In this document: piece after piece, positions 1-64,000 of the stretch
Layout: the number at the start of each line of letters is the position of its first letter
How positions within the stretch are numbered: position 1 is the first letter of the stretch
Notes under the pieces: generated by a model
What the model was told of the DNA's origin: nothing
Database searches by the model: none
Seen by the model: only the letters and a program-made list of their open reading frames with translations
Translations under genes and position numbers: made by a program
NCBI RefSeq assembly: GCF_019218265.1
Contig: NZ_JAHUZE010000003.1
Coordinates: 310,001-374,000 of the forward strand
Reading direction: 5' to 3'
DNA length: 64,000 bases
DNA from: Maritimibacter dapengensis
GTDB lineage: Bacteria; Pseudomonadota; Alphaproteobacteria; Rhodobacterales; Rhodobacteraceae

Positions 1-612
1 GCTGTCATGGGTGTGGATGACCCCCTTGGGCTGGCCGGTGCTTCCCGAGGTGAAAATGATCAGCTTCGCGTCGCGGCTATCCGGCAGTCTCGGTTCGGCA
101 GGAGTCGCACGCACAAGCTGCGAGAAATCTCTGGCACCCTCGCCACGCACCGACAGAACGAACTTTGGCGGCGCGTCGAGCGATGCGACAAGCGCAGCAT
201 GGTCGATCTTGCCATCTGCCGGAATAAAAATTGCCTCGACACCGCAGACCGGAAGAATCGCGTTCAACTCGGCCCGGCGGTACATCGGCAAGAGTGGCAC
301 CACCCGGTACCCGGTAAGGGCAGCCGCGAGGTTGATGATCGTCGCCTCCCACCAATTCGGAAGCTGGAACGCGATCGCTGCACCCGGCGTCAGCCCAAGC
401 CGGTCAAGCGCCCCGGCCAGAGCGCGGGCCATATCGACCATCTCACGACGAGTCAGTCGTCGCTCGCCTTGACGCAGGACCTCTTGCTCGGGAGCTTCTT
501 CCGCGAGCGCCAGCGCAATCTCACCCAGCGTGGGGCGTCGCTCGGCCCGGTGACGTCCGGCAACGGCAAGCGCGTCCATCCGTCTCGCCAACCTGCCCGG
601 CGCGTCCGTCAT
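1..612 (-). CDS. Acyl-CoA synthetase (AMP-binding), N-terminal part; cut by window edge
   Basis: The first 204 codons of an AMP-forming acyl-CoA synthetase, which loads a carboxylic acid onto CoA through an acyl-adenylate. The reading frame is open from the ATG at 612 to the window edge. The P-loop-like signature TSGSTGQPKG sits at residues 188-197, where the family has it, and the sequence before it resembles the usual N-terminal subdomain (a PNWWEA motif, then the PLLPMYRRAEL region). The start is fixed by a 4-bp ATGA overlap with the stop of the enoyl-CoA hydratase upstream. It is therefore the last visible gene of a beta-oxidation-like operon and probably activates the substrate. The adenylation core and the C-terminal catalytic lysine lie outside the window, so the substrate cannot be judged. 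Confidence 0.9.
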   Translation of the reverse strand, partial: MTDAPGRLARRMDALAVAGRHRAERRPTLGEIALALAEEAPEQEVLRQGERRLTRREMVDMARALAGALDRLGLTPGAAIAFQLPNWWEATIINLAAALTGYRVVPLLPMYRRAELNAILPVCGVEAIFIPADGKIDHAALVASLDAPPKFVLSVRGEGARDFSQLVRATPAEPRLPDSRDAKLIIFTSGSTGQPKGVIHTHDS

Positions 613-1394
613 GACTTTGCGGATTTCGCAAGGAATGCCTCGACCCGTGCGCGGTGTTCCTCGCTGCGCACGGTCTCGGCTTCCAGCACGAGGCCCGGCG
701 CCATCAACGCTTCCGCGAGACGACGCAATTCCATATTCAAGAGCCGTTTTGTTCCCCGGATTGCCGGTCTCGCTCCGCTGACGATCCGTTCGCAGAATCC
801 GTCCACTGCGGCGTCGAGTTCGCTATCCGGCAGCACATGGTTCACCAAGCCGATCTCAGCCGCAACCTTGGCGTTCAGGATGTCGCCGGTCAGCAGAAAT
901 TCCTTGGCGCGATTGAGCCCGATCAAAGCTGGCCAGATCACCGCTCCTCCGTCTCCCGCGACAAGTCCGATCGAGACATGAGGATCACCGATCCTGGCAC
1001 TTTCTGCTGCGAAACTGACGTCACAGAAAAGCGCGATCGTTGCCCCGAGCCCGATGGCGGGGCCGTTGATCCGGGCGACCACGGGCTTTTCAATGTCCAA
1101 CAACGTGAGGATAAGTGCCTGCGCCTCATCCATCTCCTGATCGAACAGCGCGGGGTCTTCCATGACGCGGGCCATGCCCTCGATGTCGCCCCCTGCCGAA
1201 AACGCGCGCCCCTCGCCGGTCATGACCACCACGTCCGAGTTTTCGTCGTCCCGCGCGTAGGCGAACGCTTCGACGATCTCTCGGTGCATTTGTCCGCCGA
1301 AGGCATTGAGCACATCGGGCCGATTCATTGTAATGGTCAGCCGCCGCCCGGATCGTTCGAGCCGCAGCGTCTCAAATTTCGGCGTGTCGTTCAT
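609..1394 (-). CDS. Enoyl-CoA hydratase/isomerase family protein
   Basis: A 261-residue crotonase-fold protein that would hydrate or isomerise an enoyl-CoA in the cytoplasm. The first oxyanion-hole segment (GRAFSAGGDIEGM) and the second (PAIGLGATIALFCD) are both present. In the segment that carries the second catalytic glutamate of classical hydratases the sequence reads GDPHVSIGLVAGDGG, so a histidine stands where PE is usual; as far as I know this is typical of one crotonase subfamily rather than a defect. I chose the ATG at 1394, not the GTG at 1406. It overlaps the stop of the upstream gene as ATGA, and the GTG codon forms part of the GGGGAGG ribosome-binding site of the ATG. It is coupled to the acyl-CoA dehydrogenase before it and the synthetase after it. 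Confidence 0.9.
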   Translation of the reverse strand: MNDTPKFETLRLERSGRRLTITMNRPDVLNAFGGQMHREIVEAFAYARDDENSDVVVMTGEGRAFSAGGDIEGMARVMEDPALFDQEMDEAQALILTLLDIEKPVVARINGPAIGLGATIALFCDVSFAAESARIGDPHVSIGLVAGDGGAVIWPALIGLNRAKEFLLTGDILNAKVAAEIGLVNHVLPDSELDAAVDGFCERIVSGARPAIRGTKRLLNMELRRLAEALMAPGLVLEAETVRSEEHRARVEAFLAKSAKS

Positions 1395-2308
1395 CGGCCT
1401 CCCCACTTCGCATCAGCATAGTCGAGAAACGCCTGCGACGCGCCCCCCATCTCTGAGCGCAGGGAACGGGCGCGATACGTCCAGCGGTGCAGCGGATGTT
1501 CCAGCGTCAAGCCCATTGCACCGGTGAACTGGTGCAGATCGTAGCCGATCCGCGTAGCCCGTTCCTGAACCGCCCCCAGCGCCAGTGCGGCATCGGCAGG
1601 ATCGCGGCTCGACGCCGCCCTGAGCGCTAGAAGCTGTGCGGACTCGATCCAGACCGCGTCCTGCGCCAGCCGATGCTGCACGCCCTGAAAGCTGCCCAGC
1701 GCCTGCCCGAATTGTTCCCGGTCACGCACATATGCGAGCACCGCCGCCAAGCCGCCTGAAAGCACACCGGCAAGCTCAGAGGCGAGTGCGATTTGCCACA
1801 GCGTCCTGACCTCGACCGGGTCGGTGTCGAGCGCGGTCCAATCCGGCGACACGTCTAGACAACCCATCGGATAGGCGAAAAGGCTTTCGACCGCGCGGCA
1901 CTGCCCCTCGACCGGAGCGACCCGAAGACCTTGGTCGCTGATCGACAAGAGCGTCTTCGCTTGCGGAAGAAAACGGATCGCACCCGGTGCATCATCCACC
2001 ACGACTGCGAGTGGCCGAGGAACCTCTACCCCGAGGAATGGTCTCACAAGTGCCGAGGCCGCGCATTCGATCACCACCGGCGCTTTCGCGATCTCATGCA
2101 CCATCATCGCCGCGGCAACCGGGCCAAGGTCCGCCTCACGCGCGGCTTCGAAGAAACCCGCTTCCCCAAGCCGGTCATCGAGTGCTTCACCGTACTCGTA
2201 GCGCGACCAGTTCGCTACCGTATGGAACCCGGCAATGCCGTCGTCTTCGAGCAGCCGCGCCAGGACACCGGCAAAGATCGTCTGATCCTGATTGGGTGCG
2301 AGCCGCAT
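1391..2308 (-). CDS. Acyl-CoA dehydrogenase family protein, short subunit type
   Basis: About 305 residues, shorter than the usual 380. The C-terminal four-helix domain is recognisable from YVRDREQFGQALGSFQGVQH and the FTGAMGLTLEHPLHRW segment, whereas the N-terminal and beta domains are reduced. Proteins of this length pair with a full-length acyl-CoA dehydrogenase to form heteromeric enzymes; the alpha2-beta2 dehydrogenases of bacterial steroid side-chain degradation are the described example. The full-length partner is the gene directly upstream. The ATG at 2308 lies 2 bp after that gene's stop, behind an AAAGG motif; a TTG at 2314 is possible. Which subunit holds the catalytic base I cannot settle by eye. 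Confidence 0.85.
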   Translation of the reverse strand: MRLAPNQDQTIFAGVLARLLEDDGIAGFHTVANWSRYEYGEALDDRLGEAGFFEAAREADLGPVAAAMMVHEIAKAPVVIECAASALVRPFLGVEVPRPLAVVVDDAPGAIRFLPQAKTLLSISDQGLRVAPVEGQCRAVESLFAYPMGCLDVSPDWTALDTDPVEVRTLWQIALASELAGVLSGGLAAVLAYVRDREQFGQALGSFQGVQHRLAQDAVWIESAQLLALRAASSRDPADAALALGAVQERATRIGYDLHQFTGAMGLTLEHPLHRWTYRARSLRSEMGGASQAFLDYADAKWGGR

Positions 2309-2310
2309 GG

Positions 2311-3453
2311 TCAAAGGCCTTTCGGAAGATCGAGGTGCCGCCGCGCCACGATATTGAGCTGGATTTCCGCAGCGCCCGCGGCGATGCCGGTCACGATGGC
2401 GCGTTCATGGTGCGACAGAAATCGGGAATGCTCCGATCCCGAAAAACAATCCGGCAGAAAATCCATCCCGAAATCAGTCACCTTGTGATCGGCCTCCACC
2501 ACAGCGACACGCGCGAGGTTTGCAGCCGTTCCGGGCGCCACGCCACGGGCGCGTTCATCGACGACACGGTAGACCAGCATCCGGGCCGCCTCGCAGGCCG
2601 CAGCCGCTTCGGCCGCACGGCTTCGGATCACAGCATTGCCGAAACCACCTCGTCCCTGCAACTCGGCCACCATCGCGTCGAGTTCGCGCGCCGACATCTC
2701 ATACCGCGGAATCCCGACCCTTTCGTTAGAGAGGGCGTAAGACACGATTGTCCATCCTTCGCCCTCTTCGCCCAAACGGCAGGTTTCCGGCACTCGGACA
2801 TCGGTAAAGAAAACCTCGTGGATATCGCCATGTCCGATCAGGCTGGGGATCGCGCGGACTTCGATACCGGCCGTATCCATTGGGACAAGAAATACCGCGA
2901 TGCCCGAACGTCCCTCGCCGGTTCGTGCCAGTAGGAAACAGGTCTCGGCAAGACCGGCGTATGAAGTCCAGATCTTTTGCCCGTTGATGACGTAGTCGGC
3001 CCCATCCCGGACCGCCTTTGTGCGCAGCGACGCAAGATCCGACCCCGCCCCCGGCTCGGAAAAACCCTGACACCAGATCGCTCTGCCTTCCGCCATCTGA
3101 GGCAGATACCTCTGTTTCTGATCGTCCGATCCAAATCGCATAATAACCGGGCCGATCCAGTTGACGTTCATGTATTGCCCGCCGCGCGGCTCACCCGCCG
3201 CCCACATCTCTTCACCGAGAATAAAGTGCTCCCACGTCGGACGATCCCTGCCGCCCCATTCCTCGGGCCAATGCGGGACCAGCAGACCGGCTTCTGCCAG
3301 CTTCGGGCAAAAGGACAGGCTGAACTCGGTCTGTTCGTGCGAACCGGGTCCGTGGCGTGCTATATCAGACCAGTCGACCGGCAATTCGCGGTCGAGGAAG
3401 CGGCGCACTGTCATGCGGAACGCGTCGCTCTCCTCGGTCCACGCGAAATCCAT
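2311..3453 (-). CDS. Acyl-CoA dehydrogenase, full-length subunit
   Basis: A 380-residue flavoprotein of the acyl-CoA dehydrogenase superfamily, first gene of the leftward operon. The FAD/substrate loop WCQGFSEPGAGSDLASL and the following QKIWTSYAG are textbook for the family. The C-terminal GAAEIQLNIVARR corresponds to the G(T/A)AEIQRN FAD-binding stretch, with leucine where arginine is usual. The start is the ATG at 3453 because a GGGAGGAA ribosome-binding site precedes it; the frame stays open further upstream but without family similarity. It faces a second dehydrogenase pair across a 205-bp divergent promoter region that holds a shared operator-like motif (3466-3476 and 3619-3634). Substrate unknown. 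Confidence 0.9.
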   Translation of the reverse strand: MDFAWTEESDAFRMTVRRFLDRELPVDWSDIARHGPGSHEQTEFSLSFCPKLAEAGLLVPHWPEEWGGRDRPTWEHFILGEEMWAAGEPRGGQYMNVNWIGPVIMRFGSDDQKQRYLPQMAEGRAIWCQGFSEPGAGSDLASLRTKAVRDGADYVINGQKIWTSYAGLAETCFLLARTGEGRSGIAVFLVPMDTAGIEVRAIPSLIGHGDIHEVFFTDVRVPETCRLGEEGEGWTIVSYALSNERVGIPRYEMSARELDAMVAELQGRGGFGNAVIRSRAAEAAAACEAARMLVYRVVDERARGVAPGTAANLARVAVVEADHKVTDFGMDFLPDCFSGSEHSRFLSHHERAIVTGIAAGAAEIQLNIVARRHLDLPKGL

Positions 3454-3465
3454 ACTGCATTCCTC

Positions 3466-3476
3466 CCATATTGTGA
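3466..3476 (-). promoter_or_regulatory. Operator-like half site, leftward dehydrogenase operon
   Basis: The 11-mer CCATATTGTGA lies 13-23 bases before the ATG of the leftward dehydrogenase, touching its ribosome-binding site. The same 11 bases occur in the opposite orientation in the palindrome at 3619-3634, in front of the rightward operon. The symmetric placement suggests one repressor controlling both directions. No regulator gene is visible next to the cluster, so the binding protein is unknown. Confidence 0.45.
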
Positions 3477-3618
3477 GACACCACGTCGTGCCGCACACTA
3501 TCAGAAAATGGCGCTGGTGTTTGGCACTGTCAACACTGCACAGCTTGACCACGCCAATTTCATAGGTGTAGCTTGGCAGCAATCGGTGGCCAAAGGGTCG
3601 GAAGGCCGATCCGGATTG

Positions 3619-3634
3619 CCATATCACAATATGG
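3619..3634 (+). promoter_or_regulatory. Palindromic operator candidate, rightward dehydrogenase operon
   Basis: CCATATCACAATATGG is a palindrome with perfect 6-bp arms, 25 bases before the ATG at 3659. Its reverse strand contains the CCATATTGTGA found at 3466-3476. A weak promoter, TTGACC at 3545-3550 and TGTAGC at 3567-3572 with a 16-bp spacer, lies upstream, so a protein bound here would block early elongation or translation. This is inference from symmetry and position only. Confidence 0.5.
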
Positions 3635-3658
3635 AACAGCGATGATGGGGGGGAGCGC

Positions 3659-4789
3659 ATGGACCTGACAGCGACGCAGCAAGACGAGGCGTTTCGTGCC
3701 CGCGCCCGCGACTGGCTTTGCGCGAACCGCCCCGCTGAACCCGCCCCGTACGACGGTCCTGTCTCACGCACATACGCGACCGACTGGCTCGCGCGCTGCC
3801 ACAAGGGCGGATGGTCCGGGCTCGCCTGGCCAGAGGCTTACGGCGGACAAGGCCTTCCCCCGGCCCGGCTCATGCTCTGGTATGAGGAATACGTCCGCGC
3901 CCGAGCACCCTCGACCCTCGATTGCACCTTTGTCGCGTTGAACCACGCAGGCCCTACCCTGATCGCACGCGGCACGGATGCTCAGAAGGCGTTCCACTTG
4001 CCTCGGATTCTCGGAGGCCGCTCGATCTGGTGTCAGGGCTTTTCTGAACCAGGCGCGGGGTCGGACCTTGCCGCCTTGCGCGCCACGGGCCGCGTTGAGG
4101 GCGACGAACTCGTTGTGAACGGGCAGAAGATCTGGTCGAGCTATGCCGACATCGCGGACTACCAGGAGCTCTTGATCCGCACAGACCCGGGCGCATCCCG
4201 TCACCACGGGCTCTCTTGGGTCATTTGCGACATGAGCCTACCCGGTATCACCGTGCGCCCGATCAAGAATATCGCGGGCGTCACGCATTTCGCTGAAGTG
4301 TTCTACGACAATGTCCGCATCCCTCTTACCGAAGTCGTCGGCGATCTGAATGATGGGTGGTCGGTCGCCATGACCACGCTCGCGTTCGAGCGGCGGACCG
4401 CCGCGCTCGCACTCCAGGTTGAATTGTCGGTGAAGGTGGAAGACCTGATCCGGCTGGCCGATGCGCCCGCAGGTTCTGCCACATCCGCGCGTCTTTCAGA
4501 CCTCCGGGCCGAAGCCGCCGCCTTGCGCGCGATGACGTGGCGCACAGCGCTGCGTGAGCCGGACACGCCCTTCGATGGCTCTCTCGTTCGCCTGGCCTTC
4601 GCCGAGCTCGCACAAGAGATCCACCGCGCCGCAATGGACATACTCGGGCCCGCTGCCCTCGCCGACCCGCGCTGGTCGCACGACTATCTCGAAAGCTTTT
4701 CCGAGACGATCGCGGGCGGTACGGCCGAAATACAACGCAACATCATTGCAGAGCGTATCCTTGCAATGCCGCGGGAGCCACGGGCATGA
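3659..4789 (+). CDS. Acyl-CoA dehydrogenase, full-length subunit (second pair)
   Basis: A 376-residue acyl-CoA dehydrogenase. It has the flavin loop WCQGFSEPGAGSDLAALRA, the QKIWSSYADIADY segment and a canonical C-terminal GGTAEIQRNIIAERILAMP. A GGGGGGAG ribosome-binding site precedes the ATG. It starts the rightward operon and is coupled by a 4-bp overlap to a short dehydrogenase subunit, mirroring the leftward pair. Two such pairs plus a hydratase and an SDR fit stepwise beta-oxidation of a branched or cyclic side chain, as in steroid or isoprenoid catabolism. That pathway assignment is inference; the family assignment is secure. Confidence 0.9.
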   Translation: MDLTATQQDEAFRARARDWLCANRPAEPAPYDGPVSRTYATDWLARCHKGGWSGLAWPEAYGGQGLPPARLMLWYEEYVRARAPSTLDCTFVALNHAGPTLIARGTDAQKAFHLPRILGGRSIWCQGFSEPGAGSDLAALRATGRVEGDELVVNGQKIWSSYADIADYQELLIRTDPGASRHHGLSWVICDMSLPGITVRPIKNIAGVTHFAEVFYDNVRIPLTEVVGDLNDGWSVAMTTLAFERRTAALALQVELSVKVEDLIRLADAPAGSATSARLSDLRAEAAALRAMTWRTALREPDTPFDGSLVRLAFAELAQEIHRAAMDILGPAALADPRWSHDYLESFSETIAGGTAEIQRNIIAERILAMPREPRA

Positions 4790-5697
4790 GCTTCGATCTA
4801 ACACCGAGCGACGATCTGCGCCAAATCCTCGACGCAGCGCAGACCATGCTGGACACGCATTATCCTGTCGCGCGGCTGCGGGATGGGTCTGATGACAGCC
4901 TCGCGGCGTTGGACGAATTCGGCGCCTTCGATCTTGCCCGACCCGACACCGAAGGTGGTGCCGGCTTCACTCTGGTCGAAGAGGCGCATCTGCATGTCGC
5001 CTTGGGCCGCCACCTCGCCCCGCCAGCAGCCCTCGCCACCGCCATCGCGCGGCGCATCGACCCGACTGCGACCGCTGCGCTCGGTTTTTCGCAAGAAGAT
5101 GCGTGGCTTTGGCTGCCTCAACCAGACACCGCACAGGCGCTGATACGCGTCGGAAACGGTCTGACGCTCGCACCCGCCAAGGCGACGGAAACGACCCCGG
5201 CACTCGGTGGCACTTATGCCTTCGCAAAGGCACCGCCTTCACAAAATGCGCGACGGGCCGATGCCGCGACGCACCTCGTCGCGCAGGTTTTGACATCGGC
5301 GCAGCTATTGGGTGTCGCGATAGGCGCACGCGACCTTGCCTTGGCCTACGCCCGGGACCGCGAGCAATTCGGACGCCCGATCGCCAGCTTTCAGGCAATC
5401 AAGCACCGGGCCGCCGACATGAGCATCGGGATCGAGAAAGTGTCCGCGCTTCTCGATATGGCCGCGATCGCGACACGTGACGCGTCACCCGACGCGGGAT
5501 TCCTGTGCTCAGCCCTCGCCCGGCTCGCGCCACGTACCACGGTGGAAACGGCCCGAGGCGCGATCCAGATACATGGCGGGATCGGCTTCTCTGCCGAGGC
5601 CGATGCTCACCTGTTCCTCAAGAGAGCGCACATCCTGCGCGCGTTTCTCGGACCCGACGATATGCTCGAACACAAGGCCCCCCTCGCCCCCTACTGA
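4786..5697 (+). CDS. Acyl-CoA dehydrogenase family protein, short subunit type (second pair)
   Basis: A 303-residue protein with the C-terminal dehydrogenase domain clearly preserved (YARDREQFGRPIASFQAIKH near residue 185 and ARGAIQIHGGIGFSAEADA near residue 260) and a reduced N-terminal half. It overlaps the preceding full-length dehydrogenase as ATGA, which supports a 1:1 complex of the two products. It is the counterpart of the leftward short subunit. In described heteromeric acyl-CoA dehydrogenases one subunit type supplies the catalytic glutamate and the other contributes to FAD binding; which applies here needs alignment. Confidence 0.86.
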   Translation: MSFDLTPSDDLRQILDAAQTMLDTHYPVARLRDGSDDSLAALDEFGAFDLARPDTEGGAGFTLVEEAHLHVALGRHLAPPAALATAIARRIDPTATAALGFSQEDAWLWLPQPDTAQALIRVGNGLTLAPAKATETTPALGGTYAFAKAPPSQNARRADAATHLVAQVLTSAQLLGVAIGARDLALAYARDREQFGRPIASFQAIKHRAADMSIGIEKVSALLDMAAIATRDASPDAGFLCSALARLAPRTTVETARGAIQIHGGIGFSAEADAHLFLKRAHILRAFLGPDDMLEHKAPLAPY

Positions 5698-5708
5698 AAG
5701 GACAGATC

Positions 5709-6521
5709 ATGCCCACCGCGATCATCACCGGCGCATCCAGCGGAATCGGCCTCGCGACGACGCTCAAGTTTCTGTCGCAAGGGATCACGGTGGTCGGTGT
5801 CGGGCGCGATCAAGGCAAACTCGACGCGGTCAGCGCCAAGACCCGAAGCCATAGCGCGGACTTCCTTCCCTTTGCCGCAGACATCACCGATGACGCGGCG
5901 CCCCTCGAGATCGTAAAACACGCGACGAAAAAAACCGGGCGCCTCGACCACCTCGTTAACAACGCGGGCGTGGGCAGCCCTGAGCCGGTCCATTCCACCG
6001 ATGACGAAACGCTGGACAGGTTCCTGGGCCTCATGCTGCGTGCGCCTTTTCGGCTTGCACGCGAGGCACTGACGGCCTTCGGAGATACCGCAACCATCGT
6101 CAATGTCTCGTCCACCTACGCGCTTGTGGGAGGATTGCGCGGTGGGGCTTATTCCGCTGCCAAGGCCGGGCTGAACGGGCTGACGCTGCACATGGCGGCG
6201 CAATACGGGTCCGCTGGTATTCGGTCGAACGCGGTCGCACCGGGTGTGATACCTACGCCGATGACGGAACATCGTCTTGAGGTCGAGGCGTTCCGCCGGA
6301 TGAATTACGACATGACCCCCGCCGCCCGATGGGGCACAGCCGAGGATGTAGCGGAAGCAGTATGGTTCCTGTCTTCGCCTGCCTCCGGTTGGATCAACGG
6401 ACAGGTTCTGGCAGTTGACGGCGGATGGAGTTCAACCAAGTTCCTGACCGAATCCGCGCTTTCGTCGGAGCGGAACGATCAACCCGCGGACTGGACGCAC
6501 TCCGGGAAAAGGCGGACCTGA
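5709..6521 (+). CDS. Short-chain dehydrogenase/reductase (SDR)
   Basis: A 270-residue classical SDR. The NAD(P)-binding TGASSGIG is at residues 7-14, NNAG follows in the expected place, the catalytic serine is in NVSSTYAL, the tyrosine and lysine are in YSAAK, and WINGQVLAVDGGW closes the core. About 20 residues extend past the usual C-terminal end. The start is the ATG at 5709 with AAGGACAG upstream; longer in-frame extensions run into the preceding gene. Twelve bases after the short dehydrogenase subunit, it is plausibly the 3-hydroxyacyl-CoA or ring-alcohol dehydrogenase of the same pathway. Confidence 0.9.
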   Translation: MPTAIITGASSGIGLATTLKFLSQGITVVGVGRDQGKLDAVSAKTRSHSADFLPFAADITDDAAPLEIVKHATKKTGRLDHLVNNAGVGSPEPVHSTDDETLDRFLGLMLRAPFRLAREALTAFGDTATIVNVSSTYALVGGLRGGAYSAAKAGLNGLTLHMAAQYGSAGIRSNAVAPGVIPTPMTEHRLEVEAFRRMNYDMTPAARWGTAEDVAEAVWFLSSPASGWINGQVLAVDGGWSSTKFLTESALSSERNDQPADWTHSGKRRT

Positions 6522-6545
6522 CCCGATCTTCGGGCTTGGCTGCCC

Positions 6546-7679
6546 TCAGGCCTCGTCCTGATCCTCGGAGCGCCTCTCGATTTCCGGGCCGGACAAAAAC
6601 TCCTCGATAGCCCAAAGCTGAGGCACATGTTTGCAAAAGACCCGGAAGGTAACCAACAGGGGAACCGCCATAAGCATTCCCATGACCGACCAGAGCCAGG
6701 CCCAGAATGCGACTGAAATGATGATCACGACGGTATTGAGCCGCAGATGTTTGCCGACCAGCATTGGCGTGATGAATTGCCCTTCGATTGCCGTCAGCCC
6801 CCAATAGGTAAGCGCGGCGAGGATTGCATCGAACGACGTATCCTGGGAGACCAGACCGACCGAGAAAACGAGAGCGGCCCCGACCAAGGCACCAATGAAG
6901 GGAACGTAGTTCAACGCGAAGGCCAGTAACCCGAAGATAAGAGGGCTGGGCATTCCGAGCAGGGAAAGCGCAATCGCAACGGCTACACCAAGGCCCGCAT
7001 TGATGATCGTGATCGAAAGCAGGTATCGCGAAACCTCGCGCTCGACATCATACACGATGGTCAGGGCCCGCCGCTTGTCTGCGAACGTCGGCATGACCCG
7101 CACGAGCCGCTCGTAGAATAGATTGCCAGAGGCGAGGACGAAAAAGAGCACGATGAGAACCAAAGCGGTCTGTGCGGCGACCAACGGCGCTTCGAACGCG
7201 ATCCGCGACATTGGGCCGCCCTCCCTGACGACCACTTCCGTCGCACCTTCACTGCCGGACGCGGCATCTGCGGCGTTCTCAATTTCCTTGCCTGCATCCG
7301 AAACGGCTTCGGCAACGCCTGACCATGACTGAAGCTTCTCCTCGATTTCCCGCATGTGATCCGGCGCATGCTGCACCCAATCCGAAATCGGCATCGCGAA
7401 TGCCGTAATCGCAGCCGCCAAACCCCCAATCAGCGCCGCGACGATGACGGTCGCTGAAACGGGCTCGGGGATGCCCCGGCGGCGAAGCCAGCGGCACATC
7501 GGCGAAAATACCAGCGCAAGGAGAAAGGCCATGAGCACCGGGACCAGAAACTCCCGTGCCAAGGCGAGGGCCGTAATCAAAGCAAGCAGAGCCAGCACGA
7601 CGATGGCCCACTCCGGAGGAGAAAGCCTGAACCCAACAGGTTCTTTTGCCGAAGACGGAATATCAGGTCGGCTCACCAT
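6546..7679 (-). CDS. AI-2E family transporter
   Basis: A 377-residue polytopic inner-membrane protein of the AI-2E/PerM family (PF01594). Two hydrophobic segments occur near the N terminus (AIVVLALLALITALALA and LVPVLMAFLLALVFSPM), then one near residue 70, a soluble stretch to about residue 155, and a C-terminal block of five membrane segments including the characteristic GLLAFALNYVPFIGALVGA and LTAIEGQFITPMLVGK. Family members have been linked to autoinducer-2 export or to ion/proton exchange, so the substrate is open. It converges on the SDR with 24 bases between the stops and reads as a single-gene unit, unrelated to the cluster on its right. Confidence 0.9.
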   Translation of the reverse strand: MVSRPDIPSSAKEPVGFRLSPPEWAIVVLALLALITALALAREFLVPVLMAFLLALVFSPMCRWLRRRGIPEPVSATVIVAALIGGLAAAITAFAMPISDWVQHAPDHMREIEEKLQSWSGVAEAVSDAGKEIENAADAASGSEGATEVVVREGGPMSRIAFEAPLVAAQTALVLIVLFFVLASGNLFYERLVRVMPTFADKRRALTIVYDVEREVSRYLLSITIINAGLGVAVAIALSLLGMPSPLIFGLLAFALNYVPFIGALVGAALVFSVGLVSQDTSFDAILAALTYWGLTAIEGQFITPMLVGKHLRLNTVVIIISVAFWAWLWSVMGMLMAVPLLVTFRVFCKHVPQLWAIEEFLSGPEIERRSEDQDEA

Positions 7680-8042
7680 CCGGCGCTTCTCAAAATGTCT
7701 GTCTCCGTCGCACCCCGTGACAGGGACAGCGCCGGGCTAAGCACTTGCATGGCCTTCGACTCCCATCCCCGGCCTGTATCTCTAGCTATGGCAACGCCTC
7801 CCGGCGGTAACCAGTTCCGCCTGATGTTGGCCCCGGAACACACGGCGGCTCAAGAAGAACCTATCCGTTGGCTCTAATCCGACCTCCAGGTCCTGGAAGT
7901 CTTGATGTTGGAAAACCCGCCAACAGGCACTAAAACAACGTCGCGCAAAGCGTTTGGTCGATTTGGCACTCGAGAAACCGCAAATAGGTCGAGCGGATCG
8001 TGCACGGTCCGTAACGGCTCTTGGGACGAAAGAAACATTACA
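7680..8042. other. Intergenic region between divergent transporter and ugd
   Basis: A 363-bp stretch between two divergent genes. Short open frames exist but none has a ribosome-binding site or recognisable product. An in-frame upstream extension of ugd begins at 7902 but does not resemble the family, which starts at MKIAVAG. A possible promoter for ugd is TTGGCA then TAGGTC about 70 bases before its ATG; it is weak. I see no hairpin terminator or RNA gene. Confidence 0.5.
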
Positions 8043-9209
8043 ATGAAGATCGCAGTAGCGGGTATCGGTTACGTCGGGCTGTCTAACGCCGCCCTCTTGG
8101 CCCAGAACCACAAGGTCATTGCCGTCGATATCCTACCTGAACGTGTGGAACTCGTGAACGCGAAGAAGAGCCCGATCGTTGACGCAGACCTCGAAAAGTT
8201 TTTTGGCGAAGTCGCACTCGACCTGACTGCGACGACGGATGCCATGAGTGCTTACGAAGAGGCGGATCTCGTGGTCGTCGCCACTCCAACGAATTATGAC
8301 CCGAACCTCAACTATTTCGACACGTCCTCGGTCGAAACGGTGATTTCGCAGGTTCTGGAAGTCAATTCCGAGGCCCTGATCGTCGTCAAGTCGACCATTC
8401 CTGTTGGCTATATCGAGGATATTCGCGCGAAGACCGGCTCGCAGAACATCGTCTTCGCGCCCGAGTTCCTGCGCGAGGGGCGAGCGCTGTATGACAACCT
8501 GCATCCCTCCCGTATCATCGTCGGTGAACGCACAGATAGAGCACGCCAATACGCCGAATTGATGGTCGAGGGTGCAGTGAGCAAAGACGTGGAACTCCTC
8601 TTTACAGGCCCACGCGAAGCCGAAGCGATCAAGCTTTTTGCAAACACATACCTCGCCATGCGTGTCGCTTTCTTCAACGAACTCGATAGTTATGCGCTCT
8701 CGGGCGGCATGGATTCTCGGGAGATCATCCAAGGCGTTTCGCTCGATCCCCGGATCGGGGCGCATTACAACAACCCGTCCTTCGGCTACGGCGGTTATTG
8801 CCTGCCAAAGGATACCAAACAGCTTCTCGCAAATTATAACCATGTGCCTCAAAACCTCATCCGTGCGATCGTCGACGCCAACCGCACCCGCAAGGATTTC
8901 CTGTCCGATCAGATCCTCATGAGGGGACCGAAGGTCGTCGGCGTGTATCGACTTGTGATGAAAGCCGGGTCCGACAACTTCCGACAATCGTCCATTCAGG
9001 GGATCATGAAACGCATCAAAGCCAAGGGGATCGAAGTCATCGTCCATGAGCCGGTGATGGAGGAAGACCATTTTTTCCATTCGCGCGTCGTGAACGACAT
9101 CGAAGCCTTCAAAGCCGAAAGCGATCTGATCGTTGCCAACCGTATTACCGACGACCTGCACGACGTGTCGGACAAGGTGTTCACACGCGACCTGTTCGGC
9201 GCAGACTAG
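8043..9209 (+). CDS. ugd: UDP-glucose 6-dehydrogenase
   Basis: Oxidises UDP-glucose to UDP-glucuronate with two NAD+, supplying acidic sugars for capsule, exopolysaccharide or lipopolysaccharide. The product is 388 residues, the same length as the E. coli enzyme, and begins [15 protein letters not shown] with the Rossmann glycine motif at residues 7-12. The catalytic cysteine lies in the conserved [13 protein letters not shown], and ATPTNYDP and [10 protein letters not shown] are also family hallmarks. The ATG at 8043 is preferred because the protein then starts at the Rossmann strand. It is followed after 38 bases by an epimerase that uses its product, so the two form one pathway step pair. 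Confidence 0.95.
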
Positions 9210-9247
9210 GACCAGCCAACGCCTTGTTTTCGAAAAGGACTTTGTAG

Positions 9248-10258
9248 ATGCCCACAGCACTCGTCACAGGCGCAGCAGGTTTCATTGGCTCGTACGTAGC
9301 TCAAGCTCTCCTCGACGAAGGCTGGCGCGTCGTCGGTCTCGACTGCATGTCGGATTACTACGACGTGTCGCTGAAAGAGGCGCGTGAAGCGCGGCTTGTC
9401 GGGTCGGACCAATACCGCTCAGTGCATGACATGGTCGAGACTCCGGGGCTGCTCATGAGCCTTTTCGAGGAGGAGAGGCCAGATGTGGTGATCCACCTCG
9501 CCGCACAGGCTGGCGTGCGATATTCGATCGAGAACCCCCGCGCCTATCTGGAAAGTAACATCGTCGGCACTTTCGAGCTGCTCGAAGCCGCTCGCGCCCA
9601 TCCGCCCCGCCACATGCTTCTCGCATCGACCTCGTCAGCTTACGGGGCGAACGAAACGATGCCTTACCGGGAAACCGACAAAGCCGATCACCAGATGTCG
9701 TTTTACGCCGCGACCAAGAAATCGACCGAAAGCATGGCGCACAGCTATGCCCACCTGTTCAACCTGCCGATAACAATGTTCCGGTTTTTCACTGTCTATG
9801 GCCCTTGGGGGCGGCCTGACATGGCGCCGTCCAAGTTCACCAAGGCCATCCTCGAAGACAGGCCGATCGACGTCTACAACTTCGGCGACATGAAACGCGA
9901 CTTCACCTATGTCGTTGACCTGGTGCACGCGATCCGGCTGTTGATGGACGTCGTCCCGATCCGTCCCGAGGACGGCGTCGTGCCCGAGGGCGACAGCCTG
10001 TCGCCCGTCGCGCCCTTCCGCGTTGTCAACATCGGCAATTCCGATCCGGTGCAACTCACCGACTTCATCGACGCGATCGAGGAGGCGACCGGCAAGAAAT
10101 TCGTCAGGAACCTCCTCCCGATGCAACCTGGCGACGTTCCAGCGACATGGGCCGATGCCGGGCTTTTGACTGCACTGACCGGATACACCCCCAGGACGGG
10201 CGTGAAGGATGGCGTTAGCGCGTTGGTCGAATGGTATCGAGACTACTACGCAGTCTAG
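9248..10258 (+). CDS. NAD-dependent epimerase, probable UDP-glucuronate 4-epimerase
   Basis: A 336-residue extended SDR that would interconvert UDP-glucuronate and UDP-galacturonate. TGAAGFIGS at residues 7-15 binds NAD, STSSAYGAN carries the catalytic serine region, and YAATKK carries the tyrosine and lysine. The segments YGPWGRPDMAPSKFTKAI and GDMKRDFTYVVDLV are typical of the CapI/LpsL branch that acts on UDP-uronic acids. An AAGGA motif lies ahead of the ATG. Placement directly after ugd supports the substrate call. No glycosyltransferase or polymerisation gene is nearby, so the polymer that uses the sugar is encoded elsewhere. Confidence 0.9.
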   Translation: MPTALVTGAAGFIGSYVAQALLDEGWRVVGLDCMSDYYDVSLKEAREARLVGSDQYRSVHDMVETPGLLMSLFEEERPDVVIHLAAQAGVRYSIENPRAYLESNIVGTFELLEAARAHPPRHMLLASTSSAYGANETMPYRETDKADHQMSFYAATKKSTESMAHSYAHLFNLPITMFRFFTVYGPWGRPDMAPSKFTKAILEDRPIDVYNFGDMKRDFTYVVDLVHAIRLLMDVVPIRPEDGVVPEGDSLSPVAPFRVVNIGNSDPVQLTDFIDAIEEATGKKFVRNLLPMQPGDVPATWADAGLLTALTGYTPRTGVKDGVSALVEWYRDYYAV

Positions 10259-10285
10259 ACCCTCAAGAGGTCCAAAAAAGACCCC

Positions 10286-11359
10286 TCAGATCGCAATCAG
10301 ATGGTTGTCCCACGAGCAAGGCGCACGCGACAGCACGCGCGGGCGGTCATTGTCCAGTGCGATCAATCCGCCCAACCCATCCGAAGCAAGGTAGCCGTCG
10401 CCCAGTGCGGCAAGACCACAGACATCTGAACGCCGAAACGCGGCTATGAATTCGCCGCTCGCGCTGAACCTGTGCAGCCGTCCGCCTCGCGGTGATGTGA
10501 TGGCGATTTCCGCGCCCGTTCCGGCAAAAGCCACGCTTCCAGCATAGCCCTCCATCGCACGCTCATCCTCGGATGGCGCAGCGGCCAATGTCGGCATCTC
10601 GCCCACGCGATGCAGACCGAGGAGCGGCACGGTCGCCCCCAGTTCGCCCTGCCATTGCATGGCAAAGCCAACCAGCCCGTCCTGCCGGATGGCGAGGTGT
10701 CGGATCGAGTTGCGAGCAAGGCTCGGTTCCAACTCGACCCTATCCATCACCCGTCCGGACAGATCGGTATAGACCAGCGACGGTCGCATTCGGTCGAGAT
10801 TGACCTTCTCGCGCCCGACCGTCTCGATCCCGCCGTTCGCAATGACGAGCGATCGACCATCCGGCATGAGCCGAATTTCATGGGGCCCGATCCCGGTGGT
10901 CGCAAAACTGTCGATCCGCCGGTAACCATCCGTCTCCCACACGCCGATGTGTCCAATGCTACCCTGCTCCTCCTGCTCGCAGGTGAACAGAAGTGAACCA
11001 TCACCAGAATAAGCGCCATGCCCCTGGAAAACGCGTCCGTCCGGCGGGCCGAGTTGATGGATCACCTGCCCGGTCGCACAATCGAGCACCAGCGCGAAGC
11101 GACCCGGCCGACGCGCGAACCCGATCGCCTCGGCGCGTGTCGGATGACCACAGGCCGCATGTCCCCGGTCCGGGAGCGGAATAGAAAACGTCTCTATCCC
11201 TGCAGAAGTCAGGCCATGGAGCGCGTAACTTCCATCCGGTTCACGCGCCGCCGCAAGAAAGGCCGGCGAGCCGACGCTCGCCCATCCCAGCCGGGGGGCG
11301 GTGCTGGCCGCAAGCAATCCTCCGATGAAGCCGCGTCGCGTTGTCATGTCAGTCGCCAT
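10286..11359 (-). CDS. DUF1513 domain protein with Tat signal, iron cluster
   Basis: A 357-residue exported protein of the DUF1513 family, expected to be a beta-propeller in the periplasm. The N terminus has a twin-arginine signal (TTRRGFIGG followed by an alanine-rich hydrophobic stretch ending in GWA). It is the last gene of the imelysin/di-heme operon, a position DUF1513 proteins often hold next to imelysins. The start is uncertain: the ATG at 11359 overlaps the upstream gene by 11 bases, while the ATG at 11347 follows its stop by 1 base and begins MTTRRGF. Neither has a strong ribosome-binding site. No biochemical function is established for the family. Confidence 0.85.
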   Translation of the reverse strand: MATDMTTRRGFIGGLLAASTAPRLGWASVGSPAFLAAAREPDGSYALHGLTSAGIETFSIPLPDRGHAACGHPTRAEAIGFARRPGRFALVLDCATGQVIHQLGPPDGRVFQGHGAYSGDGSLLFTCEQEEQGSIGHIGVWETDGYRRIDSFATTGIGPHEIRLMPDGRSLVIANGGIETVGREKVNLDRMRPSLVYTDLSGRVMDRVELEPSLARNSIRHLAIRQDGLVGFAMQWQGELGATVPLLGLHRVGEMPTLAAAPSEDERAMEGYAGSVAFAGTGAEIAITSPRGGRLHRFSASGEFIAAFRRSDVCGLAALGDGYLASDGLGGLIALDNDRPRVLSRAPCSWDNHLIAI

Positions 11360-12326
11360 CCGTCGAATTGAATCCCGGCTGGATACCTAATCTCACACCC
11401 AGCTCGGCTTCGAGCGCGTTCTCCACACCGTCGATCGCCTGTTGCAGGATTTCGAGGTCAAACCGACTGGAAAGGTCGTCGATATTCTGAAATCCCGGAT
11501 CTTCGATCTTTTCCGCGGCCGCATGAACCTGTTCCATTGCGGCGGCGGTTTCAGGCAACTCCCAATCCGCCAGTTCCACCGCGAGATCGTATGCCGATTG
11601 CGTGACGATCATGGTGTTCGCGAGGCTCCTTTCAGACCGCCACGCTTCGGCCCGGCTCGGTCTCGGGCGCGTAGGCTCGCCCAATGGTCGTCCCAACCGC
11701 GTATCGGCGGTCACTTCGAGGGATGACATCACCTGTGTATAGATCGCGCGCACCACCTCGGTTTCGTCGAGGTATGTCGTGTTGCCTTCGACTCCGGGAT
11801 TCAGGATCACAGGGACAAAATCCTCGCGCCACGCATTCTCCAGCGCAGCAGCCTGCTGTGCCAGATCATGTGTCATGGCACGGGTCAGGGCGCAGGCATA
11901 GCTCGCTTCTCCATAATCGGAATAATCCTCGTCATAGAGCATCCGCTCGAGCGCGAAAAACCCGCGCGCCGCAACCGAAATCTCCGCGAAGTCCTTCTGG
12001 TTTTCAACCACCGGATCTTCGGCTTCGATCAGGCGTTTCAACGTTCGTTGAGTGTGCCCCTTGGTGTCTGGCCAGAAGGAAATCGTCAGCACGCCCTGCT
12101 CCGACGGCCCCAATCGAATATCCGCGATGCGCATCCATGCGTCGAACGCAGCGTTATACGGACCCTTGAGCGCGTCCGCCTCGCAGTTCGCCTGCGCCAC
12201 ATCATCGAGCGCCCCGGCCGCTTCCGTGAAAGCGGTCAGGTTGGGCAGGATATGGTTCTCGATGGCCTCTTGCGGCCCTGCGAGGGCAGGTGAGGCGACA
12301 AGGGCAAGGACGAGGGCATATCGCAT
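11349..12326 (-). CDS. Imelysin family (M75-like) periplasmic protein with altered GxHxxE motif
   Basis: A 325-residue exported protein (signal peptide [17 protein letters not shown]) of the imelysin-like family, thought to bind iron or haem at the cell envelope. Typical segments are YNAAFDAWMRIADIRLGPSEQG and the long helical C-terminal half. The signature GxHxxE, intact in the sister protein at 14579-15832, reads GFFALE here, so the histidine is phenylalanine and only the glutamate remains. The start is the ATG at 12326, which overlaps the stop of the di-heme protein as TGATG and has GGAG upstream; a TTG one codon earlier is rejected. The pairing of a canonical and a divergent imelysin in one cluster hints at different roles. 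Confidence 0.88.
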   Translation of the reverse strand: MRYALVLALVASPALAGPQEAIENHILPNLTAFTEAAGALDDVAQANCEADALKGPYNAAFDAWMRIADIRLGPSEQGVLTISFWPDTKGHTQRTLKRLIEAEDPVVENQKDFAEISVAARGFFALERMLYDEDYSDYGEASYACALTRAMTHDLAQQAAALENAWREDFVPVILNPGVEGNTTYLDETEVVRAIYTQVMSSLEVTADTRLGRPLGEPTRPRPSRAEAWRSERSLANTMIVTQSAYDLAVELADWELPETAAAMEQVHAAAEKIEDPGFQNIDDLSSRFDLEILQQAIDGVENALEAELGVRLGIQPGFNSTDGD

Positions 12327-13864
12327 CAAAGGGACTCCAGGAATGCCACGAGCGCGTCGCGGTCAGGTTTCGGTCGGGCGACGATGGCATCGCGGCTGGC
12401 CCGAGCTTCGCCGCCATGCCAGAGCACGGCTTCCAGAAGACTGCGAGCGCGACCGTCGTGCAAATAGGCTGCGACACCCGACACGGTTTCTGTAAGTCCG
12501 ATACCCCACAGCGGCGCGGTGCGCCATTCACGACCTGTTGCACGGCCTTCGACATACCCGTCCGCAAGCCCATCGCCCATGTCATGCAGGAGCATGTCGG
12601 TGTAAGGCCAGATCAGCTGAAAGCTCTGCTCGGGCCGGTCGGCAAGCCGATGGGTCACGAATTTGGGGGTGTGGCAGGCAACACAACCGGCTTCGTAGAA
12701 GACCTGTTTGCCACGCAGAACTTCCGGCGCGTCGGGTGCGCGACGTGCTGGCACGGCAAGATTACGAGCGTGGAAGGCGAGCGCTTCCATTCCGGCGACG
12801 TTGATCTCGAGCCCGTCGTGTATCTCGTCATCGCCTTGAGGTGCGGCGAGGCACTCGGCTTGCGCCGGGGTGCAATCTCCTGCGGCTGCGGGAAACAGCA
12901 TATTTGAAATGCCGACATCCGTGGAAAAGGCCGCAGCACTTTCGTGCATCACCGTGACTGATGAGGCCTTGCGCCCGAACCGGCCCAGCATGACGCGGCC
13001 ATGTTCCGGGGAATACTCGAAATTCGCGCGCCCCGAAATGCCGTCTCCATCAGCGTCGTCCTCGTCGACGTTGGAAAGTATGTCCGCCTCCGGGATCGCT
13101 TCGAGCAACCCCAGTCCGACCATCTGCGGCGCAATTCGGGGTGACATCATCACGTCTTCGCGCAGAGGGCCGTATGCAAGCCCGGTCAGGGAATAAATCG
13201 GCTTTCGCAAGGTTACGACCTCGCCCCCCGCAAGCGGCACATCGACCTCGTCCCAGTCGATACGTATCTGCGCCTCTGCCGGGAGGCCGGCGGCCGCGAA
13301 ATCCTGGATCTGCCGACCGTATGTCGGCTCAGGGTCTCGCGCGACGTAATCCTCGATTTCGGCTGTATCAGGGTCTGTTTCTGCCAGAACCGCAAGCGCC
13401 ATGACGAACGACACCGCGTTGTCGTCGGGGCCTTCGGGCAAATGCCCCCGCCCATTGCGGATATGGCAATTCTGGCAACCGCGGGCATTGTAGAGCGGGC
13501 CGAGGCCGTCACTTGCCCGAGTGACCGTCGGTGCCTGCACCCAGATCTTCTCAAAAAGCGAATGGCCCGCGACGAAATCGAGCCGGCGCGCCAGGTTCAT
13601 GTTCGCCGACGGATGGGTAAAGGACTGCTCCGTCACCGGCGCAAGCGACGTCGCTGCGCCTGCGGGCAAGAGTTCGAATTGTTCAGGGGTGCTGAAATCG
13701 TCGGTCGGGCGCGTCACCGCTTCGATACGTGCGATTTCCTCGGCCGTTCGCGGGATGACGTTCAGATGACCATCGGCAGGGAGCGAGCCGGAAAACGCGG
13801 GTGTGGCGGCGACGAGCGCCACCACGCGCGCAAGGTTACTCGCCTTCGTCCATCGTTGCGGCAT
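12326..13864 (-). CDS. Di-heme oxidoreductase family protein (DUF1111, cytochrome c type)
   Basis: About 512 residues with a signal peptide ([13 protein letters not shown], then [13 protein letters not shown]) and two haem c motifs, CQNCH in the N-terminal third and CVACH in the C-terminal third. It belongs to the di-haem oxidoreductase/DUF1111 family found beside imelysins in iron-uptake clusters, and would carry electrons in the periplasm, perhaps for iron oxidation or reduction. The start at 13864 is the only nearby ATG that gives a signal peptide; it overlaps the end of bfr by 29 bases in another frame. The frame is open much further upstream through bfr, but that part is antisense noise. 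GTG starts a few codons into the signal peptide are possible. Confidence 0.88.
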
Positions 13865-14321
13865 TGATCTGGGCATAGCCCACATCGCCGAGACGCGCGT
13901 AAAGGTCGAGCTGGGTTTCGAGGAAGTCGATGTGACCTTCTTCGTCGGCCAGCAGATCTTCGAAGACCTTCTGCGAGACATAGTCTTTTGCGTCGTTACA
14001 GACATCGCGGGCTTCGCGGTAAAAAGCTGCGGCTTCCTGTTCGGCGGCAAGGTCGGCTTCCAGCGTTTCTTTCGGCGTTTCGCCAATTCTGAGCGGGTCG
14101 AGCTTCTGCAGGTTCGGATGACCCTCGAGAAAGATGATTCGCTCAATGAGCTTGTCGGCGTGCTGCATCTCCTCGATGCTTTCTTCGCGCGACTTTTCGG
14201 CCATCTTCTTGAGCCCCCAGTCCTCCTGAAGACGATAGTGCAACCAATACTGGCTGACTGCGGTAAGTTCCATGCGGAGTGCCGTGTTGAGGCACTCAAT
14301 AACCTTGTCGTTGCCCTTCAT
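13836..14321 (-). CDS. bfr: Bacterioferritin
   Basis: The 161-residue subunit of the 24-mer haem-containing iron store of the cytoplasm. All ferroxidase ligands are at canonical positions: Glu18, Glu51, His54, Glu94, Glu127 and His130, and Met52 is the haem ligand. The length matches the family. It starts 26 bases before the end of bfd, so storage and the ferredoxin that releases the iron are translated together. Its presence inside an imelysin/di-haem operon ties envelope iron handling to cytoplasmic storage. The expected control is iron-dependent, through the operators upstream of the first gene. Confidence 0.97.
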
Positions 14322-14562
14322 GTCGATGGTCCTTCTTCTGGCGGTCGCGGAGATTCCGCAACTCTGCTGGAACTTCTACCTTATCATTCGAACGCATGGT
14401 CGCAACGAAGTGGGACATGCAGCCGCCACAGTCCGCTTTTTTTCCGAGCGCATGATAAATGCGCCCGGGTGTGATGATCGTCTGTTCATCCGCTGCCCGC
14501 ATCCAGTCGATGGCGGCATGAATGTCGCGGTCGGTGATGTTTTGGCAGTGGCAGACGATCAT
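14296..14562 (-). CDS. bfd: Bacterioferritin-associated ferredoxin
   Basis: An 88-residue [2Fe-2S] protein that in characterised systems reduces bacterioferritin haem to mobilise stored iron. The four cluster cysteines are Cys4, Cys6, Cys45 and Cys48 in the family spacing CxC...CxxC. The ATG at 14562 has GGAG eight bases upstream; a longer frame extends into the upstream gene without similarity. The C-terminal tail of about 20 charged residues ([14 protein letters not shown] at the end) is longer than in the enterobacterial protein and results from the 26-base overlap with bfr. It lies 16 bases after the irpA-type gene. Confidence 0.94.
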
Positions 14563-14578
14563 CTTCTTTGCTCCAAAC

Positions 14579-15832
14579 TTACTGGAAAACAGCGTCCGGG
14601 TTGTCCAGGCTGTCGGACCCTTCAAAGTCGATTGCGGACAGACCGAGGTCGGCAACGATGCGCTCGATGGTGGCGGTCTGGTCGACGAGGCCGTTAATGG
14701 CGTCCATCATCAACTTTTCGCCTTCCTCGTTACCCGGCGCGAGCATCTGGTCCACGGCCATGCCACCTTCGGCGGCATCGGACAGCGCGGTCATGGCGCC
14801 CATCGTGGTGTCCAGCTTGCTCTTCATCTCCGCATCGAGATCGGCGTTCGATTCCGCGACGAGGTCGGACAGCGATGGCCCTTCGACGGTGGAGCCGTCA
14901 ACCCGGGTGTAGGAGCCCAGATAAACGTTTTGAACGCCCAAACCGTCGTTGTAGTGCGACCGATGGGTATTGTCCGAGAAGCAATCGTGCTCTTCCTCCG
15001 GGTCGTTCAGGAGGAGGCCAAGGCGCATACGTTCGCCAGCCTGTTCACCGTAGGAGAGTGAACCCATGCCGGTCAGGATCGCGGTAATGCCTGCGTCCTC
15101 GTCTTCCATCACGGCTTCGCGGGCTTCGCCGCCTTCGGCCCAGTAACCGACCATTTCTTCGAGGTCAGCGATCAGAAGATCCATTGCAGCTTCGAGATAA
15201 TCCACGCGACGATCGCAGTTGCCGCCGGTGCAGTCCTCGCCTTCGACGAAGTCGGTGTAGGGGCGTTCGCCCGCGCCAGCTTCTGTGCCGTTCAGATCCT
15301 GACCCCAGAGCAGGAATTCGACGGCGTGATATCCGCGTGCCACGTTCGATTCGATGCCGTCGATCTCATTGATCTCTTCGCCGATGAGCGAAGCGTCGAT
15401 GGTCGAGGCGTCAATCTCGATGCCACCCACGGTCGGGTTCGGGTTCGCGATCACGTTGAGTGTGGCGAACGGGTTTTCGTCGGTCGGTTCCTGGTTCTCG
15501 GTGTAATCGATCAGGCCCTCGTCCAGCGGCCAGGCGTTCACTTTGCCTTCCCAGTCATCGACGATCGCGTTGCCAAAGCGGTAGACTTCCGTTTGCTGAT
15601 AAGGCTCGCGCGCGGCAACCCATGCTTCACGGGCGGCTGCCAGCGTCTCTTCAGACGGGTTGGCGATCAGAGCGTCAACGGCTTCATTGAGCGTCTGCGC
15701 AGTGGTCAGGCTGTCCTCGTAACCTGCGTGCGCAATGTCGGCATAGGTGGTCAACACCTCGCCCTTGGTCGCGGCAAACGCGGGAACAGCGGCGAGGATA
15801 AGTGCCGATGCCGTAAGAGTTGTCCGTTTCAT
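14579..15832 (-). CDS. Imelysin family iron-regulated protein (IrpA type)
   Basis: A 417-residue exported protein, first gene of the iron cluster. The signal peptide is MKRTTLTASALILAAVPAFA, and the mature part is acidic and helical, with the intact imelysin signature GYHAVEFLLWG and the DYLEAAMDLLIADLEEMVGYW segment. IrpA-like proteins are induced by iron starvation and act in the periplasm or outer envelope, probably binding iron. I prefer the ATG at 15832, six bases after AAGGG; the ATG at 15838 would leave almost no spacer. A TTGACA motif, an 8-bp inverted repeat and an Irr-type box lie in the 100 bases upstream. Confidence 0.9.
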   Translation of the reverse strand: MKRTTLTASALILAAVPAFAATKGEVLTTYADIAHAGYEDSLTTAQTLNEAVDALIANPSEETLAAAREAWVAAREPYQQTEVYRFGNAIVDDWEGKVNAWPLDEGLIDYTENQEPTDENPFATLNVIANPNPTVGGIEIDASTIDASLIGEEINEIDGIESNVARGYHAVEFLLWGQDLNGTEAGAGERPYTDFVEGEDCTGGNCDRRVDYLEAAMDLLIADLEEMVGYWAEGGEAREAVMEDEDAGITAILTGMGSLSYGEQAGERMRLGLLLNDPEEEHDCFSDNTHRSHYNDGLGVQNVYLGSYTRVDGSTVEGPSLSDLVAESNADLDAEMKSKLDTTMGAMTALSDAAEGGMAVDQMLAPGNEEGEKLMMDAINGLVDQTATIERIVADLGLSAIDFEGSDSLDNPDAVFQ

Positions 15833-15899
15833 ATCCATCCCTTTGGAGTCTTTGTTTTCGAATGTCCCACGTTTCCTGATAGATTTAGTATGGAATGTC

Positions 15900-15922
15900 A
15901 ATCCGACAAATTTAGTCGGATT
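15900..15922 (-). promoter_or_regulatory. Inverted repeat overlapping the irpA -35 element
   Basis: AATCCGAC - 7 bases - GTCGGATT, perfect over 8 bp. Read on the minus strand it abuts and overlaps TTGACA at 15901-15896, the likely -35 of the iron operon; no good -10 is visible at the ideal distance. A repressor bound here would block the promoter. The site resembles binding sites of Rrf2-type or Fur-type iron regulators only in a general way. Confidence 0.55.
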
Positions 15923-15937
15923 TGGAATCGTTCCAAA
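15921..15937 (-). promoter_or_regulatory. Irr-type iron control element (ICE-like palindrome)
   Basis: TTTGGAATCGTTCCAAA is a palindrome with 7-bp arms and a 3-base centre. It matches the alphaproteobacterial iron control element bound by Irr, TTTAGAA-N3-TTCTAAA, with the symmetrical change A to G in each arm. It lies upstream of the inverted repeat at 15900-15922, about 20 bases before the -35, a position that would suit activation or cooperative repression. Confidence 0.6.
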
Positions 15938-15960
15938 CAAATGGGGGCTTTAAAGCGGAA

Positions 15961-15981
15961 TGGGCGGCCCGAAGCCGCCCA
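15961..15981 (-). terminator. Hairpin after the TRAP operon
   Basis: TGGGCGGC - CCGAA - GCCGCCCA, a perfect 8-bp stem. It lies about 90 bases after the stop of the TRAP large permease on the minus strand and could end that operon. The run of T residues after it on the minus strand is short, so termination may be imperfect. Confidence 0.45.
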
Positions 15982-15999
15982 TGCATTTTCCTTGAATAA

Positions 16000-16055
16000 G
16001 AGGGGCGTTGCCCCTCGCCGCGCCCCGGGGGGCGCGTCTCACCCCAGGATATTTT
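16000..16055. repeat. Tandem hairpins, REP-like extragenic element
   Basis: Two adjacent palindromes: GAGGGGC-GTT-GCCCCTC at 16000-16016 and CGCGCCCC-GG-GGGGCGCG at 16019-16036, followed by TCTCACCCCAGGATATTTT. The layout resembles the CCCCGG-rich extragenic elements scattered through many Rhodobacteraceae genomes, often behind genes. Only one copy is in this window, so the repeat status rests on that resemblance. Confidence 0.4.
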
Positions 16056-16071
16056 CACGACCGGAAAGAGG

Positions 16072-17370
16072 TCACAGGAAGGAAGGGAGCCACAGAACGA
16101 GCGCCGGGAACGCAATAACCACGGCGACGACGGCGATGTCCGACAGAATGAATGGGATCACGCCTTTGAACACCTGAACGACAGAGACATATTTGCTCGC
16201 CACGTTCTTGATGACAAAGACGTTGAGCCCGACCGGCGGTGTGATCATCCCAATCTCGAGCAGTTTCACCACCAGCACGCCGAACCAGACGAGGTTGATT
16301 TGCTGGGCTTCGAGGACCGGCAGGAACACAGGCAGCGTCACGAGCATAGCGCCGAATGGCTCCATGAAAGTGCCGAGCGCGAGGTAGATCGCGACGATGA
16401 TCAGCATCAGCATCACATAGCTCAGATCCGCATTCGCGACGGCCTGCGCGATGAAGCTCTGTAGCCCGGAAAGCCCGAGGAAGCGGGTGAACATGGTGGC
16501 CGCGAAGCCGATAATGAGCAGCGAGCCGGTGGTCGTCACGGTTTCGATCAGCGAACGGGAGATCGCGCTTCGGGTCAGTTTTCCGGTGGCCCCGGCGACG
16601 ACGAAGGTGCCGAACGCGCCGATGGCACCCGCCTCCGTCGCGGTGAAGAGGCCCGAGAACAGCCCCCCGAACACGATGAGGATCAGGACGAGCACGGGAA
16701 GGAGCGAGACGAAGACCTTCATGCCTTCGCCTTTTTCCACGTCGGCGCTGCGCGGGATGATGTCGGGCCGCAGGAGGCTGATGATCAGCACGACGATGGT
16801 ATAGGCGATGGCCGTGGCAATCCCGATCGAGACGCCGCCGAGAAATACCTGCGTCACCGAGGTTTCCGCGATGATCCCGTAGATGATCATCAGGATCGAA
16901 GGTGGAATGAGCGCGCCGATGGTGCCGCCTGCCGCGATGGCGCCTGAGGCAATTGACGGGCGGTAGCCTGCGGTCACCATTTCAGGGATCGCGATCCGGC
17001 CCATGGCGGCCGCCGTCGCAATCGACGAGCCGGAGAGGGCCGCGAAGCCGGAACAGGCGAAGATTGACGAAATCGCGAGCCCGCCGGGCAATCGGGCGAG
17101 AAACACCTTGGCCGCGTCGAACAGCCCCGCTGTCAGCCCCGTATGGAACGCGACGAAGCCCATCAGCAGGAACATCGGCACCGCGCTCATCGTCCAGGAG
17201 GCGACGAAGCTGTAGGGTGTATTCTCGAGGATACCCAGCGCCGGTTTCAACCCGATCATGGCCCAGATCCCCGAGAACGAAACGAGGATCAGCGCCAACG
17301 CCACCGGGAGCCGCATGATGAGCAGGATGCCGAGCGCGACGACGCCCCAGATACCGATCTCGACGCTCAT
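16072..17370 (-). CDS. TRAP transporter large permease (DctM type)
   Basis: A 432-residue multi-spanning membrane protein, the Na+-driven transport subunit of a tripartite ATP-independent periplasmic transporter. More than ten hydrophobic segments are visible. The family landmarks are SGSSIATAAAMGRIAIPEM, GGTIGALIPPSILMIIYG, ATEAGAIGAFGTF and ITPPVGLNVFVIKNV. It overlaps the small permease by one base (TAATG). In this operon the substrate is probably an aromatic acid, since the transporter follows MarR, crotonase and amidohydrolase genes and faces feruloyl-CoA synthetase. Confidence 0.93.
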   Translation of the reverse strand: MSVEIGIWGVVALGILLIMRLPVALALILVSFSGIWAMIGLKPALGILENTPYSFVASWTMSAVPMFLLMGFVAFHTGLTAGLFDAAKVFLARLPGGLAISSIFACSGFAALSGSSIATAAAMGRIAIPEMVTAGYRPSIASGAIAAGGTIGALIPPSILMIIYGIIAETSVTQVFLGGVSIGIATAIAYTIVVLIISLLRPDIIPRSADVEKGEGMKVFVSLLPVLVLILIVFGGLFSGLFTATEAGAIGAFGTFVVAGATGKLTRSAISRSLIETVTTTGSLLIIGFAATMFTRFLGLSGLQSFIAQAVANADLSYVMLMLIIVAIYLALGTFMEPFGAMLVTLPVFLPVLEAQQINLVWFGVLVVKLLEIGMITPPVGLNVFVIKNVASKYVSVVQVFKGVIPFILSDIAVVAVVIAFPALVLWLPSFL

Positions 17371-17885
17371 TATTCTGCCTCTTCCAATTTGGCGCCCAGG
17401 TTCGGAACGAGATACCCGAAAGCGAGCAATACCGAGACGAAGGCCGCAAGGGTGAAGCCGATCGGCGCGAAATAGAAACTATGCCAGACCGGCATTTTGT
17501 AGGTCGCGATTTCCACCAGAGTACCGACGCGGGTTTCCGAGATCGCCTTGTCCCAGTTGGTCCAGGCGAGGAAGCCGTAGATCACCGCGGCAATCGCCAT
17601 CACCGAGGTATCGGAGATGCGGCGCAGATGGTCGGTCAGCACGAAGTCGATCAGCTCGACAGAGATCATCTGCCGTTTCAACTCGAGCCATCCCAAGGGA
17701 AGGAAGGCGAGCGCGGTCATGTAATAGCGGGCGACGATTTCGGGCACCGTGTTCATCGAGATGTTGAACAGGTTGCGCAGGATCACGTCGAGCGTGATGT
17801 GAAGCATCATGGCAACAACGGCGAATGCGCCGATATAGCCCATGATCCTTGCGGTCCACATGGCGGTCGTGATGAGCTTACCCAT
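17370..17885 (-). CDS. TRAP transporter small permease (DctQ type)
   Basis: A 171-residue protein with four predicted membrane helices: the first begins IMGYIGAFAVVAMMLHITLD, then YMTALAFLPLGWLE, the AVIYGFLAWTNW segment, and a last helix in YFAPIGFTLAAFVSVLLAF. This is the DctQ layout; DctQ joins the large permease in the inner membrane. The motif DVILRNLFN in the first helix region is typical. It is separated from the binding-protein gene upstream by a 54-base gap that holds a strong hairpin (17906-17931). Confidence 0.9.
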   Translation of the reverse strand: MGKLITTAMWTARIMGYIGAFAVVAMMLHITLDVILRNLFNISMNTVPEIVARYYMTALAFLPLGWLELKRQMISVELIDFVLTDHLRRISDTSVMAIAAVIYGFLAWTNWDKAISETRVGTLVEIATYKMPVWHSFYFAPIGFTLAAFVSVLLAFGYLVPNLGAKLEEAE

Positions 17886-17905
17886 AAGGCACCTGAAGCT
17901 GGAAA

Positions 17906-17931
17906 GCCCCGGCCCTCTTCGGGGGCCGGGG
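17906..17931 (-). terminator. Intra-operon hairpin between TRAP binding protein and permeases
   Basis: GCCCCGGCCC and GGGCCGGGGC form a 10-bp G+C stem around a short TCTTCG-type loop, just after the stop of the binding-protein gene. There is no T run, so it probably works as a 3' mRNA stabiliser or partial terminator, favouring binding protein over permease. Confidence 0.55.
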
Positions 17932-17939
17932 CGATGGTC

Positions 17940-19028
17940 TTACATACCGTAGGTCGAGAAATCGACGTTCGCCCAGATCTCGTCCCAAGCGCGGGCAGCG
18001 AGTGCTTCGGGGTCGGTCCCGACTTCTTCGACGATGCCGTCCCACTTTTCGATGAGTGCCGCGAAATCGGCGGCAAGCGGGTTGGCGTCGATGCGCGACT
18101 GCACGTCCTGATCCGCGAAGGCGTTGGAGGCGGCGAGGAACTCTTCCGACGGCTCCATGTCGGTGATCCCGGCCTCGGCCACGGCAGCGTTCGCCTCTTC
18201 CGGCATCTGGTAACCCCAGCGGTCGGTGAGCTGCGGGTTGCCGCGGTTGGCCGCTTTCGCGAACATCTCACGCTGCTCGGGGGACATGTCCGCCCATGAG
18301 TCCGCGGCCACGGTGAAGTTCGACGTCACGTGGTAGGTGCCCAGCGGCACACGGAGCACGTTGGTCGCAACGTCCACAAGGCGGTAAGACAGCATGTCGG
18401 CGATAGACGCCATGGTGCCGTCGATGGTCCCTTGGCTCAGCGCTTCAAAGGTCTGACCGACCGGCAGGTTCACCGGGGTCGCACCGAAGTTTTCAGCCCA
18501 GCGCGAATAGGGGGCGCCGCCCGACCGCAGGCGCATGCCTTGCAGGTCTTCGATGCTTTCGACCGGCTTGGTCGTCATCAGCACGTAAACGTCCGACGAG
18601 CCGGAGCCGAGGAACACGCCGCCGAAGGCTTTGTATTCTTCCTGGCAGGGTGCGCAGTTGACCACGAACTCGGTCATCGCCCAGCCCATCGCATGCGGGC
18701 TGCGACCGGCGAGTGCGAGGTCGCCGGCCACGCCGGTTTCCGGGAAGTCCGCCGCGAAGTAGAGCGGGAGCGAGTTGCCGACGGCGGCAAGCCCGGTCTG
18801 AAGTGCGTCTTTCATCTGCGGAAGCGAAACGACTTCCGGCCCGACGATGTTCGCGGACATTTCGCCGCCCGTTTCCTCGTCGAGGAAGGTGGCGAATTGC
18901 TGATACATATAGTTCGCCGGGTGAGCCGGCGGTGCAGCCGGAGCGGCCACGAACGACTGCGCCTGGGCGACTGCGGTGAACGAAAGCGCGGCGGCGAAGG
19001 CCGTGCCGGTGATTGTCCAGAGTTTCAT
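17940..19028 (-). CDS. TRAP transporter substrate-binding protein (DctP type)
   Basis: A 362-residue periplasmic solute receptor. The signal peptide is MKLWTITGTAFAAALSFTAVAQA with cleavage before QS. The mature part has the DctP landmarks SIEDLQGMRLRSGGAPYSRW and NLPVGQTFEALSQGTIDGT, where an arginine normally binds the substrate carboxylate. The start is the ATG at 19028 with GGAGGAAAAAAC before it. As part of the crotonase - MarR - amidohydrolase operon it most likely delivers a phenylpropenoate or similar aromatic acid; this is inferred from the neighbours. Confidence 0.93.
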   Translation of the reverse strand: MKLWTITGTAFAAALSFTAVAQAQSFVAAPAAPPAHPANYMYQQFATFLDEETGGEMSANIVGPEVVSLPQMKDALQTGLAAVGNSLPLYFAADFPETGVAGDLALAGRSPHAMGWAMTEFVVNCAPCQEEYKAFGGVFLGSGSSDVYVLMTTKPVESIEDLQGMRLRSGGAPYSRWAENFGATPVNLPVGQTFEALSQGTIDGTMASIADMLSYRLVDVATNVLRVPLGTYHVTSNFTVAADSWADMSPEQREMFAKAANRGNPQLTDRWGYQMPEEANAAVAEAGITDMEPSEEFLAASNAFADQDVQSRIDANPLAADFAALIEKWDGIVEEVGTDPEALAARAWDEIWANVDFSTYGM

Positions 19029-19052
19029 GTTTTTTCCTCCCAATTGAACGTC

Positions 19053-19940
19053 CTATAGATCAAGGAGACGCTTGGCGTTTTCCTTGAGGATGAGCGGACG
19101 TACCTCATCCTTGAATGGGGCTTTCTCGAAATCGGCCAACCAGCGATCCGGCGTGATCGCCGGCCAATCCGAGCCGAACAGCATCTTTTTCTTCAGCATC
19201 GAATTCGCATACTTGATGAGAATCTCGGGAAAATACTTCGGCGACCAGCCGGACAGGTCGATATAGACGTTCGGCTTGTGCTGAGCGACGGCCAGCGCCT
19301 CTTCCTGCCAAGGGAACGAGGGGTGGGCCATGATGATCTTGAGATCGGGGAAATCCACTGCGACATCGTCGATGGACATCGGGTGCGAGTACTTCAGCCG
19401 CATCCCCATGCCACCGTGCATCCCCGAACCCACACCGGTCTGTCCGGTATGAAACAGCGAGATGACGCCTTCTTCTTCCAGTACCTCGTAGAACGGATAG
19501 GCCATTCGGTCATTGGGCCAGAAGCCCTGCATGGTCGGGTGGAACTTGAACCCTCGCACCCCGAAATCACGGATCAGGCGACGCGCTTCGCGGGCGGCCA
19601 TCTTGCCCTTCCACGGGTCGATCGACGCGAAGGGGATAAGGATGTCGTCGTTCTCCGCGGCGATTTCGGCAACTTCCTCGTTCGAATAACGCCGGAAACC
19701 GGTTTCGCGTTCTGCATCGACCGGAAAGATCACAGCGCCGATTTTACGTTCGCGGAAGTATGCGGCGGTCTGGCCCGGCGACGGCAGCATCCCGTCCGCC
19801 CCGGCGGGGTTATTGAAATACCGCGCCATGCCGGCCTGGAATTCCATATAGCCGTCGTCACGCTCTTCGCCGTGCTTGCACGGCTCCTCGGCATGGGTGT
19901 GAATGTCGATGGCGATGAGTTCGTCGATATTAAGAGGCAT
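19053..19940 (-). CDS. Amidohydrolase family protein (amidohydrolase 2)
   Basis: A 295-residue TIM-barrel metal-dependent hydrolase or decarboxylase. His14 and His16 form the HxH metal motif (IDIHTHAEE), FKFHPTMQGF and LFHTGQTGVG give further ligands, IIMAHPSFPW follows, and LFGSDWP carries the catalytic aspartate. Members of this subfamily decarboxylate or hydrolyse aromatic acids (for example gamma-resorcylate or 4-oxalomesaconate chemistry), but the exact reaction cannot be read from sequence. The start overlaps the MarR gene by 11 bases. Position between the regulator and the transporter suggests a step in the same aromatic pathway. Confidence 0.88.
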   Translation of the reverse strand: MPLNIDELIAIDIHTHAEEPCKHGEERDDGYMEFQAGMARYFNNPAGADGMLPSPGQTAAYFRERKIGAVIFPVDAERETGFRRYSNEEVAEIAAENDDILIPFASIDPWKGKMAAREARRLIRDFGVRGFKFHPTMQGFWPNDRMAYPFYEVLEEEGVISLFHTGQTGVGSGMHGGMGMRLKYSHPMSIDDVAVDFPDLKIIMAHPSFPWQEEALAVAQHKPNVYIDLSGWSPKYFPEILIKYANSMLKKKMLFGSDWPAITPDRWLADFEKAPFKDEVRPLILKENAKRLLDL

Positions 19941-20406
19941 CGGCTTCTCGTCCTGTCAGTTTCCGAAGCAGCCCGATGAGCGTTTCCATCTCCTCGGGCG
20001 ACATCTGGTTTCGTTCGAACGCGTTCTGCGCGAGAAACGCGGACTTGTTTTCGGCCACGAACGTTCGGCCCTGATCCGTCAGCGTCAGGCGCACGGCACG
20101 TCGGTCGTCTGCCGGCGTGGTTCTTGCAACCAGACCCTGTTTCGCCAGCCGCCCGATGAGCTTGGTCATGTGTGCGGGCTTGATCGAGAGCGTGGCGGCG
20201 ATGGTGCCCTGACGCAGGCCGGGGTTCAGACCTATGACCCAGAGAACCGTGAATTCACCGGGCTTCAACCCGTAGTCTCCGAGCGTTTCGAAGAACCGCT
20301 CGAAGGTCTGGATCTGAGCGACCCGCAAAAGGAAACCGAGCGAGTTCTGGATCTCGCCCATGCGAACGGTCGTTTCGTCCGTGGTTTCCGTCAGCGTGTC
20401 CTGCAT
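19930..20406 (-). CDS. MarR family transcriptional regulator (hydroxycinnamate locus)
   Basis: A 158-residue winged-helix regulator. The recognition region runs through GTIAATLSIKPAHMTKLIGR, followed by the wing ARTTPADDRRAVRLTLTDQG. It starts at the ATG overlapping the crotonase stop as TGATG. In Rhodopseudomonas the MarR protein CouR represses coumarate genes and is released by p-coumaroyl-CoA; the same neighbours here (CoA ligase, crotonase, uptake system) make an equivalent role likely. The probable operator is TAGTTT-N6-AAACTA at 21243-21260, inside the divergent promoter. Confidence 0.9.
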   Translation of the reverse strand: MQDTLTETTDETTVRMGEIQNSLGFLLRVAQIQTFERFFETLGDYGLKPGEFTVLWVIGLNPGLRQGTIAATLSIKPAHMTKLIGRLAKQGLVARTTPADDRRAVRLTLTDQGRTFVAENKSAFLAQNAFERNQMSPEEMETLIGLLRKLTGREADAS

Positions 20407-21188
20407 CAGCCCTCCGGACGGGCGACCTTGCCCACCTTCTTGTTGAGGAACGCGTTGAGCCGCTCTTCGGCCTCGGGGCTGGTTGCCGTGAACGAGGCTA
20501 TGAAGCTCTCCACGAACAGGCCGTCGTCCGACCCCATATCCTGAATCCGGGGAAGAGCGTTGATGATCGCATAGTTGGAAATTTCGGCATTGGTTGCGGC
20601 GTGGGCGGCCAGTTCGACAGCTTTGTCGAGCGCCGCGCCCTCGTCGACAACGTATTGCACGATGTTCCAGCGTTCCGCCGTATCGGCGTCCACCGTGCGC
20701 CCAGTCAGCATCATGTCCTGCATACGCGCCACGCCCATCAATTGCGCCGAACGGACTGAGGCGCCGCCACCCACGAAGATGCCGCGCTGACCTTCGGGCA
20801 GGCCGAAAAACGCGCTGCGGTCGGCCACGCGGACCTGAACGGAAGAGGCGAGCTCGAGACCCCCGCCCACGACCGCACCATGAAGCGCGGCGAACCACGG
20901 CAGCTTGCCTTTCTGTATCCATCCAAACACCTCATGCCAGCGGCGTGAGCCGTGAACACCCTCGAACGGCGTTTTCTTGACATGTTCGGCAAGGTCGAGC
21001 CCGGCGCAGAAATGCGGACCATGGCCATGGATCACACCCGCCTTCGCTTCGCTCTCGGCGCGGCGGATGAGCGTCGCGAGTTCTTCGACGAAGGCGTCCG
21101 ATATGGCGTTGCGTTTTTTGGGGCGGTTCAGGCCCAGTATCGCGACGTCTCCCCGGACCTCGTAGGTCAGGTAGGTAAAGCTTTCCAA
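20406..21188 (-). CDS. Crotonase family protein, probable hydroxycinnamoyl-CoA hydratase/lyase
   Basis: About 260 residues of crotonase fold. GHGPHFCAGLDLAEH gives the first oxyanion loop, AALHGAVVGGGLELASS the second, and FFGLPEGQRGIFVGGG carries the catalytic glutamate. The adjacent divergent feruloyl-CoA synthetase and the MarR gene point to hydration and aldol cleavage of feruloyl- or p-coumaroyl-CoA to the aldehyde and acetyl-CoA. I chose the TTG at 21188 because GGGAGG stands four bases before it; an in-frame ATG at 21209 has no ribosome-binding site. It is first in the leftward operon. Confidence 0.85.
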   Translation of the reverse strand: MESFTYLTYEVRGDVAILGLNRPKKRNAISDAFVEELATLIRRAESEAKAGVIHGHGPHFCAGLDLAEHVKKTPFEGVHGSRRWHEVFGWIQKGKLPWFAALHGAVVGGGLELASSVQVRVADRSAFFGLPEGQRGIFVGGGASVRSAQLMGVARMQDMMLTGRTVDADTAERWNIVQYVVDEGAALDKAVELAAHAATNAEISNYAIINALPRIQDMGSDDGLFVESFIASFTATSPEAEERLNAFLNKKVGKVARPEG

Positions 21189-21232
21189 TTGTCCTCCCTC
21201 GCGACTCATACCGGCGAGTCGCAGATTCACTA

Positions 21233-21261
21233 TTGACGTATTTAGTTTCCGCGTAAACTAT
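21233..21261 (+). promoter_or_regulatory. Promoter with embedded MarR-type operator
   Basis: TTGACG at 21233-21238 and AACTAT at 21256-21261 are spaced by 17 bases and point toward the feruloyl-CoA synthetase. Within the spacer lies TAGTTT-CCGCGT-AAACTA (21243-21260), a perfect inverted repeat with 6-bp arms, typical of MarR operators. It also sits about 55 bases before the start of the leftward crotonase gene, so one site could control both directions. Confidence 0.6.
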
Positions 21262-21301
21262 TTTCTCGATGGTGTCGGACCCGGCACCAAGGGAGGAAGA
21301 A

Positions 21302-23137
21302 ATGGCAAACGCACCAATGCGCCCCGTGGCGCTCTGGGACCCCGTGATCAAAACCGAGACGCGGGACGACGGCACGACGCTCGTATGGCAGGACGCGCCG
21401 CTTGGCGACTATCCGGCGAAAATCACTGACAGAATCGATCATTGGGCTGCCGAAACGCCGGACCGTGTCTGGATGGCGGAGCGGGGCGTCGGAGAAACCG
21501 AGTGGCACGAAGTCACCTACGGCGCGCTGCGTGAACGCGTCCGCTCGATCGGCCAGGCATTGCTGGATCTCGACCTTTCCACCGAACGGCCGTTGGTGAT
21601 TCTATCCGGCAACTCCATCGCGCACGCGCTCATGGCGCTGGGCGCGCAATACGTTGGCATCCCCTCGGCCGCAATCGCCCCGGCCTATGCGCTGGTCTCG
21701 ACAGATTACGCAAAGCTGAAGGGCGTAAACGAACAGATCACGCCGGGTGCCGTGTTCTGCGACCACATGGAGCCATTCGTTGCGGCCATCGAAGTCGTGT
21801 TCCCCAACCTTCCCCGCCTCGGCGTGGACGGCCCCGGACTCGCCATATCGTGGGACGACCTGAACGCAACGCCGGTGACGGATGCCGTGGACCAGGCCAA
21901 CGCGGCCATCACACCAGATACTGTGGCCAAGTTCCTGTTCACCTCCGGAACCACCGGCACGCCGAAGGCCGTGATCCAGACCCAACTCATGCTCTGCGCG
22001 AATATCGAGATGGTCACGGATTGCTACGCATACCTGCGGGATGAGCCGCCGATGGTGCTCGATTGGGCGCCCTGGAACCACGTCGCGGCGGGCAACCTGA
22101 TGTTCAACATCGTGCTCTACAACGGGGGCACCTTCCACATCGACGCCGGTCGGCCGACCAAGGACATGATCGGAGAGACGATCCGCAATCTGCGTGAAAT
22201 CCAGACGAACTGGTATTTCAACGTGCCTGCGGGGTTCGAGATGATCCTGCACGAGATGGAGAAAGACCCGGAGTTCGCCAAGTTCTTCTTCGCAGAGATG
22301 AAGCTGATGTATTACGCGGGCGCGGCAATGGCGCAGCACACATGGGACGACCTGAAGAAACTCGCGATCCAAACCACGGGTGAGGAAATCCTGCTCGCGA
22401 CAGGTCTCGGCGCGACAGAAACCGCGCCATTTGCGTTGTTCCAATGCGAACCGCAGGACAGCCCCGGCAACATCGGCGTTCCGGCCAAAGGACAAACGCT
22501 CAAGCTTGTGCCGAACGAGGGCAAATTGGAAGCACGGGTGAAGGGCGTGAACGTCACGCCCGGTTATTGGCGCAACGAAAAGCTGACCGAAGAAGCGTTC
22601 GACGAGGAAGGCTTCTACAAGCTGGGCGACGCCCTGCGTTACGCGATCGAGGGCGACGCGTCCAAGGGGTTCTTCTTCGACGGGCGCGTGGCGGAAAACT
22701 TCAAGCTTCAGACCGGTACCTGGGTGTCGGTCGGCGCTGTCCGGGCCAAGCTCACCGATGCGTTGGGCGGTCTGGCACGTGACGTGGTTCTGACCGGGGA
22801 CGGGGAAGAGAAACTGGGCGCACTCCTGGTGCCGTTCCGTCCCGAGATCGAGAAACTCGTGCCGGGTGGCAAGGATATGGCAGATGCCGATCTTTTCACC
22901 GACCCAGCTCTGCGCGACGTGATCGCGGAACGCCTCGGCAGCTACAACGCCAAGGCGACCGGGTCCTCCATGCGCGTTCCGCTTGCGATGGTGATGGTCG
23001 AGCCGCTCGACATGGACAAGGGCGAGGTGACGGACAAAGGGTCGGTCAACCAGCGGGCGGTCCTTCGCGAACGGGCGGATCTTGCACGGGCGATCTATTC
23101 CGACGATCCACGGGTGATCCAGTCGAAGCGCACCTGA
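21302..23137 (+). CDS. Feruloyl-CoA synthetase (AMP-forming)
   Basis: A 611-residue AMP-forming ligase that would activate ferulate or related hydroxycinnamates to CoA thioesters. The signature is FLFTSGTTGTPKAVIQ, followed by WAPWNHVAAGN, LLATGLGATETAP, and ALRYAIEGDASKGFFFDGR near the hinge. The length, about 50-60 residues above standard acyl-CoA synthetases, and the opening segment are characteristic of the feruloyl-CoA synthase group. GGGAGGAAGAA precedes the ATG at 21302; the frame continues upstream to 21269 but across the ribosome-binding site. It is transcribed divergently from crotonase and marR. Substrate preference among ferulate, coumarate and caffeate is open. Confidence 0.9.
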   Translation: MANAPMRPVALWDPVIKTETRDDGTTLVWQDAPLGDYPAKITDRIDHWAAETPDRVWMAERGVGETEWHEVTYGALRERVRSIGQALLDLDLSTERPLVILSGNSIAHALMALGAQYVGIPSAAIAPAYALVSTDYAKLKGVNEQITPGAVFCDHMEPFVAAIEVVFPNLPRLGVDGPGLAISWDDLNATPVTDAVDQANAAITPDTVAKFLFTSGTTGTPKAVIQTQLMLCANIEMVTDCYAYLRDEPPMVLDWAPWNHVAAGNLMFNIVLYNGGTFHIDAGRPTKDMIGETIRNLREIQTNWYFNVPAGFEMILHEMEKDPEFAKFFFAEMKLMYYAGAAMAQHTWDDLKKLAIQTTGEEILLATGLGATETAPFALFQCEPQDSPGNIGVPAKGQTLKLVPNEGKLEARVKGVNVTPGYWRNEKLTEEAFDEEGFYKLGDALRYAIEGDASKGFFFDGRVAENFKLQTGTWVSVGAVRAKLTDALGGLARDVVLTGDGEEKLGALLVPFRPEIEKLVPGGKDMADADLFTDPALRDVIAERLGSYNAKATGSSMRVPLAMVMVEPLDMDKGEVTDKGSVNQRAVLRERADLARAIYSDDPRVIQSKRT

Positions 23138-23146
23138 CGCTGCGCC

Positions 23147-23779
23147 TCAGCCTTCGGTCGCGCGGTCGGGAACCGAGCGCATGAGCTCGGCAAGCAGCGC
23201 AAGCTCGGTGCCGCTGCCGTCCTCGATACGGTCGGCAGCGCCGCGTCGCGCCAGATCGGGCTTGTTCTGGCCCAGCTTCCAGGTGCCTTCGACTGCGTCG
23301 ATATTCAGGCGGACGAGGACGATGCCGCGCATCATCCGGTCGACCAAACCTTCGCTCATCTTGTCAGACGTCCACGGCGCTTTGCCCGCGATCTTCGCTT
23401 CGAAATGTGCGGAACGACCGTCGATCTGCGTCCGAAGCGCGTCGGATGGGCGGCGCTCGAGCCGACCCCGAAAATGCACGGCAACGTAGTTCCACGTCGG
23501 CACTTGATCATCCACGCCGTACCAATCGGGCGAGACGTAACCATCCGGGCCAGTCGCGGACAGAACGGCGGGCTGCGGCTCTGACAGGAGTTTCAGGATA
23601 GGGTTCGATCGCGCAAGGTGCATCTCTGCCACCCGGCCCTCCGCATCCATCAGAAACGGCAAAAGGGACAGGAGCGGGCCGGTCTCATGGTTCACGGCCA
23701 GAGTCCCGAACCCGCGCGACCGGGCGAAGGCCACGTTCTGCTCACGCGTGGCTTTGTCGAACAGCGGATAGGTGTGCAT
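23147..23779 (-). CDS. FMN-binding negative regulator family protein (PaiB type)
   Basis: A 210-residue split-barrel flavin-binding protein of the PaiB family, to which PaiB of Bacillus, described as a transcriptional repressor, belongs. The landmarks are LPFLMDAEGRVAEMHLARSNP, YVSPDWYGVDDQVPTWNYVAVH and GIVLVRLNIDAVEGTWKLGQNK. I chose the ATG at 23779 (MHTYPLF), which has GAGG nine bases upstream and lies 10 bases after mtaB; the longer frame to 23812 overlaps mtaB. The function in proteobacteria is unclear and it may act as an FMN-dependent oxidoreductase. Confidence 0.88.
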   Translation of the reverse strand: MHTYPLFDKATREQNVAFARSRGFGTLAVNHETGPLLSLLPFLMDAEGRVAEMHLARSNPILKLLSEPQPAVLSATGPDGYVSPDWYGVDDQVPTWNYVAVHFRGRLERRPSDALRTQIDGRSAHFEAKIAGKAPWTSDKMSEGLVDRMMRGIVLVRLNIDAVEGTWKLGQNKPDLARRGAADRIEDGSGTELALLAELMRSVPDRATEG

Positions 23780-23789
23780 GGCAGTGGCC

Positions 23790-25052
23790 TCAAGCGGTGA
23801 GTTGAACGCCATCGTGCCCCGTAATCACCGCATCCACAATCGCACCCTCGACCTGATCGACCGCGAAAGTGACCTCTGCGAACTGCTCGGTGCGGCCCAT
23901 ACGCGGGTTCTCCATGAGCACCTTGTGCGCCCGACCGTGCTGCGCCGCCAGATGGCGCGCCACGGCCCTGTTACCTGCGTCCCGCAGACGAGCCGCACGT
24001 TCCTTGATGACAGCGCCATTCACCTTCTGCGGAATACGCGCGGCGGGCGTACCCTCGCGCACGGAATAAGGGAAAACGTGCAGCCACGTCAGGTGGCACT
24101 CTTCGACAAGGCGCAGCGAGTTCTCGAAATGCGCATCCGTCTCGGTCGGGAAGCCCGCGATGATGTCGGCTCCGAAGGTGATGTCGGAGCGAAGCTTCCG
24201 CGCTTCTTCTGTAAACGCAATCGCATCGTCGCGCAGATGCCGCCGCTTCATCCGTTTGAGGATCAGATCGTCGCCGTGCTGCAAGCTCAGGTGCAGATGC
24301 GGCATCAGGCGCGGCTCGGTCGCGATAGCGAGCATCAGGTTGTCGTCCGCCTCGATGCTGTCGATGCTGGAAATCCGCAGACGCGGAAGGTCCGGCACCA
24401 GCCGCAGGATCCGCATGACAAGGTCGCCAAGCCGCGGCTCACCCGGCAGGTCCGCGCCCCAGCTTGTGAGATCGACCCCGGTCAGCACGACCTCGTTGAA
24501 CCCCTTGTCGACCAGCCGCTTTATCTGATCGACCACAACACCCGCAGGCACGCTGCGCGAATTGCCCCGACCATAGGGGATGATGCAGAATGTGCAGCGG
24601 TGATCGCAGCCGTTCTGAACCTGTACATAGGCACGGGACCGCGTACCGAACCCGTCGATCAGGTGACCGGCGGTCTCGGTGACGGACATGATGTCGTCCA
24701 CCTGTACGCGCTCGGTCTCGCCAATGAAATTCGGCCCAAGCTTCGACCAGGTCGCAGGCTCCATTTTCTCGGCGTTGCCGACCACGAGATCGACCTCGTC
24801 CATACTCGCGAATGTTTCAGGCTCGGTCTGCGCGGCACAGCCGGTGACGATCACCCTGGCTTCCGGGTTTTCGCGTCGCAGCCGCCGGATTTCCTGCCGT
24901 GCCTTGCGCACCGCCTCGGCGGTCACGGCACAGGTGTTTACAACCACGGCACCCTCTACCCCTGCACCTTCGGCGAGGGTCTTCATCGCCTCGGTTTCAT
25001 AGGCGTTCAGACGACAGCCGAGCGTCGCAAATATAGGAGCTTTCGCGTCCAT
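23790..25052 (-). CDS. mtaB: tRNA (N6-threonylcarbamoyladenosine(37)-C2)-methylthiotransferase MtaB
   Basis: A 420-residue radical-SAM enzyme that adds a methylthio group to t6A37 of tRNAs reading ANN codons. The N-terminal UPF0004 domain has its three cluster cysteines in TLGCRLN, VNTCAVT and VTGCAAQ; the radical-SAM cluster motif is CDHRCTFC; a TRAM-like tail closes the protein. The order and spacing separate it from MiaB and RimO. The ATG at 25052 overlaps the dapF stop as TGATG; the GTG one codon upstream is less likely. It is cotranscribed with dapF. Confidence 0.95.
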   Translation of the reverse strand: MDAKAPIFATLGCRLNAYETEAMKTLAEGAGVEGAVVVNTCAVTAEAVRKARQEIRRLRRENPEARVIVTGCAAQTEPETFASMDEVDLVVGNAEKMEPATWSKLGPNFIGETERVQVDDIMSVTETAGHLIDGFGTRSRAYVQVQNGCDHRCTFCIIPYGRGNSRSVPAGVVVDQIKRLVDKGFNEVVLTGVDLTSWGADLPGEPRLGDLVMRILRLVPDLPRLRISSIDSIEADDNLMLAIATEPRLMPHLHLSLQHGDDLILKRMKRRHLRDDAIAFTEEARKLRSDITFGADIIAGFPTETDAHFENSLRLVEECHLTWLHVFPYSVREGTPAARIPQKVNGAVIKERAARLRDAGNRAVARHLAAQHGRAHKVLMENPRMGRTEQFAEVTFAVDQVEGAIVDAVITGHDGVQLTA

Positions 25053-25885
25053 CACAGGGACTCCAGAAACGCCTCGGTCAACACCGCATCAAACACATGC
25101 GCAGTCGGACCGGTCATCCACACGCCGTCATCACGCCAGTCGAGCGCGAGCCACCCTCCATCGACTTCCATCCGTACGCTGCGTTCCGTCAGACCACGGG
25201 TCGCCGCCGCAACGGCAGTCGCGCAGGCGCCCGACCCGCAGGCCAGCGTGATGCCCGTGCCCCGCTCCCACACCCTCATACGTATCTCATCCCGCGCGCG
25301 CACCTCGGCGAATTCCACGTTCGTCCGCTGGGGAAAGAGCGGATCAAACTCCACCGCGCGGCCACGCTCGGCCACGTCTACCGCGCTCACGTCATCGACG
25401 AAGAACACCGCATGCGGGTTCCCCATGCCGACCGCCATCGGGTCGCCGTCGAGCGGAAGATGTTCGGTATCCATCGGTTTTGACAGAGGCACCTCGTCCC
25501 ACATGGTCTGAGGTTGGCCCATGTTCACATGCACGTCGCCGTCGATCAGCCGCGCCTCGAGTACGCCCCGCTCAGTGCGGATCGTCAGTGCATCGCGCCC
25601 GGACTCGTCGAACAGGTACCGGGCAACACATCGGGTCGCGTTGCCGCAAGCCCCCGCCCGGCTTCCGTCACTGTTCCAGAAGTCGAGTTCGACGTCGGCC
25701 GTATCGCTGTCACGAATTTCGGCCAATTGGTCGAAGCCCACGCCCCGGTGCCTGTTCCCCAGCCTCCGTGCGAGCGCTTCCGTGGTCACGGCATCCCGCC
25801 CCCGTGAATCGAAGATCACGAAGTCATTTCCGGCCCCATGCCATTTCATGAAGGCAAGGCCCGTCTGGTCGCGCACGGTGCTCAT
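25052..25885 (-). CDS. dapF: Diaminopimelate epimerase
   Basis: Converts LL- to meso-diaminopimelate for lysine and peptidoglycan synthesis. The product is 277 residues. [17 protein letters not shown] starts the fold, and the two catalytic cysteines lie in [13 protein letters not shown] and [12 protein letters not shown], giving the pseudo-symmetric active site. The start is taken at 25885 (MSTVRDQ); a start at the internal ATG before KWHGAG is possible because neither site has a good ribosome-binding site. It heads the dapF - mtaB - paiB-like run. Confidence 0.95.
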
Positions 25886-25996
25886 GGGGCGGCATATACG
25901 CCCCATGGTCCCGCTTTTCCAGAAGACTCCGCATAAGCCGCGACAGAGCCATGCAACGCCTTGGAAAGATTCCTGTGTTTTTGCTGGATAAGGGGC

Positions 25997-26025
25997 TTGA
26001 CCAGCGCAAAGGGCGGCGATACCTA
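25997..26025 (+). promoter_or_regulatory. Promoter of tRNA-Lys
   Basis: TTGACC and TACCTA are separated by 17 bases and lie just upstream of the tRNA, so transcription would begin about 6 bases before its first nucleotide. This is the best sigma-70 type match in the surrounding spacer. Confidence 0.6.
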
Positions 26026-26037
26026 GCGCGCCACAGT

Positions 26038-26113
26038 GGGCCGTTAGCTCAGTTGGTAGAGCAACTGACTTTTAATCAGTGGGTCGCAGGTTCGAATCCT
26101 GCACGGCTCACCA
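26038..26113 (+). tRNA. tRNA-Lys (TTT)
   Basis: A 76-nucleotide tRNA that folds fully. The acceptor stem pairs GGGCCGT with ACGGCTC (one G-U), the D arm contains AGCTCAGTTGGTAGAGC, and the anticodon stem CTGA/TCAG encloses CTTTTAA with anticodon TTT. The T arm is GCAGGTTCGAATCCTGC, and CCA is encoded. It reads lysine codons AAA and AAG. It stands alone between dapF and the UPF0261 gene; I see no integrase or attachment-site duplication next to it. Confidence 0.97.
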
Positions 26114-26225
26114 CTTACATCAAAGCGTTACCCGATGGGCCAGACGCCCACGATGCGTTGACACCAGAAATCTGACCTCCAGATGGGGCCACTCCACGGC
26201 TACCCAGACGACCCTTCGGTTTGCG

Positions 26226-27464
26226 TCATTGGACGTTCAGAACTCCCTGCTGGATCCAATCGTCTATCTGGCGGAGCGCCGCCCGCGCGAAGCCTTCGTC
26301 ATTGATATGGGCCTCCAACTCGATCAGCTCCGCATTTTCGGGGCAGACGTTTCGCAATTCCTCTATGAAGACGACGAGCCCTTCCGGGTCGGACAGCGGA
26401 CCGCCGGGCCGGTCCCATTCGTTGCCCCCGTGCATAGGCAGCAGGAGCGTGGTCGGACCAAGAGCTTGCGCCAATTGGCCCGCCATCGCGCGAGCCATCT
26501 CACAGCGTTGGTCGGGAGTCATCATGACGGAGGACAAAAGACGATTGTGGGCGTGCACCTCTTGCCCATTCAGTTTGGGCGGTACCTCTTGCCAGCCGAC
26601 GAAATCGACGAGGTCGTAGCAGCCGATCGACACGATTTGTGGAGTGCCGGATTTCCCCGCTCCCGTCATCCGGGTTGCCCCGGCACTGATGGACGACCCC
26701 ATGATGTGGTTGCCCAACTCCTGGGGAGCAAAGTCCAGCACTGCGGCGAAAGCCCCTTCTTCGGCGAGGCTCTCGAACGCTCGACCACCCATTCCGGTGG
26801 CATGAAATACCGCAACCTCGAAGCCGCGCGATTCGAGCGCGGGCTTCAGTGCCACCATGTAGCGCAGCACCGTCTTGCCGAAACTGGTCATCCCGATCAG
26901 AGGGCGGTCACGCTTGGGGGGCTCGACCGCGCGGGCGGCCCCGAGAACGGCTCCGGCTGCCTGCGAAAGAGAGGCTCTGCAAACAGAGTTGAGGCCGTAG
27001 AGACCTCCAGCCCAGAGGATCATCTGAACGTCGGCGGGCAGACGTTCAGGCGGAATGAGCGGCGAGAAGGAGACCGTCGAAACAATGTATTTCGGCACGC
27101 CAAGCGGCAACGCTGAACAAACGTCGAGGGCAAGATCGGTCCCCATCGTGCCACCGAGAACCAGGACCCCGTCAAGAGCGCCCTCATGGTGGAGGCGCGC
27201 AGCCAACGTCGCGGCCCCTTTGGCCATGATCTGCATGGCGAGGTTTTCGTCACCTCCGTCGATGGCCTCCTGAATCGAATGCCCCCCGGCTTCGGCCACA
27301 TCATGTTTCGAGTAATCTGCCGGCTTTGACGGGTCGCCCAATACGCTCACGTCCATGGTCAGAACGCGCCCACCCTGCCCCCTTATGACGTCGGCGATAT
27401 AGTTCAACTCGTCGTCCTTGGTGTCATAGGTGCCAACGACCAGAATTGTGCGCGTATCACTCAT
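26226..27464 (-). CDS. Tm-1-like ATP-binding (UPF0261) family protein
   Basis: A 412-residue protein of the UPF0261 family, which is related to the ATP-binding domain of the plant virus-resistance protein Tm-1. The opening ILVVGTYDTKDDELNYIADVI and the later GVLVLGGTMGTDLA, GMTSFGKTVLRYM and VFHATGMGGRAFESL segments are family hallmarks. It overlaps the aldehyde dehydrogenase as ATGA and closes the TTT-transporter operon. Bacterial members are often found in catabolic operons with no proven reaction; a ligase- or hydrolase-like role on an imported acid is conceivable, but that is speculation. Confidence 0.88.
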   Translation of the reverse strand: MSDTRTILVVGTYDTKDDELNYIADVIRGQGGRVLTMDVSVLGDPSKPADYSKHDVAEAGGHSIQEAIDGGDENLAMQIMAKGAATLAARLHHEGALDGVLVLGGTMGTDLALDVCSALPLGVPKYIVSTVSFSPLIPPERLPADVQMILWAGGLYGLNSVCRASLSQAAGAVLGAARAVEPPKRDRPLIGMTSFGKTVLRYMVALKPALESRGFEVAVFHATGMGGRAFESLAEEGAFAAVLDFAPQELGNHIMGSSISAGATRMTGAGKSGTPQIVSIGCYDLVDFVGWQEVPPKLNGQEVHAHNRLLSSVMMTPDQRCEMARAMAGQLAQALGPTTLLLPMHGGNEWDRPGGPLSDPEGLVVFIEELRNVCPENAELIELEAHINDEGFARAALRQIDDWIQQGVLNVQ

Positions 27465-28945
27465 AACTTGATCCAGGCCGTCTTAAGGTCGAGGTATTTG
27501 TCGAAGGCATGGAGAGATTTGTCATGCCCGTTGCCGGATTGTTTGACGCCGCCCAGCGGCACCGTGTTGTCCGATCCGCCGTAGGTGTTCACGTGGACCA
27601 CACCCGCCTTGACGGCGCGGACCATTCGATGGGCTCGGCCAAGGTTCGCGGTCCAGATAGCCGCGGCCAGCCCGTAATCCGTGCCATTGGCGATTGCGAT
27701 GGCCTCGTCCTCGCTGTCGAACGGAATGATCGCCGCGACCGGACCGAACACCTCGTCACGTGCGATGCGATCCTCGGGGGTCACGCCCGTCACGATGGTC
27801 GGCTCCATGAAATATCCGCCGGTATCCTCAAGTATGCGTTCTCCCCCGATGACGATGCGCCCGGCCTCGCGTGCCTCGGCCACGAACCCCAGGTTTTGCT
27901 CCAACTGGCGCAGAGAATTAACGGCACCTGCGTTGGTCGTCGGGTCCAGCGGGTCGCCCACTTTCATGGTCTTCGTGAATTCTGCCAGTTTGGCGACGAA
28001 CTCGTCATGGATCCCCCGCTCGACCAGAATACGGCTCCCCGCCACGCAGACCTGTCCCGAGTTGCGGAAAATCCCGTGGGCCGAGACTTTGACCGCCTCG
28101 TCCAGATCGGGGCAATCGCCGAAGATGATGTTGGGGCTCTTGCCGCCCAGTTCCAGATAGACCCGTTTGAGGTTCGAACGCGCGGAATACTCAAGCAGAC
28201 GTCGACCTACGCCCCCCGATCCGGTGAAGACCAGCACATCGACGTCCATCGACAAACCCAGCGCCTCGCCTACCACGGCGCCAGCACCGGTCACCACGTT
28301 CAAAACGCCAGGCGGCAGTCCCGCTGTCAGCGCCAGTTCCGCCAGCCGGATCAGCGTGAGCGAAGCGGTTTCGGCCGGCTTCAACACCACCGAATTGCCA
28401 GCGGCCAGCGCAGGTGCCAGCTTCCACGCGCCGATCATCAACGGGAAATTCCACGGAACGATCGCCCCGACCACGCCCACCGGCTCTCGATGCACAAGCG
28501 CGAGAACACTTGGGTCCGTGGGCGCGATTTCGCCGTAGATCTTGTCCAGTCCCTCGGCGTAATAGCGGATCGTGCCGGCTGCCGACAAAGGCTCGGCCTT
28601 CAACGCCATTCCGATCTCGGTCCCGTTGTCGCGCACACCCAGCACCGCAAGTTCCAGCGCGTGTTCCTCGACCAGCGCGGCCCATTTCAGCAGCACCGCC
28701 TTTCGTGCCGCCGGAGGCAACTCTGACCAGCGCCCGTCATCGAACGCCCGGCGTGCAGCGGTGACCGCATCGTCCACATCCGCCTTGGTTCCGGCCGGGA
28801 TCGTGGTCAGAACCTGGCCGTCGAGTGGGGAAATAACCTCCATTGTCGCGCCGTCGGACGCATTGCGCGGCTCGCCATCGATCAGGAGAGTGGCGGGCGG
28901 CACCGGGGCGTCCCTGAGCGCTTCGATCCGGGTCTGGTCCAGCAT
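27461..28945 (-). CDS. Aldehyde dehydrogenase (PuuC-like)
   Basis: A 494-residue NAD(P)-dependent aldehyde dehydrogenase. The active-site cysteine is in NSGQVCVAGSR, the general base glutamate in LELGGKSPNIIFGD, the coenzyme-binding glycine turn in FTGSGGVGRRL, and VPWNFPLMIGAWKLAPALAAG is a standard family stretch. Overall it resembles the gamma-glutamyl-gamma-aminobutyraldehyde/betaine-aldehyde branch. With a class III aminotransferase at the other end of the locus it could oxidise the semialdehyde produced by transamination. GAGGAGG precedes the ATG, 9 bases after tctA. Confidence 0.92.
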   Translation of the reverse strand: MLDQTRIEALRDAPVPPATLLIDGEPRNASDGATMEVISPLDGQVLTTIPAGTKADVDDAVTAARRAFDDGRWSELPPAARKAVLLKWAALVEEHALELAVLGVRDNGTEIGMALKAEPLSAAGTIRYYAEGLDKIYGEIAPTDPSVLALVHREPVGVVGAIVPWNFPLMIGAWKLAPALAAGNSVVLKPAETASLTLIRLAELALTAGLPPGVLNVVTGAGAVVGEALGLSMDVDVLVFTGSGGVGRRLLEYSARSNLKRVYLELGGKSPNIIFGDCPDLDEAVKVSAHGIFRNSGQVCVAGSRILVERGIHDEFVAKLAEFTKTMKVGDPLDPTTNAGAVNSLRQLEQNLGFVAEAREAGRIVIGGERILEDTGGYFMEPTIVTGVTPEDRIARDEVFGPVAAIIPFDSEDEAIAIANGTDYGLAAAIWTANLGRAHRMVRAVKAGVVHVNTYGGSDNTVPLGGVKQSGNGHDKSLHAFDKYLDLKTAWIKL

Positions 28946-28954
28946 GGCTCCTCC

Positions 28955-30478
28955 TCAGCGTGTCTGGCTGTCGTGAATGTCGTGATCGTGCGCGTCCTCG
29001 GCCAGCCCCACGCGTTTCTCACGGATCAGCCCGACGAAATGTCCGATGATCAGGAGCACGATGACGATGGCGAGAATGGCGGCGATGGGTCGGCTAACAA
29101 AGTCCAAAGGCGTATCGACCCGCGCCATGGCCGCCCGCAGCTTCACCTCCATGATACCGCCCAGTACCATGCCGAGCACGATCGGCACGACCGGAAGGTT
29201 CTGACGCTTGAGCACGAGGCCAAGCACACCGAACCCTGCCGCAATGGCGCAATCGATCACCGAATTGCGCAGCGAATAGACGCCCACGAAGCTGAGCGTC
29301 AGGATCATGACGCCAAGAAAGCGGGTCGGGATGCGGATGATCTGGATCAGCAGGTTCGACGCGAACAGCATGAATACGACGACCAGCACGTTAAGCAGGA
29401 TCATTGCGACATAGAGCGCGTAGACGAAATCCATCTGGTTCTGGAACAGCCCCGGTCCCGGCACGACGTTGTGAACATAGAACACCGACAACATCATGGC
29501 CGTCAGTGCCTCGCCGGGTATGCCCAGCGCGAGCAGGGGGATCATTGCGGCGGCCGGAACGGCGTTGTTGGCGCTCTCTGAGGCGACGAGGCCCTCGGGC
29601 GAGCCCTTGCCGAAGGCATCCGGGTCTTTCGACGTCTTCTGCGCGTAAGTGTAGCTCAAGAACTGCGCGGTGAACTCGCCCACGCCGGGGATGATCCCCA
29701 TGAGCACGCCGAACCCCCCGCCGGACGCGGCGATGCGCTTGAACTTGAACACCCCCAGGATCGCGGCCCACATGTTGCCGCTCACGCGCTGCGTGGTGGG
29801 CGCGCGCTCCGGATCGGTCAGCAGGACGAATGCTTGCGACAGGGCGAACAGACCAAGCACCACGACGATCAGATCGACGCCGGACGAAAGCCAGTCCTGC
29901 CCGAAGGTGAAGCGCTGGGTGTAGCGCACCGGCTCCAACCCCACAGTGTTGATGAGAATGCCGAAGGCGGCGAGCGACCCGGCGACCAGCGTCTGGCCGC
30001 GATGCGCGATGACGACGAGCACGATGCCAAGCAGGGCGGCGAGAAAGATTTCTCGACTGCCGAACAGCGGCGCGACCTTCGCCAGAACGGGCGACAAAAG
30101 GATCAACGCGACGATGGACAGAACCCCGCCCACGAAAGACGCGCCGTAGGCCAGACCGAGCGCGCGAAGCGCCTCGCCCCGTTTCGTCATCGGGTAGCCG
30201 TCATAGGTCGTGAGCGCATTCACGGCGGTTCCGGGGGTGTTGATGAGGATCGCCGGAAGCGAACCGCCATACATCGACGACCCGTAGATGCCGAGCAGCA
30301 TCGTCAGACCGACCAGCGGTTCCAGCGCGAACGTCGCGGGCAACAAGATAGCAATGGCAACCGCCGCGCCGACACCGGGGATCGCGCCGATGACGACACC
30401 GCCGACGGAACCGATCAACAGTGCGAACAGGACGGCGGGATCGGCCAGAAGCCCTAGGCCGGAGACGAAATCACCCAT
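28955..30478 (-). CDS. tctA: Tripartite tricarboxylate transporter large permease (TctA)
   Basis: A 507-residue membrane protein with about 12 hydrophobic segments, the transport subunit of a TTT system. The landmarks are GAIPGVGAAVAIAILLP, the PAILINTPGTA segment, GIIPGVGEFTAQFLSY and LALGIPGEALTAMMLSVFYVH; the two IPGVG repeats reflect the internal duplication of the family. It is nine bases from tctB and contiguous with the aldehyde dehydrogenase. The substrate would be a carboxylate; the enzymes around it suggest a non-citrate compound, such as an amino- or keto-acid. Confidence 0.93.
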   Translation of the reverse strand: MGDFVSGLGLLADPAVLFALLIGSVGGVVIGAIPGVGAAVAIAILLPATFALEPLVGLTMLLGIYGSSMYGGSLPAILINTPGTAVNALTTYDGYPMTKRGEALRALGLAYGASFVGGVLSIVALILLSPVLAKVAPLFGSREIFLAALLGIVLVVIAHRGQTLVAGSLAAFGILINTVGLEPVRYTQRFTFGQDWLSSGVDLIVVVLGLFALSQAFVLLTDPERAPTTQRVSGNMWAAILGVFKFKRIAASGGGFGVLMGIIPGVGEFTAQFLSYTYAQKTSKDPDAFGKGSPEGLVASESANNAVPAAAMIPLLALGIPGEALTAMMLSVFYVHNVVPGPGLFQNQMDFVYALYVAMILLNVLVVVFMLFASNLLIQIIRIPTRFLGVMILTLSFVGVYSLRNSVIDCAIAAGFGVLGLVLKRQNLPVVPIVLGMVLGGIMEVKLRAAMARVDTPLDFVSRPIAAILAIVIVLLIIGHFVGLIREKRVGLAEDAHDHDIHDSQTR

Positions 30479-30487
30479 GATACGCCC

Positions 30488-31042
30488 TCAAAGCCAAATC
30501 ATCGCGAACAGGCGAAAATCACCCGCCGGTAGGAGCGAGTAGATGTCCCCCGCCGGGATCTTCACTTGCAGGAAGCCCTTGAAGATCACGACCACCGCAA
30601 CCGAGAACACGGCCGCGCCCGCGAAGTACCGCCAGTTCCGGTATCCCAGCCGAAAGGTCAGTGCGGCGGTGAAGAGCAGGGTGGAGGGCAGGTATCCGAT
30701 CACCGGCACGACCATGACATAGGCGATGAACCACACCGCAAATTCCAATGACCGCAACCAGTAGAGGATCTCCTGCGTGCGGCCCCGGATGCGCTCCGAC
30801 ACCATCGCGCCGAACAGATGAAGCCCCGAAAAGACCACCATCGCGATCACCGCGACCGTCGGCCAGAACGCAGGTTGGGCATAAAGCGCCACGCCGTCGA
30901 CCCATTCGACCTGCTCGGGCATCGTTGCCAGCAGCACCAGAGCGAACACGAACGACATGAGCGATATGACGAAATCGCCGGGTCGGCGGTATCGTTTGAA
31001 CAAATCCTGAAAGGTTTGAGAACGGCTCACATCTGCCCCCAT
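30488..31042 (-). CDS. tctB: Tripartite tricarboxylate transporter small permease (TctB)
   Basis: About 184 residues with four hydrophobic segments, the small membrane subunit that partners TctA. The best-defined helices begin DFVISLMSFVFALVLLA and include the AFWPTVAVIAMVVFSGLHLFG and VWFIAYVMVVPVIGYLPSTLL regions. I rejected the ATG at 31060 because it lies inside the terminator stem after tctC. The ATG at 31042 is used here, and a GTG four codons later behind GGGGG is also possible. Confidence 0.87.
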   Translation of the reverse strand: MGADVSRSQTFQDLFKRYRRPGDFVISLMSFVFALVLLATMPEQVEWVDGVALYAQPAFWPTVAVIAMVVFSGLHLFGAMVSERIRGRTQEILYWLRSLEFAVWFIAYVMVVPVIGYLPSTLLFTAALTFRLGYRNWRYFAGAAVFSVAVVVIFKGFLQVKIPAGDIYSLLPAGDFRLFAMIWL

Positions 31043-31043
31043 C

Positions 31044-31073
31044 AAAAAACCCCGGCGCATGAGCGCGCCGGGG
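31044..31073 (-). terminator. Terminator between tctC and tctB
   Basis: On the minus strand CCCCGGCGC - GCTCAT - GCGCCGGGG is followed by TTTTTT, a textbook intrinsic terminator ten bases after tctC. Since tctBA and the downstream genes have no clear promoter of their own, partial read-through would make the binding protein far more abundant than the permease. Confidence 0.85.
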
Positions 31074-31082
31074 CGTCTTTTC

Positions 31083-32021
31083 TTACTCGGCCAACATGCC
31101 GCTGATGGTCCCGAGCGTCTCGGTGTCCTTGGCGATCTGGTCGGCTGAAGCCGCCGCGTCCTGCCAGTAAACCAGCGCGCCGGTTTCCTCGGCGAGCTTC
31201 TTCGCCGCGTCCGAATTCACGACCTTCTCGGCGATCTCCGCGATCTTGTCGCGCGCCTCCTGCGGCGTATCCTTGTGAACGAACAGGCCGTTCCAGAGCG
31301 ACACGTCCAGCGAAGGCGCGATCTCGCCCACGGTCGGCGCGTCCGGGGTCAGCGGAATGCGGTCCGCGCCGATCGAAGCGAGGATATTCACCTCGTCGAG
31401 GCAGGGCAGGATCAGTTGAAGCGTCGTGTTGATCACGTCCGCATCGCCCGAAGCGAGCGTGTTGCAATCCAGTGCATCGAAGGCGGCGTCTGAGCCGAAG
31501 GAAAAGCCCTGATCCTTGGCGAGTGCCAGCGTCACCTGCGTCGGGACCAAAGGCGCGCCGAAATGGCCGAGCGCCACGTCGTTGTTCTGCGCATAGGCAG
31601 CCAATTCCTCGACGCTGCTGTAGGGAGCGTCGCCCGACGCCGCGATCACGAAGGGATACGTCAGGAAGATACCGATGGGATCGAACGGGTTCGGAGACAG
31701 CGCAGGAATGCCGACCTCGGGGCCGACGATCGGCACGGCGATCACGAACGACCCGATGGTGTAGCCATCCGCATCCGCGCTTGCGACTTCCGCAGCACCA
31801 GGGAAGGGGCCACCGCCGCCACCTGGCTTGTTCACGACCGCGGCGGGCACGCCGTAGGTCGATTGGAACTCGTCCGCGATCATGCGGGTCAGCACGTCTT
31901 CAAGGTCGCCGGGCGGGAACGGCACCACGAATTCGACGGGCTTTTCGGGGTATTCCGCTTGCGCGGCCATGGGCAGGGCGGCAGCCGTCGCGAGGACGGT
32001 GCTGGCCAGAAACTTTTTCAT
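31083..32021 (-). CDS. tctC: Tripartite tricarboxylate transporter substrate-binding protein (TctC)
   Basis: A 312-residue periplasmic receptor with signal peptide MKKFLASTVLATAAALPMAAQA. The mature protein begins EYPEKPVEFVVPFPPGD, the beta-strand opening shared by Bug/TctC receptors, and the VVNKPGGGGG loop that contacts the substrate carboxylate follows. The ATG at 32021 has GGGAGA upstream; the frame extends to 32315 but across the divergent promoter. It is the first gene of the operon and is expected to be the most expressed because a terminator follows it. Confidence 0.93.
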   Translation of the reverse strand: MKKFLASTVLATAAALPMAAQAEYPEKPVEFVVPFPPGDLEDVLTRMIADEFQSTYGVPAAVVNKPGGGGGPFPGAAEVASADADGYTIGSFVIAVPIVGPEVGIPALSPNPFDPIGIFLTYPFVIAASGDAPYSSVEELAAYAQNNDVALGHFGAPLVPTQVTLALAKDQGFSFGSDAAFDALDCNTLASGDADVINTTLQLILPCLDEVNILASIGADRIPLTPDAPTVGEIAPSLDVSLWNGLFVHKDTPQEARDKIAEIAEKVVNSDAAKKLAEETGALVYWQDAAASADQIAKDTETLGTISGMLAE

Positions 32022-32040
32022 CACGTGTCTCCCTGTTGTA

Positions 32041-32057
32041 GGTTCATTATTTGAACC
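32041..32057. promoter_or_regulatory. Inverted repeat in tctC / iclR divergent promoter
   Basis: GGTTCA-TTATT-TGAACC, 6-bp arms around five bases, 20 bases before the tctC start. This is a plausible operator for the IclR regulator encoded 95 bases away on the other strand; IclR proteins often control the divergent promoter they share with their target. Confidence 0.5.
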
Positions 32058-32151
32058 CGTGGTATCAAAATTCTTGCAGATAGATTCTCTTTCTGTCAAC
32101 GATTGGATTCGAAAGCGGCGCAGATTCATTGCGCTTGAAACGGAAAATGCC

Positions 32152-32919
32152 ATGGGAACGATCACCAAAGCGTTGGAGATGCTCAATTTCTTCTCACGTT
32201 CGCAGCCTGAACTGGGGTTGTCGGACTTCGTGCGCCTGTCGGGCCGTGACAAGGCGACGGTGCATCGCCACCTGACCGAATTGGCTGAAAACGGATTCGT
32301 CGAGCAGAATTCCACGACTCGCGCCTACCGACTTGGCCCCGCGATCCTGCGCCTTACGGCGGTGCGCGAGGCGACAACCCCGACGCGCTCCCTGGTGCGC
32401 CCAATCGTCGAAGCGATGGCCGAAGATGTGGGCGAACTCGTTCACTTTTCGCTTCTGCAAGGCGCTTTCTTATCCCCGATCTACCACAAGGATCCGGGGC
32501 GTCACGGCACACAGGTGCATTTCGACGAAGGCGAAGTGCTTCCTCTTCACGCCACATCATCCGGCCTCGCCGTGCTCGCATTTGCGCCCGATGCGTTGCG
32601 AAATGACGTTCTTCATGGACCGCTGACGCCGTTTACCGAAACCACGGTCACCGACCCCGGCACGTTGTCCGAGCTCATCGCGCAAACCGCGCGCACCGGC
32701 TGCGCACGGGTCGAAAAAGGGTTCGACGTCGAAGTGGCCAGCCAAGCGGTGCCGATCTTCGGGCCGGAAGGTCAGGTCACCGGCGCGCTTGCCATCGCGG
32801 TGCCCGCTGGTCGCCTGACAGCTGAAACAGAAATCCGACATGCCGACGCCTTGCGTGCGGGCATGGCCCGCATCACGGCTGCTCTTGGTGGCAGCTTTCC
32901 CGAGACCTATCCCGCCTGA
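32152..32919 (+). CDS. IclR family transcriptional regulator
   Basis: A 255-residue regulator. The N-terminal winged helix-turn-helix covers about residues 1-65 (KALEMLNFFSRS, then RDKATVHRHLTELAENGFVE), and the C-terminal effector domain includes LPLHATSSGLAVLAFAP and AVPIFGPEGQVTGALAIAVP. The ATG at 32152 gives the normal family start; the frame runs back into the tctC promoter without similarity. It is divergent from tctC and 13 bases from the aminotransferase, so it probably controls both the uptake operon and its own operon in response to the imported compound or a metabolite. Confidence 0.92.
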   Translation: MGTITKALEMLNFFSRSQPELGLSDFVRLSGRDKATVHRHLTELAENGFVEQNSTTRAYRLGPAILRLTAVREATTPTRSLVRPIVEAMAEDVGELVHFSLLQGAFLSPIYHKDPGRHGTQVHFDEGEVLPLHATSSGLAVLAFAPDALRNDVLHGPLTPFTETTVTDPGTLSELIAQTARTGCARVEKGFDVEVASQAVPIFGPEGQVTGALAIAVPAGRLTAETEIRHADALRAGMARITAALGGSFPETYPA

Positions 32920-32932
32920 ACCGGAGACGAAG

Positions 32933-34285
32933 ATGAAAGACGCCAATTTCCTCAAGGAACACAATGCACGCCACCTCTGGCACCCGATGGCGCATCCGGC
33001 GGACAGTCAAGCAAACCCGCCCGCGATCATCACCGGCGGTGAAGGGGTCGAGATCACCGATGTCGACGGGCACCGCATGGTGGATGCCGTGGGCGGCCTG
33101 TGGAACGTGAACCTCGGCTATTCCTGCCAGCCGGTGAAAGATGCCATCGCGCACCAGCTCGACCGGCTGCCCTATTACTCGATCTTCCGTGGCACCTCGA
33201 ACGACAACGTGATCGAACTGGCCGAAATGCTGCGTGACTTCTTCGCCGAAGACGGCCTGACGCGCGCGTTCTACACCTCCGGCGGCTCTGACAGCGTCGA
33301 AGTCGCCCTGCGCCTCGCACGACAATACCACAAGATCCGGGGCGAAGCCGGTCGCGTGAAATATCTTTCGCTGAAGAAAGGCTATCACGGCACCCACACG
33401 CTGGGTGCGTCCGTCAACGGCAACGCCAATTTCCGCACGCAGTACGAACCGCTCATGCCCGGCTGTTTCCATGTGCCGGCACCCTACACGTACCACAATC
33501 CGTTCAACGAAACCGACCCCGAACGGCTGGCGCAGCTTTGCCTCGCCGCCATCGAAGACGAGATCAAGTTTCAGGACGCCTCCACCATTGCCGCCTTCAT
33601 CATGGAGCCGGTCTTGGGTGCTGGGGGCGTCATCCCTCCGCACCATAGCTTCATGCCCGGAGTCCGTGCGCTCTGCGACAAGTACGGCATCCTTCTGATC
33701 GCGGACGAGGTCATCACCGCCTTCGGGCGCACCGGCGACTGGTCGGGCTCGCGTCATTGGGGGGTGCAGCCGGATCTCATGTCGACCGCGAAAGCGATCA
33801 CCAACGGCTATTTCCCCTTCGGTGCGGTATTGATTTCCGAAAAGGTCGCGGAGGTCTTTGAAAACGACACGTCCGGCGAGGCGAATATCGGCTCGGGTTA
33901 CACCTATTCAGGTCATCCTGTCGGGGCCGCCGCTGCGATCGCTTGCCTGAAGGAAACTGAACGCTTGAACGTCAAAGACAACGCCTCTGCGCGGGGCGCA
34001 CAATTGTTCGAAGGGCTTCAGGATCTCGGCCGAAGATATGACGTCATCGGCGATGTGCGCGGAGGTCACGGGTTGATGTGCGCACTCGAACTCGTATCGG
34101 ATCGGCAAGCCAAAACACCCATCGACAAGGCCACCATCGGAAAGATGCATCAGACCGCCTACGAGTCGGGCGCGATGCTCCGGGTTTCGGGCAACAACGT
34201 CATCTTCTCTCCTCCTCTCGTCATCGAAGCCGACCAGATCGACACGATCCTTTCTGCCGTCGACGCGGGCCTTGCCTCTATCTGA
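32933..34285 (+). CDS. Class III aminotransferase (omega-amino acid--pyruvate type)
   Basis: A 450-residue PLP enzyme. LLIADEVITAFGRTGDW contains the cofactor-contacting aspartate, and MSTAKAITNGYFPFGAVL holds the Schiff-base lysine. YTSGGSDSVEVALRLARQYH and the YSGHPVGAAAAIA segment match the family that moves amino groups from beta-alanine, taurine, GABA or related omega-amines to pyruvate. It is cotranscribed with iclR, and across the promoter lies an operon with TTT transport and an aldehyde dehydrogenase. Transamination followed by semialdehyde oxidation is the natural reading. The amine itself is unknown. Confidence 0.92.
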   Translation: MKDANFLKEHNARHLWHPMAHPADSQANPPAIITGGEGVEITDVDGHRMVDAVGGLWNVNLGYSCQPVKDAIAHQLDRLPYYSIFRGTSNDNVIELAEMLRDFFAEDGLTRAFYTSGGSDSVEVALRLARQYHKIRGEAGRVKYLSLKKGYHGTHTLGASVNGNANFRTQYEPLMPGCFHVPAPYTYHNPFNETDPERLAQLCLAAIEDEIKFQDASTIAAFIMEPVLGAGGVIPPHHSFMPGVRALCDKYGILLIADEVITAFGRTGDWSGSRHWGVQPDLMSTAKAITNGYFPFGAVLISEKVAEVFENDTSGEANIGSGYTYSGHPVGAAAAIACLKETERLNVKDNASARGAQLFEGLQDLGRRYDVIGDVRGGHGLMCALELVSDRQAKTPIDKATIGKMHQTAYESGAMLRVSGNNVIFSPPLVIEADQIDTILSAVDAGLASI

Positions 34286-34450
34286 CGTGAAGGCCCGTCC
34301 AAGCTTTCGAGCAGGCTTTGGTTCGCTCAATCAATTCGTCGCCTTTCGTTTGCCGCTCTTTTGAATGAGCGCGCAGAGCAGCTTCCTGCGACCGCTTGCA
34401 TCCGTTTGCCCAACCGGGTTCGTGTCAGATATCTGCCGTGCGCTGCGCGT

Positions 34451-34499
34451 GTTGCGATGTCAATTAGTTGTTGACATTGCAACTCAGCGCGGGAATCCT
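34451..34499 (+). promoter_or_regulatory. Promoter and paired 14-bp operators of the ABC transporter operon
   Basis: The spacer at 34286-34542 holds no gene. GTTGCGATGTCAAT at 34451-34464 and GTTGACATTGCAAC at 34470-34483 form an inverted pair, 12 of 13 positions complementary across a 7-base spacer. The second contains TTGACA (34471-34476), which with AATCCT at 34494-34499 (17-bp spacer) looks like the promoter. Bound protein would cover the -35. The same 14-mer occurs twice at 43051-43100. Confidence 0.7.
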
Positions 34500-34542
34500 G
34501 TTTCTCAAGCCGGAGCCAGAGTTCCGGCGCAGGGAGGACATC

Positions 34543-35712
34543 ATGAAACGTACTATTTCCGGCCTTTCGGCCGCCGCTATGCTTTTGCTTGGAACCAGCC
34601 TTGGTGCCCAGGCAGATACCATCAAAGTGGGCGTGGTCGCGCCCTTTTCCGGCCCCTTCGCGCTCTACGGCAAACAATTCCAGGAAGCCATTCAGGTCTA
34701 CCAGGCCGAGCATGGCACAACCGCAGGCGAGCATGAAATCGAATTCATCTACAAGGATTCGGGCGGGCCGAACCCGGATCAGGCGCGCAGTCTGACACAA
34801 GAACTGCTCATCAAGGATCGGGTCGACTATCTGGCGGGTTACGTATTCACGCCGAATGCGATGGCGGTTGCGCCGCTGCTCGATCAATCCGAGACACCGC
34901 TCGTGATCTTCAACGCCGCGACCAGCGCGATCAACGCGCAGTCGGACTACTACCTGCGCACCTCCTACACGCTGTGGCAGGTGTCGATGCCAATGGCGGA
35001 ATGGGCCTATGACCAGGGGATTCGGTCGGTGGTGACTGCGGTCAGTGACTATGGCCCCGGAATCGACGCCGAGAACGCATTCGTCGCTGCATTCCAGGAG
35101 GCTGGCGGCGAGATCAAGGATTCGATCCGTATGCCGATGAGCACCACGGACTTCACCCCCTTCATCCAGTCGATCCGCGATCAGGCGCCTGACGCTCTGT
35201 TCACGTTCCTGCCCGGTGGGCCTCCGACCTTCGGCTTCACAAAGACCTACAACGAAAACGGTCTGCGCGACGAGGGAATCATGTTCCTGGGCACGGCTGA
35301 GACCGAGGAATCGAACCTTCAGGCGTTCGGGGATGCGGCAATCGGGTTGACCACGGCCTATCATTATTCCGCCGACCACGACAGCGACCTGAACCGCGCG
35401 TTCATTGCGAAGAACACCGAGATGCACCCGGATAGCGTAACCAATTGGGCGACCATCGGAGCCTATGACGGCACGCACCTGATCTACGAAATGGTTGAAG
35501 CTGCCGGCACCGATGGACCGGCCGCGATTGAGGCCGCCAAGGGACTGGAGTGGGAAAGCCCGCGTGGCCCGCTGGTCATGGACCCGGAAACGCGGACCGT
35601 CGTGCAGAACGTATATATCCGCGAAGTGGAACGCGACGAAGAAAGCGGGCTTCTGGTCAACCGCGAGAAGGGCGTGATCGCCACCGTGGGCGATCTCGGC
35701 TGGGGCAAGTAA
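34543..35712 (+). CDS. ABC transporter substrate-binding protein (branched-chain amino acid / aromatic type)
   Basis: A 389-residue type I periplasmic binding protein (Peripla_BP_6). The signal peptide MKRTISGLSAAAMLLLGT continues to SLGAQA and is cleaved before DT. The mature start IKVGVVAPFSGPFALYGKQF and the later YLAGYVFTPNAMAVAPLLDQ are typical. AGGGAGGACATC precedes the ATG. Binding proteins of this class take leucine-like amino acids, but many in soil and marine bacteria bind aromatic acids (for example the CouP/HbaE groups). The following genes for CoA ligase and thioesterase support an aromatic ligand. Confidence 0.92.
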   Translation: MKRTISGLSAAAMLLLGTSLGAQADTIKVGVVAPFSGPFALYGKQFQEAIQVYQAEHGTTAGEHEIEFIYKDSGGPNPDQARSLTQELLIKDRVDYLAGYVFTPNAMAVAPLLDQSETPLVIFNAATSAINAQSDYYLRTSYTLWQVSMPMAEWAYDQGIRSVVTAVSDYGPGIDAENAFVAAFQEAGGEIKDSIRMPMSTTDFTPFIQSIRDQAPDALFTFLPGGPPTFGFTKTYNENGLRDEGIMFLGTAETEESNLQAFGDAAIGLTTAYHYSADHDSDLNRAFIAKNTEMHPDSVTNWATIGAYDGTHLIYEMVEAAGTDGPAAIEAAKGLEWESPRGPLVMDPETRTVVQNVYIREVERDEESGLLVNREKGVIATVGDLGWGK

Positions 35713-35720
35713 CAAACGCA

Positions 35721-35752
35721 GGGCACGCGGGGGAATGATATCCCGCGTGCCC
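35721..35752 (+). terminator. Intra-operon hairpin between ABC binding protein and permeases
   Basis: GGGCACGCGGG and CCCGCGTGCCC form a perfect 11-bp stem around a 10-base loop, eight bases after the binding-protein stop and 32 before livH. There is no T run. It is the third hairpin in this window placed between a binding-protein gene and its permease genes. Confidence 0.6.
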
Positions 35753-35784
35753 GACGCGCGTGCAGGCAGGACTGAAGGGGCGGC

Positions 35785-36648
35785 ATGTCTCTCTTTCTCA
35801 ATATTCTGATCGACGGGGTCGCCTACGGCATGATCCTGTTCATGATTTCGGTCGGTCTGTCGGTGACGATGGGCCTGATGCGGGTCATCAACCTTGCTCA
35901 CGGCGGGTTCGCCATGGTCGGCGGTGTCGTGGCGCACGTGCTGATGAGCGAGGCGGGCATCGGATATGTGCCGGCGGCCTTGCTCGGGATCGTGGCGACC
36001 GTGGCGCTCGCCTGGCCACTGGAGCGGTTGATCTACCGACGGATTTACGGGTTTGGAGATTTGCAGCAGGTGCTGGCGACCATAGGGCTGACCTTCCTGA
36101 TGATCGCGACCGTGAACCGGCTTCAGGGTTCGTCGTTGCTCGCGTTGCCGCTGCCCACGGTGCTGGCGCAATCCGTTGATCTTGGCTTCCGCACGTTGCC
36201 CTTGCATCGGGTCATCGTGATCGGCGTGGGGGCAGTGGTGATCGTTGGCCTGTGGCTGTTGATCGAACGCACGCGCTTCGGGATCAAGCTGCGGGCTGCT
36301 GTCGATAACCGAGCGACGGCAGGGGCCATCGGGATCAACACCGGTCTGATCTACACCGCAACCTTCTGTCTGGGTGCCGGGCTTGCCGCGCTTGGCGGAA
36401 TTCTGGGAGCCGAGATGTTACCCATCGAGGCCTACTACCCGCTGCGATACATGGTGCTGTTTCTCGTCGTCGTGGCGGTCGGTGGCATGGGGTCCATCGG
36501 CAGGAGTTTCCTGGCCGCGCTCGGGCTCGGATTGATCGAGACCGCGTCGCGTTATCTGGTGCCCGAGTTCGGCACGATTTTCTACTTCGCCTGCATCATC
36601 CTGTTTCTGGCGCTTCGGCCCAAAGGGCTATGGGGGAGGTTGGCATGA
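35785..36648 (+). CDS. Branched-chain amino acid-type ABC transporter permease (LivH type)
   Basis: A 287-residue inner-membrane permease with about eight hydrophobic helices. Its family landmarks are LSVTMGLMRVINLAHGGFAMVG near the N terminus and GGMGSIGRSFLAALGLGLIE near the C terminus. It is the first of four overlapping genes, ending with an ATGA overlap onto the second permease. Confidence 0.92.
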   Translation: MSLFLNILIDGVAYGMILFMISVGLSVTMGLMRVINLAHGGFAMVGGVVAHVLMSEAGIGYVPAALLGIVATVALAWPLERLIYRRIYGFGDLQQVLATIGLTFLMIATVNRLQGSSLLALPLPTVLAQSVDLGFRTLPLHRVIVIGVGAVVIVGLWLLIERTRFGIKLRAAVDNRATAGAIGINTGLIYTATFCLGAGLAALGGILGAEMLPIEAYYPLRYMVLFLVVVAVGGMGSIGRSFLAALGLGLIETASRYLVPEFGTIFYFACIILFLALRPKGLWGRLA

Positions 36649-37598
36649 CGCGGCTCATGCGTATTCCCTTTGCTGTCGAGGCGCTGCTGATCGCGCTCCT
36701 GGTGATCGCGTTCTTCGCATTTCCGTACAACCTCGCCTTCGTGACCCGCATTCTGATCATGGTGCTGTTCGTGCTGTCCATTGATCTGGTGTTGGGGTTT
36801 GCTGGCATCGCCACGCTGGGACAGGCGGCGCTCTACGGGACCGGCGCATATGCTGCAGGGCTCTTTGCCGTTCATGTGACAGCGGCGCCCCTGCCCGGAC
36901 TTTTGATCGGCATGGTCGCCGGGGCGGCATTGGCATTCCTGTCGGGGCTTGTGCTGCTTCGGACCAAGGGTTTGACGCTCATCATGCTGACCATCGCGGT
37001 TGCGCAGATTTGTCAGGAGGTCGCCAACAAGGCACGGGACGTGACCGGCGGTGCGGACGGTCTGCGTGGTATTCGCATGGAGCCGGTGCTGGGATTGTTC
37101 GAGTTCGATTTCATCGGGATCACCGCTTATTGGTATGTCGCGATCGTCGTGTTCATCGTCTTCCTCGCGCTCAAGCGACTGGCAGCGGCGCCTTTGGGCC
37201 TGTCGCTGAGGGGAATACACGAAAGCCCTGAGCGAATGCTGGCCATCGGTGCGCCTGTCTATCGGCGTCAGGTGTTGGCCTATACTCTGGGCGGGGGCAT
37301 CGCAGGCATCGCGGGCGCACTGGCAGCTCAAGTGACACAACTCGTGAGCCTCGAGGTCTATTCCTTCACCCTCTCCGCCGAAGCTCTGATCATGCTGATC
37401 CTTGGCGGGACCGGACGGCTCTGGGGGGCGATCGTGGGCGTCGTTCTGTTCATGACCGTGCACCATGTCGCGGCGAGCGCGGACCCATACAACTGGCTCT
37501 TCTTCATCGGGTTCATGGTGCTGGGCGTCGTGTTCTTCCTTCCGGGCGGGATGATCCGACTGCCACAGGCGCTCTTGCGGCTTGGGAGGCAGCGATGA
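36645..37598 (+). CDS. Branched-chain amino acid-type ABC transporter permease (LivM type)
   Basis: A 317-residue permease pairing with the LivH-type protein. SIDLVLGFAGIATLGQAALYG and the C-terminal GGTGRLWGAIVGVVLF are diagnostic, and roughly nine hydrophobic segments are visible. The start is the ATG at 36645, which overlaps the preceding stop; the longer frame from 36630 has no support. It also ends in an ATGA overlap with the ATPase gene. Confidence 0.92.
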   Translation: MTRLMRIPFAVEALLIALLVIAFFAFPYNLAFVTRILIMVLFVLSIDLVLGFAGIATLGQAALYGTGAYAAGLFAVHVTAAPLPGLLIGMVAGAALAFLSGLVLLRTKGLTLIMLTIAVAQICQEVANKARDVTGGADGLRGIRMEPVLGLFEFDFIGITAYWYVAIVVFIVFLALKRLAAAPLGLSLRGIHESPERMLAIGAPVYRRQVLAYTLGGGIAGIAGALAAQVTQLVSLEVYSFTLSAEALIMLILGGTGRLWGAIVGVVLFMTVHHVAASADPYNWLFFIGFMVLGVVFFLPGGMIRLPQALLRLGRQR

Positions 37599-38347
37599 GC
37601 GCGGGGTTGCAGGTCCGGGGGCTGCAAAAATCCTTTGGCGGGATCATCGTCGCCGATGACATCAATGTCGACCTCGCGCCGGGTGCTCGGGTCGCGCTGA
37701 TCGGTCCCAACGGGGCGGGGAAGACGACGTTCTCCAGCCTTATCACTGGCAAACTGACGCCGAACGCGGGAGAGATCACGCTCGATGGGCAGGACATCCG
37801 CCCACTGGGCGAGGCGGATCGTGTCAAGGCGGGGATCGCCAAGACCTTTCAGATCACCACGCTGTTCCGCGACCTGACGGTGCGTGACAACCTGCGCCTT
37901 GCCGCGCAGGAGCGGGACGGACGAGCGCGGGCATGGTTCAAACGAGCCGACAGCTGGGCCGAGGTTGAACGCGAAATTGACGCGCAACTTGCCGCCTTCC
38001 GGCTGGAGGCGCTCGGCGACAAACGGGTGTCTGATCTGGCCTATGGTCAGCAACGGCTGGTGGAAATGGCGATGACGCTGATGCTGAAACCCCGTGTTCT
38101 TATACTCGACGAACCTGCCGCCGGTGTGCCGTCATCGGACAGCCATCTGATCACCGACGCGATCGAGCGGCTGCCCGATGATCTGGCCGTGCTCATCATC
38201 GAACACGACATGAAGCTCGTTTTCCGCGTCGCGCGATCCATCATCGTTCTGGTGAACGGGCGTATCCTGACCCAAGGCGCACCGAATGAGATTGCCGCCG
38301 ACGAACGGGTCCGAGACCTCTACCTGGGGGCGCGCCATCATGACTGA
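37595..38347 (+). CDS. ABC transporter ATP-binding protein (LivG type)
   Basis: A 250-residue ATPase. The Walker A motif GPNGAGKT is at residues 37-44, the signature reads LAYGQQRLVEMA, as is common in LivG, and the Walker B motif is VLILDEPAAGV. The long insertion between them (DGRARAWFKRADSWAEVE) is normal for LivG. It drives uptake together with the LivF-type ATPase whose gene overlaps its last eight bases. Confidence 0.93.
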   Translation: MSAGLQVRGLQKSFGGIIVADDINVDLAPGARVALIGPNGAGKTTFSSLITGKLTPNAGEITLDGQDIRPLGEADRVKAGIAKTFQITTLFRDLTVRDNLRLAAQERDGRARAWFKRADSWAEVEREIDAQLAAFRLEALGDKRVSDLAYGQQRLVEMAMTLMLKPRVLILDEPAAGVPSSDSHLITDAIERLPDDLAVLIIEHDMKLVFRVARSIIVLVNGRILTQGAPNEIAADERVRDLYLGARHHD

Positions 38348-39053
38348 GCCGGTTCTCAACCTGAAAGGTGTAGTGGCTGGGTACGGTGACACGACCGTGT
38401 TGCATGGCCTCGACCTGACCGTGGCGCAGGGCGAGCGCTTGGCCATAATCGGACGTAACGGGGTGGGCAAGACCACGCTTCTGGCGACCGTCATGGGGCT
38501 GACGCGGCTGCATTCCGGAACCATCTGCACGAACGGACAGGACGTGAGCGGACTGGCCGCTCACAGACGGGTCTCGGCCGGCCTCGGGCTGGTGCCCCAG
38601 ACGCGCGATATCTTCCCGAGCCTTTCGGTCGAGGAAAACCTGATTGCAGGGCTACGCGAGGATGCGCGGCTCGAAGAGGCGTACGAACTGTTTCCCAGGC
38701 TCGCGGATCGGCGCACCAACGGGGGCGGGCAGCTTTCCGGCGGCGAGCAACAGATGCTCGCCATTGCGCGCACGCTTCTGGGGCGCCCTTCGCTCTTGAT
38801 GCTGGACGAACCACTCGAAGGGCTGGCTCCGGTGATCTGCGACATGCTGATGGAAACGTTCGAGCGGATTGCGGCGGACGGGAAACACACGGTGCTTCTG
38901 GTCGAACAACACACCGAGCTGGCGCTGGAATTCGCCGAGCGGGTGGTCATTCTGGACGCAGGCGAGATCGTCGAGGACGCGAACACCGAGGAATTGCGCC
39001 GCGATCCGACGCGGATCGAACGGCATGTGGGCGTAGGAATGGGCGCGACGTAG
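38340..39053 (+). CDS. ABC transporter ATP-binding protein (LivF type)
   Basis: A 237-residue ATPase with Walker A GRNGVGKT at residues 38-45, the intact signature LSGGEQQMLAIARTL and Walker B LMLDEPLEGLAP. The start is the ATG at 38340, overlapping livG by eight bases; upstream extensions are in livG. It completes the five-gene transporter and is followed after 72 bases by a MarR regulator on the same strand. Confidence 0.93.
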   Translation: MTEPVLNLKGVVAGYGDTTVLHGLDLTVAQGERLAIIGRNGVGKTTLLATVMGLTRLHSGTICTNGQDVSGLAAHRRVSAGLGLVPQTRDIFPSLSVEENLIAGLREDARLEEAYELFPRLADRRTNGGGQLSGGEQQMLAIARTLLGRPSLLMLDEPLEGLAPVICDMLMETFERIAADGKHTVLLVEQHTELALEFAERVVILDAGEIVEDANTEELRRDPTRIERHVGVGMGAT

Positions 39054-39125
39054 CCGCCCATTACCCTTGACTTGCCGCGCGTCACAACGCAGTTCGGCAC
39101 GAAACATGGCTATGGGGCCGAAGAC

Positions 39126-39647
39126 ATGGCGAAGGACGACAAGACCAGCACGGGCAAGACATGCCCCGAGGCGCGGATTTCAAGCCCGACCAAAGTGCTG
39201 GATGACGGGCACACGGTGTTGGATATCAACACCTACATCCCCTACTTCCTGTCTTCCGTAAACAACGCCCTGTCGTCGGGGGCCTCGGCTCAATACCTGC
39301 GCGACTACGGAATCGGGATCGTGGATTGGCGCGTTATTTCGATGCTCTCCATCGAACCGGGCATTCCGGCGGCACGGATCTGCAATGTCGTGTCCCTCGA
39401 CAAAGGGGCCACAAGCCGATCTCTGTCGAAACTGAGCGACATGGCGCTTGTGACCTTCGAGGCGATGGAAAACGATCCGCGCCGCCGCATCTGGACGCTG
39501 AGTGAAGCGGGATACGAGATGCACGACACCATTCTTGCCGCCGCGTTGGAGCGCGAACGCCAGTTGATCGACGGAGCGGACCCCGACGATCTGGAGGCTT
39601 TCCTGCGCGTCATCCGCGTGATGCGTAGGAACGTGGACAACCTCTGA
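39126..39647 (+). CDS. MarR family transcriptional regulator (ABC transporter locus)
   Basis: A 173-residue winged-helix regulator. After an unusual 35-residue hydrophilic N-terminal extension come the dimerisation helix (NNALSSGASAQYLRDY), the helix-turn-helix (PAARICNVVSLDKGATSRSL) and the wing (AMENDPRRRIWTLSEAGY). The ATG at 39126 is preferred; a TTG at 39072 is possible but has no ribosome-binding site. Its place between the transporter and the convergent CoA-ligase operon makes it the first candidate to bind the 14-bp GTTG-N6-CAAC palindromes that flank this region. Confidence 0.87.
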   Translation: MAKDDKTSTGKTCPEARISSPTKVLDDGHTVLDINTYIPYFLSSVNNALSSGASAQYLRDYGIGIVDWRVISMLSIEPGIPAARICNVVSLDKGATSRSLSKLSDMALVTFEAMENDPRRRIWTLSEAGYEMHDTILAAALERERQLIDGADPDDLEAFLRVIRVMRRNVDNL

Positions 39648-39656
39648 CGCGCCCCT

Positions 39657-40073
39657 TCACTCGCCTTTGAAACGGGCCACGAGCTCGGCCGGAATCGGCG
39701 CGGATTTGATCCCGCGTTCAGGGTCTTTCACGGTCCAGACGCGGGTTTCCGTGCCTTCGACACAGATCTTGCCATCCTTGGTCAGTGTATGGGTGATGTC
39801 GAAACTCCGGTCCTTGATCTCGGAAAACGCGGTCGTGATTTCCACATCATCGCCGTATCGACAGGGCGCTTTGAACACCGCACGGGTATCGACCAGCGGG
39901 CAACCGGCGGCGCCAAAATGGGCCAGCATCTCTTGCTTCGGCCAACCTGCGGCTTCGTAGAGCATAGCGGTGCCATGATCGAACCAGCGGAAAAACTGAG
40001 GATTGAAGACGATTCCGGCAGGGTCGCAATCGCCCCATTCCACGCGGCGGGTCAGGGTGCTGGACAGCATCAT
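39657..40073 (-). CDS. Acyl-CoA thioesterase (4-hydroxybenzoyl-CoA thioesterase family)
   Basis: A 138-residue hotdog-fold protein. WGDCDPAGIVFNPQFFRWFD contains Asp17, at the same position as the catalytic aspartate of Pseudomonas 4-hydroxybenzoyl-CoA thioesterase, and the surrounding PAGIVF...FFRWFD is the family motif. It would hydrolyse an aryl-CoA, or act as a safety valve that frees CoA. Its start overlaps the stop of the CoA-ligase gene as ATGA, so ligase and thioesterase are made together. It converges on the MarR gene with 9 bases between stops. Confidence 0.9.
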   Translation of the reverse strand: MMLSSTLTRRVEWGDCDPAGIVFNPQFFRWFDHGTAMLYEAAGWPKQEMLAHFGAAGCPLVDTRAVFKAPCRYGDDVEITTAFSEIKDRSFDITHTLTKDGKICVEGTETRVWTVKDPERGIKSAPIPAELVARFKGE

Positions 40074-41485
40074 TTGTTCCTCTCGTCGAAGACGCGTTTC
40101 GCCTTCATCTCGGATTTGGGGAGCGTGTTCGGCGCAACGGTCTCGACCGCGCAGCGCACCTCACACCGCGAGCGGATTTCGCGGGCCACCTGATCGGACA
40201 CGTCGCTGTCGTGTTCGACCAGGACGGTCATGACGTCCAAGCCGTCGTCCTTGGTGGTGAGGCGGATCTGGAATTCGTCTCCGGTGCCGGACACGGCGCG
40301 CACGGCCTCTTCGATCTGGACGGGGAAGAACTTGATCCCCCGCAGGTTGATGAGGTCGTCCGAACGCCCCGTCATGCAGCCGAGTCCCTTCACGTGATTC
40401 CGACCACAGGCACAGGGCTCATACGACAGGCGCGTGTAATCGCCGACAAGGAACCGAAGCTGCGCCGAGCTTTCGGAATTGAGATTGGTACAGACCGAAA
40501 GCCCTTTTTCGCCAGCGGCCACGGGGTCCAGCGTGTCGGCGTCCACGGTTTCCCAGAACTGGATGTCCTCCATCAGGTGGATGAAGGGTTCATCGCCCTC
40601 CTGATATTCCGGGCAGGAGTAACCACCGCAATGGGGCGACGCTTCGGTGCAACCGTAGAACTCGACGGCTTTCGCAGCCCAGAGATCCTGCAACCGTTCG
40701 AGCGTGCCCGAGACACCCGAGAACGGCTCGCCCCCCGTGACCATCCATTTCACCGAAGTCTTTGCGGGATCCATCCCCATATCCTGCATCACGCGCCCGA
40801 GATAAAGCGCGTAGGACGGGGTGCACACCAGTACCGTAGGTTTGAACCTGTCGATGAACGAGGCGCGGGCGTGACCGTCCACGCCTCCACCGGGCACCAC
40901 CGGCAGGCCCATCTTGGCCAAGGTGTATTGCACGCCCCAGGCGAACACATGCGGGCCGAAACCGACCATGGGTATCGCGCTGTCACCTTGGCGCAGCCCA
41001 CCGGAGTAGAGTGCGCGGGCGTTGGCCTGTTCCCACATGGTGCGGTCGAAATGGGTATAGCGGAACACCCGCGGCGTGCCGGTCGAACCGGATGAGGAGA
41101 AAAGCATCCAGCCGCGATCGTTCCAGTCGTCATCCGAGCAGGTGGTATAGGTGCCGAAGGGCGGGTTTTCGGTCGCGTCCTCCATCATCTCCTGCTTGGT
41201 GACGATGGGCCAGTTGGCGACAAGGCTCGCGGTGTCCGTCAGATCCGTAGGCGCGACACCGAGCGTGTCGAAACGGCGGCGGTAAAAGGCGCTGTTTTCG
41301 TACAGAAACGGCGCAACTGCGGCAATTTTCTCGTTCTGAACCGCTTCGATCCGGTCGCGGGACCACGTGTCTTTGTCCGACCAGTAATCGGCGGTGAGCG
41401 GGCTCGAGCGGTCTTCGTGATATTTCGAGAGCACCGCTTTCCACGTCTTGCGCGTCTCCTCCGCGCGGGCGCTGGTATGCGTCAT
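40070..41485 (-). CDS. Phenylacetate-CoA ligase family protein
   Basis: A 471-residue AMP-forming ligase of the PaaK branch. SSSGSTGTPRVFRYTHFDR is the P-loop region, GGEPFSGVSGTLERLQ and EFYGCTEASPHCGGYSCPEY follow, and the C-terminal GRSDDLINLRGIKFFPVQIEE is the hallmark of phenylacetate-CoA ligases. It adds about 35 residues compared with PaaK. No paaABCDE epoxidase genes are nearby, so the substrate may be another arylacetate, or the aryl-CoA may feed a pathway elsewhere. AGGGAGGGAAAAG precedes the ATG. Confidence 0.88.
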   Translation of the reverse strand: MTHTSARAEETRKTWKAVLSKYHEDRSSPLTADYWSDKDTWSRDRIEAVQNEKIAAVAPFLYENSAFYRRRFDTLGVAPTDLTDTASLVANWPIVTKQEMMEDATENPPFGTYTTCSDDDWNDRGWMLFSSSGSTGTPRVFRYTHFDRTMWEQANARALYSGGLRQGDSAIPMVGFGPHVFAWGVQYTLAKMGLPVVPGGGVDGHARASFIDRFKPTVLVCTPSYALYLGRVMQDMGMDPAKTSVKWMVTGGEPFSGVSGTLERLQDLWAAKAVEFYGCTEASPHCGGYSCPEYQEGDEPFIHLMEDIQFWETVDADTLDPVAAGEKGLSVCTNLNSESSAQLRFLVGDYTRLSYEPCACGRNHVKGLGCMTGRSDDLINLRGIKFFPVQIEEAVRAVSGTGDEFQIRLTTKDDGLDVMTVLVEHDSDVSDQVAREIRSRCEVRCAVETVAPNTLPKSEMKAKRVFDERNK

Positions 41486-41505
41486 CTTTTCCCTCCCTAG
41501 AAAAG

Positions 41506-41532
41506 CCCCGGCGATGAATGCACCGCCGGGGG
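41506..41532 (-). terminator. Hairpin after the GcvT/LigM-like gene
   Basis: On the minus strand CCCCGGCG - 10 bases - CGCCGGGG is followed by CTTTTC. It lies between the methyltransferase-like gene and the CoA-ligase gene and probably terminates part of the transcripts, lowering expression of the downstream ligase and thioesterase. Confidence 0.6.
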
Positions 41533-41540
41533 AACGTGGC

Positions 41541-42992
41541 TTAAGCGTCTTCGAGCGAGCCGCGTTTGATACCGATATCCGAGCGGTAGCTTTGCGCCGC
41601 TTTCGATATCGGACTGGGAGCGACCGTGGCGCGGATTTTCACCTGACGGTGCGGCTCGATATTGCCGGCCGAACGGTCGCCGCCGCCATCCTCGCCCCAG
41701 ACCAGCACCACCTCGGTCCCGGGTTCGGCGAAGTCGAGATCGACGGACGCCAAGGACATCATCGCGCGTTCGTTGGTGGTGTAGCCAGGATAGGTAGCCA
41801 TGCCGATCATGTTGCCGTCCTTGTCCTCGACACGGTCATAATGCATCCGCGCAATGGCCGAGAGCGGCATGGTGATCGGCAACGGGTTCACCTCGCCCGT
41901 GTCCTCGAGCATCGACTGCTGCACGCCCATCACGTCTTCGGCGTTCCACACCAGCGTCACCTTGCGACGGTGTTTCTTGTCAGCCATGGCTTCCAGCGCA
42001 TCGCGACCGATGAAGTCGTGGTCGAACTTGATGATATGGCCGTAATTCACGTCATAGGGCGTGAGGTAGTAGTCCTCGATATTCTCGGAATAAAGCGAGC
42101 CGCCGAGCGACATCCGCATCGAAGCATTCTTCGCCGACATCCAATCGCGGTAGCCCTTGGTGCCTTGGCCGGTGTAAACGGCGGACACCGGAACCGCCCA
42201 CCAGCCGGATTCGATAACGGTCGTGAAATACGCGATGGAGCCGACCATGCGAAGGCCGTATTTCTTGCCCTCTTTCATGATGAGCCGCTTCACGTCGCGG
42301 TAGTCGTCCCAAGGCCCGGAAATTTCCAGACCCGGCATACCGCCCATCGAATGGCGCATGCCGCGGGCAGTGAAGTCGCCCAGCTTGATTTCGGCGGATT
42401 TGAAGAACTTGATCTCCGGCAGAGGGCCGCCGTTCAGCTCTTCGAGCAGCTCCCATGCTTTCGGGCCTTCGACCTGGAAGCGGTAGAATTCGCGCCGTTT
42501 GCCCCGGTTCAGGGTCCACATCGGGTCGCTTTCGGTGGTTACATCGAAGTCGAGCACCTGCGCGTTGTATTCGACCCATTCGTTGGTGGCGGGGTTGCCG
42601 ACCACCATGTAATCGTCTTCGCCCATCCGGTAGAGTATCGCGTCGCCGATGAGGTAGCCCTCGGGCGAGCAACAGACAAGCTGCTTGGCTGCGCCGATTT
42701 CGAAATTCTTGAAGCTGTTCACCGACAGGTACTGCGTGAAGGCGAGCGCATCTGGGCCGCGCACATGGGTCGAGTTCATGTGATAGCTCTGGTCATGCAC
42801 CGCGATGGTGTTGCGCCATGCCCATTGCTCATCGCGCCATGTCGTGAACTCGGGGCGTACACCATCGCCCGGCATCATCTGGCTGTAGATCGTCAGCGCC
42901 GCTTTAGGCGCGTTCTTGAACAGGTGGTCGGTGACGTTGGGAATCGTTTCGAGAAGATCGGAGAGCGATTGCCCTTTTTCATCTTGTGCCAT
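41541..42992 (-). CDS. GcvT-like aminomethyltransferase family protein, possible THF-dependent O-demethylase
   Basis: A 483-residue member of the folate-binding GcvT family. EFTTWRDEQWAWRNTIAVHD near residue 50 and HSMGGMPGLEISGPWDDY near residue 220 mark the tetrahydrofolate-binding fold. The length is about 110 residues more than GcvT or DmdA and close to LigM and DesA, which move the methyl group of vanillate or syringate to tetrahydrofolate. GGGAGGAAACC precedes the ATG at 42992. Its promoter carries two copies of the 14-bp operator shared with the ABC transporter. Demethylation of a methoxy-aromatic is an attractive inference, but sarcosine/dimethylglycine or sulfur-methyl substrates are not excluded. 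Confidence 0.8.
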   Translation of the reverse strand: MAQDEKGQSLSDLLETIPNVTDHLFKNAPKAALTIYSQMMPGDGVRPEFTTWRDEQWAWRNTIAVHDQSYHMNSTHVRGPDALAFTQYLSVNSFKNFEIGAAKQLVCCSPEGYLIGDAILYRMGEDDYMVVGNPATNEWVEYNAQVLDFDVTTESDPMWTLNRGKRREFYRFQVEGPKAWELLEELNGGPLPEIKFFKSAEIKLGDFTARGMRHSMGGMPGLEISGPWDDYRDVKRLIMKEGKKYGLRMVGSIAYFTTVIESGWWAVPVSAVYTGQGTKGYRDWMSAKNASMRMSLGGSLYSENIEDYYLTPYDVNYGHIIKFDHDFIGRDALEAMADKKHRRKVTLVWNAEDVMGVQQSMLEDTGEVNPLPITMPLSAIARMHYDRVEDKDGNMIGMATYPGYTTNERAMMSLASVDLDFAEPGTEVVLVWGEDGGGDRSAGNIEPHRQVKIRATVAPSPISKAAQSYRSDIGIKRGSLEDA

Positions 42993-43050
42993 GGTTTCCT
43001 CCCTCTTGGCCCGGCATCGCGGCCGTGTCCGGATAGACCGACACAAGCTT

Positions 43051-43100
43051 GTTGCGATGTCAACGCCGTGACAATGTCGGGATCGAGTTGCAATGTCAAC
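43051..43100 (-). promoter_or_regulatory. Promoter with two direct 14-bp operators, GcvT/LigM-like operon
   Basis: On the minus strand GTTGACATTGCAAC (43100-43087) and GTTGACATCGCAAC (43064-43051) are direct repeats 36 bases apart, one mismatch between them. The first copy is identical to the site at 34470-34483. Its TTGACA with CATTGT 17 bases on forms a plausible promoter, so the operator covers the -35. The region also lies at the 3' end of the LysR gene. Confidence 0.7.
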
Positions 43101-43103
43101 ACG

Positions 43104-44015
43104 TCATTTTCCAGCCTGCGCCCCGACCGCGCGTAACAGGTCGAGAAACGCCCGCGCTGCAAAGGTCAAAGACCCGCGACGGCGGCGGTAAATGTAGAGG
43201 TCCCGCTTCCACGCGAGCGCGGGAACATCGAGTTTCCGGATCAGGCCGAGGTCCACCTGATGGGTGAGAAGCGATTCCGGCATCAAGGTGACCAGGGGCC
43301 CGGCAAGAAGCGCATTGATCGCCACGGTGAGTGAACGGGTCTGCACCGCCAACTCCGGCGCGGGTGCGGATTGGGCGTGATAGACCTCGCGCAGCTTGTA
43401 ATGCGCGATGCTGTCCTCGGTGACCATGACCCAGCGATAACGCGACAAGTCCGCAAGCGTGGGACGGGCGTGATCGCACAGCGGATGGTCGCGGTTCACA
43501 TAGACCTGCCACCAGTCGCTTGTGATGTATTCTTGCTCCAGATCGAACTGGCTGGTCCCCGACACCGTCCCCGCAATGGCGAGGTCGATCTTCCCAGCCA
43601 GAAGATCGTCGATCAAACGGTCCTCGATGGCGTCCGTGATCCTGAGATGGATGTTGGGATGCGCTTTGAACATCTCGTCCATGGCGCGCCGCAGAAGCGG
43701 ATCGACCGCCCCTGCCACACAGCCGATCCTGAGCGTGCCCGTGGTCGCGCCCGAGATCGACCGAAGCTCTTCCAGCGCCGATCCCCAATCCGCGAGCAAC
43801 AGCTCGGCGCGCGGCAGAAGCGCCTGACCATGGGGGGTAAGCGTCATGCCCAAGGGGTGCCGTTCGAACAGCTGCGCTCCCACGTTTTCCTCAAGATTGC
43901 GGATGATCCGCGATAGGGCAGGCTGCGTGATATGCAGGTGTTCGGCAGCCCGTCCGAGCGAGCGGACCTGCGCGACTGTGACGAAGGCCGAAAGGTGACG
44001 ATTGTTGAGAGTCAT
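43104..44015 (-). CDS. LysR family transcriptional regulator
   Basis: A 303-residue LysR-type regulator. The N-terminal helix-turn-helix (LGRAAEHLHITQPALSRIIRN) begins about residue 20, and the effector domain starts near residue 90 with TGTLRIGCVAGAVDPLLRRA. It is divergent from the TRAP-IorAB operon, the usual arrangement for a LysR activator and its target, and its gene ends just before the operator region of the methyltransferase-like gene. The effector is probably the TRAP substrate or a derived aromatic acid; that is inference. Confidence 0.93.
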   Translation of the reverse strand: MTLNNRHLSAFVTVAQVRSLGRAAEHLHITQPALSRIIRNLEENVGAQLFERHPLGMTLTPHGQALLPRAELLLADWGSALEELRSISGATTGTLRIGCVAGAVDPLLRRAMDEMFKAHPNIHLRITDAIEDRLIDDLLAGKIDLAIAGTVSGTSQFDLEQEYITSDWWQVYVNRDHPLCDHARPTLADLSRYRWVMVTEDSIAHYKLREVYHAQSAPAPELAVQTRSLTVAINALLAGPLVTLMPESLLTHQVDLGLIRKLDVPALAWKRDLYIYRRRRGSLTFAARAFLDLLRAVGAQAGK

Positions 44016-44048
44016 AACGTTATTGCATGGCTTTTAACGAGATAAGCA

Positions 44049-44062
44049 GTTGCGCAATCAAC
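44049..44062. promoter_or_regulatory. GTTG-N6-CAAC palindrome in LysR / TRAP divergent region
   Basis: GTTGCGCAATCAAC agrees with the 14-bp operators at 34451 and 43051 in the outer GTTG/CAAC and in 11 of 14 positions. One such 8-base match is expected by chance in a window of this size, so on its own it is weak; its place in the third promoter of the same gene group is what makes it worth noting. Confidence 0.35.
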
Positions 44063-44205
44063 CCGTCAAGGAAAGACTTGAGCGCATCCGGGCCAAAAAC
44101 AACAGGAAACCGGAGAAAGATCGGGGCTTGATGGTCTTGCCGGCGACTTAGGAGGAGTTGCCGTCAGAACGAAAAATCATGAGTCCCACCATTGGGAGGA
44201 AAACC

Positions 44206-45183
44206 ATGTTCAACAAACTTGCACCGGCTCTGGCCGGAGCCGTTCTGGTCGTCGCCAGTCAGACGGCAACCGCAGAGGTTGCCACGCTGCGCGTCGTCAC
44301 CGCCTTTCCGCAAAACACACCACAAAACATCCCGCTGACAGGATTTGTGGACCACGTGAACGAAACCTGCACCGATAGCGTTCAGCTCGATTTCGTCGGG
44401 GGTCCCGAAGCGGTGCCCACCTTCGAACTGGGCGAAGCCGTGCGGCGCGGTGTCGTGGATGTGGGATACAGTTCGCAGTCGTTCTACGCCTCGATCGTAC
44501 CCGAAGCCGCCGCGATCAAGCTGTCCACCAACACCGTCGCCGAACAGCGCGAGAACGGTGGCCACGAGCTGTTGAACCAGATCCACCAGGAACGGATGAA
44601 CGCGGTCTATCTCGCACGGACTCACGAGGACGTGCCGTTCTACCTGTATCTGACCGAGGAGGCCGATCCGCTCGACCTCTCCGGCAAGAGCCTGCGGATC
44701 GCCCCCGTCTACCGCGCCTTCTTCGATACGCTCGGCGCGCAACTCGTCCAGACTCCTCCGTCGGAGATGTACACTGCGGTCGAACGCGGTGTCGTTCAGG
44801 GGCTTGGCTGGACGAGCCTGGGCATCTTCGATTTCGGACTTCAAGAGCATCTGAAATACCGGGTCGAACCTGGCTTTTACCTGTCGGACGGCAACGTGCT
44901 GGTGAACCTGGACAAGTGGAACGGCCTGTCCGAAGCCGCGCAATCCTGTCTGAACGAAGCTGCCGTCTGGATCGAAGGTCAGGGGCAGGAGATGGCGGAC
45001 CTGTCCGTGGAGGACCTTGCCAGACAGGCCGAAGCCGGGATCGAGGCCCTGGAATTGACAGGCGAGGAGCGGGACGAGTTTCTGCGCCGCGCGTCTGACG
45101 CAGGCTGGGCGGAAATCGAAGAGCTCGCACCCGACAACGCCGCAAAGCTGAAAGAGCTTCTTGCTCCTGAGAGCGCCAGCTAA
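44206..45183 (+). CDS. TRAP transporter substrate-binding protein (DctP type), second system
   Basis: A 325-residue periplasmic receptor with signal peptide MFNKLAPALAGAVLVVASQ followed by TATA and cleavage before EV. The segments PLDLSGKSLRIAPVYRAFF and ERGVVQGLGWTSLGIFDFG match the DctP fold, with the arginine of LRIAP as the likely carboxylate anchor. GGGAGGAAAACC precedes the ATG at 44206; frames to 44158 cross it. The gene opens an operon in which dctQ follows after only three bases, without the intervening hairpin seen in the other systems. Confidence 0.92.
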   Translation: MFNKLAPALAGAVLVVASQTATAEVATLRVVTAFPQNTPQNIPLTGFVDHVNETCTDSVQLDFVGGPEAVPTFELGEAVRRGVVDVGYSSQSFYASIVPEAAAIKLSTNTVAEQRENGGHELLNQIHQERMNAVYLARTHEDVPFYLYLTEEADPLDLSGKSLRIAPVYRAFFDTLGAQLVQTPPSEMYTAVERGVVQGLGWTSLGIFDFGLQEHLKYRVEPGFYLSDGNVLVNLDKWNGLSEAAQSCLNEAAVWIEGQGQEMADLSVEDLARQAEAGIEALELTGEERDEFLRRASDAGWAEIEELAPDNAAKLKELLAPESAS

Positions 45184-45186
45184 ACC

Positions 45187-45684
45187 GTGGCGGTGTTTCT
45201 GCGTATCTTCGATGCCGTGCTGAAAGGTGCGGCCATGATTGGCGCGGCGCTCATTGCCCTCACCGTGGTGACCACGGTGGGGGATGTGATCGCCCGTCAG
45301 ATCGGATCGAAGCTGTTTTACTGGCAGGTCGATTTCGTCGAACTTGCGCTGATGGGGTCGGCATTTCTGATTGCGCCGTGGCTCCTGTCGCTCGGCGCCC
45401 ACGTGCGCGTGGATGTGGCTGTGACAATGCTGCCCATGCGGATGGGCGCGGCATTGAACCGTATCGCCAATCTGCTCGGCACCCTCATCTGCGCGGTTCT
45501 TGCTGTCTACGCATGGCAGGAGGTTACAGGCTCGGCCACACGCGGGAGCCTGATGATCCGCAGTTTCGTCATTCCCGAATGGTGGGTGCTGACCGTCGCA
45601 CCCTTCGCCTTCGTCACCCTGACCGTCGAATTCGCGCTGCGCACGCTGGGCGTGCGAGACAGGCGCGAAACCGTGGGGATTTGA
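45187..45684 (+). CDS. TRAP transporter small permease (DctQ type), second system
   Basis: A 165-residue protein with four hydrophobic helices: the first spans AAMIGAALIALTVVTTVGDV, then ELALMGSAFLIAPWLLSLGA, LLGTLICAVLAVYAWQEV and WWVLTVAPFAFVTLTVEFA. This is the DctQ layout. The start is a GTG, three bases after the binding-protein stop. The dctM ATG follows two bases after its stop. Confidence 0.9.
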   Translation: MAVFLRIFDAVLKGAAMIGAALIALTVVTTVGDVIARQIGSKLFYWQVDFVELALMGSAFLIAPWLLSLGAHVRVDVAVTMLPMRMGAALNRIANLLGTLICAVLAVYAWQEVTGSATRGSLMIRSFVIPEWWVLTVAPFAFVTLTVEFALRTLGVRDRRETVGI

Positions 45685-45686
45685 CC

Positions 45687-47006
45687 ATGGAATGGTATTG
45701 GGCGCTTTCGCTTCTCGTCGGGCTGGTCGTGTTCCTGATGGTCATCGGGCTTCCGGTCGCCTTCGTGTTCCTCGGTGTGAATGTTGTCGGAGCCTACCTG
45801 TTTCTCGGCGGCACGATGGGGTTGGGGCAGGTGGTGCGCAACGGCGTGCAATCGCTTCAGAACTACTCGCTCGCGCCCATACCCATGTTCATTCTCATGG
45901 GCGAACTCATGCTCCATTCCGGCATGGCAGGGGCCGCGATCCATGCGGTCGAGCGGCTGATCCGAAAGGTGCCCGGACGGATGCCGATTGTCTCGGTCGT
46001 GGCGGGTACGCTTTTTGCCGCTCTGTCGGGGTCGTCTATGGCGAACACGGCGATGCTGGGAAGCTCACTCTTGCCGCAGATGTTGAAGTCCGGCTATGCC
46101 CCGCGGCTGGCCATCGGCCCGATGGTGGCGGTCGGCGGGATCGCCATCCTCATTCCGCCGTCTGCCTTGGCGGTGCTTCTGGGGTCGCTCGCCAAGATCT
46201 CGATCGCCGCGTTGTTGGTGGCGGGGATTGTCCCAGCGCTCATCATGGCGGTGCTCTTTGTCGGATACATCCTGATCCGTGCCCTGGCCGGCGACGACGT
46301 GAAGGAGGACGTGGCGCCGGACGGGGGTGGCTTCTTCCAACGCGCCTGGCCGTTCCTGCGCGACGTGTTGCCGCTGTTTCTGATTTTTGTGGCCGTGGTC
46401 GGGAGCCTACTGGCGGGAATCGCCACACCAACCGAAAGCGCCGCCATCGGTGTGGCCGCGACGGTGATCGCCGGCCTCGCCTATCGCCGTCTGAGCATTG
46501 GCGTGATCGGCAAGACGATGATGGAGACCGCCAAGATCTCGGCAATGATCCTGTTCATTATCGTTGGGTCGATTACCTTCTCGCAGATCCTCGCCTTTTC
46601 CGGCGCGGCGTCTGGCCTGCTGTCGGTCATAACCGCATTCGAACTCACGCCGCTCGAAGTCATCCTTCTGGTGCTGGTCGTCCTGCTGCTTCTGGGCTGC
46701 TTCATCGACCAGGTGTCCATGATGATGATTACGCTGCCGTTCTTTCTGCCGCTGGCAAATTCGGTCGGGGTCGATCTCATCTGGCTGGGGCTGGTGTATC
46801 TTCTGAGCCTCGAGATCGCGCTCATCACGCCACCCTTCGGGCTCCTGCTTTTCGTGATGAAAGGCGTGGCACCGAAAGAGATATCCTTCGGCACCATAAC
46901 CATGGCAACGCTTCCGTTCCTCGGCATTCAAATGGCGGTCCTGGTGCTGATCGTGATCTGGCCCGAGATCGCGCTGTGGCTACCCAAGCTGCTCCTCGCA
47001 AACTGA
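45687..47006 (+). CDS. TRAP transporter large permease (DctM type), second system
   Basis: A 439-residue membrane protein with at least eleven hydrophobic segments. SGSSMANTAMLGSSLLPQM, GGIAILIPPSALAVLLG, ATPTESAAIGVAATV and ALITPPFGLLLFVMKGVAP are the conserved DctM blocks. The ATG at 45687 is the family start; the longer open frame lies in dctQ. Sixteen bases separate it from the IorA-like gene, so transport and oxidation are in one operon. Confidence 0.93.
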   Translation: MEWYWALSLLVGLVVFLMVIGLPVAFVFLGVNVVGAYLFLGGTMGLGQVVRNGVQSLQNYSLAPIPMFILMGELMLHSGMAGAAIHAVERLIRKVPGRMPIVSVVAGTLFAALSGSSMANTAMLGSSLLPQMLKSGYAPRLAIGPMVAVGGIAILIPPSALAVLLGSLAKISIAALLVAGIVPALIMAVLFVGYILIRALAGDDVKEDVAPDGGGFFQRAWPFLRDVLPLFLIFVAVVGSLLAGIATPTESAAIGVAATVIAGLAYRRLSIGVIGKTMMETAKISAMILFIIVGSITFSQILAFSGAASGLLSVITAFELTPLEVILLVLVVLLLLGCFIDQVSMMMITLPFFLPLANSVGVDLIWLGLVYLLSLEIALITPPFGLLLFVMKGVAPKEISFGTITMATLPFLGIQMAVLVLIVIWPEIALWLPKLLLAN

Positions 47007-47022
47007 CGAATTAGAGACTGAT

Positions 47023-49173
47023 ATGGCTGAACGTTCCTTCGCAAAAGAAGTCCAGGACCTGTGGATCGGGGAAGGCGAGACCTTTCGCGGTGAGGGGATT
47101 CTCGGCATCACCAAGGCGCTCTTGGAGTGCGGTGTGGGATATGTGGGCGGCTATCAGGGTGCGCCGATTTCACACCTGATGGATGTGCTGGCGGATGCGC
47201 AGGACATTCTTGGCGAGCTTGACGTTCGGTTCGAGGCCAACGCATCCGAAGCCGCCGCGACCGCGATGCTCGCCGCCAGCGTGCACTACCCGATCCGCGG
47301 CGCCGTGGCGTTCAAGGGGCCAGTCGGGGTGAACGTGGCCTCGGATGCCCTGGCCAACCTGGCGTCGGGCGGGGTCACCGGTGGGGCGATGTTGATCGTG
47401 GGCGAGGATTACGGCGAAGGCTCGGCCATCATGCAGGAACGCAGCCATGCCTTCGCAATGAAGTCGCAGGTCTGGCTTCTGGATCCGCGCCCAAATCTGG
47501 TGTCCATGACCAAGGCGGTGCGCGACGGTTTCGAACTGTCGGAGGCCACCAATACCCCCGTCATACTGGAACTCCGCATCCGCGCCTGTCACGTCCACGG
47601 CACGTTCGAGGCCCGGGACAACCAACGCCCGCCCTTGTCCGTGCGCGAGGCACTGTCGGCCCCGCGCCGCGATCCCAGCCGCCTGGCCCTGCCCCCGTTC
47701 GCCTATGCGCATGAACATGAAAAAGTCGAAAGCCGCTGGCCACGTGCGATCGAGCACATCATGGACAACGGGCTGAACGAGCGCATGGGACCAAAAAACG
47801 CCAAGATCGGCGTGGTGGTGCAGGGCGGTCTCTATAACACCCTGAACCGCGCGTTGGAGCGTCTGGAACTGGCCGATGCCTATGGCAATTCGGACGTGGA
47901 AATCTACTGCCTCAACGTGACCTATCCCTTGGCCGAGCCGGAGTTTCTGCGGTTCTGCGAAGGCAAGGACGCGGTGCTGGTGGTCGAGGAAGGCCAGCCC
48001 AATTACATCGAACAGGCGCTCGGCGGGATGCTGCATCGAAGCGACCTGCCAACACGCGCCTATGGCAAAGGCTACCTGCCAATGGCCGGGGAGTATCAGG
48101 CGCCTGTGATGTTGGAGGGTCTGCGCGGGTTCCTCGCCGATCATGCGCCCGACATGCTCTCGCCCGCGCTTCGTGCGCCGAACCGGAGCGAAACCGAAGT
48201 GCCGGAGATTGCCGACGCGGTGCCCGCCCGCCCGCCGGGGTTCTGCACGGGGTGCCCCGAGCGTCCGATTTTCGCAGGGATGAAGCTGATCGACGAGGAA
48301 ATCGGCCCGCACCAGATCGCCTGCGACATCGGCTGTCATCTGTTCTCCGTCCTGCCGCCCTTCGATCTTGGCGGCACCACGATGGGGTTCGGTCTCGGCC
48401 CTGCCTCCAATGCCGCCTTCGATGGCGGCGGCGAACGCAGGGCGATCTCGGTGATGGGCGACGGGGGGTTTTGGCACAACGGGCTTGCTTCGTCCGTGGG
48501 CAACGCCGTGTTCAACAAGTCCGACAACGTGATCGTCATCGTCGACAATTACTATGCCGCGGCGACAGGGGGGCAGGACATTCCCTCGTCCCGCTCGAAG
48601 AACCCGACCAAACAGACCGGCAATTCCATTGAAGGGGCCGTGCGCGGAATCGGCGTCAACTGGGTTCGCACCATTGACCGTACCTATGACGTCGCCAAGG
48701 TGCGCGACACATTGCGCGAGGCGCTGACCACCGATGCCGAAGGCCCCAAGGTCATCATCGCCTCGTCCGAATGCATGCTCAACCGTCAGCGCCGTGAGCG
48801 GCCCGAAAAGGCAAGGGCGATTGCCGAGGGGCGACGGGTCCTGCGCCCGAAATTCGGGGTGGATGAAGATGTCTGCACCGGCGACCACGCCTGTATGCGG
48901 CTATCGGGCTGTCCGTCTCTGACACTCAAGGAACTGGACGATCCACTGCGCGATGATCCGGTCGCGTCGATTGACGAAAGCTGCGTGGGCTGCGGCAATT
49001 GTGGCGAGGTGGCGGATGCCGCCGTGCTGTGCCCATCGTTCTATCAAGCCGACGTCATCGAGAATCCGGGCCGGTGGGAAGCCGCGCGCGACCGCATGAC
49101 ACGCCGGATCATCGTTTGGCTGCAGAACCGCCGCGCCGCCAAGCGGCTGATGTTCGAGGAGGTCGCGGCATGA
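47023..49173 (+). CDS. Indolepyruvate:ferredoxin oxidoreductase alpha subunit (IorA type)
   Basis: A 716-residue thiamine-pyrophosphate enzyme subunit that would decarboxylate an arylpyruvate to an arylacetyl-CoA and pass electrons to a ferredoxin. Order of domains: pyrimidine-binding domain at about 20-200 (GYQGAPISHLMDVLADA), the CTGCPERP motif near 410, the TPP-binding block with MGDGGFWHNGLASSVGNAV near 490, and a C-terminal iron-sulfur domain from about 610 with VCTGDHACMRLSGCPS and SCVGCGNCGEVADAAVLCP. The cysteine pattern matches the family. It is coupled by ATGA to the beta-like subunit and follows a TRAP operon. In aerobes such enzymes often serve amino-acid-derived or lignin-derived arylpyruvates. 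Confidence 0.9.
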   Translation: MAERSFAKEVQDLWIGEGETFRGEGILGITKALLECGVGYVGGYQGAPISHLMDVLADAQDILGELDVRFEANASEAAATAMLAASVHYPIRGAVAFKGPVGVNVASDALANLASGGVTGGAMLIVGEDYGEGSAIMQERSHAFAMKSQVWLLDPRPNLVSMTKAVRDGFELSEATNTPVILELRIRACHVHGTFEARDNQRPPLSVREALSAPRRDPSRLALPPFAYAHEHEKVESRWPRAIEHIMDNGLNERMGPKNAKIGVVVQGGLYNTLNRALERLELADAYGNSDVEIYCLNVTYPLAEPEFLRFCEGKDAVLVVEEGQPNYIEQALGGMLHRSDLPTRAYGKGYLPMAGEYQAPVMLEGLRGFLADHAPDMLSPALRAPNRSETEVPEIADAVPARPPGFCTGCPERPIFAGMKLIDEEIGPHQIACDIGCHLFSVLPPFDLGGTTMGFGLGPASNAAFDGGGERRAISVMGDGGFWHNGLASSVGNAVFNKSDNVIVIVDNYYAAATGGQDIPSSRSKNPTKQTGNSIEGAVRGIGVNWVRTIDRTYDVAKVRDTLREALTTDAEGPKVIIASSECMLNRQRRERPEKARAIAEGRRVLRPKFGVDEDVCTGDHACMRLSGCPSLTLKELDDPLRDDPVASIDESCVGCGNCGEVADAAVLCPSFYQADVIENPGRWEAARDRMTRRIIVWLQNRRAAKRLMFEEVAA

Positions 49174-50717
49174 ACGATCAATTCATCCTGCCCGTAGGCA
49201 GCTTTACCCACGCCGAGGGGTTGTTGAAACTCTCGGTTCATGCCGTCGGCGGACAAGGCGGGGGTGTGCTGACCAACTGGATCGTCGCCTTGGCCGAAGC
49301 CAACGGATACTACGCGCAATCCACGTCCGTGCCGGGTCTGGCCCAACGGACCGGTTCCACGATTTACTATGTCGAGATGATGCCCGCGACCGAAACCACC
49401 CCGGTGCTGGCCCTGATGCCCGCGCCGGGAGACGTGGATGTGGTCGTGGCGTCCGAGATGATGGAAGCGGGGCGCGCGGTCGAGCGCGGGTTCGTCTCGG
49501 CCGGCCGTACCACGGTCATCACCTCGACCCATAGGGTCTATGCCACCTCTGAAAAGCTTATCCCGGGTGACGGTCGGGCCGACAGAGAACGTGTGCTCGA
49601 GCTGACCCGCGCGTCCGCGAAACGTACGGTTGCCTTTGACATGCACGACTTTGCCAAACGGTCGAAAAGCCATGTCTCGGCCAGCCTTTTCGGCGCGCTT
49701 GCCGGTTCTGGAGCACTGCCCTTTCCGGTTGAGAGCTACGTGTCCGTGATCGAAGCGTCAGGGCGCGGGGTCGCGGCGTCGCTCGATGCCTTTCACAAGG
49801 CGCGGGAGGCGGCGCAAACCGGTGTAGACGAGGCCGCGAACGCGCCTGTGGCCAAACGCGCGGAAGTGCGTGGACCCGAGAAAAAACGCGCCGAATGGCA
49901 GCGGCTTCTGACGCGCGTCGAGGCTCTTCCTGGGCCGGTTGCCGAAATGGCCAAGGCCGGACTGCGCAAAGTGGCCGAGTTTCAGGACGAACGACTTGCA
50001 GGCGACTACCTGACCACCGTCGAAGAGGCCGTAGCGGGCGATGATGCGGATCATATGTGGCTCTATTCCACCACGTTTGCCAAGTATCTTGCGAACGCAC
50101 TGTGTTACGACGACCTGATCCGCGTCGCGGACCTCAAGACCCGCGCGGCGCGGTTCGCCCGTGTGCGCGACCATGCGGATCCGAGTGACACTGCCCTTCT
50201 ACGCACGACCGAATACATGCACCCCCGCGCCGAGGAAGTGGTCGGGATGTTCCCTGCTGCACTAGGCCGCAAGGTCGAAGCGTCGCCAAAGCTCTTCGCG
50301 TGGATCGACCGGCGGGTGAACAAGGGGCGGCGCTATCGCAGCGACGGGATCGTTGCATTTGTCGCGCTCTATATGCTTGGCGGGTTGAAGCCTATCCGGC
50401 GCTTCACGCTACGGGACGCACAGGAGCGGGAACACCGCGAGGCGTGGCTCTCCTATGCCCGCCACCTGCTGCCACGCGACTATGATTTGGCGGTCGAGGT
50501 CCTCGCCTGTCGGCGATTGATCAAGGGCTATTCTGACACCCATGCTCGGGGACTATCCAAGTTCGATCTGGCCATGCAGGGCGCGCGCAAGCTCGAGGGT
50601 CGTGCGGACGCCGCCGAATGGCTGCGCCGGCTCCGCACCGCAGCCCTGTCGGACCCTTCAGACCAACCTCTGCGCGATGCGCTTAAAACCGTGGACAGTT
50701 TTCTCGACGCCGGTTGA
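49170..50717 (+). CDS. Indolepyruvate oxidoreductase beta-type protein with C-terminal DUF6537
   Basis: A 515-residue partner of the IorA-like subunit. The first 190 residues are the gamma/beta pyruvate-oxidoreductase domain (KLSVHAVGGQGGGVLTNWIV and STSVPGLAQRTGSTIYYVEM). The remaining 320 residues are alpha-helical (for example AEWQRLLTRVEALPGPVAEM) and correspond to the extension seen in the long fused enzymes of aerobic proteobacteria, DUF6537. Stand-alone archaeal IorB is only about 200 residues. Here the enzyme is split into two genes with an ATGA overlap rather than fused. The role of the extension is unknown. Confidence 0.85.
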   Translation: MNDQFILPVGSFTHAEGLLKLSVHAVGGQGGGVLTNWIVALAEANGYYAQSTSVPGLAQRTGSTIYYVEMMPATETTPVLALMPAPGDVDVVVASEMMEAGRAVERGFVSAGRTTVITSTHRVYATSEKLIPGDGRADRERVLELTRASAKRTVAFDMHDFAKRSKSHVSASLFGALAGSGALPFPVESYVSVIEASGRGVAASLDAFHKAREAAQTGVDEAANAPVAKRAEVRGPEKKRAEWQRLLTRVEALPGPVAEMAKAGLRKVAEFQDERLAGDYLTTVEEAVAGDDADHMWLYSTTFAKYLANALCYDDLIRVADLKTRAARFARVRDHADPSDTALLRTTEYMHPRAEEVVGMFPAALGRKVEASPKLFAWIDRRVNKGRRYRSDGIVAFVALYMLGGLKPIRRFTLRDAQEREHREAWLSYARHLLPRDYDLAVEVLACRRLIKGYSDTHARGLSKFDLAMQGARKLEGRADAAEWLRRLRTAALSDPSDQPLRDALKTVDSFLDAG

Positions 50718-50729
50718 GCGTCGCAGGAC

Positions 50730-50757
50730 ACGACGGAGCAAACGACAGGTCGTTTTT
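50730..50757 (+). terminator. Weak terminator after the IorAB operon
   Basis: ACGAC at 50730-50734 can pair with GTCGT at 50749-50753, followed by TTTTT. The stem is only five base pairs with a 14-base loop, but it is the only hairpin with a T run between the convergent IorB and znuB genes. Confidence 0.35.
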
Positions 50758-50796
50758 CTCTTCGCCTAGAGCGGCGAGACCCCCATGCAGGGCCGG

Positions 50797-51615
50797 TCAG
50801 GCATCGTTCCGGGCAGTCGAATTTCGCCCGAGGCGAGAAAGCGAGACCGATAGCACGAAAAGAATTGCGGTGATGCAGACTATGGTTGGACCGGTCGGCG
50901 TATCGAAATGGTAAGACGCCCGAATGCCGCCGAAAACGGACCCCGCACCGATCGCAGCGGCCAGAATCGCCATGACCTCGGGGGTGCGGCTGAAGGATCG
51001 CGCGGTTGCTGCAGGGATGATCAACATCGCCGTGATAAGAAGCGCGCCGACCACCTTGATCGCCACCGCGACGACGATGGCGAGCGCGATGGTCAGCACC
51101 AGTTGCTCGCGTTTCGGGTCGACACCTTCGGCGTAGGCAAGGTCGGGGTTCAGAGTTCCGGTCAGGAGCGCGGACCAGCGCCACACCACGAGTCCCACGA
51201 CGATCGCCGCACCACCCCAGATCACCGCAAGGTCATCGGGCATGACGGCAAGGATGTCCCCGAAAAGATAAGCCATGAGATCGATGCGGATACCCGACAA
51301 GAACGATGCCGCCACCAGCCCGAAAGCGAGAGCGGAATGGGCGAGCACGCCCAGCATCGTGTCCATCGCGAAGCCCCGCCCGGTCAAAGATGAAACGGTG
51401 AGCGCCATGGCGAGAGACACGACCAGCACACCGGCGAAAATCGACACCGAGAAGGTGAGCGACAGCGCGACACCCAGGATCGCGGCATGAGCCGTAGCGT
51501 CCCCGAAATAGGCCATGCGCCGCCAGACGACGAAACAGCCCAGCGGTGCCGCGGCCAGGGCGACACCGACGCCCGCAAGGATCGCGCGGATCATGAAATC
51601 GTCCAGAAAGCTCAC
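50797..51615 (-). CDS. znuB: Zinc ABC transporter permease ZnuB
   Basis: A 272-residue ABC-3 family permease for zinc import, with about eight hydrophobic segments. MSFLDDFMIRAILAGVGVAL, CFVVWRRMAYFGDATAHAAILG and VKVVGALLITAMLIIPAATAR-like sequence are the family landmarks. The start overlaps znuC as ATGA. It is the last gene of the zur-znuC-znuB operon. Confidence 0.94.
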   Translation of the reverse strand: MSFLDDFMIRAILAGVGVALAAAPLGCFVVWRRMAYFGDATAHAAILGVALSLTFSVSIFAGVLVVSLAMALTVSSLTGRGFAMDTMLGVLAHSALAFGLVAASFLSGIRIDLMAYLFGDILAVMPDDLAVIWGGAAIVVGLVVWRWSALLTGTLNPDLAYAEGVDPKREQLVLTIALAIVVAVAIKVVGALLITAMLIIPAATARSFSRTPEVMAILAAAIGAGSVFGGIRASYHFDTPTGPTIVCITAILFVLSVSLSRLGRNSTARNDA

Positions 51616-52337
51616 TCGGCAGCCTCGTGTGTGTGGTTATGATCGTGATGATGGGCATAGAGCGCGAGCGCGCCTTTCGTGCCTTCGCCGAATAGCGCAC
51701 GGTATTCGGGCGCACTGGCCACGTGACTGGGCTCGCCCTCGCAGCAGATATGGCCGTTGAGGCATATCACCCGGTCGCTCGCGCTCATCACGACATGAAG
51801 ATCGTGGCTCACCATGAGAACGCCGCAGCCCATGTCCTGCCGAACCTGTTCGATCTGGCGATAAAACGACGCGGTTCCAGGTTGATCGAGCCCCGCCGTC
51901 GCCTCGTCGAGGATCAGAAGCTCGGGACGACCGAGCAACGCACGGGCCAGCATCACCCGTTGGAACTGTCCGCCCGAAAGCTCGGACATCTGGCGGTTTG
52001 CCAGCGTCGGAATACCTGCTTGCTCCAGTGCATCGGAAACATCCGCCCGACTCACCTTGCGCCTCAGACGCATCATCCGGGACACCGTCATCGGCAGCGT
52101 CGGGTCGAGTTGAAGCCGCTGCGGCACGTAGCCGATCCGCAATCCCTGCTTGCGGATCACCTCGCCCTCATCGACGGGCAGCGCACCGACGAGAATGCGC
52201 AGAAGCGTGGATTTCCCGGACCCGTTCGGACCGACGACTGTCACGATCTCGCCCGGTTCCATCGAAAGCGTCACGTGACCCAGAATCCGGTTTCCGCCGA
52301 AACTGATGCCCACGCCTTTCATCTGGAACAGGTTCAT
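51612..52337 (-). CDS. znuC: Zinc ABC transporter ATP-binding protein ZnuC
   Basis: A 241-residue ATPase. The Walker A motif GPNGSGKS is at residues 36-43, the signature LSGGQFQRVMLARAL and the Walker B LLILDEATAGLD follow, and a C-terminal histidine-rich tail (HHHDHNHTH) that may sense zinc is characteristic of ZnuC. It overlaps both neighbours by four bases, so zur, znuC and znuB are translationally coupled. Confidence 0.95.
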   Translation of the reverse strand: MNLFQMKGVGISFGGNRILGHVTLSMEPGEIVTVVGPNGSGKSTLLRILVGALPVDEGEVIRKQGLRIGYVPQRLQLDPTLPMTVSRMMRLRRKVSRADVSDALEQAGIPTLANRQMSELSGGQFQRVMLARALLGRPELLILDEATAGLDQPGTASFYRQIEQVRQDMGCGVLMVSHDLHVVMSASDRVICLNGHICCEGEPSHVASAPEYRALFGEGTKGALALYAHHHDHNHTHEAAE

Positions 52338-52834
52338 TGCGCGCGCTCCGCCTCGGCGCAGGCCGGGCAGACGCCGAAAGCCTCGACCACGGTCTGTTCG
52401 ATCTGAAAGCCCGCATCACGCGCGGCGGCACCAAGCAAACCCCTGGACGGTGCCGCGACGGCTTCCGCGACCGACCCACAGACCCGACAGATCATGAAAG
52501 CGGGAGAATGTGCATGGCGCGGATCGGCACAGGCAATATAGGCGTTCAGCCGCTCGATCTTGTGCGCGAATCCGTGGGTCACGAGAAAATCGAGCGCACG
52601 ATAGGCAACCGGGGGCTGTGCCGCCCGCCCCTCGTTCTTCAACCGGTCAAGGATTTCATAGGCACCGAGAGCCTTGTGATCGTCCAGCAGTATTTCCAGA
52701 ACCCGCCTGCGTATCTCCGTGAACCTGAGTTCGTGTTCCGCGCAATGCTGTTCGGCATCCGCCAGCGTTTCGGCGACACAGGTGGTGTGATCATGATCCG
52801 TGAAACCCACAGCAGGAATCGTCATGTCTTGCAT
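52334..52834 (-). CDS. zur: Zinc uptake regulator Zur (Fur family)
   Basis: A 166-residue Fur-family repressor that uses zinc as corepressor. The winged helix includes the GAYEILDRLKNEGRAAQPPVAYR stretch (truncated here to its ends: GAYEIL and PPVAYRAL), and the structural zinc site is CRVCG plus CPAC near the C terminus. Histidines and a cysteine in the N terminus (HDHTTC) and AHSPAF contribute further sites. The start is ATG 52834, or 52825 with GGAG nine bases before; a TTG upstream is unlikely. It is the first gene of the operon and probably autoregulated by the Zur box between it and znuA. Confidence 0.93.
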   Translation of the reverse strand: MQDMTIPAVGFTDHDHTTCVAETLADAEQHCAEHELRFTEIRRRVLEILLDDHKALGAYEILDRLKNEGRAAQPPVAYRALDFLVTHGFAHKIERLNAYIACADPRHAHSPAFMICRVCGSVAEAVAAPSRGLLGAAARDAGFQIEQTVVEAFGVCPACAEAERAQ

Positions 52835-52882
52835 CTCCACTTCTTCGGGTTGCAACGTAATAATATATCATCTATCTGTCCA

Positions 52883-52903
52883 GAATGTTATAATCTAACA
52901 TGG
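52883..52903. promoter_or_regulatory. Zur box in the zur / znuA divergent promoter
   Basis: GAATGTTATAATCTAACATGG contains the palindrome ATGTTATAATCTAACAT, which follows the known Zur consensus GTTATANTATAAC with one mismatch. It embeds a TATAAT hexamer (52889-52894), so bound Zur would cover the -10 of znuA. It is one of the clearest operators in the window. Confidence 0.85.
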
Positions 52904-52911
52904 AGCATCCC

Positions 52912-53874
52912 ATGACAAGAAGCCTCATTCTCGGGACTGTGTCGGTCCTCGGCCTCAACACCGCGGCCAATGCAGACGTTCCTGTTGTCGTCGCCGACAT
53001 TCCCCCTGTGCACTCGCTCGTGGCGAAAGTGATGGATGGCGTAGGTTCGCCGGTTTTGCTTGTCCAGCCTGGAGCATCACCGCACGGCTACTCTCTGAGG
53101 CCTTCCGAAGCCGCTTCGCTGGATAAGGCAGACGTGGTGTTCTGGATCGGCGAAGGGCTGGAACCCTGGCTCGAAGGCCCGCTGGAAGCTCTCGCAGCCA
53201 ATGCGCAGAAGGTCGAGCTTGCCGAAGTCGACGGCGCAATCGAACTTCCTTTCCGCGAAGGCGCGACGTTCGAAAAACACAGCCAAGACCACGACGAAGA
53301 GGGCCATGACGATCATCATGACGATCATGCCGAAGAAGGTCACGACGACCATGACCACAGTGGTTCCGACCCCCACGCGTGGCTCGATCCCGAGAACGCC
53401 CGCGTCTGGCTGTCGGTCATCGCCGCGGAGCTGTCCGAGCACGACCCGGGCAATGCCGACACCTACCGAGCCAATGCCGAAGCAGGCCGCGCAGAGCTTT
53501 CCGCGTTAATTGACCGGATTTCGGGTGAGTTAGAGCCTTTTCGGGATACCAACTTCATCGTTTTTCACGACGCCTACCAGTATTTCGAGAACCGTTTCGA
53601 TATCCCGGCGGCAGGCTCGATCACGCTGGGTGACGCGACTGATCCCGGCCCCGCACGAATCGAAGAGGTTCACGACAAGATCAAGGAACTCGGTGCCACC
53701 TGTGCCTTCGCGGAACCGCAGTTCAACCGGGATCTCGTTGAGACGGTGTTTAGGGGAGCGGATGCCAAAATCGGCATCATGGATCCGCTCGGCACCGAGC
53801 TGGAACTCGGCCCGAACCTTTACCCTCAGCTGATCGCGAACCTGTCGGCAACCTTTGCCGGCTGCCTCGAGTGA
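52912..53874 (+). CDS. znuA: Zinc ABC transporter substrate-binding protein ZnuA
   Basis: A 320-residue periplasmic zinc receptor with an N-terminal signal peptide (MTRSLILGTVSVLGLNTAANA). Zinc ligands lie in SPHGYSLRPSEA, DPHAWLDPENARVW and FHDAYQYFE. A loop at about residues 122-150, rich in histidine and aspartate, is typical of ZnuA and buffers zinc. I use the ATG at 52912, which has GGAG eight bases before it; the ATG at 52900 lies inside the Zur box. Confidence 0.94.
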   Translation: MTRSLILGTVSVLGLNTAANADVPVVVADIPPVHSLVAKVMDGVGSPVLLVQPGASPHGYSLRPSEAASLDKADVVFWIGEGLEPWLEGPLEALAANAQKVELAEVDGAIELPFREGATFEKHSQDHDEEGHDDHHDDHAEEGHDDHDHSGSDPHAWLDPENARVWLSVIAAELSEHDPGNADTYRANAEAGRAELSALIDRISGELEPFRDTNFIVFHDAYQYFENRFDIPAAGSITLGDATDPGPARIEEVHDKIKELGATCAFAEPQFNRDLVETVFRGADAKIGIMDPLGTELELGPNLYPQLIANLSATFAGCLE

Positions 53875-53962
53875 CCCATTCCGGAGCGTCGGATGGCCGG
53901 CGCTCCCTCTTGTGCACGTGCGCCATTGCGGCCCCTTGGAGCTACTTGATACCACTTACCTC

Positions 53963-54892
53963 ATGCGTCTTGCTCGTTTCCTTCTGATCGTCATCGTGGC
54001 TGCTGTCGTCATTGCGACAGCGACGCGTCTCTTCGATGCGCCTGCCCTATTGGCTTGGGCCTCAGACGTTCAGCGCGACGTTCAGAATGCGATGGCGGAC
54101 AGCCTTCGCGCCATCCGGGCCGGAGACCCCTGGGCACTTCTAACTTTGTGCTCACTGACCTTTGCCTACGGGTTCGTTCACGCAATCGGTCCTGGCCACG
54201 GCAAATTCCTTCTCGGCGGCGCGGCCCTCGCCAATCGCGAATCCTTGCGTCGGCTGACAGCACTGACAGTGATCTCAAGCCTCGCACAGTCCATGACAGC
54301 GATCGTCCTCGTCCTGATCGGCGCGGGCCTCCTGTCCTTCACCAGTTCCTACCTCGTGTCCGTCACCGAGGACATCCTTGCACCCGCCAGCTACGGCGCG
54401 ATCGGTCTGATCGGCGCATACCTCGTCCTGCGCGGTGCGCGCAGCCTTTGGCATGCCCTCGCGTCGATGCCCGCAACGCCGACGGAACACGACCACAGCC
54501 ACAAGGGACATCACCACGACGATTTGGATTGCGGTTGCGGTCATGCCCACGGCCCCACGCTCGAGCAGGTTCGCGACCGGATGAGCCTGCGCGAAATGGC
54601 GGCGCTCGTCGGAAGCATCGCGATACGCCCCTGCACCGGTGCCTTGTTCCTCCTGGTCATCGCCTGGAGCCTCGGGCTTTTGCCCGCCGCCATCCTCGCG
54701 ACATTCGCAATGGGTTTGGGGACCGCCAGCTTCAACCTGATCGTCGCTGGTTCCGGGTTTGGTGCCCATTCACTCCTGTCTGTGGTCGGCACGAGCGCCC
54801 GCATCTCACCCCTCGTGTCGCCCGTCGCGCAGCTCACCGCCGGTCTGATCGTCGTCGCCGCATCGGTGGGCATGCTCGTTCTCTACATCTGA
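53963..54892 (+). CDS. NicO/RcnA-type nickel/cobalt (metal) transporter
   Basis: A 309-residue membrane protein of the NicO family with about six helices. YGFVHAIGPGHGKFLLGGAAL and SLAQSMTAIVLVLIGAGLL are conserved blocks, and the SIAIRPCTGALFLLVIAWSLG segment completes the core. A cytosolic loop rich in histidine (HDHSHKGHHHDDLDCGCGH) should bind metal. The ATG at 53963 is the best start; upstream frame is open but lacks similarity. It follows znuA by 88 bases and precedes a DUF1007 gene, so zinc rather than nickel or cobalt is a real possibility. Confidence 0.87.
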   Translation: MRLARFLLIVIVAAVVIATATRLFDAPALLAWASDVQRDVQNAMADSLRAIRAGDPWALLTLCSLTFAYGFVHAIGPGHGKFLLGGAALANRESLRRLTALTVISSLAQSMTAIVLVLIGAGLLSFTSSYLVSVTEDILAPASYGAIGLIGAYLVLRGARSLWHALASMPATPTEHDHSHKGHHHDDLDCGCGHAHGPTLEQVRDRMSLREMAALVGSIAIRPCTGALFLLVIAWSLGLLPAAILATFAMGLGTASFNLIVAGSGFGAHSLLSVVGTSARISPLVSPVAQLTAGLIVVAASVGMLVLYI

Positions 54893-54961
54893 CGCGCGGA
54901 ATGCGGCCGGCGCGCAGCGGCATATGTTGCCGTGCTGCTGCTTCCACCCTATGCCTTGTCC

Positions 54962-55612
54962 ATGCGAAAAACGTTGTTGCCATGCCTCTTCGTCGCCTGC
55001 TCGCCTGGCCCGAGCCTCGCACATCCCCATATCTTCATCGACACCGCATTCACGCTGGTGATCGAAGACGGGATGGCAACGGCCGTCCAGATCGACTGGG
55101 CCTATGACGCCTTCTATTCGATGCTGATGATCGAGGAATATAGGCTCGACGCGGACGGCGACGGGTTGCCGGAACAGACCGAACTCGATGCCCTAGCCGG
55201 GCATGACGTCGATTGGGACGCTGGATTTCCCGGACACTTCGTACTTTCCCTCGACAATGGAGCGGTTTCCTTGGGAAGTGCCGTGCACCATCAAGCCCGG
55301 TTCGAGGACAATCGCGTTATCACGTCGCATGTCCGCCCGATCGAAACCCCATTTCCGATAACGTCACATCGCGTAACCGCCCGCGCCTATGACCCGACGT
55401 ATTTCGTGGCCTACGACGTGCCGAAGCCTCCCGCCGTCACGGGCGCGAACTGCACGTTCGAGCGCGAGGAAGCCGACCGAAAAGCGGCACAGGCGGAATA
55501 CGGCGAGGCGCTCGACGCCATCGACAGAACGGAAGATCCGTTCGAAGTGATCGAGGTTCCGGATATTGGCATTCTTTTCGCCGACAGGTTCACACTCCGG
55601 TGCGATAACTGA
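54962..55612 (+). CDS. DUF1007 family periplasmic protein
   Basis: A 216-residue exported protein; the signal peptide is MRKTLLPCLFVACSPGPSLA and the mature part starts HPHIFIDTAFTL, the family opening. DUF1007 proteins are usually encoded beside NicO-type transporters and are thought to deliver metal to them. Here the order is NicO first, with 69 bases between. The acidic repeat-like EEYRLDADGDGLPEQTELD stretch resembles an EF-hand-like metal loop and may bind a divalent cation. Confidence 0.85.
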   Translation: MRKTLLPCLFVACSPGPSLAHPHIFIDTAFTLVIEDGMATAVQIDWAYDAFYSMLMIEEYRLDADGDGLPEQTELDALAGHDVDWDAGFPGHFVLSLDNGAVSLGSAVHHQARFEDNRVITSHVRPIETPFPITSHRVTARAYDPTYFVAYDVPKPPAVTGANCTFEREEADRKAAQAEYGEALDAIDRTEDPFEVIEVPDIGILFADRFTLRCDN

Positions 55613-55651
55613 GGAAGCCCAGACAGGCCCAGAACATCGAGCGAGGCCGAG

Positions 55652-55861
55652 ATGACCAAACTCACCTTTCCTGACAAACGCCACACCGCGCCGTTTTTCA
55701 AGCGGGCGCTCATGTACCAGACGTTCGATGGAAGCTGCGATGCCTGCGGGCAGGTCTTCGAGCATCGTACAACCGATCCCGCAAAGGACGTGGCCTGTCT
55801 TCTGTGCTACTTTGTGGACCGGATTGGGCAACTCGAAGTTGCCATGATGGAGGGCTACTGA
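55652..55861 (+). CDS. Small hypothetical protein with two CxxC knuckles
   Basis: A 69-residue protein I do not recognise. Cys29/Cys32 (CDACG) and Cys49/Cys52 (CLLC) are spaced like a small zinc ribbon or rubredoxin-like fold. The product has no signal peptide. It is followed by a second unknown gene with a TGATG overlap, and lies 39 bases after the DUF1007 gene. It may be a zinc-binding accessory protein, but nothing proves a link to the zinc genes. Confidence 0.7.
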   Translation: MTKLTFPDKRHTAPFFKRALMYQTFDGSCDACGQVFEHRTTDPAKDVACLLCYFVDRIGQLEVAMMEGY

Positions 55862-56154
55862 TGAGCGATCGGCGCGAAACAGTCACCATCACACCTGTGC
55901 TGCGCAAGGCCGCCGACGATCTGCTGGCGTTTTCAGACGGGGACGCGAACGAAGCGGCTGGCATGGCGGTCGCGAATGCCGACCGCGACGATTTCTCAAG
56001 CGATGGCGAGTTCTGGTTTGCCTACGATCTCAGGTGCCTCTGTATGCTCCGTGCCAATGCAGCTTACGAAGGCTACACGCTGATCGAAATCATCGACGTG
56101 AACCCGCCGCCCCATGAACTGCGCAAAATCTACGATTTAGAGATTCCGACATGA
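55861..56154 (+). CDS. Hypothetical protein, 97 residues
   Basis: A short acidic protein with no signal peptide or recognised domain. The middle part (GEFWFAYDLRCLCMLRANAA) is the most structured-looking stretch. It is translationally coupled on both sides: the start overlaps the preceding stop by one base, and its own stop overlaps the next start by four bases. The tight coupling, together with normal codon use, argues for a real gene; the function is unknown. Confidence 0.7.
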   Translation: MSDRRETVTITPVLRKAADDLLAFSDGDANEAAGMAVANADRDDFSSDGEFWFAYDLRCLCMLRANAAYEGYTLIEIIDVNPPPHELRKIYDLEIPT

Positions 56155-56486
56155 AACGCCGTACCTTCATTGCAAGTGCTGCCGCCGCAAGCCTGGCACC
56201 TGCCCTACCCGCCGTTCCCGCGCCGCTTGGCCTCCCGCGAAAGGACTCATGGGAGTTGGCGTTGCATGCGATGAGCGTTCAGGATCGCGCGATGCATGGC
56301 CTTTGGCTGTACAGCTTGGACCTCGCGAACGAGAATGAGTCGCGCGGCGAGTTGACCTCGGCAAACGCCAGCATGATCCGTGAAACGACACGGGCCACGA
56401 TGCGCGCGCACGGGACACCGGACATCACACACGCTCAGCTTATGGATTGGGAGCGCCGGCAGGCGGAGGAACGACGCACAGGTTGA
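56151..56486 (+). CDS. Small exported protein with Tat-like signal, unknown function
   Basis: A 111-residue protein beginning MKRRTFIASAAAASLAPALP, a twin-arginine-like signal followed by an alanine-rich core; the rest is helical and charged (WERRQAEERRTG at the end). No cofactor motif is visible, so why it would need the Tat route is unclear. It is the third gene of the coupled trio and is followed by a terminator at 56618-56641. Confidence 0.65.
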   Translation: MKRRTFIASAAAASLAPALPAVPAPLGLPRKDSWELALHAMSVQDRAMHGLWLYSLDLANENESRGELTSANASMIRETTRATMRAHGTPDITHAQLMDWERRQAEERRTG

Positions 56487-56888
56487 AGCCGCAGTCGTCT
56501 CGATGCAATGTGTCGGCACTGGGATTGCGTCGGGGGCTGGCAACGATCCAGCCTGCTCTTTGATGAGTCAGAGCGAACCGAACGGACGGTTCTGCCGGAT
56601 GCTGTCATGACAACTAGGCCCGCCCTTGCGGCGGGCTTTTTGCGTCAATGTGATGGGTCGCACCCCCATCGACCTACGTCCAAACAGCTTTGGAGCGAGC
56701 CGGAACCAGAACGTTTGGAGGATGACCGGCCAAGTAAAACGCTGCGATGGAGCGATCACCTTCGTCTCGGCCCTTGCCTGCTGACTGGCGGGGTGACGCG
56801 GCGCGGAATTGCTTCGGCGTGCCTATCCGCCCTTGCCCTTGTGTCTGAAAGCGGCGAGCGCGCCGCGGCCACTGACCTGTTTGAAGAA
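56487..56888. other. Intergenic region with terminator
   Basis: A 402-bp stretch. Short frames on both strands overlap the terminator or lack ribosome-binding sites, and I do not support any of them as genes. The only clear element is the terminator at 56618-56641. The sequence between it and 56888 shows no hairpin, promoter or repeat that I can defend. Confidence 0.5.
56618..56641 (+). terminator. Intrinsic terminator after the three small genes
   Basis: GCCCGCC - CTTGC - GGCGGGC followed by TTTTT. It is a strong stem and T run, 130 bases after the stop of the third small gene, so the transcript carries a long 3' untranslated part. Confidence 0.85.
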
Positions 56889-57275
56889 TTATGCGCAGAC
56901 CGAGCCTGATTGCTCAGAGCCCTTCTTCCAGCCGACGAAACGCTCGCGACCGAATGTCAGAACGAGATCGCCCCACGCAACTTGCCTGACCACGCCCGCA
57001 GGACAGCCGGCGACCCCGAGCTCCTGTCGATTCCCGACCTCGCGATCCATGATCGGAATGACGCCGCGCGGCGATCGTCCGAAGTCGATCCTCTCGCTGC
57101 GCCCTGAGATTGCCAGGCCTTGCGCATCCGGCACAAAAGTCACGCCCTGACGGGCATTTCCCGCCGCACGGTTGCCGGTCATGTCGTTACCGCATCCCGA
57201 TAATGCGGCGGCGACAACCAGACCTACGTATGTACGCTTTCCATACGTATTCCATACGCGAAACATACGCGTCAT
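56889..57275 (-). CDS. Putative lipoprotein next to regA
   Basis: A 128-residue protein with a lipobox: the hydrophobic VGLVVAAALSGC ends at the cysteine that would be lipidated. The mature part is small and basic-hydrophobic with RGVIPIMDREVGNRQELGV and VAWGDLVLTFGRERFVGW. No family recognised. The start is uncertain because the first codons coincide with an 11-bp tandem repeat (57242-57269); the ATG at 57275 overlaps the regA stop as ATGA, and ATG 57266 is the alternative. In Rhodobacter the gene at this position is hvrA; this is not hvrA. Confidence 0.65.
   Translation of the reverse strand: MTRMFRVWNTYGKRTYVGLVVAAALSGCGNDMTGNRAAGNARQGVTFVPDAQGLAISGRSERIDFGRSPRGVIPIMDREVGNRQELGVAGCPAGVVRQVAWGDLVLTFGRERFVGWKKGSEQSGSVCA
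57242..57269. repeat. 11-bp phased CATACG repeats
   Basis: CATACG occurs at 57242-57247, 57253-57258 and 57264-57269, exactly 11 bases apart, close to one helical turn. A weaker fourth copy (TACGTATG) lies at about 57225-57232. Since 11 is not a multiple of 3, the repeat falls in different reading frames and cannot be a protein repeat; it looks like a DNA-level signal inside the start of the lipoprotein gene. Confidence 0.5.
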
Positions 57276-57826
57276 TTGGGCGAGCGTTTGGCCAGAATCC
57301 GCTGCAGCGTGCGCCGGTGCATATTGAGTCGCCGGGCGGTCTCGGACACGTTACGGTCGCATTGTTCATACACCCGCTGAATGTGCTCCCAACGCACTCG
57401 ATCCGCGCTCATCGGGTTCTCCGGAGGCGGCGGAAGTTCATCGCCACGATTGAGAAGCGCCTTGGTAATGTCGTCGGCATCCGCCGGTTTCGACAGGTAG
57501 TCATTGGCCCCGATTTTCACAGCCGCCACGGCCGTCGCGATTGCGCCGTATCCGGTCAGAACTACCACCCGCGCATCTTGACGCCTCTCGTGAATCGCCT
57601 CGACGACATCGAGCCCGTTGCCGTCCCCGAGTCGCAGATCGACAACCGCGTAAGCCGGCGGACGTGCCGTCGCGATCGCGCGGCCGGCGGCCACGCTATC
57701 CGCTGTTTCAACCGAAAAGCCGCGTTTCTCCATCGCGCGGGCAAGTCGCTTCAGGAATGGTTCATCATCGTCAAGAAGCAACAAAGACTTGTCTTCGCCA
57801 ATATCCAGTTCAACGGCCTCGCTCAT
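57272..57826 (-). CDS. regA: Redox response regulator RegA (ActR/PrrA)
   Basis: A 184-residue response regulator, the family length. Asp63 is the phosphorylation site (AVVDLRLGDGNG), with an acidic pocket at Asp19-Asp21 and the lysine in YLSKPAD. A proline-rich linker (PPPPENP) leads to a Fis-type helix-turn-helix, RNVSETARRLNMHRRTLQRI. The partner kinase RegB is encoded 820 bases away on the other strand. It controls respiratory, photosynthetic or nitrogen-oxide genes in relatives. An FNR-like box and promoter lie directly upstream. Confidence 0.95.
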   Translation of the reverse strand: MSEAVELDIGEDKSLLLLDDDEPFLKRLARAMEKRGFSVETADSVAAGRAIATARPPAYAVVDLRLGDGNGLDVVEAIHERRQDARVVVLTGYGAIATAVAAVKIGANDYLSKPADADDITKALLNRGDELPPPPENPMSADRVRWEHIQRVYEQCDRNVSETARRLNMHRRTLQRILAKRSPK

Positions 57827-57858
57827 GGCGTGCCCTCCTGCCTGTTCGCATTCACGAA

Positions 57859-57902
57859 GCTTTATGCATCAACCTGTGCCCGGTCAAATTGATGTATGTC
57901 AA
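57859..57902 (-). promoter_or_regulatory. regA promoter with FNR-type box
   Basis: On the minus strand TTGACC (57887-57882) and TAAAGC (57864-57859) are separated by 17 bases. Upstream, TTGAC-ATAC-ATCAA (57902-57889) matches the FNR/FnrL consensus TTGAT-N4-ATCAA with one change. Its centre is about 43 bases before the predicted start, close to the class II activator position. This suggests oxygen-dependent control of regA by an FNR-type protein. Confidence 0.6.
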
Positions 57903-57913
57903 AGGCAGGAAAT

Positions 57914-58552
57914 CTAACTGCTACCGTATCCGGCCGCATCCGCGTAACACTCGACCGTTTCGCGAATGCTCTGCGGGCTGTCGTCGCGCTTGAAGAACTC
58001 GACAAAACCGACTTCGGGCAGCACCAGGTACGTGAAGGTGGAGTGATCGACCAGATAGTATTCCGGGTCCCCGTTTTCTTCTTTCTTGTAGTACGTCTTG
58101 TATGCCTGCGACGCCGCTTTGACCTGCTCGGGAGACCCCGTGAGACCGATCATGTCGTCGTGGATATAGGATGTGAAATCAGCCACTTGCTCGACGGTGT
58201 CGCGTTCCGGGTCGATTGTGATGAAGGCCATCTGCGCGTCGTAGCCATCGCTCTGTATCATATCCAGCGCTTCGGCGTTGCGGGTGTTGTCCAAAGGGCA
58301 GACGTCGGGACAGAACGTGTAGCCGAAATAGAGAAGCGTCGGCTTTGTGAAGACGTCCTGATCCGTCACCGTCTCGCCGTCTTCCCGCACAAGTTCGAAC
58401 GGACCGCCTATCGCGGCGGCCCCGGACGCCACTGTACTGGAGCTGCACTGAGCGAACTGGTTGTTGCGCCCGTTCTGGTAAACCCAGACGGCACCACCCG
58501 CCACCACAGCCGCCAAAACGACGGCCCCAATGATTGCCACAGTTCTATCCAT
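57914..58552 (-). CDS. senC: SCO1/SenC/PrrC family copper chaperone
   Basis: A 212-residue membrane-anchored thioredoxin-fold protein. The helix at residues 4-24 (TVAIIGAVVLAAVVAGGAVW) anchors it in the inner membrane. Cys81 and Cys85 (FCPDVCP) and His170 (VDHSTF) form the copper site. It assists assembly of the copper centre of cytochrome oxidase and, in the Reg system, may relay the redox signal to RegB. GAGGAG precedes the ATG at 58552. It lies between regA and the divergent regB, as in Rhodobacter. Confidence 0.93.
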   Translation of the reverse strand: MDRTVAIIGAVVLAAVVAGGAVWVYQNGRNNQFAQCSSSTVASGAAAIGGPFELVREDGETVTDQDVFTKPTLLYFGYTFCPDVCPLDNTRNAEALDMIQSDGYDAQMAFITIDPERDTVEQVADFTSYIHDDMIGLTGSPEQVKAASQAYKTYYKKEENGDPEYYLVDHSTFTYLVLPEVGFVEFFKRDDSPQSIRETVECYADAAGYGSS

Positions 58553-58645
58553 GTCGCGCTCCTCGAAATTTCCGCGCATTGATCGACCATCTGCCAGGGT
58601 CTAACAAGGTGAGAATTTGTCCCACATGCTCACAAAGGTGCGAAC

Positions 58646-60028
58646 ATGCCAGAGACAGGCGCGGCATTGTTTGACGAGGACCAGCGGCGAAGCTGGATTC
58701 GGCTTCGCACGCTGACGACACTCCGCTGGGTTGCCATCGCCGGTCAGGCCGGGGCTATCGGCGTGGCCGACCGCGTCTTCGATCTGAGGGTCGAGCTGGG
58801 CTTTTGTGCCGCGGTTATCGGGTTGTCGATCATTCTGAACATCGCGCTTCACTTCATCTATCCCGAGAACAAGCGGCTTGATGAACGCGAAGCTATTCTG
58901 ATGCTTCTTTTCGATACCGCGCAGCTTGGTTTGCTCATCATCCTCACAGGCGGATTGAACAATCCATTCGCGGTGTTGATAGCCGCACCTGTGACGGTCG
59001 CTGCCACGGCTCTCTCGCTGCGATCGGCTCTGCTCGCGGGTGCGGTCGCGGTTGCTCTGACCAGCTTCTCGGCTGACGTATATCTGCCGCTCCTGCGCGC
59101 TGACGGCACCGAAATGCTCCTGCCGGACGTCTTCATTTTCGGATCCTGGGTCGCAATCGTCGTCGCCATCGGGTTCATTGCCGCCTACACCCGACGGATT
59201 TCCACGGAAACCGAAAGCATGAGCCAGGCCCTGCTCGCCGCGCAGATGGCGCTGGCGCGGGAACAGAAGCTGACTGACCTCGGCGGGGTTGTCGCCGCCG
59301 CGGCACATGAACTCGGAACGCCCCTTGCAACGATCAAGCTGGTCTCTACGGAAATGGCGAGAGAGCTTGAGTCCGGCTCCGACTTGCGGGAAGACGCCGA
59401 ACTGATCCGAGACCAGGCGGACCGCTGTCGGGATATCCTTCGCGACATGGGTCGTGCCGGTAAGGACGACCTTCACTTGCACCAGGCGCCCTTCATTGCC
59501 GTCGTGGAAGAAGCCGCCGAGCCACATAGGGACCGCGGCAAGACAGTTTCCATCGACGTGACGAAAGGCGAGGCCCCCATGATCGTGCGCCAGCCCGAAG
59601 TCATTCACGGGTTGAGAAACCTGATACAGAACGCCGTCGATTTCGCCGCCACGACGGTCTGGGTCGAGTTGAGCGCGAGCGATCGAGCGATGACGGCGAA
59701 AATCATGGACGACGGTCCGGGATACCCGCCGCACCTGATCGGCAGAATCGGGGACCCGTTCATACGGCGGCGCCGATCGTCGCCCGACAGGAGCCGCCCG
59801 GAATACGAAGGCATGGGACTTGGCCTGTTCATCGCGAAGACGCTCCTTGAACGCACGGGTGCGACGCTCACCTTCACGAACGGGACAGAGCCCTACACGG
59901 GGCGTTCGCAGCCCGGCGAACGTAGCGGGGCCATTGTCGAGGTCACGTGGCCTCGCGGGAATGCGGGGATAGAGGCGACAGAACGGCTTCCCGCGCTTGG
60001 CGAGAACCTGCGGTTTTCCGAGCATTGA
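58646..60028 (+). CDS. regB: Redox sensor histidine kinase RegB (PrrB)
   Basis: A 460-residue membrane kinase. Six hydrophobic helices fill residues 25-180, with the quinone-binding loop GGLNNPFAVLI between helices three and four. The H-box AAAHELGTPLATIKL has the phosphorylated His221, and Cys261 in QADRCRDILRD matches the redox-active cysteine described for RegB. N, G1 and G2 boxes (NLIQNAVDFA, MDDGPGYPP, GMGLGLFIA) complete the ATPase. It signals quinone redox state to RegA. Confidence 0.95.
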   Translation: MPETGAALFDEDQRRSWIRLRTLTTLRWVAIAGQAGAIGVADRVFDLRVELGFCAAVIGLSIILNIALHFIYPENKRLDEREAILMLLFDTAQLGLLIILTGGLNNPFAVLIAAPVTVAATALSLRSALLAGAVAVALTSFSADVYLPLLRADGTEMLLPDVFIFGSWVAIVVAIGFIAAYTRRISTETESMSQALLAAQMALAREQKLTDLGGVVAAAAHELGTPLATIKLVSTEMARELESGSDLREDAELIRDQADRCRDILRDMGRAGKDDLHLHQAPFIAVVEEAAEPHRDRGKTVSIDVTKGEAPMIVRQPEVIHGLRNLIQNAVDFAATTVWVELSASDRAMTAKIMDDGPGYPPHLIGRIGDPFIRRRRSSPDRSRPEYEGMGLGLFIAKTLLERTGATLTFTNGTEPYTGRSQPGERSGAIVEVTWPRGNAGIEATERLPALGENLRFSEH

Positions 60029-60113
60029 CACGAACCACGCCTGATCGTGGCACATTAAAACTTCGTTAACCAACGCGGCGTTAGGGTTTCAGGGAACAAA
60101 GAACCTGGCCTCG

Positions 60114-61700
60114 ATGATAACACCTCTGCTCGCCATCACTCTCGTGCTCGCCGCCTTTCTGGTCGCCTATTCGATCCTTGTCGTGATGGGACACCTCGAG
60201 ACACGGCACATTTCCGCGATGCGCGACCAGACGGCGGAAGAACGGACCTCCATAACGTTCATTTTCGATGACGAAACGTTGTGCGATGCAACTCCGGCGG
60301 CGCGCGACCTGCTCGCCAGCGGACCCGCGCGCGGCAGCGATTGGTCGCGTCTCGTGTTCCTGCTCGAACCCCGGTTTCCCCGGTTGAATGAATGGATCGG
60401 GGATCTGGCCGAAACGGGCGTGATGGACAGACCTTCGAAAGACGGAACGAGCCAGCTTCATGCGGAATGGCACGATGGTATCGCCCGGATCACGCTCAGG
60501 TCGACCGGCACTTCTCAGATGACGCTTGCGCTTGATCAACACGCGCTCGCCGCGATGGACCGAGAGCTGGAAACCCTTCGGGCGGCCACCGAGCGAACGC
60601 CTTTTGCAATTTGGCACGAGGCCGCCAACGGGAATATTTCCTGGTGCAACAAGGCCTATCTGGACCTTCTGGATGCAATTGACGGTCCCGAAGAGACCAC
60701 CAACTGGCCACCGCGCCGGATTTTCGACATCCCGCTCTCAGGCAATACATCGAATGACGGGGAGAACCGCGTACGGATCGCATTGTCACCCCCGGATGCG
60801 GAACAACGGTATTGGTACGAGGTGGACCGCCGCCCATTTTCGGACGGCCAGCTTTGCACGGCGTTACCGGCAGACGAAATCGTTCGCGTGGAGGGCTCTT
60901 TGAACGAATTCGTCACGACACTGACCAAGACCTTTGCGACCCTCCCCATCGGACTCGCGATTTTCAATCGCGAACGGGAACTGGCGATGTTCAATCCTGC
61001 CTTGCTGGATCTCACCGCTCTTCCGGTCGATTTCCTGTGCGCCAAGCCGACGCTTTCGTCCTTTCTCGATCGACTGCGTGAGTTGCAGATGATGCCAGAA
61101 CCGAAGGACTACAAAACCTGGCGTCAGCAGGTAGCAGAGCTTATCACGCAGGCGCGAAACGGAACCTATGAACAGAACTGGACACTTGTGGGCGGGCAGA
61201 CCTACCGGGTCACCGGGCGACCACACCCCGATGGCGCGGTCGCGTTCCTGTTCGAAGACATTTCAACCGAGATCTCTCACGCAAGACGTTTCCGCGCGGA
61301 AATCGAGACCATGCAGGCGGTGCTCGACGCCAATCTGAATGCCACGGCGACGTTTTCGAGCTCAGGTATGCTATCGGTCTTCAACCGCGCATATGCGGAT
61401 TTGTGGGGCTACGATCCGAATGGCTTCGGGGGTAAGGCGTCCATTCTCGATGCGACGACACGTTGGACCGCCGAAAGCACCCCGACGACAGCCTGGCAGG
61501 ATGTTCGTGCCTTCATCACCCAACTCGGCCCACGAGAGGCTTGGAGCACGAACGTATCACTGACCGACGGCCGTGCGCTCAGAATACGAGTCGTTCCTAT
61601 GCCCAACAACAATACGTTGGTGGAGTTCAGGCGCATCGTGCGGGGAAACCGGGAAGAAGGCTTGCCACACGAAGGGCTGTTGCAGGAACGTTCCGGCTGA
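60114..61700 (+). CDS. Membrane-anchored PAS-domain protein without kinase domain
   Basis: A 528-residue protein with one N-terminal helix (ITPLLAITLVLAAFLVAYSI) and at least three PAS-like repeats: about residues 160-225 (TPFAIWHEAANGNISWCNKAY), 275-385 (LPIGLAIFNRERELAMFNPA) and 400-510 (ATATFSSSGMLSVFNRAYADL). No H-box, HATPase, GGDEF or effector domain follows, so it cannot phosphorylate by itself. It may be a sensory scaffold for another kinase. It lies 85 bases after regB on the same strand, so it may be part of that transcript, and 41 bases before tsaE. Confidence 0.82.
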   Translation: MITPLLAITLVLAAFLVAYSILVVMGHLETRHISAMRDQTAEERTSITFIFDDETLCDATPAARDLLASGPARGSDWSRLVFLLEPRFPRLNEWIGDLAETGVMDRPSKDGTSQLHAEWHDGIARITLRSTGTSQMTLALDQHALAAMDRELETLRAATERTPFAIWHEAANGNISWCNKAYLDLLDAIDGPEETTNWPPRRIFDIPLSGNTSNDGENRVRIALSPPDAEQRYWYEVDRRPFSDGQLCTALPADEIVRVEGSLNEFVTTLTKTFATLPIGLAIFNRERELAMFNPALLDLTALPVDFLCAKPTLSSFLDRLRELQMMPEPKDYKTWRQQVAELITQARNGTYEQNWTLVGGQTYRVTGRPHPDGAVAFLFEDISTEISHARRFRAEIETMQAVLDANLNATATFSSSGMLSVFNRAYADLWGYDPNGFGGKASILDATTRWTAESTPTTAWQDVRAFITQLGPREAWSTNVSLTDGRALRIRVVPMPNNNTLVEFRRIVRGNREEGLPHEGLLQERSG

Positions 61701-61741
61701 TCTGGGCTTGTCCTGCTGGGTCGGCGGGCTACAAAGATCAC

Positions 61742-62251
61742 ATGAATTCGCCGGCGATACGTTCCGTGACATTTGACAGCCCGGAGGGCACCTCCGAATT
61801 CGCCGCCTGTCTGGGCGAGTTGATGGCTCCCGGCGATGTCGTGCTCTTGTCCGGTCCGGTCGGAGCAGGCAAGTCGCATTTCGCACGCAGCCTCATACAG
61901 ACTCATCTGAAACGATCCGGCTGCTTCGTCGAGGACGTCCCCTCGCCCACCTTCACGCTCGTTCAAACGTACCATTCTGGTGAAACCGAGATCTGGCACG
62001 CGGATCTTTATCGCCTTACGCATACCGACGAAGTCGAGGAACTTGGCTTGATGGACGCGTTCGACACCGCAATCTGCCTCGTCGAGTGGCCCGACCGGCT
62101 TGGCGATCTGGCGCCCTCGAATGCTCTCTCGCTCACCCTCGAACCGGAAGATGTCGACGTTTTTCCGGAAAGGCGCGTTATGACGCTCACATGGCAGGAT
62201 CCGAAGTGGACGACAATCCTGGAAGCCGCTCTGAGAAAGGCCCACGCATGA
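61742..62251 (+). CDS. tsaE: tRNA threonylcarbamoyladenosine biosynthesis ATPase TsaE
   Basis: A 169-residue ATPase required for the t6A37 modification together with TsaB, TsaC and TsaD. The Walker A motif is GPVGAGKSHF near residue 40, followed by PSPTFTLVQTY and WHADLYRL and closed by VEWPDRLGD, all TsaE signatures. The ATG at 61742 gives the usual family start. It overlaps the next gene as ATGA. The t6A-modified tRNA is the substrate for the MtaB enzyme encoded at 23790-25052. Confidence 0.95.
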   Translation: MNSPAIRSVTFDSPEGTSEFAACLGELMAPGDVVLLSGPVGAGKSHFARSLIQTHLKRSGCFVEDVPSPTFTLVQTYHSGETEIWHADLYRLTHTDEVEELGLMDAFDTAICLVEWPDRLGDLAPSNALSLTLEPEDVDVFPERRVMTLTWQDPKWTTILEAALRKAHA

Positions 62252-63273
62252 GCGGCCGGGGCACGATCATCACCGGCTTTCTGGAGCGAATTGGCTGGGG
62301 CGACGCGACGCGGCATATGCTGGCCGGTGACGCATCGAACCGAAGATATGAGCGGCTCGATCTGCGTGGCCAACCCGCGGTGTTGATGGATGCCCCGACA
62401 GACAAGAACGAGAGTGTAGGGCCATTTGTCGAACTTGCCCGGCATCTTTGCGGCATCGGATTGTCTGCGCCCCGCATTTTTGCAGAGGACCGTAAGAACG
62501 GGCTTCTTCTGATCGAGGATCTTGGCGACGATCTTTTCTCATCCGTCCTGCGCCGGGACCCATTGGCAGAGCAGCCACTCTATCTTGCAGCCACCGATGC
62601 CTTGATCGCGCTGCATAGCGCAAACCACCCAGAACACGCGCCGAATTATGGGCCCGCTAAGATGGTCGAGACCGCAGGGCTCGCGTCGGACTGGTACGCC
62701 TATGGCGCGACCGGGCGGCGCTCTACGGCAGGAAAGGCGGCCATCGCAAATGCGCTCTCGAACGCGTTCGCTTGTCTGGCACCGTGGTCGCCTGTTCTCG
62801 TCCTGCGTGACTATCATGCAGAGAACCTCATCTGGCTTCCGGATCGGGAACCTTCTCATGCGAAAGTCGGGCTTCTCGATTTCCAGGATGCGGGTTTGGG
62901 ACACCCAGCATATGATCTCATGTCGCTGGCCCATGACGTACGCCGCGAAGTGGCACCGGAGACCCGCGCCGCGATGATCCGTCGATATGCTGAAGCCCGA
63001 AACTTGGACCGTGTCGATTTCGAACAGGCCTGCGCCACGGTTTCGGCCCAGCGCAATCTTCGCATTCTTGGCGTCTTTGCCCGACTATCCATGCATTTCG
63101 GAAAGCCGCGATATGTCGACCTGATCCCGACGGTCTGGTCGAACCTGCTTGGCGATGTGTCGCACGAAAACCTGGCCGACCTGGACCGAACGGTGCGCAT
63201 GCACCTGCCAGAACCCACCGAAGCGATCCTAAACGAATTGAGAGCGAAATGCGCGACCGTCCCGACGCTGTGA
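62248..63273 (+). CDS. amgK: Amino-sugar kinase AmgK (aminoglycoside phosphotransferase family)
   Basis: A 341-residue kinase of the aminoglycoside phosphotransferase family. In the peptidoglycan recycling pathway AmgK phosphorylates the anomeric position of MurNAc or GlcNAc. VLRDYHAENLIWLP is the catalytic loop (Asp in LRDYH) and GLLDFQDAGLGHPAYDLMS the metal-binding DFQD segment. The next gene, MurU, uses its product, which supports the assignment. Start by ATGA overlap with tsaE. Confidence 0.9.
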   Translation: MSGRGTIITGFLERIGWGDATRHMLAGDASNRRYERLDLRGQPAVLMDAPTDKNESVGPFVELARHLCGIGLSAPRIFAEDRKNGLLLIEDLGDDLFSSVLRRDPLAEQPLYLAATDALIALHSANHPEHAPNYGPAKMVETAGLASDWYAYGATGRRSTAGKAAIANALSNAFACLAPWSPVLVLRDYHAENLIWLPDREPSHAKVGLLDFQDAGLGHPAYDLMSLAHDVRREVAPETRAAMIRRYAEARNLDRVDFEQACATVSAQRNLRILGVFARLSMHFGKPRYVDLIPTVWSNLLGDVSHENLADLDRTVRMHLPEPTEAILNELRAKCATVPTL

Positions 63274-63944
63274 TGATTTTCGCCGCCGGTTTCGGAACGC
63301 GGATGGGGAGCCTGACGCAAGACCGGCCCAAACCGATGCTCGAGGTCGGCGGGCAACCGTTGATCGACCATGCGCTCGACCTCATCCGTGCAGCAGGGAT
63401 TAAGACCGTCGTAGCCAATCTCCACTTTAAACCCGATGTCCTTGCTGCGCACCTTGCCCCCAAGGGCGTGGCGCTGTCACTCGAACCCGAACGCATCCTT
63501 GAAACTGGCGGTGGCCTGCGGCAGGCAAGAACCCTTCTTGGCTCGGATCCGGTCTTCACCCTGAATTCCGACGCGGTCTGGACAGGCCAGAATCCACTGA
63601 CCCGTTTGGCGCAGGCCTGGAACCCACAAGAGATGGATGCGCTTCTCATGCTGCTCGAGCCGCAGGATGCGAATGGCCACACCGGGCCGGGGGATTTCCT
63701 GCGTGACGGCGACGGTCGCCTGTCGCGGGGACCCGGGCTTATCTATTCCGGTGCGCAGATCATCAAGACGGACGGGTTGGACGCGATCCGAGAGGACGTC
63801 TTCTCCCTGAACCTCTTGTGGGACCAGATGCTCACGCACGACCGCCTGTTCGGAATCGTGCATAAGGGTGGCTGGTGCGACGTCGGTCGACCGGAAGGGA
63901 TTGCGCTGGCAGAATCGCTCCTTCAATCTGCCGGAGATGTTTGA
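63249..63944 (+). CDS. murU: N-acetylmuramate 1-phosphate uridylyltransferase MurU
   Basis: A 231-residue nucleotidyltransferase that would convert MurNAc-1-phosphate to UDP-MurNAc, bypassing de novo synthesis (the fosfomycin-insensitive recycling route). The start RDRPDAVMIFAAGFGTRMG holds the nucleotide-binding GxGTRM motif, followed by RPKPMLEVGGQPLIDH; LNSDAVW is the metal site. The ATG at 63249 overlaps amgK by 25 bases; the internal ATG at 63273 is an alternative. Confidence 0.92.
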   Translation: MRDRPDAVMIFAAGFGTRMGSLTQDRPKPMLEVGGQPLIDHALDLIRAAGIKTVVANLHFKPDVLAAHLAPKGVALSLEPERILETGGGLRQARTLLGSDPVFTLNSDAVWTGQNPLTRLAQAWNPQEMDALLMLLEPQDANGHTGPGDFLRDGDGRLSRGPGLIYSGAQIIKTDGLDAIREDVFSLNLLWDQMLTHDRLFGIVHKGGWCDVGRPEGIALAESLLQSAGDV

Positions 63945-64000
63945 CCCCAGCCCGATCCCCCGCGTGTTCGCTCAAGCACCCGGCGTTGACTTTCCCAAAG
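63937..64000 (+). CDS. addB: Start of addB (double-strand break repair protein AddB), cut by window edge
   Basis: Only 21 codons are in the window, beginning MFDPSPIPRVFAQAPGVDFPK. The string PRVF..PPGVDFP-like is the usual N terminus of alphaproteobacterial AddB, which forms a helicase-nuclease with AddA. It starts eight bases before the murU stop. In many Rhodobacteraceae addB follows amgK-murU. Too little is seen to say more. Confidence 0.65.
   Translation, partial: MFDPSPIPRVFAQAPGVDFPK

Follow-up and report, generated by a model that had tools for sequence, protein, structure and literature searches.

Two adjacent, separately conserved gene modules with putative roles in aromatic-acid catabolism in Maritimibacter dapengensis

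Do two importers, an acyl-CoA ligase, a thioesterase, a putative demethylase and a split oxidoreductase that lie side by side in Maritimibacter dapengensis belong to a single pathway for aromatic acids? The genes occupy positions 34286-50717 of the window, by which we mean the whole 64,000-nucleotide stretch of DNA that was analysed, and a sequence-only reading had joined them into one route that passes through an arylpyruvate and an arylacetyl-CoA. All the genes named in that reading, namely ABC and TRAP importers, a PaaK-like ligase, a 4HBT thioesterase, a 483-residue GcvT relative and a split IorA/IorB with DUF6537, are present and match their families (Pfam, NCBIfam). The region nevertheless consists of two separately conserved modules, A and B, and not of one unit; because A and B are conserved separately in relatives, we reject a single conserved pathway spanning 34286-50717.

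Layout and conservation of module A

Module A (34468-43046) combines a livKHMGF importer and a MarR-type gene with genes for a thioesterase, a ligase and a demethylase relative, and is followed by a LysR-type gene:

34468..35712, plus strand: livK, substrate-binding protein of an ABC importer (Pfam Peripla_BP_6)
35785..36648, plus strand: livH permease (Pfam BPD_transp_2)
36630..37598, plus strand: livM permease (Pfam BPD_transp_2)
37595..38347, plus strand: livG ATPase (Pfam ABC_tran)
38286..39053, plus strand: livF ATPase (Pfam ABC_tran), ORF overlapping livG
39072..39647, plus strand: MarR-type regulator (weak NCBIfam MarR-type matches)
39657..40073, minus strand: 4HBT thioesterase (Pfam 4HBT_2)
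40070..41485, minus strand: PaaK-like AMP-forming acyl-CoA ligase (Pfam AMP-binding and AMP-binding_C_2)
41506..41531, minus strand: G+C-rich stem-loop with an 11-pair stem, intercistronic between the demethylase and ligase genes, from a scan not above shuffles (12 against 10.0)
41541..43046, minus strand: relative of the LigM/DesA-like THF-dependent O-demethylases (Pfam GCV_T, PF01571, 133 bits)
43104..44015, minus strand: LysR-type regulator (Pfam LysR_substrate and HTH_1), between modules A and B

The true livF start probably lies inside the ORF that overlaps livG. The MarR-type gene, absent from the sequence-only reading, has no Pfam match at E<=1e-5. No promoter emerged from a scan of the locus, for which shuffled sequence gave 2.0 on average, and its 12 terminator-like sites do not exceed what shuffling yields (mean 10.0, sd 3.7).

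Module A was compared across the 19 loci that hold a relative of the window demethylase, with neighbouring genes sought by tblastn (E<=1e-8, up to 10 kb per side, some shortened by contig ends). Near the demethylase gene, a 4HBT gene is found in 17 of the 19, PaaK in 13, the MarR-type gene in 12 and a livKHMGF-type importer in nine. The order demethylase-PaaK-4HBT recurs in 13/19 loci, three of which have a thiolase gene in between, and by their tree labels these loci belong to Roseobacteraceae, Paracoccaceae and Rhizobiaceae; chance does not account for the recurrence of this order across these families. Three loci without PaaK (L053, L055 and L058) have nearby members of another protein cluster, which is FadD-like as judged by its L053 member, the one used for the family search. 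Conservation does not extend to the LysR gene, which has weak matches of 29-32% at three of the 19 loci. Since tblastn at E<=1e-8 matched neither the class-III aminotransferase gene nor the IclR gene, both located upstream, at any of the 19 loci (up to 10 kb per side, some shortened by contig ends), the two probably lie outside the module and were ruled out as parts of it.

Enzymes and importer of module A

The scores support the claim that the GcvT-like protein is a relative of THF-dependent aryl O-demethylases, and methyl transfer from an aryl ether to THF is predicted for it. The protein is 483 aa long from an inner ATG (41541-42989; the ORF has 501 aa from a TTG), and its NCBIfam scores are 490 bits for DesA (cut-off 800) and 452 bits for LigM (cut-off 580), both under the equivalog cut-off. 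GcvT (89 bits), sarcosine oxidase alpha (54 bits) and DMSP demethylase (30 bits) score lower. A sarcosine oxidase or DMSP demethylase identity, which the sequence-only reading had singled out as contrary to its proposal, is ruled out by these scores; the exclusion rests on family scores, and the demethylase tree contained no sarcosine or DMSP enzyme. Among solved structures the nearest are 5tl4/5x1i (392 bits). Family, length, the GCV_T domain and the residues Q57, H60, Y247 and W256 are common to the window enzyme and to LigM and DesA, the THF-dependent vanillate/syringate O-demethylases of Sphingobium SYK-6. Q57, H60 and Y247, which we take to be active-site residues of LigM/DesA, are invariant in all 46 rows compared (27 LigM-type and 19 of the clade described below).

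In contrast to LigM and DesA, the window enzyme belongs to a separate clade, falls below both equivalog cut-offs and is encoded together with a ligase and a thioesterase, and four arginines are replaced. R122, R147, R151 and R245 are invariant in 27/27 LigM-type rows; in the clade R122 is changed to N, R147 to M and R151 to N (19/19 each), and R245 to I (18/19). In LigM-type enzymes R122 presumably binds the substrate carboxylate. The clade is, however, distinguished by 39 positions in all, the four arginines included, and the loss of R122 is not special to the window operon, because R122 is also missing from 10/17 other tree rows, although N stands in none of these. At locus L057 an MTHFR gene lies immediately upstream of the demethylase gene.

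The neighbouring ligase matches the solved structures of PaaK and of 2-hydroxyisobutyryl-CoA synthetase at about 180 bits each and fails the NCBIfam PaaK equivalog cut-off (225 of 646 bits); in other families, six orthologues of this PaaK-like ligase (53-59%) have different neighbours, among which no demethylase was detected. The thioesterase has two 4-hydroxybenzoyl-CoA thioesterases, 5wh9 and 1bvq, as nearest solved relatives; it is thus nearest to the class I 4-hydroxybenzoyl-CoA type, with the activity predicted. D17 and D32 are kept in 17/17 module copies, and D17 is described as the nucleophile and D32 as the contact to the hydroxyl group (PMC516016). Because six more distant thioesterases also keep D32, this residue is weakly diagnostic.

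LivK has its best solved relatives in 4f06 (384 bits) and 4evs (383 bits), followed by 4ey3/4eyg/4eyk (300 bits), and the entry titles of the nearest ones, some of them incomplete, name crystals with 4-hydroxybenzoate-type ligands. It thereby resembles RPA0985 and RPB_2270, benzoate-derivative binders of R. palustris, over nearly its full length (383-384 bits), and this kinship suggests benzoates as putative ligands. The structure model of LivK (mean pLDDT 43.9) is too poor for pocket analysis and served mainly to retrieve the titles of matched entries; in the fold search with this weak model, coumarate/ferulate binders rank 33rd and lower.

Module B and its likely substrate class

Module B (44158-50714) holds a TRAP importer and the two subunits of an oxidoreductase:

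44158..45183, plus strand: dctP, TRAP solute-binding protein related to Polaromonas Bpro_4736 (Pfam DctP)
45187..45684, plus strand: dctQ (Pfam DctQ)
45687..47006, plus strand: dctM (Pfam DctM, 248.6 bits)
47023..49173, plus strand: iorA, TPP-binding alpha subunit with a C-terminal cysteine region (Pfam TPP_enzyme_C)
49170..50717, plus strand: iorB (Pfam POR and DUF6537)

An ORF at 45692-47014, overlapping dctM, has no Pfam match. DctP finds its best structure matches in 4mnc/4mni at 246 bits, the next one scoring 42 bits, and the same two entries are Foldseek ranks 1 and 2 for a weak model (mean pLDDT 55.8), which is too poor for pocket analysis and was used mainly for the titles of matched entries. 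We take the ligand of 4mnc (Bpro_4736) to be benzoylformate, and the kinship of DctP to this protein suggests the same compound as a putative ligand. Since the solved relatives of LivK and DctP point to benzoates and, as we take it, to benzoylformate, an arylglyoxylate fits better than an arylpyruvate. Family and structure kinship support enzymes of the aryl-CoA type and importers of aromatic acids, as had been proposed.

IorAB resembles the split indolepyruvate oxidoreductase (PRK08312 IorB) in that IorB scores 627 bits against NF006179/PRK08312, above the 348-bit cut-off, and IorA carries a TPP motif (GDG at 479). It differs in that IorA falls under the TIGR03336 equivalog cut-off (274 of 651 bits) and in its TRAP neighbours, which suggest an arylglyoxylate substrate. 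As to the two 4Fe-4S motifs of such an IorA, the window protein has CVGCGNC at 654, and the strict CxxCxxCxxxC pattern is without a match. Of the 11 best DctP relatives in the class, nine have TRAP and IorAB genes together. Within the family of the host, IorB lies within 15 kb of the DctP relative in two of the six best (G062 and G128), with other genes between, and at 16/20 family IorAB loci examined the neighbours are instead FAD-oxidoreductase and/or cyclase genes.

Proposed scheme and alternative routes

We favour, with a probability of about one half, two adjacent aromatic-acid catabolic modules, with A feeding through demethylase, ligase and thioesterase and B supplying aroyl-CoA. The genes present, their family kinship, the conservation of either module, the residue changes and the protocatechuate genes are observed; we infer all substrates, the step order and any link between A and B. 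LivKHMGF would bring in acids of the hydroxy- or methoxybenzoate type, and the LigM/DesA relative would pass their aryl methyl group on to tetrahydrofolate. The PaaK-like ligase would produce aroyl-CoA, and the 4HBT enzyme would hydrolyse hydroxybenzoyl-CoA to hydroxybenzoate, which may enter the protocatechuate branch, whose genes lie elsewhere in the genome. The TRAP importer of module B would take up a benzoylformate-like aryl 2-oxo acid, whose oxidative decarboxylation by IorAB would give an aroyl-CoA that could serve module A's thioesterase and demethylase. Contig C9, a different one from that of the window, carries genes for protocatechuate 3,4-dioxygenase beta, PcaF, a PcaI-type and a PcaR/PobR-type protein, and the genome has four LigB-type matches, consistent with the earlier expectation that the end product is handled elsewhere. 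The individual parts are known, whereas their combination and the altered demethylase look new; a literature search whose scope left most subscription journals outside yielded no pathway with this gene set among the matches listed.

The neighbourhood search in other genomes bore out each module, both of which recur, but not their union: IorAB belongs to a TRAP operon with a conservation of its own, which is joined to the demethylase module in the window and in one of the 19 relatives, Sulfitobacter EhC04. In the class loci examined, moreover, no demethylase, PaaK or close 4HBT gene was detected beside TRAP-IorAB, which argues that A and B may be neighbours by happenstance with no shared substrate. 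We consider this somewhat unlikely, since one strand of EhC04 carries iorAB and the genes for demethylase, PaaK and 4HBT consecutively, the window IorA pairs with that of EhC04 in the tree at moderate support (92/90), and two loci (L123 and L124) have a 4HBT relative (51% and 47%) between iorB and a TRAP set. The TRAP binding protein of EhC04 is not close to the window DctP (no match at E<=1e-8; 23%), and neither are the TRAP proteins of L123 and L124.

The chemistry could also run in other ways. The arylpyruvate version, in which import is followed by arylacetyl-CoA formation and demethylation of a homovanillate or indole type, draws on the indolepyruvate family names of IorA and IorB, but DctP is closest to a presumed benzoylformate binder, LivK points to benzoates, the thioesterase is of the 4-hydroxybenzoyl-CoA type and a second DUF6537 protein, in a 1151-aa frame elsewhere in the genome, is probably a fused IOR; on importer and thioesterase kinship, the arylpyruvate/indoleacetate reading was dropped as first choice and appears very unlikely. 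A beta-oxidative side-chain route, in which the ligase acts on an aryl-C3 acid, thiolase yields aroyl-CoA, thioesterase frees methoxybenzoate and the demethylase acts last, would explain why L047, L048 and L060 have a thiolase gene between those for demethylase and ligase, and a 69% relative of this thiolase is present in the host genome (C3:266122). The route also has precedents in the ferulate pathway of Agrobacterium fabrum SpG8-1b, where a LigM-family demethylase accompanies a CoA ligase, as in the window, together with a thiolase and a MetF-like enzyme (PMC7797058), and in VceA/VceB, with VceB a vanilloyl-CoA thioesterase (PMC11837543). Unlike A. fabrum, the window has a 4HBT thioesterase, no hydratase or dehydrogenase among the genes searched and its nearest thiolase relative at the other genome site just named; with thiolase in 3/19 relatives and LivK nearest to benzoate binders, we regard this route as improbable.

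Demethylation at the CoA level is likewise doubtful, if slightly less so: the ligase would form methoxybenzoyl-CoA, the altered LigM relative would demethylate the thioester and 4HBT would free hydroxybenzoate. The idea arises because the order demethylase-ligase-thioesterase is also that of the 4-chlorobenzoate operon fcb, where the modifying enzyme FcbB precedes the CoA ligase FcbA and the 4HBT thioesterase FcbC, as reported for two Pseudomonas strains (PMC516016), although the modifying enzyme of the window is a folate methyltransferase relative, its ligase is PaaK-like and its action on a CoA ester is putative. The route agrees with 4HBT and PaaK in 17/19 and 13/19 loci, with the FadD-like protein cluster near the demethylase in L053, L055 and L058, which lack PaaK, with the four replaced arginines beside a retained Q57, H60 and Y247, and with the kept D17 and D32. 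Against it, no structure shows space for CoA, the carboxylate-binding role of R122 is presumed, R122 is missing elsewhere in the tree with all four arginines among 39 distinguishing positions, and demethylation of the free acid ahead of ligation suits the gene set equally. A folate-dependent demethylase clade that acts on aroyl-CoA thioesters, applying fcb logic to a methyl ether while TRAP-IorAB opens a second way in by turning arylglyoxylates into the same aroyl-CoA, is correspondingly speculative.

If the two-module reading is true, marine bacteria would have a further way to demethylate methoxylated aromatics, one that needs no oxygen and is linked to CoA esters and folate, and a likely substrate class would be at hand both for a rare demethylase clade and for TRAP-linked IorAB operons, for which the family name indolepyruvate may mislead.

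Module A and its demethylase

Calling of ORFs and family searches bore out the genes listed in the sequence-only reading, namely livKHMGF, the 4HBT thioesterase, the PaaK-like ligase and the LigM/DesA-like demethylase of module A (window 34468-43046), as well as a LysR regulator and the dctPQM, iorA and iorB (with DUF6537) genes, the last five forming module B (44158-50714). That list lacked a MarR-type gene at 39072-39647; the DctM reading frame runs from 45687 to 47006. Upstream, UPF0261, aldehyde dehydrogenase, TctA and TctC genes stand consecutively at 26229-32315 (family search) and possibly represent another carboxylate pathway, and an Amidohydrolase_2 gene lies within 16075-19940, where adjoining ORFs resemble another transporter set, as judged from ORF size and order.

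The earlier reading had also drawn both modules into one pathway; in other genomes the two are conserved separately. A genome-collection scan, which may omit records very close to the host and whose query aligned the window demethylase to a single relative, returned 19 loci. The nearest named demethylase (93%) is that of Maritimibacter alkaliphilus HTCC2654, which makes a Maritimibacter-like host probable. Close to the demethylase gene we found 4HBT in 17 of the 19 loci, PaaK in 13, MarR in 12, window-type LivK (64-94%) in nine and a different liv-type importer in six, some loci (including L051, L059 and L061) being truncated by contig ends; IorAB joined in a single locus, that of Sulfitobacter EhC04. 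A thiolase of the type seen at locus L047 was present in three loci and an MTHFR of the L057 type in one, and the loci L053, L055 and L058 have no PaaK and carry a FadD-like AMP-ligase cluster close by (family search on the L053 member). The demethylase clade is rare: LigM/DesA-like matches occur in 32 of 198 family genomes, and scores at the level of the clade only in the host and G162 (749 bits; others at most 424).

Against the NCBIfam models of DesA and LigM the demethylase scored 490 and 452 bits, in each case under cut-off; the models of GcvT, sarcosine oxidase alpha and DMSP demethylase gave 89, 54 and 30 bits. Among solved proteins, LigM structures match it best (392 bits). In a tree of 63 rows of fetched sequences, a single clade (support 100/100) unites the window with 18 of the 19 loci, separate from LigM and from the sole protein above the DesA cut-off; the sister group of this clade is uncertain, and the tree program warned of long branches. 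L061, with its frame broken into pieces of <350 aa, was excluded, two rows that duplicated the window and L059 were removed, as were further same-locus fragments by script, and LigM/DesA-like matches from family genomes were taken only where they had a locus. The host genome holds two more demethylase relatives (44% and 43%); a paralogous liv importer (LivK 58%) at locus L038 (C3:275079-282104) is flanked by two more distant LigM/DesA relatives (35% and 30%).

Directly 3' of the demethylase gene lies an intercistronic G+C-rich stem-loop (41506-41531), whose role may be in stabilising or processing the transcript, or in its partial termination. Its sequence varies among the window and 13 related loci; an opening run of at least 11 paired bases is present in 12 of these 14, the exceptions being L046 and L056. 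In nine of the 14 loci, no more than 2 of 200 shuffles equalled the natural sequence in folding (window 0/200; 3/200 for a longer window stretch), compared with 6-11 for L047, L048, L049 and L046 and 125 for L056.

Module B and genes elsewhere in the genome

DctP matches occur in 26 of 240 class genomes, and in the regions examined, from 12 of the 25 non-host genomes, IorAB adjoins DctP in nine of the 11 best relatives (window excluded) but not in G055 or in G427, which is a 5.5-kb contig; the twelfth and weaker relative, G381, is also without IorAB. Among the 198 family genomes, IorB is found in 42, DctP in 37 and both in 16, their starts lying within 15 kb of each other in five of these 16, host included; for the six best family DctP relatives, IorB lies within 15 kb only in G062 and G128, with other genes between. 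FAD-oxidoreductase and/or cyclase (PF04199) genes lie near the split IorAB in 16 of 20 fetched family loci (L105-L117, L119, L121, L122), and such loci often carry a peptide-type binding protein. In the IorA tree, the window protein and its Sulfitobacter EhC04 counterpart form a pair (92/90, under the program's strong mark).

An intradiol dioxygenase of the host scores above cut-off as protocatechuate 3,4-dioxygenase beta, with PcaF, PcaI-type and PcaR/PobR-type genes as neighbours on contig C9; the alpha subunit is a fragment near a contig end, covering 87 of the 193 profile positions and scoring under cut-off. Contig C1 holds four LigB-type matches, and the L047 thiolase has a 69% relative at C3:266122.

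Proposed substrates and mechanism

We favour a mechanism in which hydroxy/methoxybenzoates and arylglyoxylates would be imported, the ligase and IorAB would carry out CoA chemistry, the 4HBT thioesterase would hydrolyse and the methyl group would pass to THF. The solved proteins nearest to LivK come from R. palustris and were crystallised with ligands of the 4-hydroxybenzoate type, according to structure titles that are partly incomplete, and DctP matches Polaromonas Bpro_4736, whose ligand we take to be benzoyl formate, at 246 bits (next best 42). The thioesterase has 4-hydroxybenzoyl-CoA thioesterases as its nearest solved relatives; D17 and D32, which PMC516016 describes as nucleophile and OH contact, are conserved in all 17 module copies examined and likewise in six more distant thioesterases. 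The PaaK-like ligase is equidistant from PaaK and 2-hydroxyisobutyryl-CoA synthetase. Around its six orthologues in other families (53-59%), no demethylase was detected.

Neighbours of the ligase orthologues in other families
L233: near xseA
L234: near purD
L235 and L238 (53-54%): near PhyH-type oxygenase genes
L236: nearby ORF of the same length as the L237 Rieske oxygenase
L237 (53-54%): near a Rieske oxygenase

The demethylase may act either on the free acid or on the CoA ester. Thirty-nine near-fixed positions separate 19 rows of its clade from 27 of the LigM-type branch; among them, in native numbering inferred as chain index minus 4, R122 is replaced by N, R147 by M and R151 by N in all 19 rows and R245 by I in 18, with Q57, H60, Y247 and W256 unchanged. 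We take R122 to be the carboxylate-binding arginine of LigM-type demethylases and Y247 to be an active-site residue. Loss of this arginine would fit an ester substrate; against a special meaning, 10 of the 17 tree rows outside these two groups likewise have no R at 122, though N occurs there in none of them. The ester reading would also accord with the order of demethylase, ligase and thioesterase, which matches that of FcbB, FcbA and FcbC (modifying enzyme, CoA ligase, 4HBT thioesterase) in the 4-chlorobenzoate operon of two Pseudomonas strains (PMC516016). Related logic appears in the Agrobacterium ferulate pathway (PMC7797058) and in VceB (PMC11837543). The enzyme classes of the two modules are ordinary; interest lies in the demethylase clade, given its altered residues, and in the logic of the operon.
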